NCBI GenBank assembly: GCA_009829735.1
Contig: CM020618.1
Coordinates: 26,822,894-26,886,893 of the forward strand
Length of the DNA: 64,000 nucleotides
Direction: 5' to 3'
Origin: Pyropia yezoensis
Lineage: Eukaryota; Rhodophyta; Bangiophyceae; Bangiales; Bangiaceae
This document shows, piece by piece, positions 1-64,000 of this stretch. The position numbers and the translations under genes are program-made. The notes under the pieces were generated by a model. The model made no database searches and was not told where the DNA came from. It saw only the letters and a list, made by a program, of their open reading frames with translations. Position 1 is the first letter of the stretch. The number at the start of each line of letters is the position of its first letter.

Positions 1-940
1 CCGCCGACGCCACCGGGGTGTTCTTCTCGCTATTCTCAGCGGCTTCCCTCGACGAATCGTGCAGGGCGCGTACCTTCTTGCCCAGCATCACTTCACTGAT
101 GTCTTGTTGACGCCAGGTCTCTTTGGCCATTCCCGTGTGCCCGGCGAGAGGTAGCTTGTAGCAGTCGGGGACGAACTCCCGCGGAACGTTCTTGGCATAC
201 TGCTCCTCGATGCTCTTCGCCCTCGCGCCGTACGCCACTCTCCGCATCTCAAGATGGTCCGTGTAGGGGTGGATAGAGGCCAGCGCCGCATTCACGCTGT
301 CAAGGTCGTGGCTCTTCATCCCGCCGACTTGCTCACGCCACCAGTTTTCAGCCGTCGACCGCCTCAGAAAGAGGCGTACTTTGCGACACTGCGCCACCTG
401 GGCCGGAAGCAACATGGCGTGCTCTTTGAGGCCCGTGCGCTTCCGTACAGCAGCTTGACCGATACCGCTGTACGAGTGAGAACGGAGCTCGGGTATGACC
501 TTGAGATTAAGCCCTCGGAGAGCCTGCTGGTTGCATTCTCGCATCAAGTCCTGATGGTGAAAGACGGGGCCGGGGTCTGCAAGCGGCTTGAGGCCGTCCG
601 GCGCCTTCTCAGCCGCCTTGAGGTTGACCTGCCCATTGTCCGCTAGGAGGAGGAAGTTGCGGTAGCTCATGATGTGGGCAATGAGCTCAAACAGATCTCG
701 AGTTCCGGCCTTCCAGGTGTGCAACAGATTGGCATTGTACGCCCCTGCGGTCGCGTAGGGGCGCATCAGTGCCACCAGCTGGCCCAGGTCAAAGCAGTAC
801 GACTTTTTTATTTCAAATTGCCAGCAATCTGTCGCGCCACCAGGTCCGGGCCAAACTTCGTGTGGCCAACAACCATGTACAGCACCATCGCGCAGTCCAA
901 AAGATCCGTGGCAAGCAGCAGCCCCAGCCCGCCATAGAAG
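1..940 (-). pseudogene. 3' part of a DUF7869-like gene, split by element A; runs off the left edge
   Basis: On the minus strand, 940 to 808 encodes a segment with the motif VGHTKFGPD, then meets TAA. A one-base change of frame near position 800 opens a stop-free frame that continues to position 1, about 265 codons (starting YCFDLGQLVALMRPY, later LADPGPVFHHQD). VGHTKF-x-PD is characteristic, as I recall it, of DUF7869 proteins, which are often linked to eukaryotic transposons. The upstream half lies at 10314-10884 on the far side of element A. Removing the element and one copy of its target duplication keeps the frame and rejoins a D-x-C-x-G-x-N-K motif to VGHTKF, as in the family. I infer a pseudogene because at least two frame changes are needed, although a small intron near 800 is possible. 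A domain search of the stop-free 1-800 frame would settle family membership. Confidence 0.6.
936..940. repeat. Target-site duplication of element A, left copy (AGAAG)
   Basis: AGAAG directly precedes the left LTR and recurs at 10314-10318 directly after the right LTR. Five-base duplications are normal for Ty3/gypsy integrases. The pair shows that 941-10313 is one insertion with intact ends. Confidence 0.95.
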
Positions 941-1409
941 TGTGGCAGTATTGACCCCCAGGTAGGGGGGCAACACGTGCCATGCAAGGGGCGGCAGGCC
1001 ACTAGCCTGATCCGTTCCTCCCCCTGCATTTGGGTCCATATTCCCTAAGTTTGGGATAGTTAGCTTAGTAGTAAATCCAACTTGGATTTGAGGGTTTTCT
1101 GCATTTATCGTCTTGAATTTTCGTGTGGCCCGGTGGGCAGGTGCTGGGGTGGGAGATTCTGAGTGGCGAGATTCTGAGTGGACCCTGGGGGGATAAGGGG
1201 AGGGACAGCGGGGCTTGGCCCTGCGTCCCCGTCCCGACCAAGAAACTGTTGGACCACACTCCATCCTCTTGTTTGTCCGTGGGGGGTTTGCCCCGCAACA
1301 GGGACAGAGGGTGTGCGACTTGCACTTCTTCCGGTTCCCCCGACACGGGAGGCAGCCCTGGCACACCGCCCCAACTTGGGTGCCGTGTGTGCTTGTGGTT
1401 TTTGCCACA
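941..1409 (+). repeat. 5' LTR of element A
   Basis: 469 bp bounded by TGTGGCA and TGCCACA, a perfect 7-bp terminal inverted repeat. Inside, a 15-bp unit (GAGATTCTGAGTGG plus one base) is repeated in tandem at 1153-1181, and AATCCA-ACT-TGGATT forms a small inverted repeat near 1075. The same LTR recurs at 9845 and 63628. Confidence 0.96.
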
Positions 1410-1411
1410 TT

Positions 1412-1428
1412 TGGTGGAGCAGCAGGGG
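1412..1428 (+). other. Primer-binding site of element A
   Basis: TGGTGGAGCAGCAGGGG starts two bases after the LTR, where reverse transcription is primed. Its complement ends in CCACCA and would fit a tRNA with discriminator A, acceptor 3' strand CTGCTCC and T-stem CCCTG. I cannot name that tRNA. The same 17 nt follow the 5' LTRs of B, C and D. Confidence 0.8.
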
Positions 1429-1528
1429 ACAGAGGTAAACTTTACCTCCGGGTGCACCCGGGTGTAGGGGGCCCTCTGTCTCAGAGGAACGGTGGTCTTG
1501 GACCGTGTCGTACGGATCGTCAGCCAAC

Positions 1529-3475
1529 ATGGCTAGCTCGGACCCCCCGTCGTCCGGGGAGTACACGGGTGACGCACGTACTTCAGTGCCTTTGAATACT
1601 GGTGAGATACAGGTGGGTTTACCTGGGGTCGCAGAGGGACTAGAGGTCCCTCAAGCCAGCAGGACTGGAAGTGCAGGCGGGCAACAGGCCACCCCGACTC
1701 AGTCGGGAGTTCACTCGGGTGACACTTCTGATATGGGTGGGCCGAAGTCTGGCCACCGTGTGGTATACTCAACGGGAACGTCACAAGGGGTGAGGACTGT
1801 CCCCGCGGGTTCCACTCGGGTTGGAGCCAACTTTGGCTTGGAGCCGTCGCCAACTAGGCTTTCGGAGGACGGTGGACCTCCGTTGGTCGGCGATGGGCTC
1901 GCGCCCCGGCCCCCGGTTGAGACCCCTGAGGAACGTGGTTACCCCTCAGGTGGACTCCCGGAGGCGGACCGAGCCTCAACTGGAGTCGTCAATCCCCTCC
2001 TCGCGGAAACTGTCCGTCGGGAGGCGACCAATGTGTTGCGGCAGACTTTGCCGGACCTGGTGGTCACGATGACGAATACTATTCTGAATCAGATTGTGGC
2101 GAGTTTGCCAGATGGCCTTAATGTCCAGACCGGATTGGGGCTTTCGAGCCCACAGGCGCAGGGGGAATCTCTCCTGACGCCTACCTCGGGTCGCCCCGAA
2201 CTGGGGGCGACACCTGTGACTCCCAACGAGGGAGCCACACCATACGCGGTGGGGCGTACGCCCTTCACGGGGGAGTTCCCCTCGGAAACGCCGGCGGCTA
2301 CACCAAGCTCGCCGTACCAGACTACAGGCACTGAGGGTGGACTTACCCCAGTGCCACAGCGGCTGTTCCCTCAACGTGAGGTGCCGCCCAAGATTCAGGT
2401 AGCCAACCCGGTCTACCAGCGGATCTTTGACTGTGAGACCTACGCCCTCCACAACAAGTCGGTGGCGTATGGTCCTGACCAGGCCCGAGCTATGGGCCGT
2501 GCCAAGAATAATGCACTTCATTCTTTTGGGCACAGAGCGGAGTGGGATGGAACTCCCCCCCTCCGTGTCTTTGAGTTCCTACGTCGTTTCACAAAAGCCT
2601 GTGACGACAATGCCATAAGTGAAGGCATGGCTTTTTACATGCTACAGGAGTTTACGAAGGGAGACCTGCGGACAGAACTTATGTCCGTCATGCCCAGCTC
2701 CTCAAGTGGAGGCGCTGGGGAGGTGACGTCCTATTTGGAGCTCGTCAACTGGTTGTTGAGAGCCATGGTTGATGAGGCAGCGTTGGCTTCTCAAGTCGAG
2801 GAGTTTACGCAAGCCCATCAGGAAGAGGCGGAGGACGAGTTGTCCTTTGCGGAGCGAGTCCGTAAGCTCAACAATCTTTGTGGGTTTCTTCATCCACAAG
2901 CTGTGGTGAAGAGTCGGTTCGTGGAGGGACTCCATTGGTCAGTCCGGATGGAGACCCGGGAGCATAACACTGCCCGGGCGACCCTGGCCGAGTTGGGCAG
3001 GTTCGCCTATCGCAGAGGCGAGGCCTACCGCAAGTTGCGGGAGGAACAACGCCAGGAGCGTCAGGCCGAGTTGGCCAAGGAACGGGAGGAGGCGCGCCAA
3101 GCCAGAGAGTTGAGAGAGGCACGCCGAATCCGCAAGGAGAGGGTGGTAGCTGCCGTGGGAACTTCCCAGGGTACCTCTTCGTCTTCCCCAGTTGGGAAGA
3201 CCCCTCCGGGAACTGACCGTCGGTGTTGGAACTGCAACTCCGATGGACACTGGGCATATGACTGCCCCAAGTTGAGTAAACGCATCCAACAACTTGTTAG
3301 GAATGCGAGTAAGAAGTCGGCTACGAGCGAAGTACGTTCACGCCGCGAGGGTGGGTCTCGACCGGTCGTCGCGGTCGCCACACCCTCGGCGGAGGAGGCG
3401 GACACGTCGTCCTCGGACTCGTCGTCTTGCTCCCCGCCCTCAGATTCGGACGCCAAGTCGGCGGGAAACGAATGA
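1529..3475 (+). CDS. gag: Gag polyprotein of element A
   Basis: 648 residues from the first ATG of the frame, at 1529 (the frame is open a little upstream with a GTG). The N-terminal ~270 residues are rich in Gly, Ser, Thr and Pro. A capsid-like region follows (for example FEFLRRFTKACDDN and SYLELVNWLLRAM), then a charged helical stretch rich in Glu, Arg and Gln. A CCHC zinc knuckle CWNCNSDGHWAYDC lies at about residues 565-578 and should bind the element RNA. The C-terminus is Ser/Asp-rich. The frame ends in TGA two codons past a GGGAAAC heptamer from which Pol would be made by -1 slippage. The frame is intact. The product would form the cytoplasmic virus-like particle. Confidence 0.92.
   Translation: MASSDPPSSGEYTGDARTSVPLNTGEIQVGLPGVAEGLEVPQASRTGSAGGQQATPTQSGVHSGDTSDMGGPKSGHRVVYSTGTSQGVRTVPAGSTRVGANFGLEPSPTRLSEDGGPPLVGDGLAPRPPVETPEERGYPSGGLPEADRASTGVVNPLLAETVRREATNVLRQTLPDLVVTMTNTILNQIVASLPDGLNVQTGLGLSSPQAQGESLLTPTSGRPELGATPVTPNEGATPYAVGRTPFTGEFPSETPAATPSSPYQTTGTEGGLTPVPQRLFPQREVPPKIQVANPVYQRIFDCETYALHNKSVAYGPDQARAMGRAKNNALHSFGHRAEWDGTPPLRVFEFLRRFTKACDDNAISEGMAFYMLQEFTKGDLRTELMSVMPSSSSGGAGEVTSYLELVNWLLRAMVDEAALASQVEEFTQAHQEEAEDELSFAERVRKLNNLCGFLHPQAVVKSRFVEGLHWSVRMETREHNTARATLAELGRFAYRRGEAYRKLREEQRQERQAELAKEREEARQARELREARRIRKERVVAAVGTSQGTSSSSPVGKTPPGTDRRCWNCNSDGHWAYDCPKLSKRIQQLVRNASKKSATSEVRSRREGGSRPVVAVATPSAEEADTSSSDSSSCSPPSDSDAKSAGNE
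3463..3469 (+). promoter_or_regulatory. Candidate -1 ribosomal frameshift heptamer GGGAAAC (A)
   Basis: In the gag frame it reads G GGA AAC followed by GAA TGA; one base back it reads GGG AAA CGA and enters pol. This is the canonical X-XXY-YYZ pattern with the stop six bases away. The same heptamer sits at the same place in B (38451) and D (42772). Confidence 0.8.
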
Positions 3476-6400
3476 CCGCTGGAGCTGGCCGTCCGAAGCT
3501 CACAACGGCAGCCTCGGCCAAGTGGGCCAGGAGGACGAACCAACCGTGCCGGATACTGCGGCGACCTAAGGGAGTCCGCCCACCTCGGGTAGGACTCCCC
3601 AAGAACGTAAACCCACGTCGGGTCATCGCGGTGCTGACGGGTGAGAACTTCCAGGTGGCTGGACGGGTGCAACTTGCCCCCGGCCGTGCATGCTGTACCC
3701 GTATCGTACTTGATACCGGGTCAGGAGCCTCCTTGATACGCAAGTCGCTATTACCAAAGGAGGTGAAGCTCCAACGCTGGAGGTCCAAAGCTGACCATAT
3801 GATTGACATCAATGGTGGGGTACTTCCCATCGTTGGTGCCGTGACCCTACCAACTAGGTTGGGGACCCATGAGGTCGACGTGACCTATGGCGTAGTTGAG
3901 AATATATCGGTACCCCTGCTTCTGGGTACCCCTTATGTTGCAACAGAAGTGCCTTTGATCTGTGGCCCCGAGTACTGGGTCAAGTTGATGAATGGGGAGA
4001 CTATCCCCATCCTTGGTAAGGGAAAGTCTGTGGCTCCTGTGACAGTCTCACAGTCGAAGCCTGTTTGCTCTGTGAGGGAAGGGTTTACTGCTACCCTGCG
4101 TTTAGCCCGCAAAGTCACGTTGCCCCCCAACTCGGTGGCGCACGTTGACGTTGTAACTGATTTTTCGGGGAACGGGTTGGTGCACCCTAACCCCCGTCTT
4201 GCTCGCAAGCACCAAGTGCATGTTGCCCTTGGCACGATGGACTCCAAAGCCGGAGTCCCGTGGAGGATCCAGGTGATGAACCTGAGTCCGACGCCCAAGT
4301 ACTTCAAGTCGGGAGCCAAGTTCGGCTATATCGACCAACATGAGGGACCGGTAGTAGCGGTCACCCTCAACGCGGGCGCAAGTAGCGACCCGAAGTCCGG
4401 AAAGGAGAAGCATCAAACCAAGTCGGCCACCTCTCCTCGGCCCCATGTGAACATGGAGGGTGTTCCCCCCAGGTTGAGGGTTCAAGTTGAACGCCTCTTG
4501 GACCAGTATCACAAGTTGTGGGACGGTCAATTGGGACTCATGAGAGCTACCCAACACCGGATCGAGTTGAAGCCCGGTGCACCCCCTATACGCCAACAAC
4601 CGTATAGGGGAGGACCCCGTTCAAGGGCCCTCGTTAAGGAGCAAGTTGCTCGCATGGAGGCCCTCGATGTGATCGAGGCCAGCAACGCCGAGTGGGCGAG
4701 TCCGGTGGTTATAGTCCCCAAAGTTGATGGGACCCCCCGGTTTTGTATCGACTACCGTAAGCTCACCGAGAGCACGGTGAAGGACAGGTATCCCCTACCT
4801 AGGATGGATGACTGTCTGGACTCTCTGGGGGAGGCGAACGTGTTCTCTACCCTGGACTGTAACGCGGGGTACTGGCAAATTCCCATTGCCCCGGAGGACA
4901 GGCATAAAACTACCTTTACCTGTCACTGTGGTACCTACCAGTGCAAGCGCCTACCGTTTGGTCTGTGTAACGCGCCGGCAACTTTCCAGCGCGCTATGGA
5001 CATGATTCTGGCCGGAGTACGGTGGCAGATCTGTCTTGTGTACCTAGACGACATCATTGTGTTCTCCCGAAGTCCGGAGGAACACATTGGCCATCTTGGC
5101 CAGGTGTTCAAGCTACTTGCTGACGCCGGTGTGTCACTGAAGGCGAGTGAGTGCCACCTCTTTACTCAAGAGGTGGAAAACCTGGGACATGTTGTCCGTC
5201 CGGGGCGTCTCAGTGTCAACGAGAAAAACTTGAGGGCCATTCGTAAGGCTCAGTACCCCCGGACCCAGACCCAGATGAGGAGCTTCCTCGGGATGTGTAA
5301 CGTGTACCGACGTTTCACCAAGGGCTTCGCCAAGGTGGCGAAGCCGTTGAATGAGCTAGTGAGCTCAACGCTACCGAAGAACCTGCCTCCCCCAAGTCGG
5401 GTGGAGCAGGAATCCTTTGAGACTCTTCGGGACCTTCTGCTGAAGCCCCCCATCTTGGCTATTCCCAGGTTGGGAGGCCACTACATCCTGGATGTGGACG
5501 CTAGCTACGACCAACTTGGTTGTGTGTTGCTTCAGCAGCAGCCGGACAAGGAGTACTTGCCGGTGGGATACTTCAGTAAGGGGCTGAACTCGGCCGAGAA
5601 GAACTACGGAGTCACCGAGTTGGAAGGACTCGCAGTGGTGTGGGCGGTGACGTCACTTCGTCACTACCTAGAGGGTGAGAAGTTCCTCATCCGCTGTGAC
5701 CACCGCGCGTTGCAGTTTATCTTCAAGACGGACTGTACGAACACTCGTCTCAACCGGTGGAGGGTGCGACTGGCACCCTTCAACTTTGACATTGAGTACC
5801 GACCTGGCAGGCAACATGCCCTTGCCGATGGCCTCTCTCGGGTACCTACCGAGGGGCTGGACACTAACCCAGTCGATGAGGACATCCCCATCGTGGGGGT
5901 AGTCACGCGCTCGGGTCAGGCGTTGAACCCCGAGGCGCCAGGGAACAAGAAGTACTTGCCCCTGTCCCTGGACGAGGTGGTGAAGGCCCAGGCCGAGGAT
6001 CCCTTCTGAAAGTCGCAGAGGGATATACTGGATACGGTGGTTGAGACGCGCTTCTTTCTGGGAGACGATGGCCTCCTCATGAGGAGGGGGGTATTCCAGG
6101 GGACCGAACAACTTGTCGTCCCCGCATCCCTCAAGGACAGTATCCTTGAGAGGGAGCACAACGCTCCCTCGGGTGGACACCTGGGGTCTAGTAAACTGTA
6201 CCAGACCCTGAGGACCAGGTACTACTGGCTGTCCATGGTGGTGGACATCTACAGTTGGGTGGCTGCCTGCACAAGTTGTGCACAGAATCGTCTGATGGAA
6301 CGGCGGCCTAGTACGGCTATGCTACTGTTCCCGGCCAAGGAGCCTTTGCCGCCTTGGCGATGGACATCCTTGGGCCACTGCCAGTGACCGAGGAGGGCAA

Positions 6401-7454
6401 CCAATACCTCCTGGTCATCTGTGACCGCTTCACGAAACTAACGCGAGCGATCCCACTGGCAGAGATCACGGCCATGTCGGTCGTGTCAGCCTTCCTAGAC
6501 CACTGGGTTGCCGCGTATGGCATCCCAGATAGTACACTATCGGACAATGGACCGCAATTTGCGTCTGTACTGTTTCAGGGAGTGCTGGATATGTTGGGGG
6601 TTAAGGCAAACTATGCCACCCCCTACCACCCACAAACTAATGGGCAGATGGAGCGCTTCAACAAAACTATTGTTAGGCAGCTACGCCACTATGTGAGTGA
6701 GCACGTAAAGACGTGGGACCAATACATTTATATCCTTACTACTGCCTACAATTCGCAGGTTCACTCATCTACAGGGGAAGTACCCCTCGCTTTTGTGACC
6801 CCCCGTCGCGTGCGGTCTATTGCCGTGCGGCGGTCGCTCCCAACTAGGGAGGATGGTGGCAGTACGCCTACTCCTACTGAGAGTAAGGCGGAGTTCGCCG
6901 CTAGGCTTGAAAACCTCATCCCTAAAGTCAGGGCTGAGATGGACAAAGCACAAAAGCGCTACAAGCGTACCTTTGACAAAAAGGTGCGCAATGCTAAACA
7001 TGTCCCCGAGCAGGGTGACTGGGTGCTGGTACACTCGCACACCCCAACTGGGGGTAAGCTGGTATTCCAGACGAAGGGACCGTACCAGGTCCTTCGTACT
7101 GATGGGCGGCGCTTCACCATCGAAAGTGACGATGGGGTCCGCACAGTGAACGGACAGGACGTGGTCAAAGTTGCACCACCGCCTGCAGGAGACCCAGCTT
7201 GGGCGCGTGCGCTGGAAGCGTGGCGCCTCCCCTCACTGCCTGCGGCCAAACAGGGCCCGCAGGAGTACGTGCTCGATAAGTTCATCGACCACGGATGGGA
7301 TGAAGACACTGACCGCCTCATGTTGAGGGTGCGTTGGTTTGGCTACAAAGCCAAGGATGATACGTGGGAGTATATGGAGGACCTTCCCGCTGAGAAGGTC
7401 CGGGCGTACTGTGCCCGGAATGAGATAGACCCTAACAGCCCTCCCTCAACGTGA
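3472..7454 (+). pseudogene. pol: Pol polyprotein of element A, disrupted (PR-RT-RNase H-IN-chromodomain)
   Basis: Entered by -1 slippage at 3463. Order: aspartic protease (LDTGSGAS, near 3712), reverse transcriptase with YLDDIIVFS near 5040, RNase H (DVDASYDQLGCVLLQ; later ADGLSR), integrase with an HHCC zinc finger (C-T-S-C near 6270) and the DDE core (DILGPLP, SDNGPQ, NGQMERFN), and a C-terminal chromodomain (RVRWFGY, DDTWEY) that in chromoviruses directs integration to chromatin. Two lesions: an in-frame TGA at 6007-6009 between RNase H and integrase, and a one-base frame change near 6355 just before the first catalytic Asp of the integrase. The rest of the integrase is open to 7454. With near-identical LTRs this suggests very recent decay, sequencing error, or mobilisation by an intact relative. 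Confidence 0.9.
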
Positions 7455-7565
7455 GGGAAGGCCGAGCAACAGTGCCACGAGAGTGCTTCAAGTCGAAGTG
7501 GTACGCAGAGTGGCTTTTAACTACAGCCCTAACCCTCACACTCTCACAACAAAGGCAGCTGCCAA
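7455..7565. other. Spacer between convergent pol and antisense ORF (A)
   Basis: Short region where plus-strand pol and the minus-strand ORF converge. CCCTC-AACGT-GAGGG at 7443-7457 forms a hairpin that contains the pol stop. No gene is visible. Confidence 0.5.
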
Positions 7566-9506
7566 CTAGGCACGCATGCTAGAATCTCCCACTCCACGGC
7601 CCTCGCCCTCCCGTGGAGGCGAGCGGCGAGACCCACGCCGATAACGGTCTCCACTCGTTGGAGGGGGCGGCGGCTCCAAGTCGGAACCGTCGCGCCCCTC
7701 ACGGTCGCGCAAGTGGCGCCGACCGTGGCCACTCTTCTGCCTGGTCTTGCGCGCAAGTTTGCGACGCAGACGCTGGACAGACTCCGTCTCCGACGGGGTA
7801 GAGGACTCCGAAACGGAGTAAGACAACTCGTCTTCCGACACGGAGGGAGAGCGCCGAGAGTGTCGGCGACGACGGCGAGGAGGCGAGTATGCCCGGCTCG
7901 CGCGACGTTTGCCACGCCCAAGTGGGGCTGGCTGGGGCATAATAACCCCAATGCGAGCCAACTCGGCTGTCATGAACTCCGCCACCGACTCGCAACTCGC
8001 GGTCGCCACTGCAGTACGAACGCGCTCCTCAAGTTGAGGAGTCTCGGAACTCTGTAGGGTTGCGGTCGACGCGGCCAACCAGGAAATGGTGCGCACCAAC
8101 GTGGTGATCATCATCTCTGAGGTTAGAGGCGTGGGCGGCAACACCAACTTGGGGTATACCGTCAGGAGGGTGGCCCCCAAGTTGGGGGACACCGGGGTGG
8201 AAGACTCCACGGCCACGCTGATCGGGATGTTCCCGTGAGGTTGGAAAGGAACAGGAGGAAGCGGAGGGGCCCGCCGAGGTGGCGGTACCCGGGTGTAGCT
8301 GCGACCCCGACTTGGGGCTCCCGCAGTGGGTTGAGTCATGTGGTCATCATAGGACGGCACGGCCATAACTATGGGCTTGCCCGGGGGTGGCGCAGTGTGG
8401 CGATCCACCCCCGGGGCATACGGGTAGTCCCCGATGCCCAACCCCTCTCGTAGGACGACACGGCCGTCGTGAAGTTCACGAGCGACCCACACGAACTGGC
8501 GAAGTGCGCCATCGTCCTTGGGCCCACGAGTGGGGCGGCGCAACTTGTGCTCAATGCTCTCCCACTCGATAAACTTATGGAGCCGGAGCATCTCCTCAAG
8601 TAGAGTGAGTTGTCCTGATGAGCACCCCTCAGCAACTAGCTGAGGGGTGAGCTGTTCCAAACCCTGGATGAGCCGGAGGAGGAGATGCCAGAGCATCCCC
8701 CGCCGCTGAACACAGGACACCCAGGTCGACATGACCTCGAGGAGCCACTGGGTGGCCAACATGGCCCACACCAGGTGATCAGGGGCAGCCGTCAACATGA
8801 CGGAGCCGAAGTGGTCAAGCAACCGGGGCAACAACGCCGGGAACCCGTAGGGGACCTCAACTTGAGGCCACCACTCGGGCTTCTTCGGATAGTACTGCTC
8901 CTTACTGGCAGCAGACTGTTGAGGAAACTCAAGTTGAGCCGAAGTCACCAAGTAGGGACCTCGCCGGAAGTCTTTCTCCATCCGCACATCAAAGTGATGA
9001 GTGTGCGGATCGGCCTCGTGGAGGTACGGTGGGCGAGTTGCCACAGCGTCCCACGTGAAGGTCGGCAAGTCGCCGGGACCCGGGATAGTTCCCCCGCGGT
9101 CCACCATGGCCTTGGCACGTTGGACGTCTTCAACCTCCTCGTCGTCCAGGAAGGCAAACTGGTCCGTCCTGAAGCCGGCCGGGAACCCGACCCTACGGGG
9201 ATACTTCTCCCGTAGGCGGTCCCATACCCGGCCCATCGCTGCGCCAAGTCGGCCACAGCGAAGAACAGTCAACCCCTCCTCATAAAGAGGCCAAGCGGGG
9301 TAAAACCACCGCCCCAACGCCTCACCCGGGACAACTTGTCCCGCCTCCGGGGGAGACCCCGCCGTCAACCCAAAGCCGGGTGACGCGGGAGTTCCGTCCG
9401 GAGCGATCGCGGAGCCCCCGCCGGAAGTCCCGGCGGGTGCTGCACCGTAGGAGGTGTCCTCCATGCGCTCGTCAAGAGAGTCCGTCTCCACTCCCGGAGT
9501 CGCCAT
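7566..9506 (-). CDS. Antisense accessory ORF of element A, unknown function
   Basis: A long intact minus-strand frame inside the plus-strand element, between pol and the 3' LTR. The ATG at 9506 is chosen because upstream codons are Pro/Ser-rich, and D also has a Met before an acidic stretch; it gives 646 residues. Residues ~210-360 hold what looks like a folded domain: EWWPQVEVPYG, then LLDHFGSVM, a long amphipathic helix-like part, LTLLEEML and GIGDYPY. The antisense ORFs of C (QWWVGVEVPFG, LELLRDLL, LDLPY) and D (LRYFGSVL) resemble it in the same order. The C-terminal ~110 residues are strongly Arg/Ser-rich with acidic-Ser patches, as in a nuclear or RNA-binding tail. I recognise no family; there is no signal peptide or transmembrane segment to suggest an envelope protein. 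How it is transcribed is unknown; a promoter in or near the 3' LTR is an inference. Confidence 0.8.
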   Translation of the reverse strand: MATPGVETDSLDERMEDTSYGAAPAGTSGGGSAIAPDGTPASPGFGLTAGSPPEAGQVVPGEALGRWFYPAWPLYEEGLTVLRCGRLGAAMGRVWDRLREKYPRRVGFPAGFRTDQFAFLDDEEVEDVQRAKAMVDRGGTIPGPGDLPTFTWDAVATRPPYLHEADPHTHHFDVRMEKDFRRGPYLVTSAQLEFPQQSAASKEQYYPKKPEWWPQVEVPYGFPALLPRLLDHFGSVMLTAAPDHLVWAMLATQWLLEVMSTWVSCVQRRGMLWHLLLRLIQGLEQLTPQLVAEGCSSGQLTLLEEMLRLHKFIEWESIEHKLRRPTRGPKDDGALRQFVWVARELHDGRVVLREGLGIGDYPYAPGVDRHTAPPPGKPIVMAVPSYDDHMTQPTAGAPSRGRSYTRVPPPRRAPPLPPVPFQPHGNIPISVAVESSTPVSPNLGATLLTVYPKLVLPPTPLTSEMMITTLVRTISWLAASTATLQSSETPQLEERVRTAVATASCESVAEFMTAELARIGVIMPQPAPLGRGKRRASRAYSPPRRRRRHSRRSPSVSEDELSYSVSESSTPSETESVQRLRRKLARKTRQKSGHGRRHLRDREGRDGSDLEPPPPPTSGDRYRRGSRRSPPREGEGRGVGDSSMRA

Positions 9507-9844
9507 GACTCTCCCCAAGCTGGGGAGAGACGCTCTGGCTATCGCAGCACGAGACCCGCCTCGAGTTGAGGGGGACTCGGATCGTGGGTATACGGGTGGC
9601 CTCCCCAGCGTGGGGCGGCCCAGTGGAAAGTGAAAGGGAGGTGGTGGTGAAGGTGAAGTGTGAACTGAAGAAAGCAAGCTGCCGAGTGGGCAAGCTTGAG
9701 GAGAGGGGCGGTCAACGTGACCGCCTCCACATCCGCGTTACGTACACGCTGGGGGACAGCAAGTCGCGCCCCCAACGCCGAGACGTGCGTGTACGCACCC
9801 CCTCACAGGGCCGACCGGGTCGGTCGGAACTGAGGAGAGGGGAG
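9507..9844. other. Leader of the antisense ORF and polypurine tract (A)
   Basis: The minus-strand frame stays open to 9677 but is Pro/Ser-rich and looks like leader. The purine run GAGGAGAGGGGAG at 9832-9844 abuts the 3' LTR and is the expected plus-strand primer site. Confidence 0.65.
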
Positions 9845-10313
9845 TGTGGCAGTATTGACCCCCAGGTAGGGGGGCAACACGTGCCATGCAAGGGGCGGCA
9901 GGCCACTAGCCTGATCCGTTCCTCCCCCTGCATTTGGGTCCATATTCCCTAAGTTTGGGATAGTTAGCTTAGTAGTAAATCCAACTTGGATTTGAGGGTT
10001 TTCTGCATTTATCGTCTTGAATTTTCGTGTGGCCCGGTGGGCAGGTGCTGGGGTGGGAGATTCTGAGTGGCGAGATTCTGAGTGGACCCTGGGGGGATAA
10101 GGGGAGGGACAGCGGGGCTTGGCCCTGCGTCCCCGTCCCGACCAAGAAACTGTTGGACCACACACCATCCTCTTGTTTGTCCGTGGGGGGTTTGCCCCGC
10201 AACAGGGACAGAGTGTGTGCGACTTGCACTTCTTCCGGTTCCCCCGACACGGGAGGCAGCCCTGGCACACCGCCCCAACTTGGGTGCCGTGTGTGCTTGT
10301 GGTTTTTGCCACA
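9845..10313 (+). repeat. 3' LTR of element A
   Basis: 469 bp, same ends as the 5' LTR. By eye only two substitutions (CACACACC for CACACTCC; GAGTGTG for GGGTGTG). Followed by AGAAG, the second copy of the target duplication. Confidence 0.96.
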
Positions 10314-10884
10314 AGAAGAACTGGGACTTGTTCGTGCCGGGGCACGAATCCACGCGCAAACGGAGCTTCCGAACGATTGGCAGTGGTACAACAGTGCGGC
10401 AGCCAGTGTCACCTCCAGCATTGTGCTGCTTGCCGGCCGAAGACTCCACAACACTTGTCACAGACCCGCTCGCCTCATCTCTGGGGGTGTTTTCGCCAGG
10501 GGGGCCCACGTCACTGGCAATGTCGGGCGCCAACAAGTCGAGCGAGTCCGTGACATCCTCGAGGCTCCCCACCGCGTCCATCTCAACTCCGTTCGTCGGC
10601 ACACCGTCAATGACGTGGGCTCCTTTCCCAAGGAACGCTTCATTGCCCACCTCCTTGACGCCTCGAACGAGGTCGCCCATGGTCCGCGCTCCGCCCGTCC
10701 CGTCGACTGCCGACCTTGAGCCGCTGCTTTTGTCCATGCCCGTCCGCTCGCTGCCGACGTCGTCGCCGCCCAGTTCTCCCGTCACGTCGATGCCCGCCCC
10801 CACCTGGCCCAAAAGGGGGCCCGCGCTCACTCCGACGGTGTTCAGTCTGCCTGTCCCGTCGCCGCCTTGGTCAGCAGCGCTCAT
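10314..10884 (-). pseudogene. 5' part of the DUF7869-like gene interrupted by element A
   Basis: Minus-strand frame from ATG 10884 to the insertion point. The last part encodes LRVDSCPGTNKSQFF, resembling the D-N-C-G-G-Q-N-K-N motif of DUF7869 proteins; across the insertion it continues as YGGLGLLLATDLLDC and VGHTKF. Just upstream, the expected L-L-Y-H element appears in another frame (ALLYHCQSFG near 10400), so a frame change separates the two. The Gly/Ser/Asp-rich first ~150 codons from 10884 show no domain and may not be real coding sequence. Confidence 0.5.
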
Positions 10885-13319
10885 TCTTGCGCCACCCGCT
10901 TTGTCGTAAACTATCTCAATGCCAGCTGCCTTGCCAGCGTCTGCTTGTACGCAGCCTGCTCAAATGCTTGCGACGACGACGCCGCCAGTAGGCGCACACC
11001 ACCGGCCGAGACGAGTGCGACGCGCGCCGCGCGAGACCGTGCCGCTGTGCAGATGGCGCGCGCGCGCCGCCGTGTAGATAACGCGGGCGCGCCGCCGCAC
11101 AGATGGCGGTCGCCCGCGCGAGTGGCGCCATGTGTCGACGCAGCGTCTGACGTAAAATTCAGTTATACATCAGTCTGCAAATCAATAAGTTACGTCCTCT
11201 CTAATTACGCCATGACTCCCTATCGTGCCCCCGCGTTTCTGAACCGATCCTAAAGAAGGCAATCATCTTCATTTAATAAAACGCTTTCTACAAACTGCTG
11301 GTTCTCGTACTCGCCAACGGAAAGGCCAAAAATCGATCGGTCTCACAGAGGGCGATCCAGCGCTGTGCCTAACTCAAAATGTTGAATGCCAATAAATTGA
11401 GGTTTCTATAGTCACTCGCCAGACACATACTATTACGCCGCTGCCACGACGTGCCACGTTACAGATAGTAGTACTGCGATCTGTACAGGGATTTGACGTG
11501 CCGAAACACTCTAAAACCGCTTTCGGCAAGCAAGGACGCTCACTCTTCCAAACAGGGTTGGCAATATAGTAATTTTGTTCCGGGTCTGATCAATCTTGAG
11601 ATTCATTGAGCGTACTTTGACTTTACTTTTGTGCATAAGTCATCATATAGTTGTACTTGCACAGGTTTTACGACTTACGCACGCTTTTTGTGAGAACTAT
11701 CGCGGTCATATCAAATGCGGCTGCCTTCAGCGCGGCTCCTGAGTACGCCCACCGTCGTAACTCTTCTCAGCACCCTTCCGCCAAACTGTGAACGCCACCA
11801 ACACGGAAGGTCGCCGCCCCGCGTCGGCGGCGGCAGCCTTCACCTCGACAAACTCCGCCTCGCGAGCTCGCAGGTGGAGTTTCAAATTAGCCGCCGCGCA
11901 GTCGCTGGCAGGAGGCGGCGGGGGTGGCCGCCCGCTTGTCGGCTATCTCAACACGGTCGGCTGCGTTGGCGGCGGCGGCGGCCTCGGCGTCGCGGGCCAC
12001 ATTCGCGGCCACGTCACCGTCGGCGGCGGTGACCCATGACTCGGCCGCCTTGGCGCGGGCGGTGACGGTGGCAGCAGCCGCGCACGCCACGCACGGCGCT
12101 GCCGCGTCAACGGCGGTTGCGGCCGCCAGGCGGGTGCCGGCCGCCTCGGCGGCGGTGGCTCGCTGCGAAAGCCAAAGCCGCAGCTTTAACGCTGCCGTGG
12201 ACGCCGCCACCGCGGCCACCGACAACGACGACGACAGGACCAACGCTCAGCCGCATGGCCGCATGTGTGGCCGATCACGGCCGTCGCCGAACCCGCTTCC
12301 GCCACAGCCGCCGTGTTGATATGTCTATCAATCGGCCTCATTGGCCTCCTGCGTCGCGATGATTCAAAAAAAGGTGCCAGCCGCGGCCACGGTCGCTGCT
12401 GCTGTGAAAGAGAAAAACAGGCGTACCCGCTGCTGGCGCCACTCACAGAGTTCGTGCTCGTCAGCATACAGGTGTGCCGTGGAGGTTTAGAATGGGCGTT
12501 GTGCTATTCACAGGGTGATCAAGGGGGGGAGGGGAGTGGCTGGGGGGCCCCGAAAGAGACCCAAAGGACAAGAGGGTGGTGGGGTGGTGGGGTGGTGGAT
12601 GGGGGGCGCTGAAGGAGACCCGAAGCGCCAATGGACCAGGGGGGGGTAGAAGCTGCCGTCAATCAACCCCCGGACAGCCGCTCGCCGGACACAAGCCGCC
12701 CCCCCCTCTTGACTTCCGGGCTGTCAATGCAACTCCTCACGATTGTAGACTTGCCAAGTTAGTAGCGCAAGTATGCAACAAGTCTGCGATACATTAATCA
12801 AAGGGCTTTTTTGTTCTTGATTAATCTATAGACTGATAATAAATTAGTCTAATTCAACTCAATGTGTACTGTGTATTGTTGCCAACCCTGCGTCCAAAGG
12901 CTGGGAGGCGCTCTGGACAAAATAGATGAGAAGCATCCCTCAGGTTGTCCAGCACGACCCTCTCCCTCCGACGTGTGAAGCGTGTGTTGTGTTTCTACGA
13001 CTTGTTCACCAAGTGTGCAGCGCCTCTGGACACGCCCCAGTCTACTCCCTCTACGGTTGCTTCTGTTGCATGTTTCCACATTATTATCAACCCTCACTTA
13101 TCGTCTCGTACTTCATGCTCCTTCCCCCGCACGCTACCACTCGCTCTCCCCTTCTCTTGCTCTGCCGCGGGCATTCATGTCGTTTGTCCTTCGACCCCTC
13201 TTCCGGTTTTTATTTACTTCTATTGACATGCAGTCCACAACATTTGCCGTGCGCTTCCTGTGCCTGGAGATGGCGTTGGTTCTTTTGGTGCCAGCTTCAT
13301 GGTCCTCTTGGTGGCCGCT
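10885..13319. other. Host DNA without a recognisable gene
   Basis: Mixed composition. 11000-11120 is rich in CGCGCGCC-type repeats with an approximate duplicate of CGCCGYRYAGAT; 11150-11720 is AT-richer with no convincing frame. 11780-12250 is GCN-repeat-rich and open in several frames on both strands (Ala-rich on minus), which composition explains. A GGTGGGGTGGT microsatellite lies near 12575-12600. No RNA gene was recognised. Confidence 0.5.
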
Positions 13320-13361
13320 GACTTGTCCACCTTTTGGTTTGACTTGTCCACCTTTTGGTTC
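13320..13361. repeat. Two tandem copies of a ~20-bp unit
   Basis: GACTTGTCCACCTTTTGGTT occurs twice in direct succession (13321-13361), ending just before the decayed Tc1-like transposase region. Read on minus it would encode KPKGGQV twice, but nothing suggests coding. Confidence 0.8.
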
Positions 13362-13479
13362 GTAGGAGAGATGCCGAGTGTGGCTTCTAGCTAGACGTCG
13401 TACAGGAGGGGGACAAAAAATAGAAGCGATTTCTGAGATCTTGGACACTGCATCCCGACAGGCTACGACGTGGCTGAGA

Positions 13480-14500
13480 AAAGTGGCCTGGAAAGGCTCA
13501 TTTGCCCAATCGACTGGGTACTTCGTGGAGTGACCCCATGCCTTCACCACGGCAACCAACCGAGAAGGCATCGACTCCCACAAACGAGCAAACAACGACT
13601 CAGGAAGCCGGTCCCACTCCTCACTCAGCGCAATAAAGAGGCTTTCCAAGGTCGTAGGATGCTGCGGGCGCTCCCGCAGCTGGGTCTCCAGCACGCTCCG
13701 AGCAGTTTTATCGGGTTCATATCTGGGCTCTGGGCGGCCCAGTCCAGGCGCCGTACGCCATGTAGAGCCAGGTACTTGCCGACAGTATGAGCCCGGTGGG
13801 GCCTACAGTTGTCCCCTTGAAGCACAAAGTGGCTGGTGCCGCCGTGGTTGTCCTCCACAAACAGAAGCAGGTGCTTGTGCAAACTGTCGATATACTAGTT
13901 ATCGTTCAAGCGGCCCTCAATGCGCACCGGGTCCGTCTGGCAGCGCGCGGAGAGCGCTCCCCAGACGGATAGAGTCTGCCGGCCCGACTTGAACGAAGGG
14001 CACAGGCACGCGGGAAGGAAGCGCTAATCGGGGCGCCGCCAGACGCGCGCACCGCCTCTAGCAGGCCGCAGCGTAAAAGAGCTCTTATCGGAAAAAGCCA
14101 CATGCCTTCACGCACTGAAAGGCCAGTGGACCTTGTCTGGTCCCCACTGGAGGCGATGGCGCACCTGTGAGGGCGTCAAAAACGGCTTAGTTACCGCCGC
14201 GTAGTTGGAAGGGCACACGCGGTGTAGGCAGCGCCGTACCGTCCTCGATGAGACGGGGCGTACCAAGCCGAGGTGAAAGTCCTCCGTGACCTGGTCCAGG
14301 GACCACATGAGGTGCCCAAAAATGATAAACTGTAGTCGTTGGGACGCGTGGCCATCGAGGAGGGGCGGCCGGCTGGGGCGAATGCGCGCCGCGGCCGTCC
14401 CCTCGCTTCGAACGCGGCACGCAATGCGCGCTACAGTGCCCAGGGGTACACCAACATGGTCAGCCACTAACCTATTGGTGTCGCCCGCCTCGACCAGCAC
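13480..14500 (-). pseudogene. Decayed Tc1/mariner transposase
   Basis: Read from 14500 downwards in pieces with frame changes and stops. The N-terminal piece (14500-14108) has a paired helix-turn-helix-like region (VADHVGVPLGTVARI; later RTVRRCLHRV). Near 14090 FSDKSSF gives the first catalytic Asp; near 13800 DNCRPHRA gives the second; QSPDMNPIK near 13730 is the third-residue motif with the usual Glu changed to Lys. The C-terminal piece has SMPSRLVAVVKAWGHSTKY, the usual tail of Tc1 transposases. At least two in-frame stops (near 14020 and 13900) and frame changes near 13690 and 14110 make it non-functional. Terminal inverted repeats were not found. Confidence 0.85.
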
Positions 14501-16617
14501 CTAGATGGTGGTCCGGGTGGCGGCAGACCTGCTTGGCACCTTTACGGCTGCCCGCCTTGGGGGAAAAGGGGGAACGAGGAGGGGGATGCAGTCGTCGAAC
14601 CCCGCTGCAACGCACTGGAACTGCGGTTCACCTTCATCTCTGATCCATGAAATTTCGTAGGAATGGGCTGCTTCTTCATTTCTGTCCCCTCCTCTGTACA
14701 CAGCTCAGTGCTTTACCTCTGTCGGTCTTTATTCGGCCCAGCGCTGGTCTCTTACGCTCTGTACTTTCTCGTAGCATTTGTGCTTTCTCTTTGTTGTTTC
14801 ATCCTGTCTTATTGATCTTGAAGGTGGAGGGTGTGGGGGTTGAACGCACCCCTTGGACTGAGAGCATCCCCCTTCAGAGGAAGGCGGATCGTGGCGACCC
14901 CTGCTTCTGACCAATCGGGGGCAGGCGGGCGTCGTTTATCCCTCGGGAGGGGCACGCCACGCCATCGTCGCCGAATTCCCCCCATGCATGGGGGGAAGGA
15001 TACAATATTATCGGGCAGAGCGATTACGCCCGCCCAATTGAGATTTGGCCTCCTGACCAAGGAAGGGAAGTTATCTGGGGAGGACTACTGCCGTCCTAAT
15101 CTCGCCGATATTTGGCGAGATCCCTCCACTAAGCGAATTTAGCGTGGCGAGATGTGCTGGGGGGTTCTGAGTGCTTTGATTGGGTGTTTAGTGTAGGGAG
15201 TGTTGGCCCGCACCCCGGGGTTTCACGGCGGGCCCGGAACCGGTGTGCTTGAAAGGGATATCTACGCGTTGGACTGTGCCCGTTGCTTCCCCCTGACAGA
15301 AAATTCGACCTTGCGGTACCCTCGTGTTTCCCGACACGGACGTTTCCACCTTCGTGTGGTGCTTCATGTTCCGGCGGTTCTGACTCCAGGGTTACACTCC
15401 GGGCTCCCCAAGATCCTCGCTTGTGGTGAAGTGGCAGATGCACGTGACTCCGAGGCATGCATCAACAGTATCATAATGAATTCTTCTCGACTATCAGTTG
15501 GTCTTGTGAATGCGACTCGTTACGGAGCTATAGGGTCTCTCTCAGTAGCTCTTCACGTGCAGGAAATGTGCAGTGTTGGCCACACCGACGCCGTAAAGCT
15601 GAGCGGCGGGGATGTCGAGGGGGATGTGGCTTGAGAATTTGGACTGCCACCTTGTTGTGAGGCAGAGCTGGGTGCCGTGGTCTAATCGCGCTCGATGCGC
15701 CCGAAAGATACGGCGCAATACTCAAGAACACGACATAAAGTCCCAAATTATAGGGCCAGCTTCTTCCTCATCCCGGAATTGGGTTGTGGCTGGCCCTGGA
15801 CGTGCCACCGCTGGGGAGGTGCTTTTTGCAATGCCGTTCTATAAGTGAGAGCGCGAGCTATTGCAGTGCCCGGACTTTTGTCTCATAGGGACTACAACAA
15901 AAACAGACCAATGGCATGCCTCAGATGACCCACCTCTGACCAATGACTGCTCCGCTGTGCCGTGCAAACCGTGCGTTCTGAGATTGTCTCGAGAATTCAA
16001 TCCGCATTGAAGGGGGAAGAGGCTCGGTTGCGACCTCCCCCATTATTATTAAGTGGTTCATGCCAAGACGGAGGGAGAGCGGTCGAGGTCGCCCGAGAAA
16101 ACAACAGTGATATGACCAACCAGCGTTCGGTAGAAGATCCGCTGTAACTGCAGCCAATCATCGCCTTCTCATGATCACAGTGCCTCAGCACGCAGTTGGT
16201 CGGCATTAAACTACCAATACGCGATTGGCTCATAGTGTGCAGTGGCGCTGCTGATGATGTCGCCTTGAGACTAAAATCAGGGACCTGCAATAAATTCGGC
16301 AAAGTTGGGTACGCTCAAAGATCTGTAAGATTAGGCGATAAATACGCTGTGCAGGCCACAGCATGGTGCACTGTCGTTGCCTGCACATCTCAGGCACAAA
16401 AGAGGAACACCGTGAAAATCACACATGCTGCTGCTGTGGTCCATTCTGGCTTTAGCGGAAGGAGCATGCTCGGTAGGGGGCTTGTTTACGACGCGACCAG
16501 GAGCCTGGGGACGTCCACATCATGTAATATGTTTGTTTGCGCCTGTTATTGCGTGTGCCGTGCATTGGTGTTGCAACCACACTCCGTTAAATTTGGTGCA
16601 CTGCTCTGTTACGCAGA
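14501..16617. other. Host DNA without a recognisable gene
   Basis: Open frames are short and have no family-like motifs. (ATT)3 occurs near 16043. No transposon ends are clear, although 14501-14700 may include the outer part of the Tc1-like remnant. Confidence 0.45.
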
Positions 16618-16704
16618 GGGTGATTGGTCTAGTGGTATGATTCGCGCTTCGGGTGCGCGAGGTCCCGAGTTCGATGAGGGTTGTTGAACGTCTCGGATCA
16701 CCCC
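16618..16704 (+). tRNA. tRNA-Pro(CGG) with a 15-nt intron in the T-loop
   Basis: Acceptor GGGTGAT (16618-16624) pairs perfectly with ATCACCC (16697-16703), discriminator C at 16704. The D-arm GTCTAGTGGTATGATT is typical of eukaryotic tRNA-Pro. Anticodon stem CGCGC/GCGCG with loop TTCGGGT gives anticodon CGG at 16650-16652. T-stem CCGAG (16665-16669) and CTCGG (16692-16696) are perfect, but the loop TTCGAT-T is split after its sixth base by 15 nt (16676-16690, GAGGGTTGTTGAACG). Without them the tRNA is a standard 72 nt. The internal B-box promoter is split by the insertion. TTTT at 16722 could end pol III transcription. A second gene with an equally long but different insert lies at 20816-20902, which argues against random decay. 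Confidence 0.88.
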
Positions 16705-17699
16705 GAGATTCCCCGAGGATCTTTTGCCACTGACGATTTCATCCTCGGCGACGATCGACAGATCGCACTTTTGGCTGTCTGTGCAAACTGTGCGGGTCTA
16801 GAGCAATCACAGCGGTGCGACTCCTGCAGCACTGTGAGGGCAGCCCCAAAAATACGCACTGGACGATGAGTGGGCAAACTCCAAATTGTAGATCGACCGC
16901 AAAGGCGACCCCCCCCAGCGGTGCATGACCCTAAGGCATGCGGTCAGCAGAAGTTGTGCTGTACTTAAGCCATTCCAACAACTTTGTCCCAGCCAACAGC
17001 AGTCCTCCCCCAACGCCACTGCGGATGTCTGCCCCTCAGCGTTTCCTGCCTTTCCCTACTCGTCGTCGCGGCCTTCCCCTCGCCCCCTCCCCCCACCCTT
17101 CCACCGTCACACCTGGGACCATTTCAGATTCTTGCCGGTTCTTTTGGGGGTGTTCTCGTAGCCCGGAAGGGTGGCCGCGGGTCCAGCAGGCGACGGGGGG
17201 GAAGCAGAAGGGGAAGGGATGGAAGCCATTGCAACAGAAGTCTAAGAGAGAGACACAAAAGAGAGAGATGAGGGCGGGGATCGAATACATTAGGGAGGGG
17301 CCGACGGACCATGACAAGTTCGTCTGAAGGGCTGACGAGCAGCTGCCGGCGTCGCAACAGAAGGCCCCACCCGAGTATTGGGAGGGCACTGTAGCTGTAA
17401 GATCTGTTGAGCCTCTCGTATAGCAATGCAATGGAAATACATACTCGTCTGGCGGCAGCTCTGGAGAGGGGCCCTGGAGGGGGTCCGTGCGCCCTTTACG
17501 GTGCTGCAAAGCAGACGGACGGGCCCCATAATGACCGATTGTAGCGCGAGCCACCGCCCTATCCTAGCTTTCGGGGTTGCGGTGAACCTAGAAGAGCCAC
17601 CGCTGGGAAGCCGCTTTCCCTAAAATCTGCCCTGAAGGTCACAGGTCGCCCTGAAAACCGCACCGCTGGGATTGCTCTCAGCTGTTGCTCTGGGTCGGT
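16705..17699. other. Host DNA without a recognisable gene
   Basis: Mixed composition with Pro/Ser-rich low-complexity frames on both strands near 17000-17130. No conserved motif was seen. Confidence 0.4.
16722..16725 (+). terminator. Probable pol III terminator of tRNA-Pro
   Basis: TTTT 18 nt after the tRNA 3' end. A four-T run is a weak terminator, so the call rests mainly on position. Confidence 0.45.
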
Positions 17700-17940
17700 G
17701 AGGTGTGTGCTCCCTGTGTCCTTCGGTGCTGACAGAGGATGATCCCTTCGAACTGTGCCTAGACGATCACAACCCAGTTCTTCGGATGAAATGCATGGTC
17801 CGCCTTAGGATTGCACTCAGTAGATTGACTCCGGCCCCAAGTGGACCCAAGGAAATTGTCACGGGCCTTCTGAACCATCTTGAGTTGGGCGCCCGTTAGG
17901 GTGGGGCATTGGTGGGCCATGTTGCCCGCCTCCCTGCAGA
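17700..17940 (-). pseudogene. Decayed gag fragment with zinc-knuckle remnant
   Basis: Minus-strand reading just past an old LTR gives CREAGNMAHQCP, a CCHC knuckle missing its first Cys and with His changed to Asn, then LTGAQLKMVQKARDNF. It probably continues the gag remnant at 18643-19240 that the LTR interrupts. Confidence 0.5.
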
Positions 17941-18642
17941 TGTAGTGCCGAACAGGCTGTAGACTGTCCAGGAACCGACCACCAACAAGCTGAATCATAC
18001 CTACAAGAAACCACAACGGGGCCAGGAAGCAACGGGTAACCGTCCGAGCGTAATCCGCTCGCCGGCCCGTTCAGAGTCAACGAAAACACGACAAATGCCC
18101 GAGGGAACCTAACGAACCGTTGATTCTACCATTATGCCCCTCAACGACATCCCCTGCGGCCCCTCCCGGGTCCCAGTACGTGGGCCCCCAGAGGGTGCCC
18201 CTAGCGGCCCAAGTGCCAGCACGGCGTCCGGCCTCCACCAGGTCAACCTCCCACACATGCCCTACACAGGGGCTACCCTCGGGCCTTGGGGATCACCAAG
18301 CAGCCCCCTGTCGCCAAACACAAGCGAAAAGAGATCGAAAGTCCCCCCACACACAGATGCCAATCCACGAAAAAGGATCTAATGGGAGAAAGGGGAAAAA
18401 CATGAACAGACGCTGTGAAAACGAATACAAAACAAATGGCCACATATTCTAGCAAAGCCGCAGCCACTGGCCAAATCCGCCTCCCCGGGTGGGACCAATC
18501 AGGACCCCGGGTGTGGCGTTACGATCTCGCGTCACTGACAGAGGGGGACTTGGTAAGGCAGGGGCCCCACGGAGGATGGCCCGCAGGGTCCCAAGTCGCC
18601 TTCCCAAGGACCCCCCTGTCCCCAATGGCTCAGAACGCCACG
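17941..18642 (-). repeat. Old, diverged LTR of the element C family
   Basis: About 702 bp that align, in reverse complement, along the whole 700-bp LTR of element C: from GTGGCGTTCTGAGCC at 18641 through GGATTGGCATCTGTGTG and CCCCGTTGTGGTTTCTTG to a TACA end at 17941. Many substitutions and the loss of the first T make it much older than the copies at 28985 and 37274. No matching target duplication was found (GCAGA versus TTATC). It looks like a solo LTR or a fragment. Confidence 0.8.
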
Positions 18643-19240
18643 TTATCCGTCTCCTTATCCACGTGCCGTTTCAGAACCGACGTGGGGCCTGTCAAGTCCA
18701 TTTTCAGCAACGGCTCAGTGTCGGATGGCTTCCGAGGCTTGAAGTCAACTGGCGGGCGAGTGGTCCCGGATACAGAAACCCTCGAAAGAGACGCTTGGCC
18801 CTGAGCCAAGCCGACCAAGCAAGTAGCCTTGCACTAGTCGGCGGCGAAGCTCACAATCTGACAGGCTCTTCTAAGGCCTTTGTAGACCATGTAGTCGTGG
18901 GGATCGACCCGTGGGAAGTCAGGGAGTCCTTGCATCATTTGCTTCTGCTCAGTCTCTCCGGAGTACTTGTTGCCAACCGACTCGGCGAGCCCTCGGAGAG
19001 GCCGAGCAAAGGCCTCAATGGTTTGGTCCTGCTCCTTAGTGGCCCGAACAAACTTGTGTCTTTGGCCACGGCGAGCGCATGGGGCTCGGCATAGGTCTCG
19101 AGGAACCAGTTCACTGCCTCTGGATAGCTTGAAATCGACGCGCCTCCCGACGCGCTTGTATAGTCAGGTAGGGCCCGTGAATACGAAGAGAAACGCATGG
19201 CCTGGTATGAGCTGAGGGAACACACAGAGGGCAACAAACG
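18643..19240 (-). pseudogene. Decayed gag (capsid region) of a Ty3/gypsy element
   Basis: Minus-strand pieces SYPEAVNWFLETYAEPHA (compare SYLELVNWLLRAM in element A Gag), then, after a frame change near 19065, KEQDQTIEAFARPLRGLAES and EQKQMMQGLPDFP, the Q-x-x-E-S/F-x-x-F and G-L-P pattern of gypsy Gag. A TAG follows near 18840. The nearer piece up to 18643 encodes TSVLKRHVDKETDN with no domain. No pol was found nearby. Confidence 0.6.
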
Positions 19241-20800
19241 ACAAGTCCGACTTACTCACTGAAGTATGTGAGAATGAAGTATTAAAAACAGATGCAACAT
19301 CGACACTGGAGGACGTGCCCTGGTGGACCAAAACCAAGGTTGGAAAAAATATATTCGCATCCCAGTAGAATATTTTTGGCGTGGGCTAATCCAGTGCACC
19401 TCGGTTTTAATTGCCCGTTTTTCTGCTGTGCTTTGCTTGAGCTCGCCAATGCAACGCTGTGGAGTGCGCCCCAAAACTTCAAGGCCCAGACACTGCGCTG
19501 TACACCTGCTCGCCATCGCGCTCTTGTTGCTGAAAGTCTTGCAACCCAGGACGATTCTGAATGCGGCGACGGGTCGGCTGCGTCCTTCGGCGTGGCGGCA
19601 AATGCGACTAAACGAGAGGTCGTCGCAGTTCGGCAGCTGTGCTCACCAGCGCTGCGCGGATCCCCCGCCATACTTGGGCGCGTGCTAATGTCAGAGTTTG
19701 AGAGTCGCCGGACAGTGCGGCGGCAAGGAAGTCTGTGATGCTAGCGATAGCAGTGGTTGTGCAAGTGGAAGTATCAGCGTGAGTGACGAACCGTCGTGCA
19801 ACGCCAGTCCGACCGTGGCTTCTCCATGGCGGGGAGAGGGTAAATAATAATAAAACGAACTGGATAACGGGCCGTGGTCAGAAGTGGGCGCGGCATAGGG
19901 GGCACACCTGGCAATTTATATGAATAGTAAACAAGAAGACGGGAGAGCGACAACTGACGAATTTATCATCATTCTATCAATAATTGTACTTTAGTGCATG
20001 CATCGTTTATATTAGTGCCAACCATCATTAGGGCTTTGCAACACGCCCCTTTTTGCCAGGCGTGTCGGCGTGACACGCAACAACACGGCACAAAAGGCCT
20101 TTTTTGCGCCGACCACGCCCAACACGCCCGAAGTGACCCCGCCACATTAGGCCAACTAACTCCATTTAATGTCATACTTGCTGATTGAGTGGATCGAATA
20201 GGGCCCTGGACGACACAGAGTGACAGCTCTCGTCAATTCTGTCCTCTCTCATCTGTTTCGTGGGCCCCGTAAAGAGTGGACGTGCACGTGTCGTGATCTT
20301 GTGAAGTATCGGCTACTGGACCAGTCAAACCCACACTGCACGACTTGTGCACGTCCACTTTTGACGGGACTCACAATAGCACACCCCGATTACATCCTTG
20401 CTATTGGTGGGCGTGTCGATGTGACGCGCTTGAAGCATATCTTGAACACGCCTGGGGCATGTTCGTGCACACCTTCACCATCACCCAAAACGCGATCCGG
20501 TGCCACAAGCGAATGAATTGGATGATCGTTTTGACCAATGAACTGCTCTACAGTTGTGAGTGAGGTTTCGCGCTTTGTGGCAGGTTTCAAGGGCGCTACC
20601 AGGTCGAGATCACAGATCTCAAGGGCGGTGGTCCCAGGTAGCTCTCTGATTCGTCGGAAGACCCCCGATCCACTTGCAGTCCGACTTCGCCATGACGAAA
20701 ATGGGGATCAGTGACACGTTGGCAGTGCGAGAGTCGGAATATGGGACGGCGGCGGGGTTGCCACGAGGTACACAGGGGGGGTTCCGGTCCTTTCGTAAAG
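19241..20800. other. Host DNA without a firm gene; two similar hairpins
   Basis: Short frames at 19994-20188 and 20220-20516 (plus) contain Cys pairs (FCQACRRD, FCADH; WTCTC, HCTTC) but match no family I know. GCGTGTC-GGCGT-GACACGC at 20060-20078 is a perfect 7-bp inverted repeat, and a near copy (GCGTGTC-GATGT-GACGCGC) lies at 20411-20429. An (AAT)n run lies near 19845. Confidence 0.45.
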
Positions 20801-20806
20801 AAAAAA
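20801..20806 (-). terminator. Pol III terminator of the second tRNA-Pro
   Basis: AAAAAA on plus, hence TTTTTT on minus, 9 nt beyond the tRNA 3' end: a standard pol III stop. Confidence 0.75.
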
Positions 20807-20815
20807 GAGCCGTGC

Positions 20816-20902
20816 GGGGTGATCCGAGACATTCGCATTTCGCTATCGAACTCGGGACCTCGCGCACCCGAAGCGCGAATCATACCACTAGACCAATCAC
20901 CC
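20816..20902 (-). tRNA. Second tRNA-Pro(CGG) with a 15-nt T-loop intron
   Basis: On minus the mature part is the same as at 16618: GGGTGAT (20902-20896), the same D-arm, anticodon CGG, T-stem CCGAG/CTCGG, acceptor ATCACCC and discriminator C at 20816. The T-loop TTCGAT-T is interrupted at the same point by 15 nt (20844-20830, AGCGAAATGCGAATG on minus), unrelated to the first insert except for the 3' end GAA-Y-G. In both genes TTC of the T-loop can pair with this GAA, which could help form a splicing-endonuclease substrate. The flanks differ from those of the first gene, so this is not a recent large duplication. A T6 terminator follows. Confidence 0.9.
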
Positions 20903-21985
20903 TCCCTGCCTGTCTGACAAAATTATTATTATTATTAAAAATAGTTTTGCATGCCAATCATTCAACGGGGTCCAGCTCTCAGGCCTACATAGAGTGGGGT
21001 TGGGTCGCCCGTGGGTCGCCATGGAAACCAGGCAATCGCCACACGAACGCGCTGCGGCGCCGGCGTCGCCGTCTGGACAAAGGGGCCAGGCCCCCCCTCA
21101 GATCGCATGCCCTGGAGGCTGTCCGGATTGACGATATACGCATCCATCTGACCCCTTCTCAGCGACCTTTCCCGGGGTACCTTTCCCGGGAGAAAGGAAT
21201 CAGGTTACTGCTGAGGCAGGAGCACACACGCCCGGAACCGGCAACTCAGTTCCTCTCCCAGGGGAAAGGTTGGAGAACCTTTCCCGGGAGGAGCCGGACA
21301 GGCCTTCCGGCGCCGTACTTGGCGAGACCCGCCTCCTGGGCTTGATGCAGTGGGAAGATTAGGCGTCCTCGATCCCCTAATTAGCTGCCCCTAATCCCCT
21401 AATGCGGTGCCTTTCCCCTCAGGAAGAACTTGCACCCCATTGGTCAACGCCTGGACTGCTCTGTGGTGTTCAGTTCGGCGGGCTGACGATCGACGCGACA
21501 GCCCGACTGATCGACGACCGGGATGAGCGTCAACGCTCTGTCCCGGGCCACAACCGCCGCCACCGCGGGATCGTCCTCAAGTCCTCTCGCGGGCCCGACT
21601 GGCGAGTGCTGCGGCCACTCGCAACCCAACCACCAGCGCCACCCACCGTCGACCCATCTGGCCTCCCGTCGGCCGTGGAAGGAGTGGCGTGCACGTCACG
21701 GCTGGCTGCCCTCCACATCTGCTGCGCCGCCGTACTTCCCCACCCACATCTGCCCTGTTGCCGCGCTACCCGTAAGGGTTGCTCGTGCCGTTTCTTTCTC
21801 GCCAGACTGATCTTCCTGCTCGCCGTCCGCCGTTGTCGCCCCAATCCCCCTACTTATTCCTGTGTAGGCCCGTCCCACCCGTCTCCCCTCTCTTTCGCAC
21901 CAGCCTTCGCCCCATCCCCTGTGTGCCCCTCCCGCCCATTTGGGCCCCTCCCTCTCCCGCCCCCCCCGCCCGCAGCTGTGCGGCG
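20903..21985. other. Upstream region of the DnaJ-type gene; repeated CCTTTCCCGGG motif
   Basis: Contains (ATT)5 near 20921, then ACCTTTCCCGGG at 21179-21190 and 21277-21288, a similar CCTTTCCCGGGG at 21166-21177 and an inverted imperfect copy (CCCAGGGGAAAGGT, 21258-21270). CCCTAAT occurs three times at about 21374-21402. Open frames here overlap several others and show no family motifs; the stretch could hold the promoter of the next gene. Confidence 0.4.
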
Positions 21986-22801
21986 ATGGCCGGCCGATCG
22001 CCACTGTCTGGGCGCGCTGCTGTGGCGTTCGCACCGCCTTCAGGGGTGGTCATTGGCACGCGCACCGGCGTCGCGGTGCCTTTGGGAGCGGCCGCCACGG
22101 GCTGGCGGGCCGCCACACCCGCCTCTCGCTGGGGGGCGTGCCCGCCAGGACGGGCGGGTGCGGCGGTGCGGTGGGCAGCACCACCGTCGGCAACGGCCAC
22201 GCCGGCGGCACCGTCCAACGGGGCGACAGGAGGGGCTGCTGCGGAGCCGCGGTCAGCGCCCGCTGCCTTCCCGGCGGCCGCTGCGGGGACGGCCGCCGCC
22301 GCGGCTGCTACCAACGCCGGTGGGGGGGTCCCGTCGTCGGAACTGCTGCAAGAGCCAGGGGTGGTGGTGCCGGGTACCCCCGCGAGCGAAGAGGATGGGG
22401 AGGAAGCCAACCCCCTCCACTCTTCGTGGTACATTTACGAGCAGCCTGGCAACCCGTGCGTGGTGTGCTGCGGGCGAGGGGTCAACAAGTGCCTCTACTG
22501 CTATGGTGACGGGTACCTGCTCATTGGGCCCGACCAGGTGCGGGACCGCCAAGAGTGCCCCGTGTGTGCGGGCCGCAAGTCCGACACGTGCCGCCGGTGT
22601 CAAGGCTCGGGCGTGCGGCCGTCCACGTCAATGAATGCGGCGGGGGAGGAGGAGCCCAACATGACCAACGCCGAGGTGTGTGCAGCGGCGGCGGCGGAGG
22701 GGGCGGCCTACCTCGCGACGGGCGCGTCGCCTGACACGGAGATGGCAGTGTTGGACGCTGCTGCTGCCGCCGCCGCGGCGGCAAAGGAAGCCGCAAAATA
22801 G
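21986..22801 (+). CDS. DnaJ-type (CxxCxGxG) zinc-finger protein, probably plastid-targeted
   Basis: 271 residues from the ATG at 21986, which starts a Ser/Arg/Ala-rich, acid-poor N-terminus like a plastid transit peptide; the frame is open upstream, but that part is Pro/Arg-rich and unlike protein. Residues ~158-210 hold four Cys pairs: CVVCCGRG, CLYCYGDG, CPVCAGRK and CRRCQGSG, the cysteine-rich zinc domain of DnaJ without a J-domain. Plant proteins of this type (BSD2, PSA2, LQY1, ORANGE) act as plastid chaperones or thiol-dependent assembly factors; which one this resembles most I cannot say. A conserved-looking WYIYEQPGNPC precedes the domain and the C-terminus is Ala-rich. No intron is needed. 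It converges on the gene ending at 23153. Confidence 0.85.
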   Translation: MAGRSPLSGRAAVAFAPPSGVVIGTRTGVAVPLGAAATGWRAATPASRWGACPPGRAGAAVRWAAPPSATATPAAPSNGATGGAAAEPRSAPAAFPAAAAGTAAAAAATNAGGGVPSSELLQEPGVVVPGTPASEEDGEEANPLHSSWYIYEQPGNPCVVCCGRGVNKCLYCYGDGYLLIGPDQVRDRQECPVCAGRKSDTCRRCQGSGVRPSTSMNAAGEEEPNMTNAEVCAAAAAEGAAYLATGASPDTEMAVLDAAAAAAAAAKEAAK

Positions 22802-23152
22802 ATGGCGCGGCCTCGACGTTGGTGCGGACACGCTTCCCTGGCGGGAGTGAGGGGGACCTCGTCCAGGCCGCATCACTTTTTCGTCGTTTACCCCCTGGCT
22901 GCTCGCCATTGAGGAGGGTAAAGAGGGGAAACCAAGGCGGGAAAAGAATGTCGTGCGTCACCTCTTCTCCATGTTTCTCGTCCCCAGTGCAGCTCGAGCA
23001 GGTTTCGCAAGCTCCTTCCACCCCCCCCCCCGCACCTAATCCGCGTATCGATACACGTAGAGTGCATGAACCCGCCACCTCGCTCCCCCGTTCGCAGACT
23101 CCCGAGCGCCTCCTCTACGCATCATCCTTACTTTCCCCCCCCGCTACGCTGC
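22802..23152. other. Spacer between two convergent host genes
   Basis: About 350 bp between two stop codons, with homopolymer runs of C near 23020. It should hold both 3' untranslated regions. No gene was seen. Confidence 0.5.
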
Positions 23153-26064
23153 TCACGGCGCGTCTGCGTCTTGAAAGAGCGCACGGAGGGCGGCGACAAA
23201 CTTCTTCGCTTCTGGCCCGAGGGCCCCCCCCAGGGCCTCGGCGTCGTCGAGCATGGCCGACACGTCAACGGCCAGGTCGTCACACATGGCGCGGAGTGCG
23301 GCCACGTCGGCGCGTGCGACGGGCGCCTGGCGGAGGAGCGCCTGTAGCGCCACCATCACCCGCATGACCGCGACCTCCCCCACCACCCCCGACGCGACCG
23401 CGTCGGGGAGCGCCGCGCCCAGCGCCGCCCGCCGCACCGACAGCGCCGCCGCCCGGTCGGGGCCCCCAGACGACCCGTCCGCCACCGCCGCCGCGGCGAG
23501 CGCCTGCCACACCCCGGCCGCCGCGGCCGCCTCCTCGGCCGCCACGTAGGGGGGGGGGCGGGGGCGCCGGCCGCCACCGCCGCCGCCGCCGCCGCCCCCA
23601 CCCCCCGCACCTGACGTGACTAAGGTGGCCGACCCGCCCGTGACGCCACCAATGGTGCTGCCGCCCCGCGGGGGCGCAATGCCCAACACCGCCGCTGCGT
23701 CGTCCATCCAGTCGGCAGCGGCGCCCCCCCCCCGCGCGTACCACGCGGTCACCAGCCGCCGGTAGACGGCGAGCAGCTTCTCGGACGGTGTGCTCAGCAG
23801 GCGCCCACCCAGTGGCAGTGACGCGATGCCGCCGCCGCCGCCGCCACTGCCGCCAGGCCCGCCGCGGTCCCGGTCGGCGGCGGGCTCGCCCTTGGTCAGC
23901 GGCCCCGCGTAGCGCACGCCCCCCGTGTTGTTGTTGTTGACGTCGGCACCAAAGACGGCGCGGCGAAGGCGCGCCGCCCGTACCAGGACGGTGGTGAGGG
24001 CGCCCGCCGCGGCGAGTGCCACGGACACAGGCTCGGGTGGGGGGGGCGGGGGAATTGGGGGGGCGGGTGCCGCACCCTCTTCGGACAGCGGTGTTGGCAC
24101 GCCCGGCAGGAGTGAGGAGGACGTTGACGGGGGTGCCCGCGACTGGGGCGGCGGTGGTGATGGCGCCGGCGCCGGCGCCGGCGACAGCCCCGCGTCCGCC
24201 AGCAGCGGCGCCGCCGCGTCGACCGCCGCCGATACCTTTCGCGACGCGTACGCGTCGAAAGCAGAGCGGGCGCGCACCTCGGCGGTGACCGCAGAGGTGC
24301 CGGCCGCGCCCCGCCGGCGGCCCGCCTCGCGCGCCGTCGCCGCCGCCACTGCCGCGTCCACCACCGCCCGCACCTCGCCGGGCGCGGCGGCGGCGGCGGC
24401 CTCAGACGTAAACGCCGCAGCCACCGCCCGCTCCAGCGCGTTGACCGGCGTCACCGCCGCGACGGCCGCCACGATTTGCGGGGGGGGGGGGGGACCGGCA
24501 CCGCCGCCGCCGCCGCTGCCGCCGCCGCTGCCGCCGCCGCTGCCGCTGCTACTGCCGCCGCCGCCGCCGCGTCGGCGGGGCCACCCGTACCGCCGCCGCT
24601 GCCGCTGCCGCCGACGCGAGGGGTGCCGCCACCCTCGCCGCCGCCACTGCCGCCGCCCTTGGCACGCCCCCCCCCCTGGCGGCGGTCGGGCGGGGTGTCC
24701 CCCCCGTTGCCGCCCCCGTCGCGCGCCCCGCCTGGCAGGCGGTCCCCATAGAGGGTGTCCAGCGCCTCCCTCTGCTGCGCCGCGTCCCGCGCGCGGCCAG
24801 CACGCCACGCCAAGCCACCGCGCACGACCACCACCCCCGCCACCACCGACGCGGCCGTGACGGCCGCGCGGGAGCCCCGACCGGTGACAGTGTCGCTGCC
24901 ACCGCTGCCGCTGCAGCTGTCGGTGTTTCCGTCGACCGTGCCGGTCGTCGTTCGGCGCGGCCGTGGCGGGGGCGGTCGCCATCGCCAGTCGCCACCGACC
25001 CCGTCGGGCGCGTCCTCGTCTTCGTCAAAACCCCCCCAGACATTGCTCCCGTCGGCCATCCTGTCTGGCGGGGGGAGGGGTACTGCGCGTGCGGCCGTCA
25101 GCCCGTCCGCGCCATCAACGTCCGCCTCTTCGTCAGCGGGAAGCGCCATCCAGGGTGCCGCCGCCGCCGCCGTCGCCCGCCGCGGCCGCGCGCCAAACGC
25201 CCACCAGCCACGATCGGGGGGTCGCCCCGACGTCGCCGCCTCCATCTCTGCTGCCGCTGCCTCCGCGGCGGCCGCGGCGGCGGCCCCACTGCCCTCAGCA
25301 GTGTCAGCGTCAGCTACGACTGCAGAAGCAGCCGCCGCCGCAGCCGCAGACGCGGCACCCGCGCGCTCCGAAGGCAGGCCTAGCCGCCGCGGAGCGGCTG
25401 CGCCTGCGGCGGCCACCGGTGGGCGGTCAAAGAAGCGGCCGACAGTCAGGTCGGGAAGCGCGCTGGCAGGGCGGGGAAAGAGGAGGGTGAGAAAGGTGGC
25501 GGCAGCAGCAGCCGTCGCGGCCGCGACACCAGCGAGGGTGGTGGGGGGGGAGGGGATGGGAGCGGAGAGGGGAGGGCGCCGGGTATCAGCTGCACCGCGA
25601 CGACCCCTACCGAAGCAGCTGCTGCCGCCGCCGCTGACGCCGCCGGCACTGCTGCTGCCCACGCCACAGCCGCCGCCTGCCCCTCTACACGCCAGCGCCA
25701 CGGTCACGGAGGGCTCCTCCACGGGTGCCGACGGCGGCGCTGGGCGTTGTCGCCGCCGCCGCCGATGGTGACCCGGCAGGGCCGCGGCCGCCGGTGGGGC
25801 GCCCACAAAGGCCAGCCCCGGTGGTACGGGTGCCGCTGCCGCGGCCGCCGCCGCAAGCACCGTAGACGCCGAAGACGCTGCCGATGCCGCATCAGCCGTA
25901 GACGCTTCTGCCGCCGCGACTGCTCCGCCGCGGGGGGGCGGCGCGGGGTGGGGCGACGCGGAGCCCCGCCGCCGTCGCCACGGAGAGGTGGGAAGGGTGG
26001 TGGACGCCATAGACTGGCGGGTGGGGCAAGAGGGGGGGACGGGTGCGTGGGACTGACGAGCCAT
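23153..26064 (-). CDS. Large Ala/Gly/Pro-rich putative membrane protein, unknown; frame break at a G-tract
   Basis: Two overlapping minus-strand frames form one ~970-codon gene: ATG 26064 (or 26010) to about 24490, then a one-step frame change in the 14-G tract 24480-24493, then on to the stop at 23153. Joined there, both halves keep non-repetitive sequence, whereas the alternative extensions turn Arg-rich. The N-terminus is Ser/Pro/Arg-rich like a transit peptide. A hydrophobic stretch at residues ~175-200 ends FLTLLFPRPASALPDL, resembling a lumenal signal with an A-x-A cleavage site; others lie at ~400-425 (SVVAGVVVVRGGLAW) and ~680-700 (SVALAAAGALTTVLV). Non-repetitive C-terminal segments include EKLLAVYRRLVTAWYARGG and KKFVAALRALFQDADAP. 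I do not recognise it. Several GCN repeats inflate its length. The break is probably a sequencing or assembly error. Confidence 0.55.
24480..24493. repeat. 14-G homopolymer at a frame break
   Basis: An uninterrupted G run. One added or two missing bases would join the two frames of the surrounding minus-strand gene. Runs of this length are commonly miscounted. Confidence 0.85.
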
Positions 26065-26705
26065 CAATAGGAGTCGGCTTGGGCGGTGCACGAGACGGGG
26101 ATGCCGGGGGGCGGATGGGGGGCGGGGGGGGAGCGGTATCGATATGCGGCTGGGCAGTGGTCTCCGCGGCCCATATACCATGCACGACCAACGAACTGTT
26201 TTTGAATATTGAATAATGATATCCGCCTAGATGCTCCATATAGTACAACGTATCCGTCATTAATGACCACATTCACGTTGAAGAATTACTTATTTGCACA
26301 TAAATCTACTGTATGTAGTTAATCTTGTTCTCGCAGTTGAAAGTGACGTGGCGGTCGGAGACGTACCTGGAGCAATAGAAAGCTCCTTGAGAAGCACTTT
26401 GGGCAGCCGCCAGCCGACGGCGGCGGCTGCCCCGGTCTGGGAGCTGCCCGCTGACGGTCACGGCGGCGGCGTCGGCCGCGATGGTACCAGCGGCGGCGGC
26501 CGCCGCGGCAGGACCGGCGGCGATAGCGACGGAGGCGGCGGCGGCGGCAGCAGCGGCGGCGGCGGCGGCGGCGGCGGCAGCGGAGGCAGCGCCGGGCGGG
26601 GAGCCGCCAGATGGAGTAGCTGGCGGGGGCGGTGGTGGGGCAACGGCCCGCCGATGTCCTGCCGGCGGCGGCGGCAGCGGCGGGGTGCAGGCAGGGTCGA
26701 ACCGG
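26065..26705. other. AT-rich intergenic stretch and GGC-repeat block before element B
   Basis: 26160-26340 is sharply AT-richer than its surroundings and may hold the promoter of the minus-strand gene. 26400-26690 is a GGC/GCC repeat block open on both strands (Ala- or Gly-rich), so I do not call a gene. Element B starts at 26706. Confidence 0.5.
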
Positions 26706-27068
26706 TGTAGCAATATGGTCGGCCGTATTGTGACCCTAATATTAGGGGGGGGACTTCTAACCCTTGACTTTCAATTTGAGAGTCCGTACTGGTCACGGTA
26801 TCTATAAGTTACGTATGACCAGAGAGACTTGCATCTTGGGGCGGAGGGTAGTTAGTAGTGTCTCCGAGGGTTTATAACGAGGGGGCCGGCGGCGAATCCA
26901 CCGCCGGCCAAGGTAGAACAACAAACCCCTCCCATTTGGGCTCTCATCTTGGTCCCGTGGCTTGCGCTCCAAGGACAGCAACCTTGGCCTCCCGGTGAGG
27001 TTGGTGCCGATCCCCTCTGGCGAGTGTTCCCTGAGAGTGGACGTGCAGCGGATACCTATTGTGCTACA
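26706..27068 (+). repeat. 5' LTR of element B
   Basis: 363 bp, TGTAGCA to TGCTACA (7-bp inverted ends). Same length and clearly the same family as the LTRs at 40013 and 58439, with scattered substitutions. CTGGTCA and TGACCAG (26789-26822) flank CTATAAG as in D. The host flank is ACCGG. Confidence 0.94.
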
Positions 27069-27069
27069 T

Positions 27070-27086
27070 TGGTGGAGCAGCAGGGG
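27070..27086 (+). other. Primer-binding site of element B
   Basis: TGGTGGAGCAGCAGGGG one base after the LTR, identical to A, C and D. Confidence 0.8.
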
Positions 27087-27292
27087 ACGGGTTTCCGTCG
27101 CCCTTGTGGTGACGCCGTCTTCGGCCCTGGCACACGGATAGGGATCCAGTCATTTCTTGTACTCGTGGTGCTGCGATCTGTTCGATTGGGTTGAGTGGTT
27201 GCGCTTGACTGCGATCTACGGTTACTCTCCCCCAACTACCCCCTCGCTCTTTTATTCGTGGTGACTGTTACGTCGGTTGACTGATTGTGACT

Positions 27293-28984
27293 ATGTCTAC
27301 CCAAGAGACGGGGAACGTTCAAGGTGACGGATCGGCGTCGACGCCGACCCCGGAGCTGAACCCGGGAACCGGGATCGGTAACCCGATCGACAACATTGAG
27401 ACGCCGATGCTCTCCGGTGCCGGATCGACGTTTGGTACGCACGGACGGCCGGGGGCGGCGGACCGCCGCAACTGTCCTCTGCCGACCTCACGCCGCCGCC
27501 ACCTTCACCAGGGGACTCCCTGATGGCATCATTGGCTCGCATCGAGGCCCGGTTCACCGGGCTCGACGCCCGTCAAGAGCGTACGGAGGACGCAATGGCT
27601 GTGCTGATGTCAGCACGCCATACGACGGTGCCCCGTCGTGTCCCTCCCACACCGGTACGGTTCGAACCGGCCGGACTACTTTCGGAGTCTACCAGGGTCA
27701 ACCCCGGTGTTGCTACTCCTGGACAACCCCCGGATACGGCGGGTTATGGATCCGACTCGTCGGCTGAGTTGGAACGTAGCCATACGGAGCGCTACGCTCG
27801 GAGCACCCAGGGCGGGCTCCGCGGACATGACCCGGCGGATATCTACGCCGGAACAGAGTCGGCAATGGGGGGAGGCGGTGCCGTCTCGCATTACCCCATC
27901 GACGAAGGGAGCCATGCAACTCGGGTACCCGACGCACCGACGCCAGAAGTTCCAGCGTCACTGGTGCAAGCGATGACAGCGCGGGTTACTGCGAGCTCAC
28001 TGAAGCGGATGGAGTCCGATGAGTTTACTCATCAACTGGCCAAGCGACTCGATATCCAGGACGCGGACACGGAGATTGTCAACGAAGTCTTCAGGTCGGT
28101 ACTGACTCCGGAACATTATCGTTTGGAGGACCGATCCACTACCGTATCGGAATCGATGCGTACGACCTCGCACCGAGCGATCCGCTCTATGCAGACCCTT
28201 ATGAAGGGAGTCCCTATGTTCGGGGGCCCTAACGGACGCCCGTTGGCAGTCATTGGCTTCTTGACTAGCTTCAAGGCAGCCGCGGACAAGGCGCTCGTCA
28301 ACGAGGGGCTGGCGCTGGAAATCCTCCCGTTCTTTGTTGACGAACGGGTCCGAGGCATCCTCCGCCAGGCATCCCCGATGCCGGGAATGAGGGTCGCAGC
28401 CACCCCCATGGATTACCGTGGGATATTGAAGGAGCTGCTTAGCAGCTATCTCAGTGAGGACAAGTGCGAAGACCACTATCGGGCCCTTCGCACTGCCACC
28501 GCCCAGTCCTGGGAGGATGAAGAGATGTTTGGACGCCGGATCCAAGAGCTCGACTACGAGCTGGGGAAGCCCCTCGGTGAAGGGGAACTACGGGCCATCC
28601 TGTTCGCAGGAGTACCCAACTATGTGCGGATATCCGCACGGGGAGCCAATACGGCTCGGACGAACTTCAGTCGACTGATGAATATGTGCAAGTCCCTAGG
28701 GGACGCCTACCGGGTGCTACACCCGGAATGCGCCTTGGCCCCGAAGCCCAAGGGTGAGGGGGGCAAGCCCAGTCTTACCCCGGTATCGAGGCAAGAGAAG
28801 CGGGAACTTACGGCCGCACCAGTACTGGTGGCGGCCGAGCATACCCCTACGGGTGAGGATGAACCTCTAGTCGACCAACAGGGCCACCTGCTGCTACCGG
28901 CGACGCCGGTGACTGATGAGCATGGTACGGAAGCGTACATCGCCCCGGCTGGGACCCAGTTCCAGGTTAACGAGGGAGCGGGAC
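27293..28984 (+). pseudogene. gag: Gag of element B, N-terminal part (frameshifted, cut by element C)
   Basis: Starts MSTQETGNV like D Gag. A one-base deletion near 27437 (ACGCACGG where D has ACGGCTCGG) shifts the frame; the correct frame resumes as MASLARIEARF at 27523 and stays open to the insertion of C after GGGAC at 28984. It includes the capsid-like region (VFRSVLTPEHY, IGFLTSFKAAADKAL, EELDYELGK-like part) and lacks the zinc knuckle, which lies beyond C at 37974-38463. Confidence 0.9.
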
Positions 28985-29684
28985 TGTGGCGTTCTGAGCC
29001 TTTGGGGACAGGCGGGCCCTTGGGGAGGTGACTTGGGACCCGGCGGGCTATCCTACGTGGAGCCCTACTCTTGCCGGGGCCCCCTCTGTCAGTGACTCGG
29101 GACTGTGGCGACACACCCGGGATCCTGATTGGTCCCACCCAGGGAGGCGGATTTGGCCAGTGGAGGTGGCCTTACTGGCCATTGTGGCCATTTGTTTCGT
29201 ATTTGTTTTCACTGCGTGTTTTCGTGTCTTTCCCCTTTTTCCCACTGGTTTTTTTTCGGGGATTGGCATCTGTGTGGGGGGGGATTTTCGCTTGCTTTTC
29301 GCTTGTGTTTGGCGACCGGGGGTTGATTGGTGACCCTCGGCGCCCCAGTGTAACCCCGGTGTAGGGGATGCGCTGGAGGACCTGGTGGAGGTCAGACGCC
29401 TTGCTGGCGCTCGACCCGCCAGAGGCGCCCTCTAGGGGCCCCGCTCCAGGCCCCTGGAGGGGCCAAGGGGGAGGTTCTTGAGGGGTGCTCCGGGGTCTCC
29501 CCGGGGCCAACTTGTAAAATCAACGGTTCTTTGGGTTCTTGCTCCCTCGGGCTTTTGTCCTTTTACCCTTGCCTCTGAAGGGGCGGGCGAGTGGATCACG
29601 CTGGGACCTTTACCCGTTTCTTCCTGACCCCGTTGTGGTTTCTTGTGTGTGCGGACTCTGGGCCAGAAGGGCCATTACGCTACA
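28985..29684 (+). repeat. 5' LTR of element C
   Basis: 700 bp from TGTGGCGTT to TACGCTACA, an imperfect inverted terminal repeat. About six differences from the 3' LTR. An old diverged copy of the family lies at 17941-18642. Confidence 0.95.
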
Positions 29685-29688
29685 TCTT

Positions 29689-29705
29689 TGGTGGAGCAGC
29701 AGGGG
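29689..29705 (+). other. Primer-binding site of element C
   Basis: TGGTGGAGCAGCAGGGG four bases after the LTR, the same 17 nt as in A, B and D although the LTRs of C are unrelated in sequence. Confidence 0.8.
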
Positions 29706-29829
29706 AGGGCCATATTCTTCTCCCGTATCGGGAAAGCCCTCTCCTATCCTTGGTGGCGCTGTGGTTCTTTTGGTCCCTTGACCCTATTCGAGGTACCCTT
29801 TGGTTCAGGTCGATTGCCGTAGGGCCAAC

Positions 29830-32800
29830 ATGGCGGACCTTCCCCCTGGTGGGCGGGGCCGCGGTGCGCCCTCGGACGCATCGATGGTGACACCCGCTGG
29901 TCGTGGTCGTGGGGCCCCTAGTGGTCCTGAGATTCACGGCGGAGGCGGGCCCTCTGGTATTCCGCGCCGGCGTCAGACGCCGCCGGCTGTGATTCCTTCT
30001 GATTCGCGTCGAGACGAAGGGACCGGGATTCGAGGTGGAACCCGTGTCCCCGGTTCCGCAGATGATTCCGGGCCGACAGAGCTTCATTCGGTCCTTGAGA
30101 CTTTCCGTGACGAGATTTTGGCCACAGTATCGCAGGCCCTGAGCCAGAGCCCCGCTGGTCAGGGTGGGTCCGTTGGTCCCGAACGATCCCCTGGTTCCCG
30201 ACGGTCCAATCGTACTAGTTTCCGTCGCCGTCGGTCCCGACGTCGCCGTTCATCGGGCTCCTCATCCTCTTCCGGGACCTCTGGGTCCTCTTCCTCTAGT
30301 GAGGAGTCCACTGGCGCGCAGGATGGCGTGCGACCTGGCCCCGAGATCCTTAGCTGTTCCGATGATCGCTTTTCCAAGGTCCTAGACTATCGTACCTATC
30401 GACTCCTGAACAAGAAGAACACGTATGGGACCCGTGAAGCGAAGAAGATGGGCCGTGTGGCCCGTAACATGAGACACTCTTTTTCCGGTTATCCGAACTT
30501 CTCCGGTAAGGATGGGCTCAAAGTGTTTACCTGGCTCCGTAAGCTGGTAAAGGCCTGTAACGACAATGCTGCGTCTACAAATGATTCTAAGGGACCCAAG
30601 TCGTGTTTACCCCACCTGACTCGTCGGTCCAAGACATGGCGTCAACGTCGGGCAGGGATGAAACGGCCCTACGGGTTCAAGGGGACACTGCTCGTTTTAC
30701 GCAAAAGAAACTTTGCTTTAGATGCTTTGGTCCGGCTGGATACTGAGGACCCGAGGCCGACGATGGCGGTCTTGGACACTGGAGCCGGGCCCAGTGTAGT
30801 AAGGGAGGACGTGCTTCCTGAGGACTGGAGAACCAAGGCAGCGCGGGCCCCTATGAAGACCCATGTTTGTGATGCCTCGGGCCAAATGTTGAAGGCCCGT
30901 GGACTCGTTGAGTTATCCGTTATTGTGGAAGGAAGGGCCATGCCGTTTGAGTTTTTGGTCGTGAAGGCCCTTTCTGTCCCTGTGATCCTGGGGATGGACT
31001 TCCAGAAGGAGCACGTGAAGGCCATCTATCCTGGGACCGAGTCGGTACTTTGGTCCAGTGGGATCCTTACGTATGCCAAGCGGGCATAGGACGGCAAGAA
31101 ACAGAAGGCTTTGTCCCTCAAGGGGAACCCGGTCCGACATGATCCGAGCGCCCTGTGCCTGTCAAAGGGCGTAACGTTGGCCCCAAGGTCCATCCAGGCC
31201 GTCTACGTACGCTGCGGGACCGAGGGCCGATGCCTGTTATACGAACGGCCCCACAAGATGGCCAAGAAGGGCCTACGACTCCACAATGCTTTAGCCCATG
31301 TTAAGACCCGAAGGGATTTCCGACTGTACCTGACGAATCTGTCCAAAAGGCCCGTGAACCTGCCCAAGAACTTTGCAGTGGGCCTCGCGATCCCATATGA
31401 TGGTCCGGTTCAAGAGATCCCGTTCGAGGAGTTGCCAGAGCCTTGTGAGGGGGCCGACCCGTTGGCCACGTTGGTGCCCGCTGAGGGAGCCACGTCGCAA
31501 GTGGCGGAACTGGAGGAGCCGCGGGCCAAGATGGTCCAGACCGGTGACCCTGTTCCCCCGCTTGAGAGGCCCAAGATGGACAACGTTGGTCCGGAGCCTA
31601 TGCCGCGGGTGGCCTGTGAACTGATCCCTCCGGCCCTACACGGCGCGGTACGAGAACTGCTGGACCGATACAAGGGACTCTGGGATGGCCAGCTGGGCCG
31701 GTTGGACATCACCCCTCATCGCATCACGTTGAAGGAGGGGGCACGGCCCATAAGGTCCCAACCGTATCGTACTGGGCTCCACCATCGGGACCTCATTAGG
31801 GAGCAAGTCGAGAAGTAGCTGAAGCTCCAAGTCATCGAGCCGTCGCAAGCTGAATGGTCCTTTCCTGTCGTTTTGGTCCCTAGGTCTGATGGGACCCCCC
31901 GATTCTGTGTTGATTACCGTCGGCTCAACGACCTCACGGTCAAGGACACCTACCCCCTCCCCCGGTTGGACGATTGTATTGACTTCCTGGGGGAGGCGAC
32001 CGTTTTCTCTATGTTGGATGCCAACGCTGGTTATTGGCAGATCCCTGTGGCCCTCGAGGACCAGGACAAGACGACATTCACCTGTCACGAAGGGACCTAT
32101 AAGTACGTCCGGCTCCCCTTTGGTCTCACTAACGCGCCCGCTACGTTCCAACGGGCCATTGATATGATCCTTTCTGGAGTCAAGTGGAAGATATGCTTGG
32201 TTTACTTGGATGACGTGATTGTATTCTCTAGGTCCCATGAGGAGCATCTGGCCCATCTTGAGGAGGTTTTTGAATTGCTATCTAAGGCTGGTGTGTCCCT
32301 CAAGGCCACGAAGTGTCACCTGTTCCAGGATGAAGTTGAGCACTTGGGCCACATCGTCGGCAAGGGCCAGCTCCGGGTCAATGAGAAGAACCTGGTCGGG
32401 CTCCGTCAAGCCAAGGCCCCAAGGACCAAGAAGGACCTGCGAAGTTTCCTTGGTATGTGCAACGTGTACCGTCGGTTCGTAAGGGACTACGCCAAGGTCG
32501 CTCGTCCGCTTTTGGCCCTGACGAGTTCGAAGGTCCCTGACCCCTTGCCACCATTTACCCCGGAACAAATGGACGCGTTTGAGGACCTCAAGTACCGCCT
32601 GACCGACACTCCTATTCTGGCCCTACCGAGACGCACGGGTCTGTACATCGTTGATACCGACGCCAGCGCAGCCCAAATTGGGTGCGTCCTGCTCCAGGAG
32701 CAAGAGGACGGGTCCTACCGGCCCGTTGGATACTGGAGTCGGGTCCTGACGGCGGCAGAGAGGAGCTACAGCACGACGGAGCGGGAATGTCTGGCCGTCG

Positions 32801-34773
32801 TGTGGGCCCTGTTTTTGCTAAGGCCCGATCTTCAAGGGACCCGCTTTATTGTCCGCACGGACCACACGGCCCTCAAATGGATGCTACATATGGATGGGGC
32901 TCATGGACGTCTGGCCCGCTGGCGCTTAAGGCTCGCAGAGTTCGACTATACCGTGGAGTCAAGGCCCGGTAAACACCACCACGCGGCGGACGTTATGTCG
33001 CGACTGGCCACGTCGGGCGCGGACCGCGGACCCATACCGGAAGAGATCCCGGCCCTACTGACCCTAGCCAACTTCGCAAGGGGCTGGGTCCAACCGAGCT
33101 TCAAAAGCGACAAGCGGTACCCGCCCATGACGGTTCAGAGGATTCTTGAGGCCCAAGCCAAGGACCCCCGATGCAAGGAGATAAGGGACCACATGAACCA
33201 GAATGCTAACTCTCGGTTTGGGGAGACTCCCAATGGCCTACTTGTTCGCCTGGCCCCCTTGGACCGTGCGGTGCAGATACTGGTCCCGAAGAGCCTACAG
33301 ATGGAGATCCTCATGCTCGAACACGAGCCGGGCCACGCGGGACACCCGAGAGTCAATAAGATGTACACGTCGCTCCGTCGGTCCTTTTACTGGGACTCTA
33401 TGATCACGGACGTGTACGCCTTTGTGTCCCGATGTTCGGCCTGTGCGAAAGGCAAGGTCCAAGGGCGCCGGCGAACCAACCCACTCCGGCTCTTCCCGGC
33501 CACTGAACCGTTTGCCGATGTGTGTCCTGACCTGCTGGGCCCCTTACCGGAGACCATTAATGGCAACAAGTATTTGGTGGTCATGGTGGACCGTTTCACA
33601 AAACTAACCCGTGTTGTCCCTGTGGACCGTGAAGACGCTGAGACCGTAGCGTCGGCCTTTTTGGACACTTGGGTAGCTTCCTATGGACCCCCCGATACTT
33701 TGCTAACCGACAATGGGCCCCAGCTTACCTCAACTCACTTCCGGGCCGTGTGTAGTATGATTGGTATCAAGCATCCTACCTCGACCACATACCACCCACA
33801 GACCCAGGGCCAGGTTGAGCGTTATAACAGCACCATAGTGGCCCAGTTGAGGACCTACATTGAGGACCACCAGGACCGATGGGACGAGCTTGTATCCGTG
33901 TTGACGGTGGCCTACAACTCAAGGCCCCAGCAGAGCACAGGCGTGGCCCCGTTGGAGTTCGTGGTCCCAGAGAGGGTCCGGTCGTATGCTTTGGACCAGT
34001 TGCCGAGTTCTCCGTATCCCAAGAAATTCACCGGGTCCGCTAAGCAGATGCGTGAGGCTCGACGGGCCCATCTTCGTGACCTGGCCTTTAAGGTCCGTAA
34101 CAACCTCGAGCTGGCCCAGAAGAGATACAAGAAGAGTTATGATCGTCGGGTCAATACGGTTAACGAGACCCTCAAGGCCGGCGATTGGGTCTATGTGGAC
34201 ACTCACGACAAGGAGCGCAAGAAGTTGGACCAGATTGTTGAAGGGCCCTACCGGATCCTAAGACGCGATGGCCACACCTTCACGGTGATGGCCAAGGGGT
34301 TCCCTGACAGAGTCAGCAGTGACCATGTGGCCCGAGCCCCGACCCCAGCGGGAGAGATGGACTCTTCAACAAAGCATCATGGCCCGCAGGAACCGGTCGT
34401 ACCACTGGACCATGAGGACACTGGGAAGCATTTTGTCTGGGAACGCTTTGTCGCTTGGGACCGTGACACTGATGGGGACTTCTGGCTCAAGGTAAGTTGG
34501 TGGGGGTACGCCCCCAGCGAGGACACTTGGGAACCCTGGTATAAGTTTGACCGGCGCAAAGTGACCCAGTATTGTTTCCGAGTCGGGACCGAGCCCCCTA
34601 TGCTGGAGGAACGGGCCCTAGCTCTACTGGAACCATTGGAGGCCATCTACTCTGTTTGGCCCTGGTGTCTGGAGCCGGGGGCGGACATGTACCCTCGTGG
34701 TGGACCGCTGGAGTACCCTGGCCCTCGATGCTCTGGCCCTGTCCCATGTGACCCACCTCCTGGCCTTCACTAG
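29830..34773 (+). pseudogene. gag-pol: Gag-Pol of element C: one frame, gag internally deleted, two TAG stops
   Basis: A single frame from ATG 29830 (MADLPPGGRGRG) to 34773. Gag N-terminus with Arg/Ser-rich stretch, then FTWLRKLVKACNDNAAS, which matches FLRRFTKACDDNAIS of A Gag, after which the rest of Gag is lost and protease follows (LDTGAGPSVV near 30777). TAG at 31087-31089 and 31816-31818 interrupt the region before RT. Then RT (YLDDVIVFS near 32205), RNase H (DTDASAAQIGC; TERECLAVVWAL), integrase (HHCC with C-S-A-C; DLLGPLP, TDNGPQ, QGQVERYN) and a chromodomain (VSWWGYAPSEDTWE). In the first integrase motif C has CPDLLGPLP where D has AIDILGPLP; the Asp itself is kept. No frameshifts were found. 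Confidence 0.9.
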
Positions 34774-35035
34774 GCCCATGGTCCGTGAGACAATGGTGGA
34801 AAGTATGGGCCCACATTGCCATTGACCATGGGTCCCATGCCTGACTGAGTTGGGACTTATCCCTTGGAATCGTGTAGTGTTGGAAGGGCCACAAGTGTCA
34901 GTTGATTTGGACACTCAATTCGCTGGACTCGAACTGCTCTCACGGATAGCAAGCAAACACAGGTTTATAATGGACAACATGGGCTCTACTAAACAAAAGA
35001 GCCAACACTCCATCTATCAACGACCCCAAGTTGAC
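34774..35035. other. Structured spacer between pol and antisense ORF (C)
   Basis: CCCATGGTC (34775-34783) and GACCATGGG (34824-34832) form a perfect 9-bp stem around about 40 nt that can fold further (GGGCCCA, CAATGG/CCATTG). No gene is present. It is the equivalent of the hairpin array in B and D. Confidence 0.55.
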
Positions 35036-36961
35036 TCAGTATCGGGCCCGGCTCTCGGCCCGAGGGTCCTCCTCTTCGTCGTCCACATCGGACCGACCGC
35101 GTACCCGCGACCCCGACGTGGTCCCCCACTCCCGCTGAGCCTCCCGGGTCGCAAAGACCAACTCCTTCCCAAGGTCCTGGCGGATCCCATGCCGGTCCAC
35201 GAGGTCCAGGAGCCGCTTGTAGTCTGGGACCTCCGAGCCCACTTGGTCCTGCGCCCACCCGGCTACACGGGTCCCGAGGTTCACCATCGTATGGAGACTA
35301 GCCGCGAGAAGGGGTCCGGCCTGGGCCCCCGTAAGGTTGTCCATAGGGCCCCCGACCACACCGCGAAGGGCCCCGACGACTTGCGGTGGGATACCACCCT
35401 CCAATTGGGCCTACTCGGAGTCAGGGACGTCTCGGTGGCCCATGAGGTTGGCGAAAAGGATGGCCGGACCCGAGGAGGGCCCTGGGCGATGACCCGTGGA
35501 ACCGGCTGACCCAGCAGCGCGGGCCTCGACCTGACCGGGAAGAGCAGCGCCTTGAGAAGCGGCACCCTCGGTCCCTAGGTCCACTGCGAGCGCCCGACTC
35601 TCGAACACGTCAGAAGAATAAGGTAGGTCCAATGGGGCCAGGTCCTCATCGACCCGGACCCCCCAGGTCCCGTCCGTGGGTTCGAACCGCACTTGGACCC
35701 AAGAAGTTCGCATGCGGTCCTTCGGGTTCACCTTGTGGAGACGGGCCACTAAACCGGGGACCGGGGCCACCTTGTTTAGTAGGTCTCGAAGAAGCTCAAG
35801 GTCCCGCTCGGCCACGGAGTCCAACCCCGACTGGGTGCGACAGATCACCTTGGTCCCTACACGACGGATCCAGGTTCGAAGGGTCCGGGAGAAGAGCCAC
35901 AACTGGCAGGATAGCCGGGCCGTACGGAGCAGAAGGACCCCCGCGTGCACGGCCCACTCGGACCGAAACACGGCCCAGGTGAAGGTATCGTTGGCCCGCA
36001 GTAGGTCCCCGATGTAACAAAGGACCGGTGGCAGCTCCGTGATGGCCCCAAAAGGGACCTCGACACCAACCCACCACTGAGGGACCCGGACATAATGGGC
36101 CCCACGGTCCATGGCGGGACAGCTTGGGAACTCTTGTTGATGCCAGTCCACGAAGATCCGATGCTTGTCCCGGTGGTGCCGGTTGGTCACCAGGTACTGA
36201 CGGGCCGGCTGGAACCCGTCGTAACCGAGAAATGGAGAGGGCTTGATGACGTACTGGCCCGAAGGGGCCGCCGGCAACGGTGCGGACCCGGCAATCGCCT
36301 TGTCCCGCTCCTCCTTGAACCGAACCACGTAGCCCACCTCGTCCACATGACGGACCACGGTGATCGACTCGGACCGGTCGGCCCGCATTGGAACACGGGC
36401 CTCGGGCATAGTGACCATCTGGCGGAAGAAGGAGTAGCCAGTACAGGGCCCGTCGATGAACCGCAGGGTCGTGTGGGACCTTGAGGAGGTAACTCAACCC
36501 CTGGCCCTCTCGCGGTCCCACGCAACACGGCCCTCGGGCCCAAACTGCTCCGGGAACCCGCCGATGATGTCGGTGTACAGCTTGCCCGCCCCCGGCTCCT
36601 CTTGTCCGCCGTGGTCGTTGGGCCCATGGTGACCAAGGGGCCCATCAGGAACCGCTCCGCCGTCGACGTCCATCGTGGTCCGCGACGCCGCTGCGTCGGG
36701 AACGTAAGGGCCCTTGGAAAACAAGGGGGCCGAAGGTGAGAGAGGAGGTGGAGGGGCCAGGGGATCCGCAAGGTAGCTGGCCAGGTGAGGGACCGATGAG
36801 TATGGTGGTGGTGGCGGCCGACGCGATGGCGCGCGTGGGTCCGAGGGCCCGCGCTGGGTATGAGTGAGTCGGGTGGCCAGGGTAGAGACGGTCGAAGGGA
36901 CCCGAGGCGGCCCGCTTATGTCCGGGTCTTCCTCCCCGACAGGAGGCGGACCCGGCGTCAT
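35036..36961 (-). pseudogene. Antisense accessory ORF of element C, two nonsense codons
   Basis: One minus-strand frame of 642 codons from ATG 36961 to 35036, broken only by TGA at 36494-36496 and TAG at 35411-35413; no frameshift is needed. The middle carries the domain shared with A and D: QWWVGVEVPFG (near 36080), LPPVLCYIGDLL, TWAVFRSEWAVHAGV, LELLRDLLNK and LDLPYSSD, in the same order as EWWPQVEVPYG to GIGDYPY of A. Past the second stop is a helical part (VVGALRGVVGG, KRLLDLVDRHG) and an acidic end (DVDDEEEDPRAE). Function unknown. Confidence 0.75.
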
Positions 36962-37273
36962 GGCCGCGGCAGCTCCCCCCCCTCCCCCCGTACCACAGCT
37001 ATCGACCCCTCCCCTGACGCTCTGCGGCAGAGGGGGATGGGGTCAGGCGTGCCGTGGGGGTGGCATGCCGCGTGACCCCTCTCGTCGGGCCCTCTCCGAC
37101 ACCCGTGGACCACGCCTCCCCCCCTTCTAGAAGGCGACCACTGTCGGAGACACTGGCCCAGCGAGTCGTTGTGTGCGGTTCTCACCCCCCGGACCCATCT
37201 GTTCCTCCCCTCGGCCCGCTCGAATCCTGTACCTTGTTGGCCGGCGGGACGCTCGGCCTTTGTGAGGGGGCCA
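36962..37273. other. Leader of the antisense ORF and polypurine tract (C)
   Basis: No ORF of its own. GAGGGGG at 37264-37270, three bases before the LTR, is the likely polypurine tract. Confidence 0.5.
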
Positions 37274-37973
37274 TGTGGCGTTCTGAGCCTTTGGGGACAG
37301 GCGGGCCCTTGGGGAGGTGACTTGGGACCCGGCGGGCTGTCCTACGTGGAGCCCTTCTCTTGCCGGGGCCCCCTCTGTCAGTGACTCGGGACTGTGGCGA
37401 CACACCCGGGATCCTGATTGGTCCCACCCAGGGAGGCGGATTTGGCCAGTGGAGGTGGCCTTACTGGCCATTGTGGCCATTTGTTTCGTATTTGTTTTCA
37501 CTGCGTGTTTTCGTGTCTTTCCCCTTTTTCCCACTGGTTTTTTTTCGGGGATTGGCATCTGTGTGGGGGGGGATTTTCGCTTGCTTTTCGCTTGTGTTTG
37601 GCGACCGGGGGTTGATTGGTGACCCTCGGCGCCCCAGTGTAACCCCGGTGTAGGGGATGCGCTGGAGGACCTGGTGGAGGTCAGACGCCTTGCTGGCGCT
37701 CGACCCGCCAGAGGCGCCCTCTAGGGGCCCCGCTCCAGGCCCCTGGAGGGGCCAAGGGGGAGGTTCTTGAGGGGTGCTCCGGGGTCTCCCCGGGGCCAAC
37801 TTGTAAAATCAACGGTTCTTTGGGTTCTTGCTCCCTCGGGCTTTTGTCCTTTTACCCTTGCCTCTGAAGGGGCGGGCGAGTGGATCACGCTGGGACCTTC
37901 ACCCGTTTCTTCCTGACCCCGTTGTGGTTTCTTGTGTGTGTGGACCCTGGGCCAGAAGGGCCATAACGCTACA
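37274..37973 (+). repeat. 3' LTR of element C
   Basis: 700 bp, same ends and length as 28985-29684; followed by GGGAC, the target duplication. Confidence 0.95.
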
Positions 37974-38463
37974 GGGACGGCGCGTCCCGTATGTGCGGAC
38001 TACGGGTTATGCCCCGGTTACGGGTAACCCCCACGAACCCCTGCCGACCTGGGCAGTACTTACGGAGGCACCTCCGCACATCGCGGGTAGACCCAACCGG
38101 TTGGGGGAGTCCATGTTCCGGTTGGCACCGGGACCCAAGGCCTACCAAGGGGCGGGCACTCGGGCACCCGAGGCAGGCAACCGGACCTATGGATCCAACC
38201 CGACGCGGACGCCCGGGACGGCCGGCACGTCCGGATGTATGTTGTGCGGAGACCCCCAACACTGGGTTTCCGCATGCCCACTCATCCCGGAGGAGTCTCG
38301 ACGGGCAGCGGCGCAACGCAAGGCATCCATGGGTGGGCATCCCGTCCGAGGCCCGGCACCGGGTAGGCAGCAAGCTCCAGGAGGAGTACTGGCGGTCCAG
38401 GAGGCACCCCCTCTCTCGGATGTCCCGGAGGACAGTATCCCGCCGAGCACGGGAAACGAGTAA
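37974..38463 (+). pseudogene. gag: Gag of element B, C-terminal part with zinc knuckle
   Basis: Continues B gag after element C: RRVPYVRTTGYAPVTGNP, then the CCHC knuckle CMLCGDPQHWVSAC near 38237, ending STGNE-stop. The GGGAAAC frameshift heptamer lies at its end. Homologous to residues ~560-727 of D Gag. Confidence 0.9.
38451..38457 (+). promoter_or_regulatory. Candidate -1 frameshift heptamer GGGAAAC (B)
   Basis: G GGA AAC GAG TAA in gag, GGG AAA CGA in pol; same place as in A and D. Confidence 0.78.
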
Positions 38464-40012
38464 GAGGAAGGACGACACGGGGTCGCTGGGGTAACCCAAG
38501 CACGCCACCCCGGACGGCCGCGGGGAAAGCCCCACGGAGAGCGCGGTTGAGCCGACGCCGCATCAACCCCCGGGTACATCTTCCGGCCCCGACGACACGG
38601 CGTCAGGGGATTGATGACCAACCACCAAGGTTGGGAAGAGAGGACGGGAAGCCCCGTCACATGGAACCAGACAAGGGCCCTGTTCAGGATGCCCGAGCCA
38701 CACCAGATATCGGTGTAGGCCACGTACTGTTCACCTTGGAGAACTTCAAGGTATCAGCCACACTGGGGGTTGACCCCCAGTCGACCCGGTCGTATTACCC
38801 CGTACTGGATACAGGAGCTGGACCTAACTTGATCCGGAAAGATACCCTCCCGGACAAGTGGCTCCCGCGAGTCAGAGTTGCTCGGGGACCCACGATCAAG
38901 TATGCGAATGGTCGTCTCATTCGTACGACCGCAGCGATGTCGCTGCAGGTCACCATCGGGGAGCTCACTACGGAAGTTGACTTCCTGGTGTGTGAGACTC
39001 TATCTGTGCCCTGCATACTGGGGTGCACCTTCATCAACGTTCACGTGGATGCAATCCGGCCGGGCCGGAGGACCGTCGAGCTGCAAGAGGCCGACGGGAC
39101 GAAGAGAGGACAGACAGCTATCGTCAGGGACCTGACGATACAAGGGAGCCACGTTAGCGTGGCTGAGGTATACGCCAACATAGAACCGAAGACACTCCGG
39201 CTGGCCAAGCGGACTCGCTTTGAGCCGCTATCGGAGACCGTCCTCCCGATTAACTGTGACCTTGCAGGCATCTGCAGAGTCCAGTCCAACCTACGAACCT
39301 ACAAGCGCCATGGGTTGACCATCGCCAATGGTATCGTAGACCTCCCAGCGGGGGGGTCATCACTGCTGGTGATGGCGAACTATCGCCGTAAGGCAGTCAC
39401 CCTCCCGAAGGGAACTATCCTTGGGATTGCCGAGCTCTACGAAGGAGATATCCTTACCCCTGACAAGGAAGGTCAAGTGGAACCACTTGAGGTGCTTGCG
39501 GTCGCCGAGACCACCGAGCGGCAGCAACCCGATGACGGGAAACCTAACCCATCGGCGGCTCCGGCGGACATGCCGCCAAAGGACCAAAAAGCCTTGAAGG
39601 CGCTGGCCGAGGCTGACCTCGACCACCTTCCCCCTTCGGTAGCTGAAGGGGTACGACGGATGCTAAGAAGGCATGACGTCATGTGGACCGGTGGGGCGCT
39701 GGGTACCATTGGGGCAACCCAACACCGCATAGACCTGGTACCAGGTGCTCGACCAGCGCGGTCGCAACCGCATCGTGCGGGACCTATGCAACGAGAGATC
39801 GTTGATGGAGAAGTGAAGAGGATGAGCGAAGCTAAGGTGATCCGACCTTCGATGTCGGAGTGGGCGCCCCAGTCGTTATCGTACGAAGAAGGATCAGACT
39901 CCTCGGTTTTGCATCGACTATCGACGCCTCAACTTGGTTACCAAGAAAGACTCATACCCTTTACCAAGGATGGACGAGTGCATCGACTCGCTGGGGGAGG
40001 CCACAGTGTTTA
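38460..40012 (+). pseudogene. pol: Pol of element B, first part (protease and start of RT), cut by element D
   Basis: Entered from the heptamer. Protease LDTGAGPNLIRKD near 38805, then the linker and RT N-terminus (IGATQHRIDLVPGARPARSQ). A one-base deletion near 39862 (GAGTGGGCGCC versus GAATGGGGTGCC in D) destroys the frame before RT motif FCIDYRRLN. The reading ends at GTGTTTA where D is inserted and resumes at 58802. Confidence 0.9.
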
Positions 40013-40375
40013 TGTAGCAATATGGTTGTCCGTATTGTGACCCTAATATCAGGGGGGCTACTTCTAACCCTTAACTTTCAATTTGATAGTTCGTACTGGT
40101 CACAGTATCTATAAGTTACGTATGACCAGAGGGACTTGCATCTTGGGGTGGAGGGTAGTTAGTAGTGTCTCCGAGGGTTTATAACGAGGGGGCCGGTGGC
40201 GAATCCACCGCCGGCCAAGGTAGAACAACAAACCCCTCCCATTTGGGCTCCCATCTTGGTCCCGTGGCTTGCGCTCCAAGGACAGCAACCTTGGCCTCCC
40301 GGTGACGTTGGTGCCGATCCCCCTTGGTGAGTGTTCCCTGAGAGTGGACGCGCGACGGATCCCTATTGTGCTACA
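40013..40375 (+). repeat. 5' LTR of element D
   Basis: 363 bp, TGTAGCAATA to ATTGTGCTACA. One difference from the 3' LTR was noticed (CACAGTATC versus CACGGTATC). Confidence 0.96.
40096..40129 (+). promoter_or_regulatory. Inverted repeat around a TATA-like sequence in the D/B LTR
   Basis: CTGGTCA, 20 nt with CTATAAG, then TGACCAG: a perfect 7-bp inverted repeat around a possible core promoter. Kept in all three LTRs of the family (26789-26822, 58522-58555) despite other changes. Promoter function is inference. Confidence 0.45.
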
Positions 40376-40376
40376 T

Positions 40377-40393
40377 TGGTGGAGCAGCAGGGG
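40377..40393 (+). other. Primer-binding site of element D
   Basis: TGGTGGAGCAGCAGGGG one base after the LTR. Confidence 0.8.
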
Positions 40394-40600
40394 ACGGGTT
40401 TCCGTCACCCCTGTGGTGACGCCGTCTTCGGCCCTGGCACACGGATAGGGATCCGGTCCTTTTCTTGTACTCGTGGTGTTGCGACCTGATCGATTGTGTT
40501 GAGATTTTACCTGTGACTGTGATCTACTGTTACTCTCCCCAATCTACCCCCTCGCTCTCTTGTTCGTGGTGATTGATACGTCGGTTGACTGATTGTGACC

Positions 40601-42784
40601 ATGTCTACCCAAGAGACGGAGAACGTTCAAGATGACGGATCGGCGTCGACGCCGACCCCGGAGGTGACTACGGGAACCGGGATCGGGAACCCGATCGATA
40701 ACATTGAGACGCCAATGCTTTCCGGTGCCGGATCGACGTTTGGCACGGCTCGGACGGCAGGAGGCGGGGGCCCGCCTCAACTGTCGTCGACCGACCTCAC
40801 TCCGCCGCCTCCTTCACCAGGGGATTCCCTGATGGCATCATTGGCCCGCATCGAGGCCCGGTTTTCCGGGCTCGACGCCCGTCAAGATCGGACGGAGGAC
40901 GCAATGGCAGTGTTGATGTCAACACGGCACACGACGGGACCCCGTCGTGTTCCTCCCACACCGGTACGGTTCGAACCGGCCGGACTACTTTCGGAGTCCA
41001 CCAGGGTCAACCCCGGTGTTGCTACTCCTGGACAACCCCCGGACACAATGGGGTATGGGTCCGACTCGTCGGCAGAGTTGGAACGGAGTCACACGGAGCG
41101 ATACGCTCGGAGCACCCGAAGCGGACTCCGCGGACACGACCCGGCAGATACGTACGCCGGGGGAGAGTCGGTTATGGGGGGAGGGGGTACCCTCTCGCAG
41201 TACCCCCACGACGAAGGAGGCCAGGCAACTCGGGTTCCCGAGGTGCCGACGCCTGAAGTACCATCTTCAGTGGTGGAAGCTATGACCGCGCAGGTAACTG
41301 CGAGCCTACTGAAGCGGATGGAGTCCGATGAGTTCGCTCATCAACTGGCTAAGCGACTGGATATCCAGGACGCTGACACGGAGATCGTCAACGAGGTCTT
41401 CCGGTCGGTTCTTACTCCGGAACGATATCGTTTGGAGGACCGCTCTACCACCGTATCGGAATCGATGCGTAATACGTCGCATCGGGCGATCCGCTCTATG
41501 CAGACCCTTATGAAGGGAGTCCCTATGTTCGGGGGGCCGAACGGACGCCCGTTGGCAGTCATCGGCTTCTTGACTAGCTTCAAGGCAGCCGCAGACAAGG
41601 CGCTCGTTAACGAGGGGCTGGCCCTGGAGATCCTCCCGTTCTTTGTTGATGAACGGGTGCGAGGCATTCTTCGCCAGGCATCCCCGATGCCGGGAATGAG
41701 GGTCGCGGCCACCCCCATGGATTACCGTGGGATATTGAAGGAGCTGCTGAGCAGCTACCTCAGTGAGGACAAGTGCGAGGACCACTATCGGGCCCTTCGC
41801 ACTGCCACCGCCCAGTCCTGGGAGGATGAGGAGATGTTTGGACGCCGGATCCAAGAGCTCGACTACGAGCTGGGGAAGCTCCTCGGAGAAGGGGAGCTAC
41901 GAGCCATCCTGTTCGCAGGAGTACCCAACTACGTGCGGATATCCGCACGGGGCGCCAACACGGCACGGACGAACTTCAGTCGACTGATGCATATGTGCAA
42001 GTCCCTAGGGGACGCCTACCGGGTTCTACACCCGGAGTGTGCCTTGGCCCCGAAGCCCAAGGGTGAGGGAGGCAAGCCCAGTCTTACCCCGGTACCGAGG
42101 CAAGAGAAGGTGGAACGTAAGGCCGCACCAGTACTGGTTGCGACCGAACATACCCCTATTGGTGAGGGTGACCCTCTAGTCGACCAACAGGGCCACCTGT
42201 TGCTACCGGCGACGCCGGTGACTGATGAACATGGTACGGTAGCGTACATCGCCCCGGCTGGAACCCAGCTCCAGGTCAACGAAGGAACGGGACGGCGCGT
42301 CCCGTATGTGCGGACTACGGGGTACTCCCCGGTGACGGGTAACCCTCACCAACCCTTGCCAACATGGGCGGTGCGCACGGAGGCACCCCCGCAGATTGCG
42401 GGCCGACCCAACCGGTTGGGGGAGTCCATGTTCCGGTTGACCCAAGGACCCAAGGCCTACCAGGGAGCAGGCACTCGGGCGCCCGAGGGAGGCAACCGTA
42501 GCTACGGGGCTACCCCGATGCGACCTCAAGGGGGGACCGGCACGTCCGGGTGTATGTTGTGTGGGGATCCCCAGCACTGGGTGTCTTCCTGCCCACTCAT
42601 CCCCGAGGAGTCTCGGCGGGCAGCGGCGCAACGCAAGGCATCCACCGGGGGGTATCCCCCCCGAGCACCCGGACCCGCACCGGGTAGGCAGCCAGCTCCA
42701 GGTGGAGTACTGGCCGTCGAGGGGGCACCTCCTCAGCCGGATGTCCCGGCGGACAGCACCCTACCAAGGGCGGGAAACGAGTAA
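40601..42784 (+). CDS. gag: Gag polyprotein of element D (intact)
   Basis: 727 residues from ATG 40601 (a GTG two codons earlier is in frame). Pro/Thr/Gly-rich N-terminus; a coiled-coil-like start of the conserved part (MASLARIEARF, RQDRTEDAMAVL); capsid-like middle (TSFKAAADKAL, YRGILKELLSSYLSEDK, RRIQELDYELGK); Pro-rich linker; zinc knuckle CMLCGDPQHWVSSC at about residue 650. Ends AGNE-TAA at the GGGAAAC frameshift site. No frame damage. A second, damaged copy at 48584-50748 reflects the assembly duplication. Expected role: particle assembly and packaging of element RNA. Confidence 0.93.
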   Translation: MSTQETENVQDDGSASTPTPEVTTGTGIGNPIDNIETPMLSGAGSTFGTARTAGGGGPPQLSSTDLTPPPPSPGDSLMASLARIEARFSGLDARQDRTEDAMAVLMSTRHTTGPRRVPPTPVRFEPAGLLSESTRVNPGVATPGQPPDTMGYGSDSSAELERSHTERYARSTRSGLRGHDPADTYAGGESVMGGGGTLSQYPHDEGGQATRVPEVPTPEVPSSVVEAMTAQVTASLLKRMESDEFAHQLAKRLDIQDADTEIVNEVFRSVLTPERYRLEDRSTTVSESMRNTSHRAIRSMQTLMKGVPMFGGPNGRPLAVIGFLTSFKAAADKALVNEGLALEILPFFVDERVRGILRQASPMPGMRVAATPMDYRGILKELLSSYLSEDKCEDHYRALRTATAQSWEDEEMFGRRIQELDYELGKLLGEGELRAILFAGVPNYVRISARGANTARTNFSRLMHMCKSLGDAYRVLHPECALAPKPKGEGGKPSLTPVPRQEKVERKAAPVLVATEHTPIGEGDPLVDQQGHLLLPATPVTDEHGTVAYIAPAGTQLQVNEGTGRRVPYVRTTGYSPVTGNPHQPLPTWAVRTEAPPQIAGRPNRLGESMFRLTQGPKAYQGAGTRAPEGGNRSYGATPMRPQGGTGTSGCMLCGDPQHWVSSCPLIPEESRRAAAQRKASTGGYPPRAPGPAPGRQPAPGGVLAVEGAPPQPDVPADSTLPRAGNE
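42772..42778 (+). promoter_or_regulatory. Candidate -1 frameshift heptamer GGGAAAC (D); copy at 50736
   Basis: G GGA AAC GAG TAA in gag; GGG AAA CGA GTA AGA GGA AGG ATG in pol. Downstream, TGACC (42794-42798) and GGTCA can form a stem whose G-rich loop could pair with CCACCCCGG further on, a possible stimulatory pseudoknot. The duplicated copy is at 50736-50742. Confidence 0.8.
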
Positions 42785-42792
42785 GAGGAAGG

Positions 42793-45700
42793 ATGACCGG
42801 GGGGCGCTGGGGTCACCCAAGCAAGCCACCCCGGAGTACCGCGGGGAAAGCCCCACGGAGAGCGCGGTTGAGCCGACGCCGCATCAACCCCCGGGTACAC
42901 CTTCCGGCCCCGACGACACGGCGTCAGGGGATTGATGACCAACCTCCAAGGTTGGGAGGAGAGGACGGGAAGCCCCGTCACGTTGAACCAGACAAGGGCC
43001 CTGTTCAGGATGCCCGAGCTACACCGGATATCGGTGTAGGACATGTGCTGTTTACCTTGGAGAACTTCAAGGTATCAGCCACCCTGGGGGTTGACCCCCA
43101 GTCGACACGATCGTACTACCCTGTACTGGACACAGGGGCTGGACCCAACCTTATCCGGAAGGATACCCTCCCGGACAAGTGGCTTCCACGAGTCAGAGTG
43201 ACTCGGGGACCCACCATCAAGGACGCGAATGGTCGACTCATTCGTACGGCCGCAGCGATGTCGCTGCAGGTTACCATCGGGGATCTCACCACGGAAGTTG
43301 ACTTCCTGGTATGTGAGACGCTATCGGTGCCCTGCATACTGGGGTGCACCTTCATCAACGTTCACGTTGATGCAATCCGGCCAGGCCGGAGGACCGTCGA
43401 GCTTCAAGAAGCCGACGGGACGAAGCGAGGACACACGGCTATCGTCAGGGACCTGACGCTACAAGGAAGCCACGTTAACGTGGCTGAGGTGTACGCAAGC
43501 GTCGAGCCGAAGACACTTCGGTTGGCCGAGCGAACTCGCTTTGAGCCGTTGTCAGAGACAGTCCTCCCGGTTAACTGCGACCTCGCAGGCATCTGCAGAG
43601 TCCAGTCCAACCTACGGACGTACAAGCGCCATGGGTTGACCATGGCCAACGGTCTCATAGACCTCCCAGCAGGAGGGTCGTCCCTCCTAGTGATGGCGAA
43701 CTATCGCCGTAAGGCAGTCACCCTCCCGAAGGGAACTATCCTCGGGATTGCCGAACTCTACGAAGGAGATATCCTTACCCCTGATAAGGAAGGTCAAGTG
43801 GAACCACTTGAAGTACTGGCGGTCACCGAGACCACCGAGCGACAGCAACCCGATGACGGGAAGCCTAACCCATCGGCGGCTCCGGCGGACCTGCCGCCAA
43901 AGGACGAAGACGCCTTGAAGGCACTGGCCGAGGCTGACCTCGACCACCTTCCCCCTTCGGTAGCCGAAGGGGTACGACGGATGCTAAGAAAGCATGACGT
44001 TATGTGGACAGGCGGGGCCTTGGGGACCATTGGGGCAACCCAACATCGTATAGACCTGGTACCAGGCGCACGACCCGCCCGCTCACAACCGCACCGAGCG
44101 GGACCTATGCAACGAGAGATCGTTGATGGAGAAGTGAAGAGGATGAGTGAAGCTAAGGTGATCCGACCTTCGATGTCGGAATGGGGTGCCCCAGTCGTTC
44201 TTGTGCCGAAGAAGGATCAAACCCCTCGGTTTTGCATCGATTATCGACGCCTCAACTTGGTTACCAAGAAGGACTCATACCCTTTACCAAGGATGGATGA
44301 ATGCATCGACTCCCTGGGGGAGGCTACGGTGTTTACCACCATCGACTGCAACGCCGGATACTGGCAGATCCCGGTGGCGGACGAGGATATCCCCAAGACG
44401 GCATTCGTCTGTCACAGTGGCGTGTACGAGTTCCTAAGGATGCCCTTCGGATTGTCCAACGCCCCCGCTACATTCCAGCGGGCTATCGACATCATACTGT
44501 CGGGGGTGAAGTGGCGTAACTGCCTAGTGTACCTCGATGACGTCATCGTCTTCTCGCGTAACATGGATGACCATGTGCAACATGTTGACGAGGTACTCAC
44601 CCTCTTGAGGAACGCCGGGGTAACCCTGCGTCTGAAGAAGTGCGCCTTCTTCCAACAGACGGTCGAATATCTGGGCCACCAGATAACCCCTGGTAAACTA
44701 GGGGTACTCGAAGCCAATACCCGGGCACTCCGGGATGCCCGGTTCCCTAACACCCAGACGCAGCTCAAGAGCTTCCTGGGAATGTGCAATGTATACCGAC
44801 GGTTCGTCAAGGACTTCGCTCGGATAGCTAAACCGTTAACGGTTCTTACGAGCAGTACCTTACCCAAGGTACTCCAACCCCCTTCGCCTAGCGAAGAGGA
44901 GGCATTCGAGTCGCTGAAGCGAGCCCTACTAGCCCCACCCGTCCTTGCGTTACCGCATAGACGGGGTACCTTCGTCATCGATGTCGATGCGTGTGATACA
45001 CAAGTGGGATGCACCCTGTTACAGGGAGAGACGTTGATAGGTACCGACAACGTTATCCCGGACCTACGTCCGGTAGGGTACTTCAGCCGGACACTCAACC
45101 CGGCTGAGCGGAACTATAGTGCCACCGAGCGTGAATGCCTCGGAGTTATATGGGCAGTGCAACTGCTCCGTCCATACCTGGAGGGCTCCAGGTTCATCGT
45201 GAGGTCCGACCACGAACCCCTACGATGGCTCCTCAACCTTGGTGACAAGGATTCCGATAGCCATGGGAGGCTAGCCCGATGGAGGCTGAAGATGGCCGAG
45301 CACGACTACCGCACGGTGTATAAGGCTGGGTCAACCCACCACCTCGGAGACGCGTTGTCTCGACTCGACACCCCGAGCGGGGATACCCGCCCGGTGGACG
45401 AGGACATCCCGGTAGTACCGGTGTGCATGGTGGGTAATGCTACCCAGGGTATGGCTGACCATACCATGGCACACCTGGCGTGCCCATTGACCCTCGCGGA
45501 CTTCCGCGAGGCACAAGCCAACGACGATGACTGTAGACGTCATCGTGCTAACCTCCTGGCCGGTACGGCCGGCATCTTCTCCGAGAACGAAGACGGACTC
45601 ATATACCGGCGGGCACCCGCCGATGGACGACATCAAGTCGTGGTTCCCGTGTCCTTACGGCAAGCCGTCATGGAACGAGAACATGAGAACCCTACAGCCG

Positions 45701-46959
45701 GACACCCGGGGGGTTCACGTATGTTCGCAGCAATGCGAAGGTTCTTCTACTGGCCAGCAATGGCCGTCGACGTGGTCGACCACGTAAGGGGATGCCACCC
45801 CTGTGCGCGTAACCGCATGAGTCTACATAGGCAGGCGTCTGCCATGAAGCTATTCCCACCTGATGGGCCCAACGAGCAAGTCGCTATCGACATACTCGGG
45901 CCACTTCCGATAACGGAAGAAGGGAACAGGTACATCCTGGTCATGTCTGACCGCTTCACTAAGCTGTCAAGAGCGGCAGCCATCCCGAATGATACGGCAT
46001 ACACGATCATGAACGCAGTGGTTGACCACTGGATCAGTGCATACGGAGTCATGAAGCAACTCCTCTCCGATAACGGAGCGAACCTTACGTCGGCATTCTG
46101 CACTAAGGTCCTGGGCATGTTCGGTATCGAACCACGTCGGGCATCCGACTACCACCCGCAGTCCAACGGGCAGGTGGAGCGGTTCAACCGCACCATCGTA
46201 AAGATGCTACAGTGCTACGTGGCCGAGCACACGAACACTTGGGACAGGCTTCTGTCCGTACTCACCCTGGCATACAATGCCAGGCCACATCGGAGCACAA
46301 ACATTGCTCCGCTGGAGTGGGTCATGCCACTAGGCGTCGGTAACCTGACGCTGCCGCCCGGCAGGTGCACTCGGTATGATACACCGAAGGGCCGACCCGC
46401 CGAACGCATCCACCTAGCTTGGTTGGCCAAGCTATCGTGGATGATTCCTAAGCTCAAGGGTGCCCTTGACAGAACACAACTTCGGTATAAGAAGAACTTC
46501 GACGCCCGACTACGGGTGCGCAACGCAACCCTGGTAACAGGTGACTGGGTCTATATCAGACACCAGAAGTTCCGAGGGAACAAGCTTATGCAACCGGTCA
46601 AGGGACCGTACCAGATCCTCCACAGAGATGACCACTCTGTTATCTTACACTCCGATACGGAGATCCAACGCATCAGTATGAATGATGTCACACCTGCTCC
46701 GAAGCCGGAACAGCCTCAGCCGGTACCGGCTGGGTTGCTACATGAAGCTCTTATAACCCACCGGTCGGATGACCCGGTGGGACCGGATGGGATTCCATAC
46801 CAAGTAGAGAGCGTGGTCGGACACACCGACCCGGACATACCAGGACCCTGGTACGTCAAGGTTATGTGGGTCGGATACGACTCACCCACCTGGGAACAGG
46901 CGGCGAATATACCCCGCCAACTCCTCATGCCGTACATGAGGCGACGACGCCTCCTGTAA
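42793..46959 (+). CDS. pol: Pol polyprotein of element D (intact; first assembled copy)
   Basis: 1,388 residues from the ATG at 42793; as a Gag-Pol fusion it begins at the heptamer at 42772, seven codons earlier in the same frame. Protease LDTGAGPNL at residue ~112; RT with FCIDYRRLN, LPFGLSNAPATFQRA and YLDDVIVFS at ~580; RNase H from DVDACDTQVGC (~728) with TERECLGVIWAV; integrase zinc finger HENPTAGHPG and CHPCARNR, catalytic motifs AIDILGPLP (~1030), SDNGAN (~1092) and NGQVERFN (~1122); C-terminal chromodomain VKVMWVGYDSPTWE (~1350). All key residues are present. The plus-strand gene ends 480 bp before the stop of the antisense ORF. Confidence 0.96.
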   Translation: MTGGRWGHPSKPPRSTAGKAPRRARLSRRRINPRVHLPAPTTRRQGIDDQPPRLGGEDGKPRHVEPDKGPVQDARATPDIGVGHVLFTLENFKVSATLGVDPQSTRSYYPVLDTGAGPNLIRKDTLPDKWLPRVRVTRGPTIKDANGRLIRTAAAMSLQVTIGDLTTEVDFLVCETLSVPCILGCTFINVHVDAIRPGRRTVELQEADGTKRGHTAIVRDLTLQGSHVNVAEVYASVEPKTLRLAERTRFEPLSETVLPVNCDLAGICRVQSNLRTYKRHGLTMANGLIDLPAGGSSLLVMANYRRKAVTLPKGTILGIAELYEGDILTPDKEGQVEPLEVLAVTETTERQQPDDGKPNPSAAPADLPPKDEDALKALAEADLDHLPPSVAEGVRRMLRKHDVMWTGGALGTIGATQHRIDLVPGARPARSQPHRAGPMQREIVDGEVKRMSEAKVIRPSMSEWGAPVVLVPKKDQTPRFCIDYRRLNLVTKKDSYPLPRMDECIDSLGEATVFTTIDCNAGYWQIPVADEDIPKTAFVCHSGVYEFLRMPFGLSNAPATFQRAIDIILSGVKWRNCLVYLDDVIVFSRNMDDHVQHVDEVLTLLRNAGVTLRLKKCAFFQQTVEYLGHQITPGKLGVLEANTRALRDARFPNTQTQLKSFLGMCNVYRRFVKDFARIAKPLTVLTSSTLPKVLQPPSPSEEEAFESLKRALLAPPVLALPHRRGTFVIDVDACDTQVGCTLLQGETLIGTDNVIPDLRPVGYFSRTLNPAERNYSATERECLGVIWAVQLLRPYLEGSRFIVRSDHEPLRWLLNLGDKDSDSHGRLARWRLKMAEHDYRTVYKAGSTHHLGDALSRLDTPSGDTRPVDEDIPVVPVCMVGNATQGMADHTMAHLACPLTLADFREAQANDDDCRRHRANLLAGTAGIFSENEDGLIYRRAPADGRHQVVVPVSLRQAVMEREHENPTAGHPGGSRMFAAMRRFFYWPAMAVDVVDHVRGCHPCARNRMSLHRQASAMKLFPPDGPNEQVAIDILGPLPITEEGNRYILVMSDRFTKLSRAAAIPNDTAYTIMNAVVDHWISAYGVMKQLLSDNGANLTSAFCTKVLGMFGIEPRRASDYHPQSNGQVERFNRTIVKMLQCYVAEHTNTWDRLLSVLTLAYNARPHRSTNIAPLEWVMPLGVGNLTLPPGRCTRYDTPKGRPAERIHLAWLAKLSWMIPKLKGALDRTQLRYKKNFDARLRVRNATLVTGDWVYIRHQKFRGNKLMQPVKGPYQILHRDDHSVILHSDTEIQRISMNDVTPAPKPEQPQPVPAGLLHEALITHRSDDPVGPDGIPYQVESVVGHTDPDIPGPWYVKVMWVGYDSPTWEQAANIPRQLLMPYMRRRRLL

Positions 46960-47457
46960 CAACCCAACCGACACCGACTTCGGCTGTTGGGGGGTGAGGC
47001 TTATACCTACTAAGTAGGGTGTGACATGGTTACGGCAGACTTAGGTTTCTAAGTCAAATCAGACTTAGGTTTCTAAGTCGAACCAAGCTTAGGTAACTAA
47101 GTAGAGCTAAGCTTAGGTAACTAAGTAAAAACCTGAACCTTAATAAGTTAACTTAAAGGTAAAGGCTAACTCCGATAATATCGAAGTAACTAGGGAGCTT
47201 ACACGGGAGGATGACCTCCCCAAGCCAAGACACAAAGTGAGGGAGGATAACCTCCCCAAGCATGAACCAACCGGAAGAAGTTGGGCGGGAGCAAGGCACC
47301 ACTGAGCCAGAAGGGGTACTCCCCAGGGCAGCAAACAGAGGCAAGCAATGCCCCCAGCGGGGGATGAGTTTATACTCACTACTACCCGGCTACCATAAGG
47401 GTTGCCGGGGCCCTCTCCCTCACAAACAAATAGCACTCCTCAGTGGGTAGACCCACT
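46960..47457. repeat. Hairpin array between convergent pol and antisense ORF (D)
   Basis: A string of short perfect inverted repeats: CCCAAC/GTTGGG (46963-46988), CCTAC-TAA-GTAGG (47006), GACTTAG-GTTT-CTAAGTC (47038 and 47062), CTTAG-GTAA-CTAAG (47088 and 47112), GGGAGG-ATGA-CCTCCC (47205), GGGAGG-ATAA-CCTCCC (47241), CCCCC-AGC-GGGGG (47351), GAGT-TTAT-ACTC (47366) and AGTGGGT-AG-ACCCACT (47442, overlapping the antisense stop). The four C-T-T-A-G hairpins start every 24-26 bp. Element B keeps several with paired changes. Possible roles: 3'-end formation for both transcripts or RNA packaging. Confidence 0.8.
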
Positions 47458-48083
47458 GCCCGAGGGAGGCCACTCACGCGTAAGCGCGTATACCTCCGTG
47501 CTCCACCGGTCGGCAATGTCACGACGGTCGACCACCCGAGTTACCTCGTGCATAGCTGGACGAGGGTGCTGCGGCCAGCCTCCACGTCCTCCAGAGCTTT
47601 CTGGAGGCGGTCCAGCACGCCACCAAAGCAACGCGCTGACCCAACCAGCGCAGCACCTGGGGGGATATCCCCCAGCTAACAGAGAGACCCCCACGCATTG
47701 CGCGGGTAACAAGGCGTCAACGCTTCATACCAGAGACGGGGACCCCCGTCATGGAGGACAGGGGCGGGAGGTGACACTGGCGCAGCCAGAGGAGCCACAG
47801 GAGCCGACACGGCTACCACCGGAGCCGGTGGCACCTGATACGAGGCCCGGTAGGACCCTACCGAAGGGGCTCCACCGTAACCACGGCGGTACTCCGCCCG
47901 ACGACGGGACACCTCACGCTCCCCACCGCAGAGCCCCACTCTCGGGACGACGGCCAACCGCCGGCAGGCATCGGGTTACCGAACCACGGAGCAAGGACCT
48001 GAAGAGGGTCATGGATAACCATGGGAATACCCAGGTCAGGAACGCCTCGGTGGACGCCCACCCATGGCAACTAGGCTCACCCG
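47440..48083 (-). pseudogene. Antisense ORF of D, C-terminal part only (contig end, error-prone copy)
   Basis: Same sequence as 55405-56055 but with several single-base losses (for example CTCGTGCATAG for CTCGGTGCATAG near 47548, and near 47664, 47710 and 47945) that break the frame. It stops at the N gap. The complete version at 55405-57852 is intact, so these are probably uncorrected read errors at a contig end. Confidence 0.8.
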
Positions 48084-48583
48084 NNNNNNNNNNNNNNNNN
48101 NNNNNNNNNNNNNNNNNNNNNNNNNNNNNNNNNNNNNNNNNNNNNNNNNNNNNNNNNNNNNNNNNNNNNNNNNNNNNNNNNNNNNNNNNNNNNNNNNNNN
48201 NNNNNNNNNNNNNNNNNNNNNNNNNNNNNNNNNNNNNNNNNNNNNNNNNNNNNNNNNNNNNNNNNNNNNNNNNNNNNNNNNNNNNNNNNNNNNNNNNNNN
48301 NNNNNNNNNNNNNNNNNNNNNNNNNNNNNNNNNNNNNNNNNNNNNNNNNNNNNNNNNNNNNNNNNNNNNNNNNNNNNNNNNNNNNNNNNNNNNNNNNNNN
48401 NNNNNNNNNNNNNNNNNNNNNNNNNNNNNNNNNNNNNNNNNNNNNNNNNNNNNNNNNNNNNNNNNNNNNNNNNNNNNNNNNNNNNNNNNNNNNNNNNNNN
48501 NNNNNNNNNNNNNNNNNNNNNNNNNNNNNNNNNNNNNNNNNNNNNNNNNNNNNNNNNNNNNNNNNNNNNNNNNNNNNNNNNNN
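48084..48583. other. Assembly gap, exactly 500 N
   Basis: A round-number placeholder. The sequence before it (to the antisense ORF) and after it (from early gag) belongs to the same element and overlaps by about 7.5 kb, so the real gap may not exist. Confidence 0.98.
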
Positions 48584-50748
48584 GAGACGGGAAACGTTCA
48601 AGATGACGGATCGGCGTCGACGCCGACCCGGAGGTGACTACGGGAACCGGGATCGGGAACCCCGATCGATAACATTGAGACGCCAATGCTTTCCGTGCCG
48701 GATCGACGTTTGGCACGGCTCGGACGGCAGGAGGCGGGGGCCCGCCTCAACTGTCGTCGACCGACCTCACTCCGCGCCTCCTTCACCAGGGGATTCCTGA
48801 TGGCATCATTGGCCCGCATCGAGGCCCGGTTTTCCGGGCTCGACGCCCGTCAAGATCGGACGGAGGACGCAATGGCAGTGTTGATGTCAACACGGCACAC
48901 GACGGGACCCCGTCGTGTTCCTCCCACACCGGTACGGTTCGAACCGGCCGGACTACTTTCGGAGTCCACCAGGGTCAACCCCGGTGTTGCTACTCCTGGA
49001 CAACCCCCGGAACAATGGGTATGGGTCCGACTCGTCGGCAGAGTTGGAACGGAGTCACACGGAGCGATACGCTCGAGCACCCGAAGCGGACTCCGCGGAC
49101 ACGACCGGGCGATACGTACGCCGGGGGAGAGTCGGTTATTGGGGGAGGGGGTACCCTCTCGCAGTACCCCCACGACGAAGGAGGCCAGGCAACTCGGGTT
49201 CCCGAGGTGCCGACGCCTGAAGTACCATCTTCAGTGGTGGAAGCTATGACCGCGCAGGTAACTGCGAGCCTACTGAAGCGGATGGAGTCCGATGAGTTCG
49301 CTCATCAACTGGCTAAGCGACTGGATATCCAGGACGCTGACACGGAAGATCGTCAACGAGGTCTTCCGGTCGGTTCTTACTCCGGAACGATATCGTTTGG
49401 AGGACCGCTCTACCACCGTATCGGAATCGATGCGTAAATACGTCGCATCGGGCGATCCGCTCTATGCAGACCCTTATGAAGGGAGTCCCTATGTTCGGGG
49501 GGCCGAACGGACGCCCGTTGGCAGTCATCGGCTTCTTGACTAGCTTCAAGGCAGCCGCAGACAAGGCGCTCGTTAACGAGGGGCTGGCCCTGGAGATCCT
49601 CCCGTTCTTTGTTGATGAACGGGTGCGAGGCATTCTTCGCCAGGCATCCCCGATGCCGGGAATGAGGGTCGCGGCCACCCCCATGGATTACCGTGGGATA
49701 TTGAAGGAGCTGCTGAGCAGCTACCTCAGTGAGGACAAGTGCGAGGACCACTATCGGGCCCTTCGCACTGCCACCGCCCAGTCCTGGGAGGATGAGGAGA
49801 TGTTTGGACGCCGGATCCAAGAGCTCGACTACGAGCTGGGGAAGCTCCTCGGAGAAGGGGAGCTACGAGCCATCCTGTTCGCAGGAGTACCCAACTACGT
49901 GCGGATATCCGCACGGGGCGCCAACACGGCACGGACGAACTTCAGTCGACTGATGCATATGTGCAAGTCCCTAGGGACGCCTACCGGGTTCTACACCCGG
50001 AGTGTGCCTTGGCCCCGAAGCCCAAGGGTGAGGGAGGCAAGCCCAGTCTTACCCCGGTACCGAGGCAAGAGAAGGTGGAACGTAAGGCCGCACCAGTACT
50101 GGTTGCGACCGAACATACCCCTATTGGTGAGGGTGACCCTCTAGTCGACCAACAGGGCCACCTGTTGCTACCGGCGACGCCGGTGACTGATGAACATGGT
50201 ACGGTAGCGTACATCGCCCCGGCTGGAACCCAGCTCCAGGTCAACGAAGGAACGGGACGGCGCGTCCCGTATGTGCGGACTACGGGGTACTCCCCGGTGA
50301 CGGGTAACCCTCACCAACCCTTGCCAACATGGGCGGTGCGCACGGAGGCACCCCCGCAGATTGCGGGCCGACCCAACCGGTTGGGGGAGTCCATGTTCCG
50401 GTTGACCCAAGGACCCAAGGCCTACCAGGGAGCAGGCACTCGGGCGCCCGAGGGAGGCAACCGTAGCTACGGGGCTACCCCGATGCGACCTCAAGGGGGG
50501 ACCGGCACGTCCGGGTGTATGTTGTGTGGGGATCCCCAGCACTGGGTGTCTTCCTGCCCACTCATCCCCGAGGAGTCTCGGCGGGCAGCGGCGCAACGCA
50601 AGGCATCCACCGGGGGGTATCCCCCCGAGCACCCGGACCCGCACCGGGTAGGCAGCCAGCTCCAGGTGGAGTACTGGCCGTCGAGGGGGCACCTCCTCAG
50701 CCGGATGTCCCGGCGGACAGCACCCTACCAAGGGCGGGAAACGAGTAA
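48584..50748 (+). pseudogene. gag: Second copy of D gag, broken by many one-base indels (contig start)
   Basis: Begins at the fifth codon of gag and matches 40614-42784, but the first ~1.4 kb has about ten single-base gains or losses (GAGACGGGAAACG, missing C near 48628, extra C near 48661, changes near 49015, 49077, 49106, 49346, 49437 and 49974). From about 50000 it is the same as the first copy apart from one loss near 50627. Damage fades with distance from the gap, as expected of an unpolished contig end. Confidence 0.85.
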
Positions 50749-50756
50749 GAGGAAGG

Positions 50757-53700
50757 ATGACCGGGGGGCGCTGGGGTCACCCAAGCAAGCCACCCCGGAG
50801 TACCGCGGGGAAAGCCCCACGGAGAGCGCGGTTGAGCCGACGCCGCATCAACCCCCGGGTACACCTTCCGGCCCCGACGACACGGCGTCAGGGGATTGAT
50901 GACCAACCTCCAAGGTTGGGAGGAGAGGACGGGAAGCCCCGTCACGTTGAACCAGACAAGGGCCCTGTTCAGGATGCCCGAGCTACACCGGATATCGGTG
51001 TAGGACATGTGCTGTTTACCTTGGAGAACTTCAAGGTATCAGCCACCCTGGGGGTTGACCCCCAGTCGACACGATCGTACTACCCTGTACTGGACACAGG
51101 GGCTGGACCCAACCTTATCCGGAAGGATACCCTCCCGGACAAGTGGCTTCCACGAGTCAGAGTGACTCGGGGACCCACCATCAAGGACGCGAATGGTCGA
51201 CTCATTCGTACGGCCGCAGCGATGTCGCTGCAGGTTACCATCGGGGATCTCACCACGGAAGTTGACTTCCTGGTATGTGAGACGCTATCGGTGCCCTGCA
51301 TACTGGGGTGCACCTTCATCAACGTTCACGTTGATGCAATCCGGCCAGGCCGGAGGACCGTCGAGCTTCAAGAAGCCGACGGGACGAAGCGAGGACACAC
51401 GGCTATCGTCAGGGACCTGACGCTACAAGGAAGCCACGTTAACGTGGCTGAGGTGTACGCAAGCGTCGAGCCGAAGACACTTCGGTTGGCCGAGCGAACT
51501 CGCTTTGAGCCGTTGTCAGAGACAGTCCTCCCGGTTAACTGCGACCTCGCAGGCATCTGCAGAGTCCAGTCCAACCTACGGACGTACAAGCGCCATGGGT
51601 TGACCATGGCCAACGGTCTCATAGACCTCCCAGCAGGAGGGTCGTCCCTCCTAGTGATGGCGAACTATCGCCGTAAGGCAGTCACCCTCCCGAAGGGAAC
51701 TATCCTCGGGATTGCCGAACTCTACGAAGGAGATATCCTTACCCCTGATAAGGAAGGTCAAGTGGAACCACTTGAAGTACTGGCGGTCACCGAGACCACC
51801 GAGCGACAGCAACCCGATGACGGGAAGCCTAACCCATCGGCGGCTCCGGCGGACCTGCCGCCAAAGGACGAAGACGCCTTGAAGGCACTGGCCGAGGCTG
51901 ACCTCGACCACCTTCCCCCTTCGGTAGCCGAAGGGGTACGACGGATGCTAAGAAAGCATGACGTTATGTGGACAGGCGGGGCCTTGGGGACCATTGGGGC
52001 AACCCAACATCGTATAGACCTGGTACCAGGCGCACGACCCGCCCGCTCACAACCGCACCGAGCGGGACCTATGCAACGAGAGATCGTTGATGGAGAAGTG
52101 AAGAGGATGAGTGAAGCTAAGGTGATCCGACCTTCGATGTCGGAATGGGGTGCCCCAGTCGTTCTTGTGCCGAAGAAGGATCAAACCCCTCGGTTTTGCA
52201 TCGATTATCGACGCCTCAACTTGGTTACCAAGAAGGACTCATACCCTTTACCAAGGATGGATGAATGCATCGACTCCCTGGGGGAGGCTACGGTGTTTAC
52301 CACCATCGACTGCAACGCCGGATACTGGCAGATCCCGGTGGCGGACGAGGATATCCCCAAGACGGCATTCGTCTGTCACAGTGGCGTGTACGAGTTCCTA
52401 AGGATGCCCTTCGGATTGTCCAACGCCCCCGCTACATTCCAGCGGGCTATCGACATCATACTGTCGGGGGTGAAGTGGCGTAACTGCCTAGTGTACCTCG
52501 ATGACGTCATCGTCTTCTCGCGTAACATGGATGACCATGTGCAACATGTTGACGAGGTACTCACCCTCTTGAGGAACGCCGGGGTAACCCTGCGTCTGAA
52601 GAAGTGCGCCTTCTTCCAACAGACGGTCGAATATCTGGGCCACCAGATAACCCCTGGTAAACTAGGGGTACTCGAAGCCAATACCCGGGCACTCCGGGAT
52701 GCCCGGTTCCCTAACACCCAGACGCAGCTCAAGAGCTTCCTGGGAATGTGCAATGTATACCGACGGTTCGTCAAGGACTTCGCTCGGATAGCTAAACCGT
52801 TAACGGTTCTTACGAGCAGTACCTTACCCAAGGTACTCCAACCCCCTTCGCCTAGCGAAGAGGAGGCATTCGAGTCGCTGAAGCGAGCCCTACTAGCCCC
52901 ACCCGTCCTTGCGTTACCGCATAGACGGGGTACCTTCGTCATCGATGTCGATGCGTGTGATACACAAGTGGGATGCACCCTGTTACAGGGAGAGACGTTG
53001 ATAGGTACCGACAACGTTATCCCGGACCTACGTCCGGTAGGGTACTTCAGCCGGACACTCAACCCGGCTGAGCGGAACTATAGTGCCACCGAGCGTGAAT
53101 GCCTCGGAGTTATATGGGCAGTGCAACTGCTCCGTCCATACCTGGAGGGCTCCAGGTTCATCGTGAGGTCCGACCACGAACCCCTACGATGGCTCCTCAA
53201 CCTTGGTGACAAGGATTCCGATAGCCATGGGAGGCTAGCCCGATGGAGGCTGAAGATGGCCGAGCACGACTACCGCACGGTGTATAAGGCTGGGTCAACC
53301 CACCACCTCGGAGACGCGTTGTCTCGACTCGACACCCCGAGCGGGGATACCCGCCCGGTGGACGAGGACATCCCGGTAGTACCGGTGTGCATGGTGGGTA
53401 ATGCTACCCAGGGTATGGCTGACCATACCATGGCACACCTGGCGTGCCCATTGACCCTCGCGGACTTCCGCGAGGCACAAGCCAACGACGATGACTGTAG
53501 ACGTCATCGTGCTAACCTCCTGGCCGGTACGGCCGGCATCTTCTCCGAGAACGAAGACGGACTCATATACCGGCGGGCACCCGCCGATGGACGACATCAA
53601 GTCGTGGTTCCCGTGTCCTTACGGCAAGCCGTCATGGAACGAGAACATGAGAACCCTACAGCCGGACACCCGGGGGGTTCACGTATGTTCGCAGCAATGC

Positions 53701-54923
53701 GAAGGTTCTTCTACTGGCCAGCAATGGCCGTCGACGTGGTCGACCACGTAAGGGGATGCCACCCCTGTGCGCGTAACCGCATGAGTCTACATAGGCAGGC
53801 GTCTGCCATGAAGCTATTCCCACCTGATGGGCCCAACGAGCAAGTCGCTATCGACATACTCGGGCCACTTCCGATAACGGAAGAAGGGAACAGGTACATC
53901 CTGGTCATGTCTGACCGCTTCACTAAGCTGTCAAGAGCGGCAGCCATCCCGAATGATACGGCATACACGATCATGAACGCAGTGGTTGACCACTGGATCA
54001 GTGCATACGGAGTCATGAAGCAACTCCTCTCCGATAACGGAGCGAACCTTACGTCGGCATTCTGCACTAAGGTCCTGGGCATGTTCGGTATCGAACCACG
54101 TCGGGCATCCGACTACCACCCGCAGTCCAACGGGCAGGTGGAGCGGTTCAACCGCACCATCGTAAAGATGCTACAGTGCTACGTGGCCGAGCACACGAAC
54201 ACTTGGGACAGGCTTCTGTCCGTACTCACCCTGGCATACAATGCCAGGCCACATCGGAGCACAAACATTGCTCCGCTGGAGTGGGTCATGCCACTAGGCG
54301 TCGGTAACCTGACGCTGCCGCCCGGCAGGTGCACTCGGTATGATACACCGAAGGGCCGACCCGCCGAACGCATCCACCTAGCTTGGTTGGCCAAGCTATC
54401 GTGGATGATTCCTAAGCTCAAGGGTGCCCTTGACAGAACACAACTTCGGTATAAGAAGAACTTCGACGCCCGACTACGGGTGCGCAACGCAACCCTGGTA
54501 ACAGGTGACTGGGTCTATATCAGACACCAGAAGTTCCGAGGGAACAAGCTTATGCAACCGGTCAAGGGACCGTACCAGATCCTCCACAGAGATGACCACT
54601 CTGTTATCTTACACTCCGATACGGAGATCCAACGCATCAGTATGAATGATGTCACACCTGCTCCGAAGCCGGAACAGCCTCAGCCGGTACCGGCTGGGTT
54701 GCTACATGAAGCTCTTATAACCCACCGGTCGGATGACCCGGTGGGACCGGATGGGATTCCATACCAAGTAGAGAGCGTGGTCGGACACACCGACCCGGAC
54801 ATACCAGGACCCTGGTACGTCAAGGTTATGTGGGTCGGATACGACTCACCCACCTGGGAACAGGCGGCGAATATACCCCGCCAACTCCTCATGCCGTACA
54901 TGAGGCGACGACGCCTCCTGTAA
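50757..54923 (+). CDS. pol: Pol polyprotein of element D (second assembled copy)
   Basis: 1,388 residues with the same protein as 42793-46959, shifted by 7,964 bp; see that entry for domains. Two independent genomic copies with no differences over 4.2 kb would be surprising while the flanking gag copies differ by many indels, so it is most likely the same gene assembled twice. Confidence 0.95.
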   Translation: MTGGRWGHPSKPPRSTAGKAPRRARLSRRRINPRVHLPAPTTRRQGIDDQPPRLGGEDGKPRHVEPDKGPVQDARATPDIGVGHVLFTLENFKVSATLGVDPQSTRSYYPVLDTGAGPNLIRKDTLPDKWLPRVRVTRGPTIKDANGRLIRTAAAMSLQVTIGDLTTEVDFLVCETLSVPCILGCTFINVHVDAIRPGRRTVELQEADGTKRGHTAIVRDLTLQGSHVNVAEVYASVEPKTLRLAERTRFEPLSETVLPVNCDLAGICRVQSNLRTYKRHGLTMANGLIDLPAGGSSLLVMANYRRKAVTLPKGTILGIAELYEGDILTPDKEGQVEPLEVLAVTETTERQQPDDGKPNPSAAPADLPPKDEDALKALAEADLDHLPPSVAEGVRRMLRKHDVMWTGGALGTIGATQHRIDLVPGARPARSQPHRAGPMQREIVDGEVKRMSEAKVIRPSMSEWGAPVVLVPKKDQTPRFCIDYRRLNLVTKKDSYPLPRMDECIDSLGEATVFTTIDCNAGYWQIPVADEDIPKTAFVCHSGVYEFLRMPFGLSNAPATFQRAIDIILSGVKWRNCLVYLDDVIVFSRNMDDHVQHVDEVLTLLRNAGVTLRLKKCAFFQQTVEYLGHQITPGKLGVLEANTRALRDARFPNTQTQLKSFLGMCNVYRRFVKDFARIAKPLTVLTSSTLPKVLQPPSPSEEEAFESLKRALLAPPVLALPHRRGTFVIDVDACDTQVGCTLLQGETLIGTDNVIPDLRPVGYFSRTLNPAERNYSATERECLGVIWAVQLLRPYLEGSRFIVRSDHEPLRWLLNLGDKDSDSHGRLARWRLKMAEHDYRTVYKAGSTHHLGDALSRLDTPSGDTRPVDEDIPVVPVCMVGNATQGMADHTMAHLACPLTLADFREAQANDDDCRRHRANLLAGTAGIFSENEDGLIYRRAPADGRHQVVVPVSLRQAVMEREHENPTAGHPGGSRMFAAMRRFFYWPAMAVDVVDHVRGCHPCARNRMSLHRQASAMKLFPPDGPNEQVAIDILGPLPITEEGNRYILVMSDRFTKLSRAAAIPNDTAYTIMNAVVDHWISAYGVMKQLLSDNGANLTSAFCTKVLGMFGIEPRRASDYHPQSNGQVERFNRTIVKMLQCYVAEHTNTWDRLLSVLTLAYNARPHRSTNIAPLEWVMPLGVGNLTLPPGRCTRYDTPKGRPAERIHLAWLAKLSWMIPKLKGALDRTQLRYKKNFDARLRVRNATLVTGDWVYIRHQKFRGNKLMQPVKGPYQILHRDDHSVILHSDTEIQRISMNDVTPAPKPEQPQPVPAGLLHEALITHRSDDPVGPDGIPYQVESVVGHTDPDIPGPWYVKVMWVGYDSPTWEQAANIPRQLLMPYMRRRRLL

Positions 54924-55421
54924 CAACCCAACCGACACCGACTTCGGCTGTTGGGGGGTGAGGCTTATACCTACTAAGTAGGGTGTGACATGGTTACGGC
55001 AGACTTAGGTTTCTAAGTCAAATCAGACTTAGGTTTCTAAGTCGAACCAAGCTTAGGTAACTAAGTAGAGCTAAGCTTAGGTAACTAAGTAAAAACCTGA
55101 ACCTTAATAAGTTAACTTAAAGGTAAAGGCTAACTCCGATAATATCGAAGTAACTAGGGAGCTTACACGGGAGGATGACCTCCCCAAGCCAAGACACAAA
55201 GTGAGGGAGGATAACCTCCCCAAGCATGAACCAACCGGAAGAAGTTGGGCGGGAGGCAAGGCACCACTGAGCCAGAAGGGGTACTCCCCAGGGCAGCAAA
55301 CAGAGGCAAGCAATGCCCCCAGCGGGGGATGAGTTTATACTCACTACTACCCGGCTACCATAAGGGTTGCCGGGGCCCTCTCCCTCACAAACAAATAGCA
55401 CTCCTCAGTGGGTAGACCCAC
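54924..55421. repeat. Hairpin array of D, second assembled copy
   Basis: Same hairpins as 46960-47457 shifted by 7,964 bp (for example GACTTAG-GTTT-CTAAGTC at 55002 and 55026). One extra G occurs near 55254. Confidence 0.8.
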
Positions 55422-57852
55422 TGCCCGAGGGAGGCCACTCACGCGTAAGCGCGTATACCTCCGTGCTCCACCGGTCGGCAATGTCACGACGGTCGACCAC
55501 CCGAGTTACCTCGGTGCATAGCTGGACGAGGGTGCTGCGGCCAGCCTCCACGTCCTCCAGAGCTTTCTGGAGGCGGTCCAGCACGCCACCAAAGCAACGC
55601 GCTGACCCAACCAGCGCAGCACCTGGGGGGATATCCCCCCAGCTAACAGAGAGACCCCCACGCATTGCGCGGGTAACAAGGGCGTCAACGCCTTCATACC
55701 AGAGACGGGGACCCCCGTCATGGAGGACAGGGGCGGGAGGTGACACTGGCGCAGCCAGAGGAGCCACAGGAGCCGACACGGCTACCACCGGAGCCGGTGG
55801 CACCTGATACGAGGCCCGGTAGGACCCTACCGAAGGGGCTCCACCGTAACCACGGCGGTACTCCGCCCGACGACGGGACACCTCACGCTCCCCACCCGCA
55901 GAGCCCCACTCTCGGGGACGACGGCCAACCGCCGCAGGCATCGGGTTACCGAACCACGGAGCAAGGACCTGAAGAGGGTCATGGATAACCATGGGAATAC
56001 CCAGGTCAGGAACGGCCTCGGTGGACGCCCACCCATGGCAACTAGGCTCACCCGGCTGAGTACGCCGGACACGCAACGAGTGACGAGGCAAGGGGGAAGC
56101 CCCAGCCTGCGGGTCCCGGTACGGGGGAAGGGCCAACACCCCAGCCCAGTTCACGGCATCGTGAACAGCCAGCAGGGCTTCGAACTCCCGGGCCAACCCG
56201 GTCTTGGCGGCTATCAGATCCACGCCCAACTGCGCGATGTGCCGACGGACACCCGTCGGAAGATGAAACAGACGACCCTGCCGGCGGACGGACAGCAAGA
56301 AGGATGAAGCCTGCCCGAGGGTAACCTCAAGGGTGAAGGTACCCTGCAACGGGTGGACCGGCCGGGAGGCCAACACACTCCCGAAGTATCGGAGGCAGGA
56401 GCCGGTGTCAAACCGGAAAGCAGGGGCGGGTTCCCACCCCTCCTGCCATAGCGGCGGGCGCACGGGAGTGTATACCGGAGCACGACCGTTGCCGGTCTGC
56501 AACGCACACGTTATATCCGTGCGGAACGCATCCGCCATGACACCATGGTTACGTCGCCAACTCGACGCCGACTTCAACCCCGCCATGGGCGGGTAGGGAG
56601 CCGTCAACGACAGATACGGGGGTACCCCCGGGTAGTAGTCAAAGTCGGGATACCGACCGGTACGGCTCACCGTCTCCCCAAACGCAACCGGCTCCGCCGC
56701 CGCCGCAATCCCCCGAGCACTAGCCGGGTAGTCAATCTCCCGCGGCAACGCGGGGGCAATCAAGTCGCAGACCCCGAAGTTGGGGTCGAGGTAGACCTCA
56801 CCCCGTCCCACCCGGGTGCGCCAGAGCTGCGCATGCCGGTCGTCCGGCTGACTCAGGATCCAATGGTGTTCCACCCGGACCGCGTTCGGCTGGTTGACCA
56901 GCCGCACCAACTCCCGCTCCCAGCACGGGTCCACCTTGACGCGCCGGGAGGACTCTCCACGGGGATGCACCAGGTGGAAGTCCACCCGCATACGCCCATC
57001 GGACTCCATCGACTCTTGCACCGTGAGGCCTCGAACCCGAGCCACCAAGTCGGACACCGACATGGCGGGTTGACCCGCCGCCACGGCGACGCCGCCACCC
57101 AACGGGGCAACCCGGGCAGGACCAGGAAGAATCGGGGGCGCCGGGGGACGCACCACCGGCAGAGGGGCCGACGTCGGAGATGGACGAGGCCGAGGAGGAA
57201 GAAGAAGGGCGGGCGCCCGCCCGGAGTAACTCCCGGTGTCAACCGCCATGGGAGAAGGAGCGTCTTGACCGCTCGACACCCGCGGCACCGCAGGTATGGT
57301 ACCGGCGCCGGCACCACCCGTCGGCGTAGCCCCCGCCTCGGAAGTGGAAGGCACTTGGACAGCCTCCGGAGCCGGAGCCCCGGCCGTGCGGACACCCGCA
57401 CCGTCTTGACCCACCGCACCGGGTGTCGCACCGCCACCACCACCCGCGTCAACGTCGGGACCGCCTCGAGGAGTCACCGCCCGGACACCCGGACCACCTT
57501 GACCAGCCGGAGTCGGCTGCGGGTCGCCACCTCCGCCGCAGGGCGGACCATCTTGAGGTACCTGCGGTGAGCCGGCATCGGCACCAGGCCCCATCCGGGC
57601 AGCCGGCAGAGAGGGGGTAGAAGCCGCCACGCGCGGTTGACCGCCGGGTTGACCTCCGGCCGACGGCACCGTCGTGCCGCTGCACACGGACGACAGTCCT
57701 CCGGCCGACAGACGGACGGACACCGCAGGCCCGTCGTCGTCAGACGAGCTCACCCCGTAACGCGCGGCGTCGGGACCGACAGGCGCGTCGTCCTCCATCT
57801 CCTCCCCGATCAGGAGGTCTTCCTCCTCTTCAAGCACCTGGGGATAGGACAT
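55405..57852 (-). CDS. Antisense accessory ORF of element D, unknown function (intact)
   Basis: 815 residues from the ATG at 57852, chosen because it starts an acidic segment (MSYPQVLEEEEDLLIGEE); the frame is open 72 codons further upstream but Arg/Pro-rich. Residues ~1-45 acidic, ~45-320 Pro/Gly/Ala/Ser-rich and probably disordered, then a long folded-looking region: ESMESDGRMRVDFHL, HHWILSQPDDRHAQLWRT, GVPPYLSLTAPYPP, CLRYFGSVLASRPVH (~485), SSFLLSVRRQGRLFHLP, FEALLAVHDAVNW and WGDIPPGAALVG, ending in a helical stretch (DRLQKALEDVEAG). The order FGSV, helical block, L-L-x-x-H-x(4)-W, G-I-P matches the A protein; resemblance to C is weaker. B carries the closest relative at 61880-63627. No enzyme motif, signal peptide or membrane segment is evident. 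Confidence 0.85.
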   Translation of the reverse strand: MSYPQVLEEEEDLLIGEEMEDDAPVGPDAARYGVSSSDDDGPAVSVRLSAGGLSSVCSGTTVPSAGGQPGGQPRVAASTPSLPAARMGPGADAGSPQVPQDGPPCGGGGDPQPTPAGQGGPGVRAVTPRGGPDVDAGGGGGATPGAVGQDGAGVRTAGAPAPEAVQVPSTSEAGATPTGGAGAGTIPAVPRVSSGQDAPSPMAVDTGSYSGRAPALLLPPRPRPSPTSAPLPVVRPPAPPILPGPARVAPLGGGVAVAAGQPAMSVSDLVARVRGLTVQESMESDGRMRVDFHLVHPRGESSRRVKVDPCWERELVRLVNQPNAVRVEHHWILSQPDDRHAQLWRTRVGRGEVYLDPNFGVCDLIAPALPREIDYPASARGIAAAAEPVAFGETVSRTGRYPDFDYYPGVPPYLSLTAPYPPMAGLKSASSWRRNHGVMADAFRTDITCALQTGNGRAPVYTPVRPPLWQEGWEPAPAFRFDTGSCLRYFGSVLASRPVHPLQGTFTLEVTLGQASSFLLSVRRQGRLFHLPTGVRRHIAQLGVDLIAAKTGLAREFEALLAVHDAVNWAGVLALPPYRDPQAGASPLPRHSLRVRRTQPGEPSCHGWASTEAVPDLGIPMVIHDPLQVLAPWFGNPMPAAVGRRPREWGSAGGEREVSRRRAEYRRGYGGAPSVGSYRASYQVPPAPVVAVSAPVAPLAAPVSPPAPVLHDGGPRLWYEGVDALVTRAMRGGLSVSWGDIPPGAALVGSARCFGGVLDRLQKALEDVEAGRSTLVQLCTEVTRVVDRRDIADRWSTEVYALTREWPPSGSGSTH

Positions 57853-58438
57853 GATAACGGGTGCGGAGTCCCCCGCGCCCACAAGCCGTCGACGGCTACG
57901 ACCCGGTACGGTGGGATAACCGGGACGAGCCAGGGAAGCGCGGACACCCGCGCTTATGACCACAAACGGCCACGAGAAGCGCCGCAGGCACGCGGGTCGA
58001 CCCGCGCCCCACGGGGCTACGACCGCGCTCCACCCAGGCACCTGGGCGGGACGGGGCCACACCCACACACGGGGTAAGCAGGGGGGTCACCCCCAACCGC
58101 CCCCACGCAACGCGGGCAGCCCCCGCCCCCCACTCAATCGTCCACACGAGAGGAGCCCCCCTACCACCAGGCACCTGGTGGCGGATCCGCTTGCACCACC
58201 CCTCGGAAAGGGGGGGCGTGAACAGCAACCCGCATCGGGAATTTAACGGTCCGGAAAACGGATCGTGTGTGTGTACCACGCAAAGGGGGGCACCCCCCTG
58301 AGACAACCTCGAAAAGGGGTGTCTGTCGCGACGGGGCGCAAAGCCCCACCCGACGGGTAAACGGTCACGCGACCCACTTACATTCGGTACCCCGAATGCA
58401 ACTCGACCCGAGGACGGGCCGAATCTAAGGGGGGGATA
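57853..58438. other. Leader of the antisense ORF and polypurine tract (D)
   Basis: Rich in CCCC/GGGG runs and GTGTGTGTG near 58265. AAGGGGGGGA at 58427-58436 precedes the 3' LTR by two bases and is the likely polypurine tract. Any promoter for the antisense ORF should lie here or in the LTR; no core motif is certain. Confidence 0.5.
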
Positions 58439-58801
58439 TGTAGCAATATGGTTGTCCGTATTGTGACCCTAATATCAGGGGGGCTACTTCTAACCCTTAA
58501 CTTTCAATTTGATAGTTCGTACTGGTCACGGTATCTATAAGTTACGTATGACCAGAGGGACTTGCATCTTGGGGTGGAGGGTAGTTAGTAGTGTCTCCGA
58601 GGGTTTATAACGAGGGGGCCGGTGGCGAATCCACCGCCGGCCAAGGTAGAACAACAAACCCCTCCCATTTGGGCTCCCATCTTGGTCCCGTGGCTTGCGC
58701 TCCAAGGACAGCAACCTTGGCCTCCCGGTGACGTTGGTGCCGATCCCCCTTGGTGAGTGTTCCCTGAGAGTGGACGCGCGACGGATCCCTATTGTGCTAC
58801 A
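58439..58801 (+). repeat. 3' LTR of element D
   Basis: 363 bp, TGTAGCA to TGCTACA, followed by GTTTA, the target duplication, and then by B pol in the right place. Confidence 0.96.
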
Positions 58802-61429
58802 GTTTACCACTATCGACTGCAATGCCGGGTACTGGCAGATCCCAGTTGCGGAGGAGGATATCCCCAAGACGGCGTTCGTCTGTCACAGTGGCGTGTACGA
58901 GTTCCTAAGGTTGCCCTTCGGATTGTCCAACGCCCACGCCACACTCCAACGGGCCATCGACATTATACTGTCGGGAGTCAAGTGGCGGAACTGCCTGGTG
59001 TACTTGGACGACGTCATCGTCTTCTCGCGTAACATGGATGACCATGTGCAACATGTCGACGAGGTACTCACCCTCTTGCGGAAAGCCGGGGTAACCCTGC
59101 GCCTCAAGAAGTGCGCCTTCTTCCAGCAGACAGTCGAGTATCTGGGTCACCAGATCACACCAGGTAAACTGGGAGTGCTCGAAGCTAACACCCGGGCACT
59201 CCGGGATGCGCAATACCCAACCACCCAGACACAGCTGAAAAGCTTCCTGGGGATGTGCAACGTATACCGACGGTTCGTCAAGGACTTCGCTTGTATAGCC
59301 AAACCGTTAACGGTTCTGACGAGCAGTGCCTTACCAAAGGTACTCCAACCTCCCTCGCCAAGCCAGGGAGAGGCATTCGAGCTGCTCAAGCAAGCTCTGC
59401 TAGCCCCACCCGTGCTTGCGTTGCCGCATAGACGCGGGACCTTCGTCATCGACGTCGACGCCTGCGACACCCAAGTGGGATGCACCCTGCTACAGGGAGA
59501 GACCATCATCGGTACCGATAATGCTATCCCGGACCTACATCCGGTAGGGTACTTCAGCCGGACACTCAACCCGGCTGAGCGTAACTATAGTGTCACCGAG
59601 CGCGAGTGCCTCGGAGTCATATGGGCAGTGCAACTGCTCCGGCCATACCTGGAATGTTCCAGGTTCATCGTAAGGTCCGACCACGAACCTTTACGATAGC
59701 TTCTCAACCTTGGTGACAAGGATTCCGACAGCCACGGTCGGCTAGCCCGGTGGAGGCTGAAGATGGCCGAGCACGACTACCGGACCATATATAAGGCCGG
59801 CTCTACCCATCATCTGGGGGACGCGCTGTCGCGACTCGATACCCCAAGCGGGGATACCCGACAGGTGGACGAAGACATCCCGGTGGTCCCGGTGTGCATG
59901 GTGGGTAATGCTACCCAAGGTATGGTTGACCATACCATGGCACACCTTGCGTGCCCATTAACCCTCGCGGACTTCCGCGACGCACAGTCCAATGACGATG
60001 ACTGGAAACGCCATCGTGCTTACCCCCTGGCCGGCACGGCCGGCATCTTCTCCGAGTATGAGGACGGCCTCATATACCGGCGGGCACCCGCCGATGGACG
60101 ACATCAGGTCGTGGTTCCCGTGTCCTTACGGCAAGCCGTCATGGAGCGAGAACACGAGAACCCCACAGCCGGACACCCGGGGGGTTCGCGCATGTTCGCA
60201 GCAATGCGAAGGTTCTTCTACTGGCCAGCTATGGCCGTCGACGTAATCGACCACGTGCGGGGATGCCACCCGTGTGCACGGAATCGCATGAGTCTTCATG
60301 GGCGGGCATCCGCGATGAAACTGTTCCCCCCAGACGGGCCCAACGAGCAAGTCGCTATCGACATACTCGGACCGCTTCCGGTAACGGAAGAAGGGAAGAG
60401 GTACATCCTGGTCATGTCGGACCGCTTTACTAAGCTGTCACGGGCAGTAGAAATCCCGAACGATACGGCCTACACGATCATGAACGCAGTGGTTGACCAC
60501 TGGATCAGTGCTTACGGAGTAATGAAGCAACTCCTCTCCGATAACGGAGCAAACCTTACGTCAGCATTCTGCAGTAAGGCCCTGGGCATGTTCGGCATCG
60601 AACCCCGTCGGGCTTCCGACTACCACCCGCAATCCAACGGGCAGGTGGAGCGGTTCAACCGCACCATCGTCAAGGTGCTCCAATGCTATGTGGCGGAGCA
60701 CACGAAGACGTGGGACAGGCTTCTGTCCGTCTTGACCCTGGCATACAATGCCAGGCCCGAACGAAGTACCAGTATTGCACCACTGGAATGGGTCATGCCA
60801 ATGGGCGTCAGGAGCCTGACGCTGCCACCGGGCAGGTGCACTCGGTATGACATACCGAAGGGCCGACCGGCCGAACGGATCCACTTAGCTTGGTTGGCCA
60901 AGCTATCGTGGATGATACCCAAGCTCAAGGGTGCCCTTGACCGTACACAACTTCGATACAAGAAGAACTTTGACGCCCGGTTACGGGTACGCAACGCAAC
61001 CCTGGTAACAGGTGACTGGGTCTACATCAGACACCAGAAGTTCCGAGGGAACAAGCTTATGCAACCGGTCAAGGGACCGTACCAGATCCTCCACAGAGAT
61101 GATCACTCTGTCATCCTGCACTCGATACGGAGATACAACGCATCAACCTCAATGATGTGACACCTGCTCCGAAGCCGGAACAGCCTCAGCCGGTACCGGC
61201 TGGGCTGCTACACGAAGCTCTTACAACCCACCGGTCAGATGACCCGGTGGGACCGGATGGGATTCCATACCAAGTAGAGAGCGTGGTCGGACACACCGAC
61301 CCGGACCTACCAGGACCCTGGTACGTCAAAGTTATGTGGGTCGGATACGACTCGCCCACCTGGGAACAGGCGGCGTATATACCCCGCCAACTCCCCATGC
61401 CTTACATGAGGCGACGACGCCTATTGTAA
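58802..61429 (+). pseudogene. pol: Pol of element B, second part (RT to chromodomain)
   Basis: Resumes B pol after D: TTIDCNAGYWQIPV, YLDDVIVFS near 59008, RNase H, integrase (DILGPLPVTEEG, SDNGAN, NGQVERFN) and chromodomain (VKVMWVGYDSPTWE). Lesions: TAG at 59697-59699 where D has TGG (DHEPLR-W-LLNL), a one-base deletion near 61122 just before the chromodomain part, and changed RT residues (SNAHATLQRA for SNAPATFQRA). These fit an older, inactive copy. Confidence 0.92.
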
Positions 61430-61879
61430 CAACCCAACCGACACCGACTTCGGCTGTTGGGGGGTGAGGCTTATACCTACTAAGTAGGATGTCACATGGA
61501 CTCGGCAACACTTAGGTTCACTAAGTTGGAGCGGACTTAGGCAAACTAACTAAGCTACTGACTTTTACAAGTTTACTTGAAGGAGATGACTAACTCCGAT
61601 AATTTCAAAGTAACCTAAGGCTTACACCAAGGTAATCCTTCATCCATGGGGCAAGTGACGGACCAGGAAGGTTGACCTTCATAAGTATTAACCAACCAGG
61701 ATGGGTTGGGGAATGCGGGAAAGAACCGAGGCAAGCCACGACTAAGTCAGACGGGGTACTCCCCAATGGCAGGCATTGGTATTATGCAAACGCCCTAGCG
61801 GGGGATGAGTTTATACTCACTACTACCCGGCCACCATAAGGGTCACCGGGGCCCTCCCCCCCACAAACAATTGCACTCC
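61430..61879. repeat. Hairpin array of element B
   Basis: Counterpart of the D array: CCTAC-TAA-GTAGG (61476), ACTTAG-GTTCA-CTAAGT (61510), a weaker CTTAG/CTAAG pair (61536), AAGG-TAAT-CCTT (61630) and GAAGG-TTGA-CCTTC (61668). The last two replace GGAGG/CCTCC stems of D with changes on both arms, so pairing is kept while the sequence drifts. Confidence 0.7.
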
Positions 61880-63627
61880 TCAGTAGGTAGACCCACTGCC
61901 CGAGGGAGGCCACTCACGCGTAAGCGCATACACCTCCATGCTCCACCGGTAGGCAATCTCACGACGGTCAATCACCCGAGTTACCTCGGTGCATAGCTGA
62001 ACGAGGGTGCTGCGGCCGGCCTCCACGTCCGCCAGAGCGGACTGGAGACGGTCCAGCACGCCGCCGAAGCAACGCGCGGACCCAACCAGCGCAGCACCTG
62101 GCGGGATGTCCCCCCAGCTAACAGAGAGACCCTCCCGCATCGCGCGGGCAACAAGGGCGTCAACGCTCTCATACCAGAGACGGGGACCCCCGTCAGGCAT
62201 GACAGGGGCGGGAGGTGACACGGGGCGCAGCCAGAGGAGCCACAGGAGCCGACACGGCTACCACCGGAGCTGGTGGCACCTGATACGAGGCCCGGTAGGA
62301 CCCTACTGAAGGAGCTCCACCGTGAACCCGGCGGGGCTCGGCCCGACGACGGGACACCTCACGCTCCCCACCCGCAGAGCCCCACTCTCGGGGACGACGG
62401 CCAACCGCCGCAGGCATCGGGTTACCGAACCACGGAGCAAGGACCTGAAGAGGGTCATGGCTAACCATGGGAATACCCAGGTCAGCAACAGCCTCGGTGG
62501 ACGCCCACCCATGGCAATTGGGCTCACCCGGCTGAGTACGCCGGATACGCAACGAGTGACGAGGCAAGGGGGAAGCCCCAGCCTGCGGGTCCCGGTACGG
62601 GGGAAGGGCCAACACCCCAGCCCAGTTCACGGCATCGTGAACAGCCAGCAGGGCCTCGAACTCCCGGGCCAACCCGGTCTTGGCGGCTATCATGTCCACG
62701 CCCAACTGCGCGATGTGCCGACGGACACCCGTCGGAAGATGAAACAGGCGCCCCTGCCGGCGGACGGACAGCAAGAAGGATGAAGCCTGCCCGAGGGTAA
62801 CCTCAAGGGTGAAGGTACCCTGCAACGGGTGGACCGGCCGGGAGGCCAACACACTCCCGAAGTATCGGAGACAGGAGCCGGTGTCAAACCGGAAAGCAGG
62901 GGCGGGTTCCAACCCCTCCTGCCACAGAGGCGGGCGCACGGCAGTGTATACCGGCGCGCGACCGTTACCGGTCTGCAACGCACACGTTATATCGGTGCGG
63001 AACGCATCCGCCTTGACACCATGGTTGCGTCGCCAGCTCGACGCTGACTTCAACCCCGCCATAGGCGGGTACGGAGCCGTCAACGTCAGGTACGGGGATA
63101 CCCCCGGGAAGTACTCGAACCCGGGATACCGGCCGGTATCACCCACCGTCTCCCCAAACGCAACTGGCTCCGCCGCCGCCGCAATCCCCCGAGCACTAGC
63201 CGGGTAGTCAGCCTCCCGCGGCGACGCGGGGGCAATCAAGTCGCATATCCCGAAGGCGGAGTCGAGGTAGACCTCACCCCGCCCAATCCGGGTGCGCCAG
63301 AGCTGCGCATGCCGGTCGTCCGGCTGGCTCAGGATCCAATGATGCTCCACCCGGACCGCGTCCGGCTGGTTGACCAGCCGCACCAACTCCCGCTCCAACC
63401 TCGGGTCCACCTTGACGCGCCGGGAGGTCTCTCCAGGAAGACGCGGCTGGTGGAAGTCCACCCGCATCCGCCCAGCGGACTCCATCGACTCCTGCACAGT
63501 CAGGCCTCGAACCCGAGCCACCAAGTCGGACATCGACATAGCGGGTTGACCCGCCGCCAAGGCGACACCGCCACCCAAAGGGGCAACCCGGGCAGGACCA
63601 GGAAGAATAGGGGGCGCCGGGGGAAGC
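61880..63627 (-). pseudogene. Antisense ORF of element B, partial, frameshifted, cut by a family-A LTR
   Basis: Closely matches the C-terminal two thirds of the D antisense protein (ESMESAGRMRVDFHQ, LRYFGSVLASRPVH, FEALLAVHDAVNW). One extra base near 62222 (CACGGGGCGC versus CACTGGCGC in D) breaks the frame; the remainder to 61880 is open. The N-terminal part lies beyond the LTR at 63628 and outside the window. Many differences from D are synonymous or conservative, suggesting past selection, which a codon-based test could confirm. Confidence 0.85.
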
Positions 63628-64000
63628 TGTGGCAGTATTGACCCCCAGGTAGGGGGGCAACACGTGCCATGCAAGGGGCGGCAGGCCACTAGCCTGATCC
63701 GTTCCTCCCCCTGCATTTGGGTCCATATTCCCTAAGTTTGGGATAGTTAGCTTAGTAGTAAATCCAACTTGGATTTGAGGGTTTTCTGCATTTATCGTCT
63801 TGAATTTTCGTGTGGCCCGGTGGGCAGGTGCTGGGGTGGGAGATTCTGAGTGGCGAAATTCTGAGTGGACCCTGGGAGGATAAGGGGAGGGACAGCGGGG
63901 CTTGGCCCTGCGTCCCCGTCCCGACCAAGAAACTGTTGGACCACACACCATCCTCTTGTTTGTCCGTGGGGGGTTTGCCCCACAACAGGGACAGAGTGTG
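63628..64000 (+). mobile_element. LTR of a further family-A element (E), cut by the window end
   Basis: First 373 of 469 bp of the family-A LTR, starting TGTGGCAGTATTG. It differs from the LTRs of A at a few positions (GGCGAAATT, CTGGGAGGA, CCCCACAAC). It could be a solo LTR or the 5' end of a full element. The flank GAAGC should recur at its far end. Confidence 0.93.

Follow-up and report, generated by a model that had tools for sequence, protein, structure and literature searches.

What is the long open reading frame that several LTR retrotransposons of the red alga Pyropia yezoensis carry on the strand opposite to gag-pol, and is it one gene or several? The question was raised by a window of 64,000 nucleotides (the whole stretch of DNA analysed here), for which a preliminary description had reported such frames in elements A, B, C and D and had proposed an old accessory gene of algal chromoviruses. 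From the following analyses, we conclude that the antisense gene is a real protein-coding accessory gene and that those of A, C and a fourth family, F, share common ancestry (probability about 0.92); that of D is very probably a member of the same protein family, with slightly less certainty.

Nested elements of the window

The window is a nest of LTR retrotransposons, of which element A stands apart at 941-10313 (target-site duplication (TSD), AGAAG). The oldest element, B0, a member of the B family, starts with an LTR at 26706-27068 and is traceable to about 63624; its 3' part (58802-63624), termed E, provided a second copy usable for comparison with D. B0 was interrupted by element C at 28985-37973 (TSD, GGGAC) and by element B/D at 40013-58801 (TSD, GTTTA), and an A-type LTR starting near 63628 was inserted within the antisense gene of E itself, so that the nesting over 26706-64000 gives the order of insertion. 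The following features are all on the forward strand. The LTRs of A (941-1409 and 9845-10313) differ from each other by 2 mismatches in 469, and enclose a gag-like frame with a zinc knuckle (1505-3475) and pol (3427-7454), which in the window copy is interrupted into two open frames (3427-6009 and 6354-7454) and has an integrase and a weak chromodomain at its end. The LTRs of C are located at 28985-29684 and 37274-37973, and its pol (31873-34773) encodes reverse transcriptase (RT), RNase H and integrase. The LTRs of B/D are located at 40013-40375 and 58439-58801, and the pol of D (50757-54923, 1388 codons) is open. Between A, C and D, the LTRs are unrelated, as had been described: their local scores were equalled by 64, 75 and 140 of 200 shuffles, that is, they were no better than those of shuffled sequence. 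Directly after the 5' LTR, at the position of the primer-binding site, the same 17 letters are present in A, C and B/D (1412-1428, 29689-29705 and 40377-40393); ARAGORN gave no tRNA in the window. An inverted and isolated segment at 18003-18641 is 78% identical to the LTR of C and probably represents a solo LTR from a subfamily related to C. An inverted pair (16616-16705 and 20815-20904), the first 60 nt of which are identical, gave no ARAGORN tRNA call; we take it to resemble part of a tRNA gene (tRNA-Pro).

Pfam RVT_1, RT_RNaseH, H2C2 and rve were found in the pol of C and B/D (the B counterpart frame, 42793-46959, was used for the scan of the latter), and rve was found in the last frame of A. 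The order of RT, RNase H and integrase in pol fits Ty3/gypsy elements. For the chromodomain (PF00385), the scores were 4.1e-5 in A, 9.4e-4 in F, 0.029 in D and 0.05 in C, in all cases below the Pfam curated cut-off (23.9 bits against a cut-off of 25.1 for A). Of the proposed old accessory gene of algal chromoviruses, the old, shared and protein-coding character was upheld, and the word chromovirus rests on chromodomain scores below the cut-off; the elements are here called chromovirus-like. In a 2012 survey, as far as its accessible part shows, no chromodomain of a retrotransposon was reported for the Porphyra yezoensis data of that time (PMC3350952).

Note that B cannot be counted as the further carrier of the antisense frame that it had been taken for. 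A 500-N gap at 48084-48583 is flanked by 40613-48083 (B) and 48584-56054 (D), which are 99.65% identical over ~7.5 kb, and both lie inside a single LTR pair with a single TSD. An assembly artefact that duplicated the sequence falsely, or else a tandem copy, is the probable explanation of B. As B, which is cut by the gap, is not an independent witness, the dN/dS between B and D, proposed earlier as a check, is uninformative. The B antisense-gene piece (47440-48083, minus strand, start approximate), which stops at the assembly gap, matched the D profile at 4.8e-5.

The antisense frame as a protein-coding gene

In A, C and D, the antisense gene is opposite in strand to pol and is located between pol and the 3' LTR, in agreement with the preliminary description and with the definition of an aORF-3R (antisense additional ORF between pol and the 3' LTR). 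In A, it spans 7566-9506 (minus strand; 646 codons, open) within a frame at 7566-9677 (minus strand), and the likely ATG at 9506 was set where the database protein P0001 begins. The gene of C spans 35036-36961 (minus strand; 642 codons including the stop), and its window copy is broken by stop codons at 35411-35413 and 36494-36496 with no frameshift; two nonsense codons without a frameshift had been claimed. That of D spans 55405-57852 (minus strand; 815 codons, open), its ATG being set by comparison with the database protein P0002, and that of E spans 62193-63624 (minus strand), its 5' side being cut off by the A-type LTR. The distances in A, C and D are 111, 262 and 481 nt, respectively, from the end of pol to the antisense stop and 338, 312 and 586 nt from the antisense ATG to the 3' LTR. 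The longest stop-free frames in A (723) and D (893) exceeded all of 1000 dinucleotide-Markov shuffles each (maxima, 480 and 465); thus, chance does not yield them. The broken C frame (360) was within the range of its shuffles (99%, 409; maximum, 517). The motifs previously noticed were present, WWxxVEVP[YF]G in A and C (and also in the Pyropia vietnamensis protein described below) and LxxFGSV in A and D. A degenerate DNA pattern for WW-x-x-VEVP was useless for a genome-wide search, as it gave 6 matches and the reversed-pattern control also gave 6.

The relationship of the antisense proteins, for which a profile comparison had been suggested, was evaluated pairwise and with profiles. With BLASTP, A matched C at 1e-9 and D at 1e-8, and the direct comparison of C and D (0.32) was not significant; with hhalign, the values were 3e-8 (A-C), 5.5e-5 (A-D) and 0.0036 (C-D, probability 9%). 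Profiles were searched against 1253 sequences including 1000 shuffled and 4 reversed ones, among which the sole decoy at E <=1 scored 0.9. The profile of the C-type and Pyropia vietnamensis proteins detected F at 8e-26 and A at 4e-13; that of the C-type, the Pyropia vietnamensis protein (P0006) and F detected A at 2e-19 and D at 0.024; and, when further widened with A, it detected both D (9e-7) and E (1e-7), and no decoy reached 1. The D profile by itself reached the A-type proteins at just 0.044-0.064, and the F profile at 0.0055-0.11. The similarity is thus significant for A-C and A-D, and C and D are connected through A and F only. The identity across A, C, D and F is 18-24% for the antisense proteins (399 shared columns) versus 54-63% for pol (429), which indicates that the antisense gene evolves much faster.

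Nine pairs of open copies were counted with the Nei-Gojobori method. The dN/dS of the antisense gene was 0.21 for A and its second copy (L037, see below), 0.22 for the F pair, 0.42 for D/E, and 0.29 (C1/C2), 0.30 (C1/C3) and 0.26 (C2/C3) for the C-type (dS, 1.2-1.7), so that codon substitution departs from neutrality in these six intact pairs, as expected from the preliminary description; the three close C-type pairs (dS of about 0.04, few changes) gave 0.59, 0.52 and 0.37. When all six frames were compared in these six pairs, the antisense frame alone was stop-free and had the lowest pN/pS (0.23-0.51), the mirror frame with common third positions ranked next (0.37-0.69), and third positions carried 45-60% of the changes. 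The dN/dS of pol was 0.22 for A (312 codons only), 0.09 for F and 0.09 for D/E; the constraint on the antisense genes of A, F and D/E is below, or similar to, that on pol. The synonymous divergence was uneven, with dS of 0.44 in pol versus 0.18 in the antisense gene for D/E and 0.08 versus 0.22 for A/L037, and the copies look mosaic, perhaps through template switching.

These data bear on three alternatives. The long frames could be by-products of a high G+C content or of a gene on the sense strand, since the region has a G+C content of 63-65% and overlapping sense frames of 190-430 codons are present; however, the A and D frames are longer than those of any shuffle, and the other five frames contain stops and have higher pN/pS in the six pairs, by which this explanation is already refuted for A, D, F and the C-types. 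It is also highly improbable that the minus-strand RNA itself is the functional product, regulating as antisense or double-stranded RNA, with an incidental frame: antisense transcripts of LTR elements are considered for this kind of role in the part of the source available (PMC7264820), but the selection falls on the amino-acid frame, with which an additional role of the RNA is still compatible. Separate gain of antisense genes by the families, with that of D in particular not homologous to the rest, would account for the failed direct comparison of C and D and for the identity of D to A, C and F of just 18-21% over the shared columns; we regard it as improbable, because A and D are linked by both BLASTP and hhalign, and because the profile of C, P0006, F and A recovers both D and E. 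Common ancestry is therefore preferred.

Copies and relatives outside the window

The genome search with the open 335-codon piece of C gave at least 120 scored matches, fragments included, many of which were open frames of 500-670 codons with 50-57% identity; the last eight had 25-31%. Four of these eight weakest matches were retrieved, of which L037 was a second A copy and L038, L039 and L040 represented the fourth family, F. F has an RT-to-integrase frame with a chromodomain-like end, followed 3' by a long frame in the antisense direction; in the retrieved stretches L037-L040, no direct repeat of at least 60 nt, and so no LTR pair, was found. Among the 30 retrieved C-type loci, the pol tail was found on the opposite strand, 3' of the antisense gene, in 25 (with just 36 residues in L016), whereas none was found within the 1.5-kb flank in L014, L015, L018, L024 and L035; an inverted C-type LTR was on the other side of the gene in all loci except L020 (29/30), and the matched part was open in 25/30. 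The occurrence of the antisense ORF in other family members, which the preliminary description had made a test of its proposal, was thus borne out, also for the A-type (74 of 76 stop-free) and the D-type (48 of 51); these two counts are from the best-scoring matches, which are young copies and give little information on old ones. RT searches aimed at families without the antisense gene gave, in the best 150 matches each, near-identical copies of A and F only.

When the 8000 best candidates of the protein database were scored, A gave one match (P0001, 100% identical to a copy in the studied genome), D gave one match (P0002, 69% identical over 75%) and the alignment of C and F gave four. One of the four is MMPV_005879, a 'hypothetical protein' of Pyropia vietnamensis (Bangiales), with 36% identity. 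In Pfam and NCBIfam, no family above threshold was found for the antisense proteins, and the PDB gave no match to E 10 with the profile or to E 1 with A. DUF6214 (0.0055 for the E fragment and 0.049 for D), Terminase_7 (0.21) and DACNK (0.22), each of the latter two in one of the 8 alignment members, and frhA (0.19, P0006) were rejected as below the cut-off or too weak.

The lack of a domain assignment and the Pyropia vietnamensis relative, whose annotation on a 1.15-Mb contig is that of an ordinary gene, would be in keeping with a host gene captured and carried along by the elements. This origin is, however, unlikely, although an ancient capture would still be compatible with the data. MMPV_005879 gave 79 scored matches in the studied genome, all at just 29-46% identity, and thus is not a closely kept host gene, no retained single-copy orthologue being seen; moreover, the LTR adjoins the gene in all but one of the retrieved C-type loci. 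A relation to envelope or movement proteins is less probable still. The gene does occupy the position of env in retroviruses, but it is antisense, and the antisense proteins contain no long hydrophobic stretch (top 19-residue Kyte-Doolittle mean, 1.59); judged by hydropathy, the membrane-spanning segments of a retroviral env are missing, as is its sense orientation.

Proposed role and comparison with known antisense genes

The antisense gene is very probably an accessory gene of Ty3/gypsy chromovirus-like LTR retrotransposons, arranged tail to tail with gag-pol, which at least four families inherited from one ancestral gene. A separate minus-strand transcript is predicted to start in the 312-586 nt between the ATG and the 3' LTR, or in the LTR. 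Its product would be soluble, with variable and often Pro/Ala-rich arms on both sides of a conserved core of ~200-250 residues, and may act in trans on the element's own cycle. As its function, we tentatively place a nuclear role (transcriptional control, control of silencing or another) in the first rank, at somewhat less than even odds; a structural or replication cofactor, ranked second, is somewhat less probable. The most basic 40-residue stretch has a charge of +12 to +13 in the A-type proteins and of +5 to +10, at varying places, in the others. The A protein has an Arg/Ser-rich tail near its end, which is missing from the other families, and the RNA-binding role formerly suggested from this tail was not supported.

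In the parts of the sources available, plant Grande, RIRE2, Retand and PvRetro13 and fungal Boty are described as having an antisense ORF located between pol and the 3' LTR (PMC7264820, PMC11963269, PMC8365987). According to these parts, the plant elements are like the algal ones in the place and orientation of the ORF, in its presence in most family copies and in the lack of clear database relatives; in Grande, the protein is reported to be nuclear and its gene to be transcribed from an upstream promoter. The plant elements differ in their hosts; the algal elements are chromovirus-like, and their proteins are a separate family by the searches of protein, domain and structure databases. In Retand, as far as the accessible text goes, antisense ORFs in this position are conserved throughout the lineage, and TRP28 (PF04195) is present in 97% of clusters (PMC11963269). 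Retand is, however, a non-chromovirus lineage of flowering plants, and TRP28 gave no match to E 10 in A, P0001, D, P0002 or the 8 alignment members, nor in the genome, HMMER being blunt at such a distance. The Boty-like elements of Botrytis, with the antisense gene brtn, are likewise an example of an antisense additional gene in a non-plant gypsy element, as described in the portions available (PMC7264820, PMC8365987); brtn and the algal proteins are likened by place and orientation, not by sequence. HBZ of HTLV-1, a minus-strand protein gene with a nuclear product according to the available part of one source (PMC11963269), is used as a working model only, and no sequence kinship is claimed.

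For an antisense ORF in red-algal retrotransposons, no precedent was found among the papers listed in the literature searched, in which subscription journals were thinly covered. By the database searches above, the algal proteins are a new family of a known kind of accessory gene. It is possible, with odds a little short of even, that the bangiophyte chromovirus-like elements descend from an ancestor that already had the antisense gene, that selection maintained the gene as these elements diverged into four or more families (unrelated LTRs being shown for three), and that plant Tat/Retand, fungal Boty and the algal elements reached the same place independently. If true, this would point to a shared and unsolved need of gypsy elements, e.g., for a protein that could still be produced while the sense strand is not transcribed. 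The antisense accessory genes described in plants and fungi lack an assigned function. In the host studied here, four element families carry one homologous protein, many copies are open, selection on the amino-acid sequence is clear and another species has a relative; together, these provide conserved residues for testing. If the plant, fungal and algal proteins are unrelated, it must be explained why the same place and orientation were used repeatedly, and if they share a fold by descent, the gene is far older than has been assumed.
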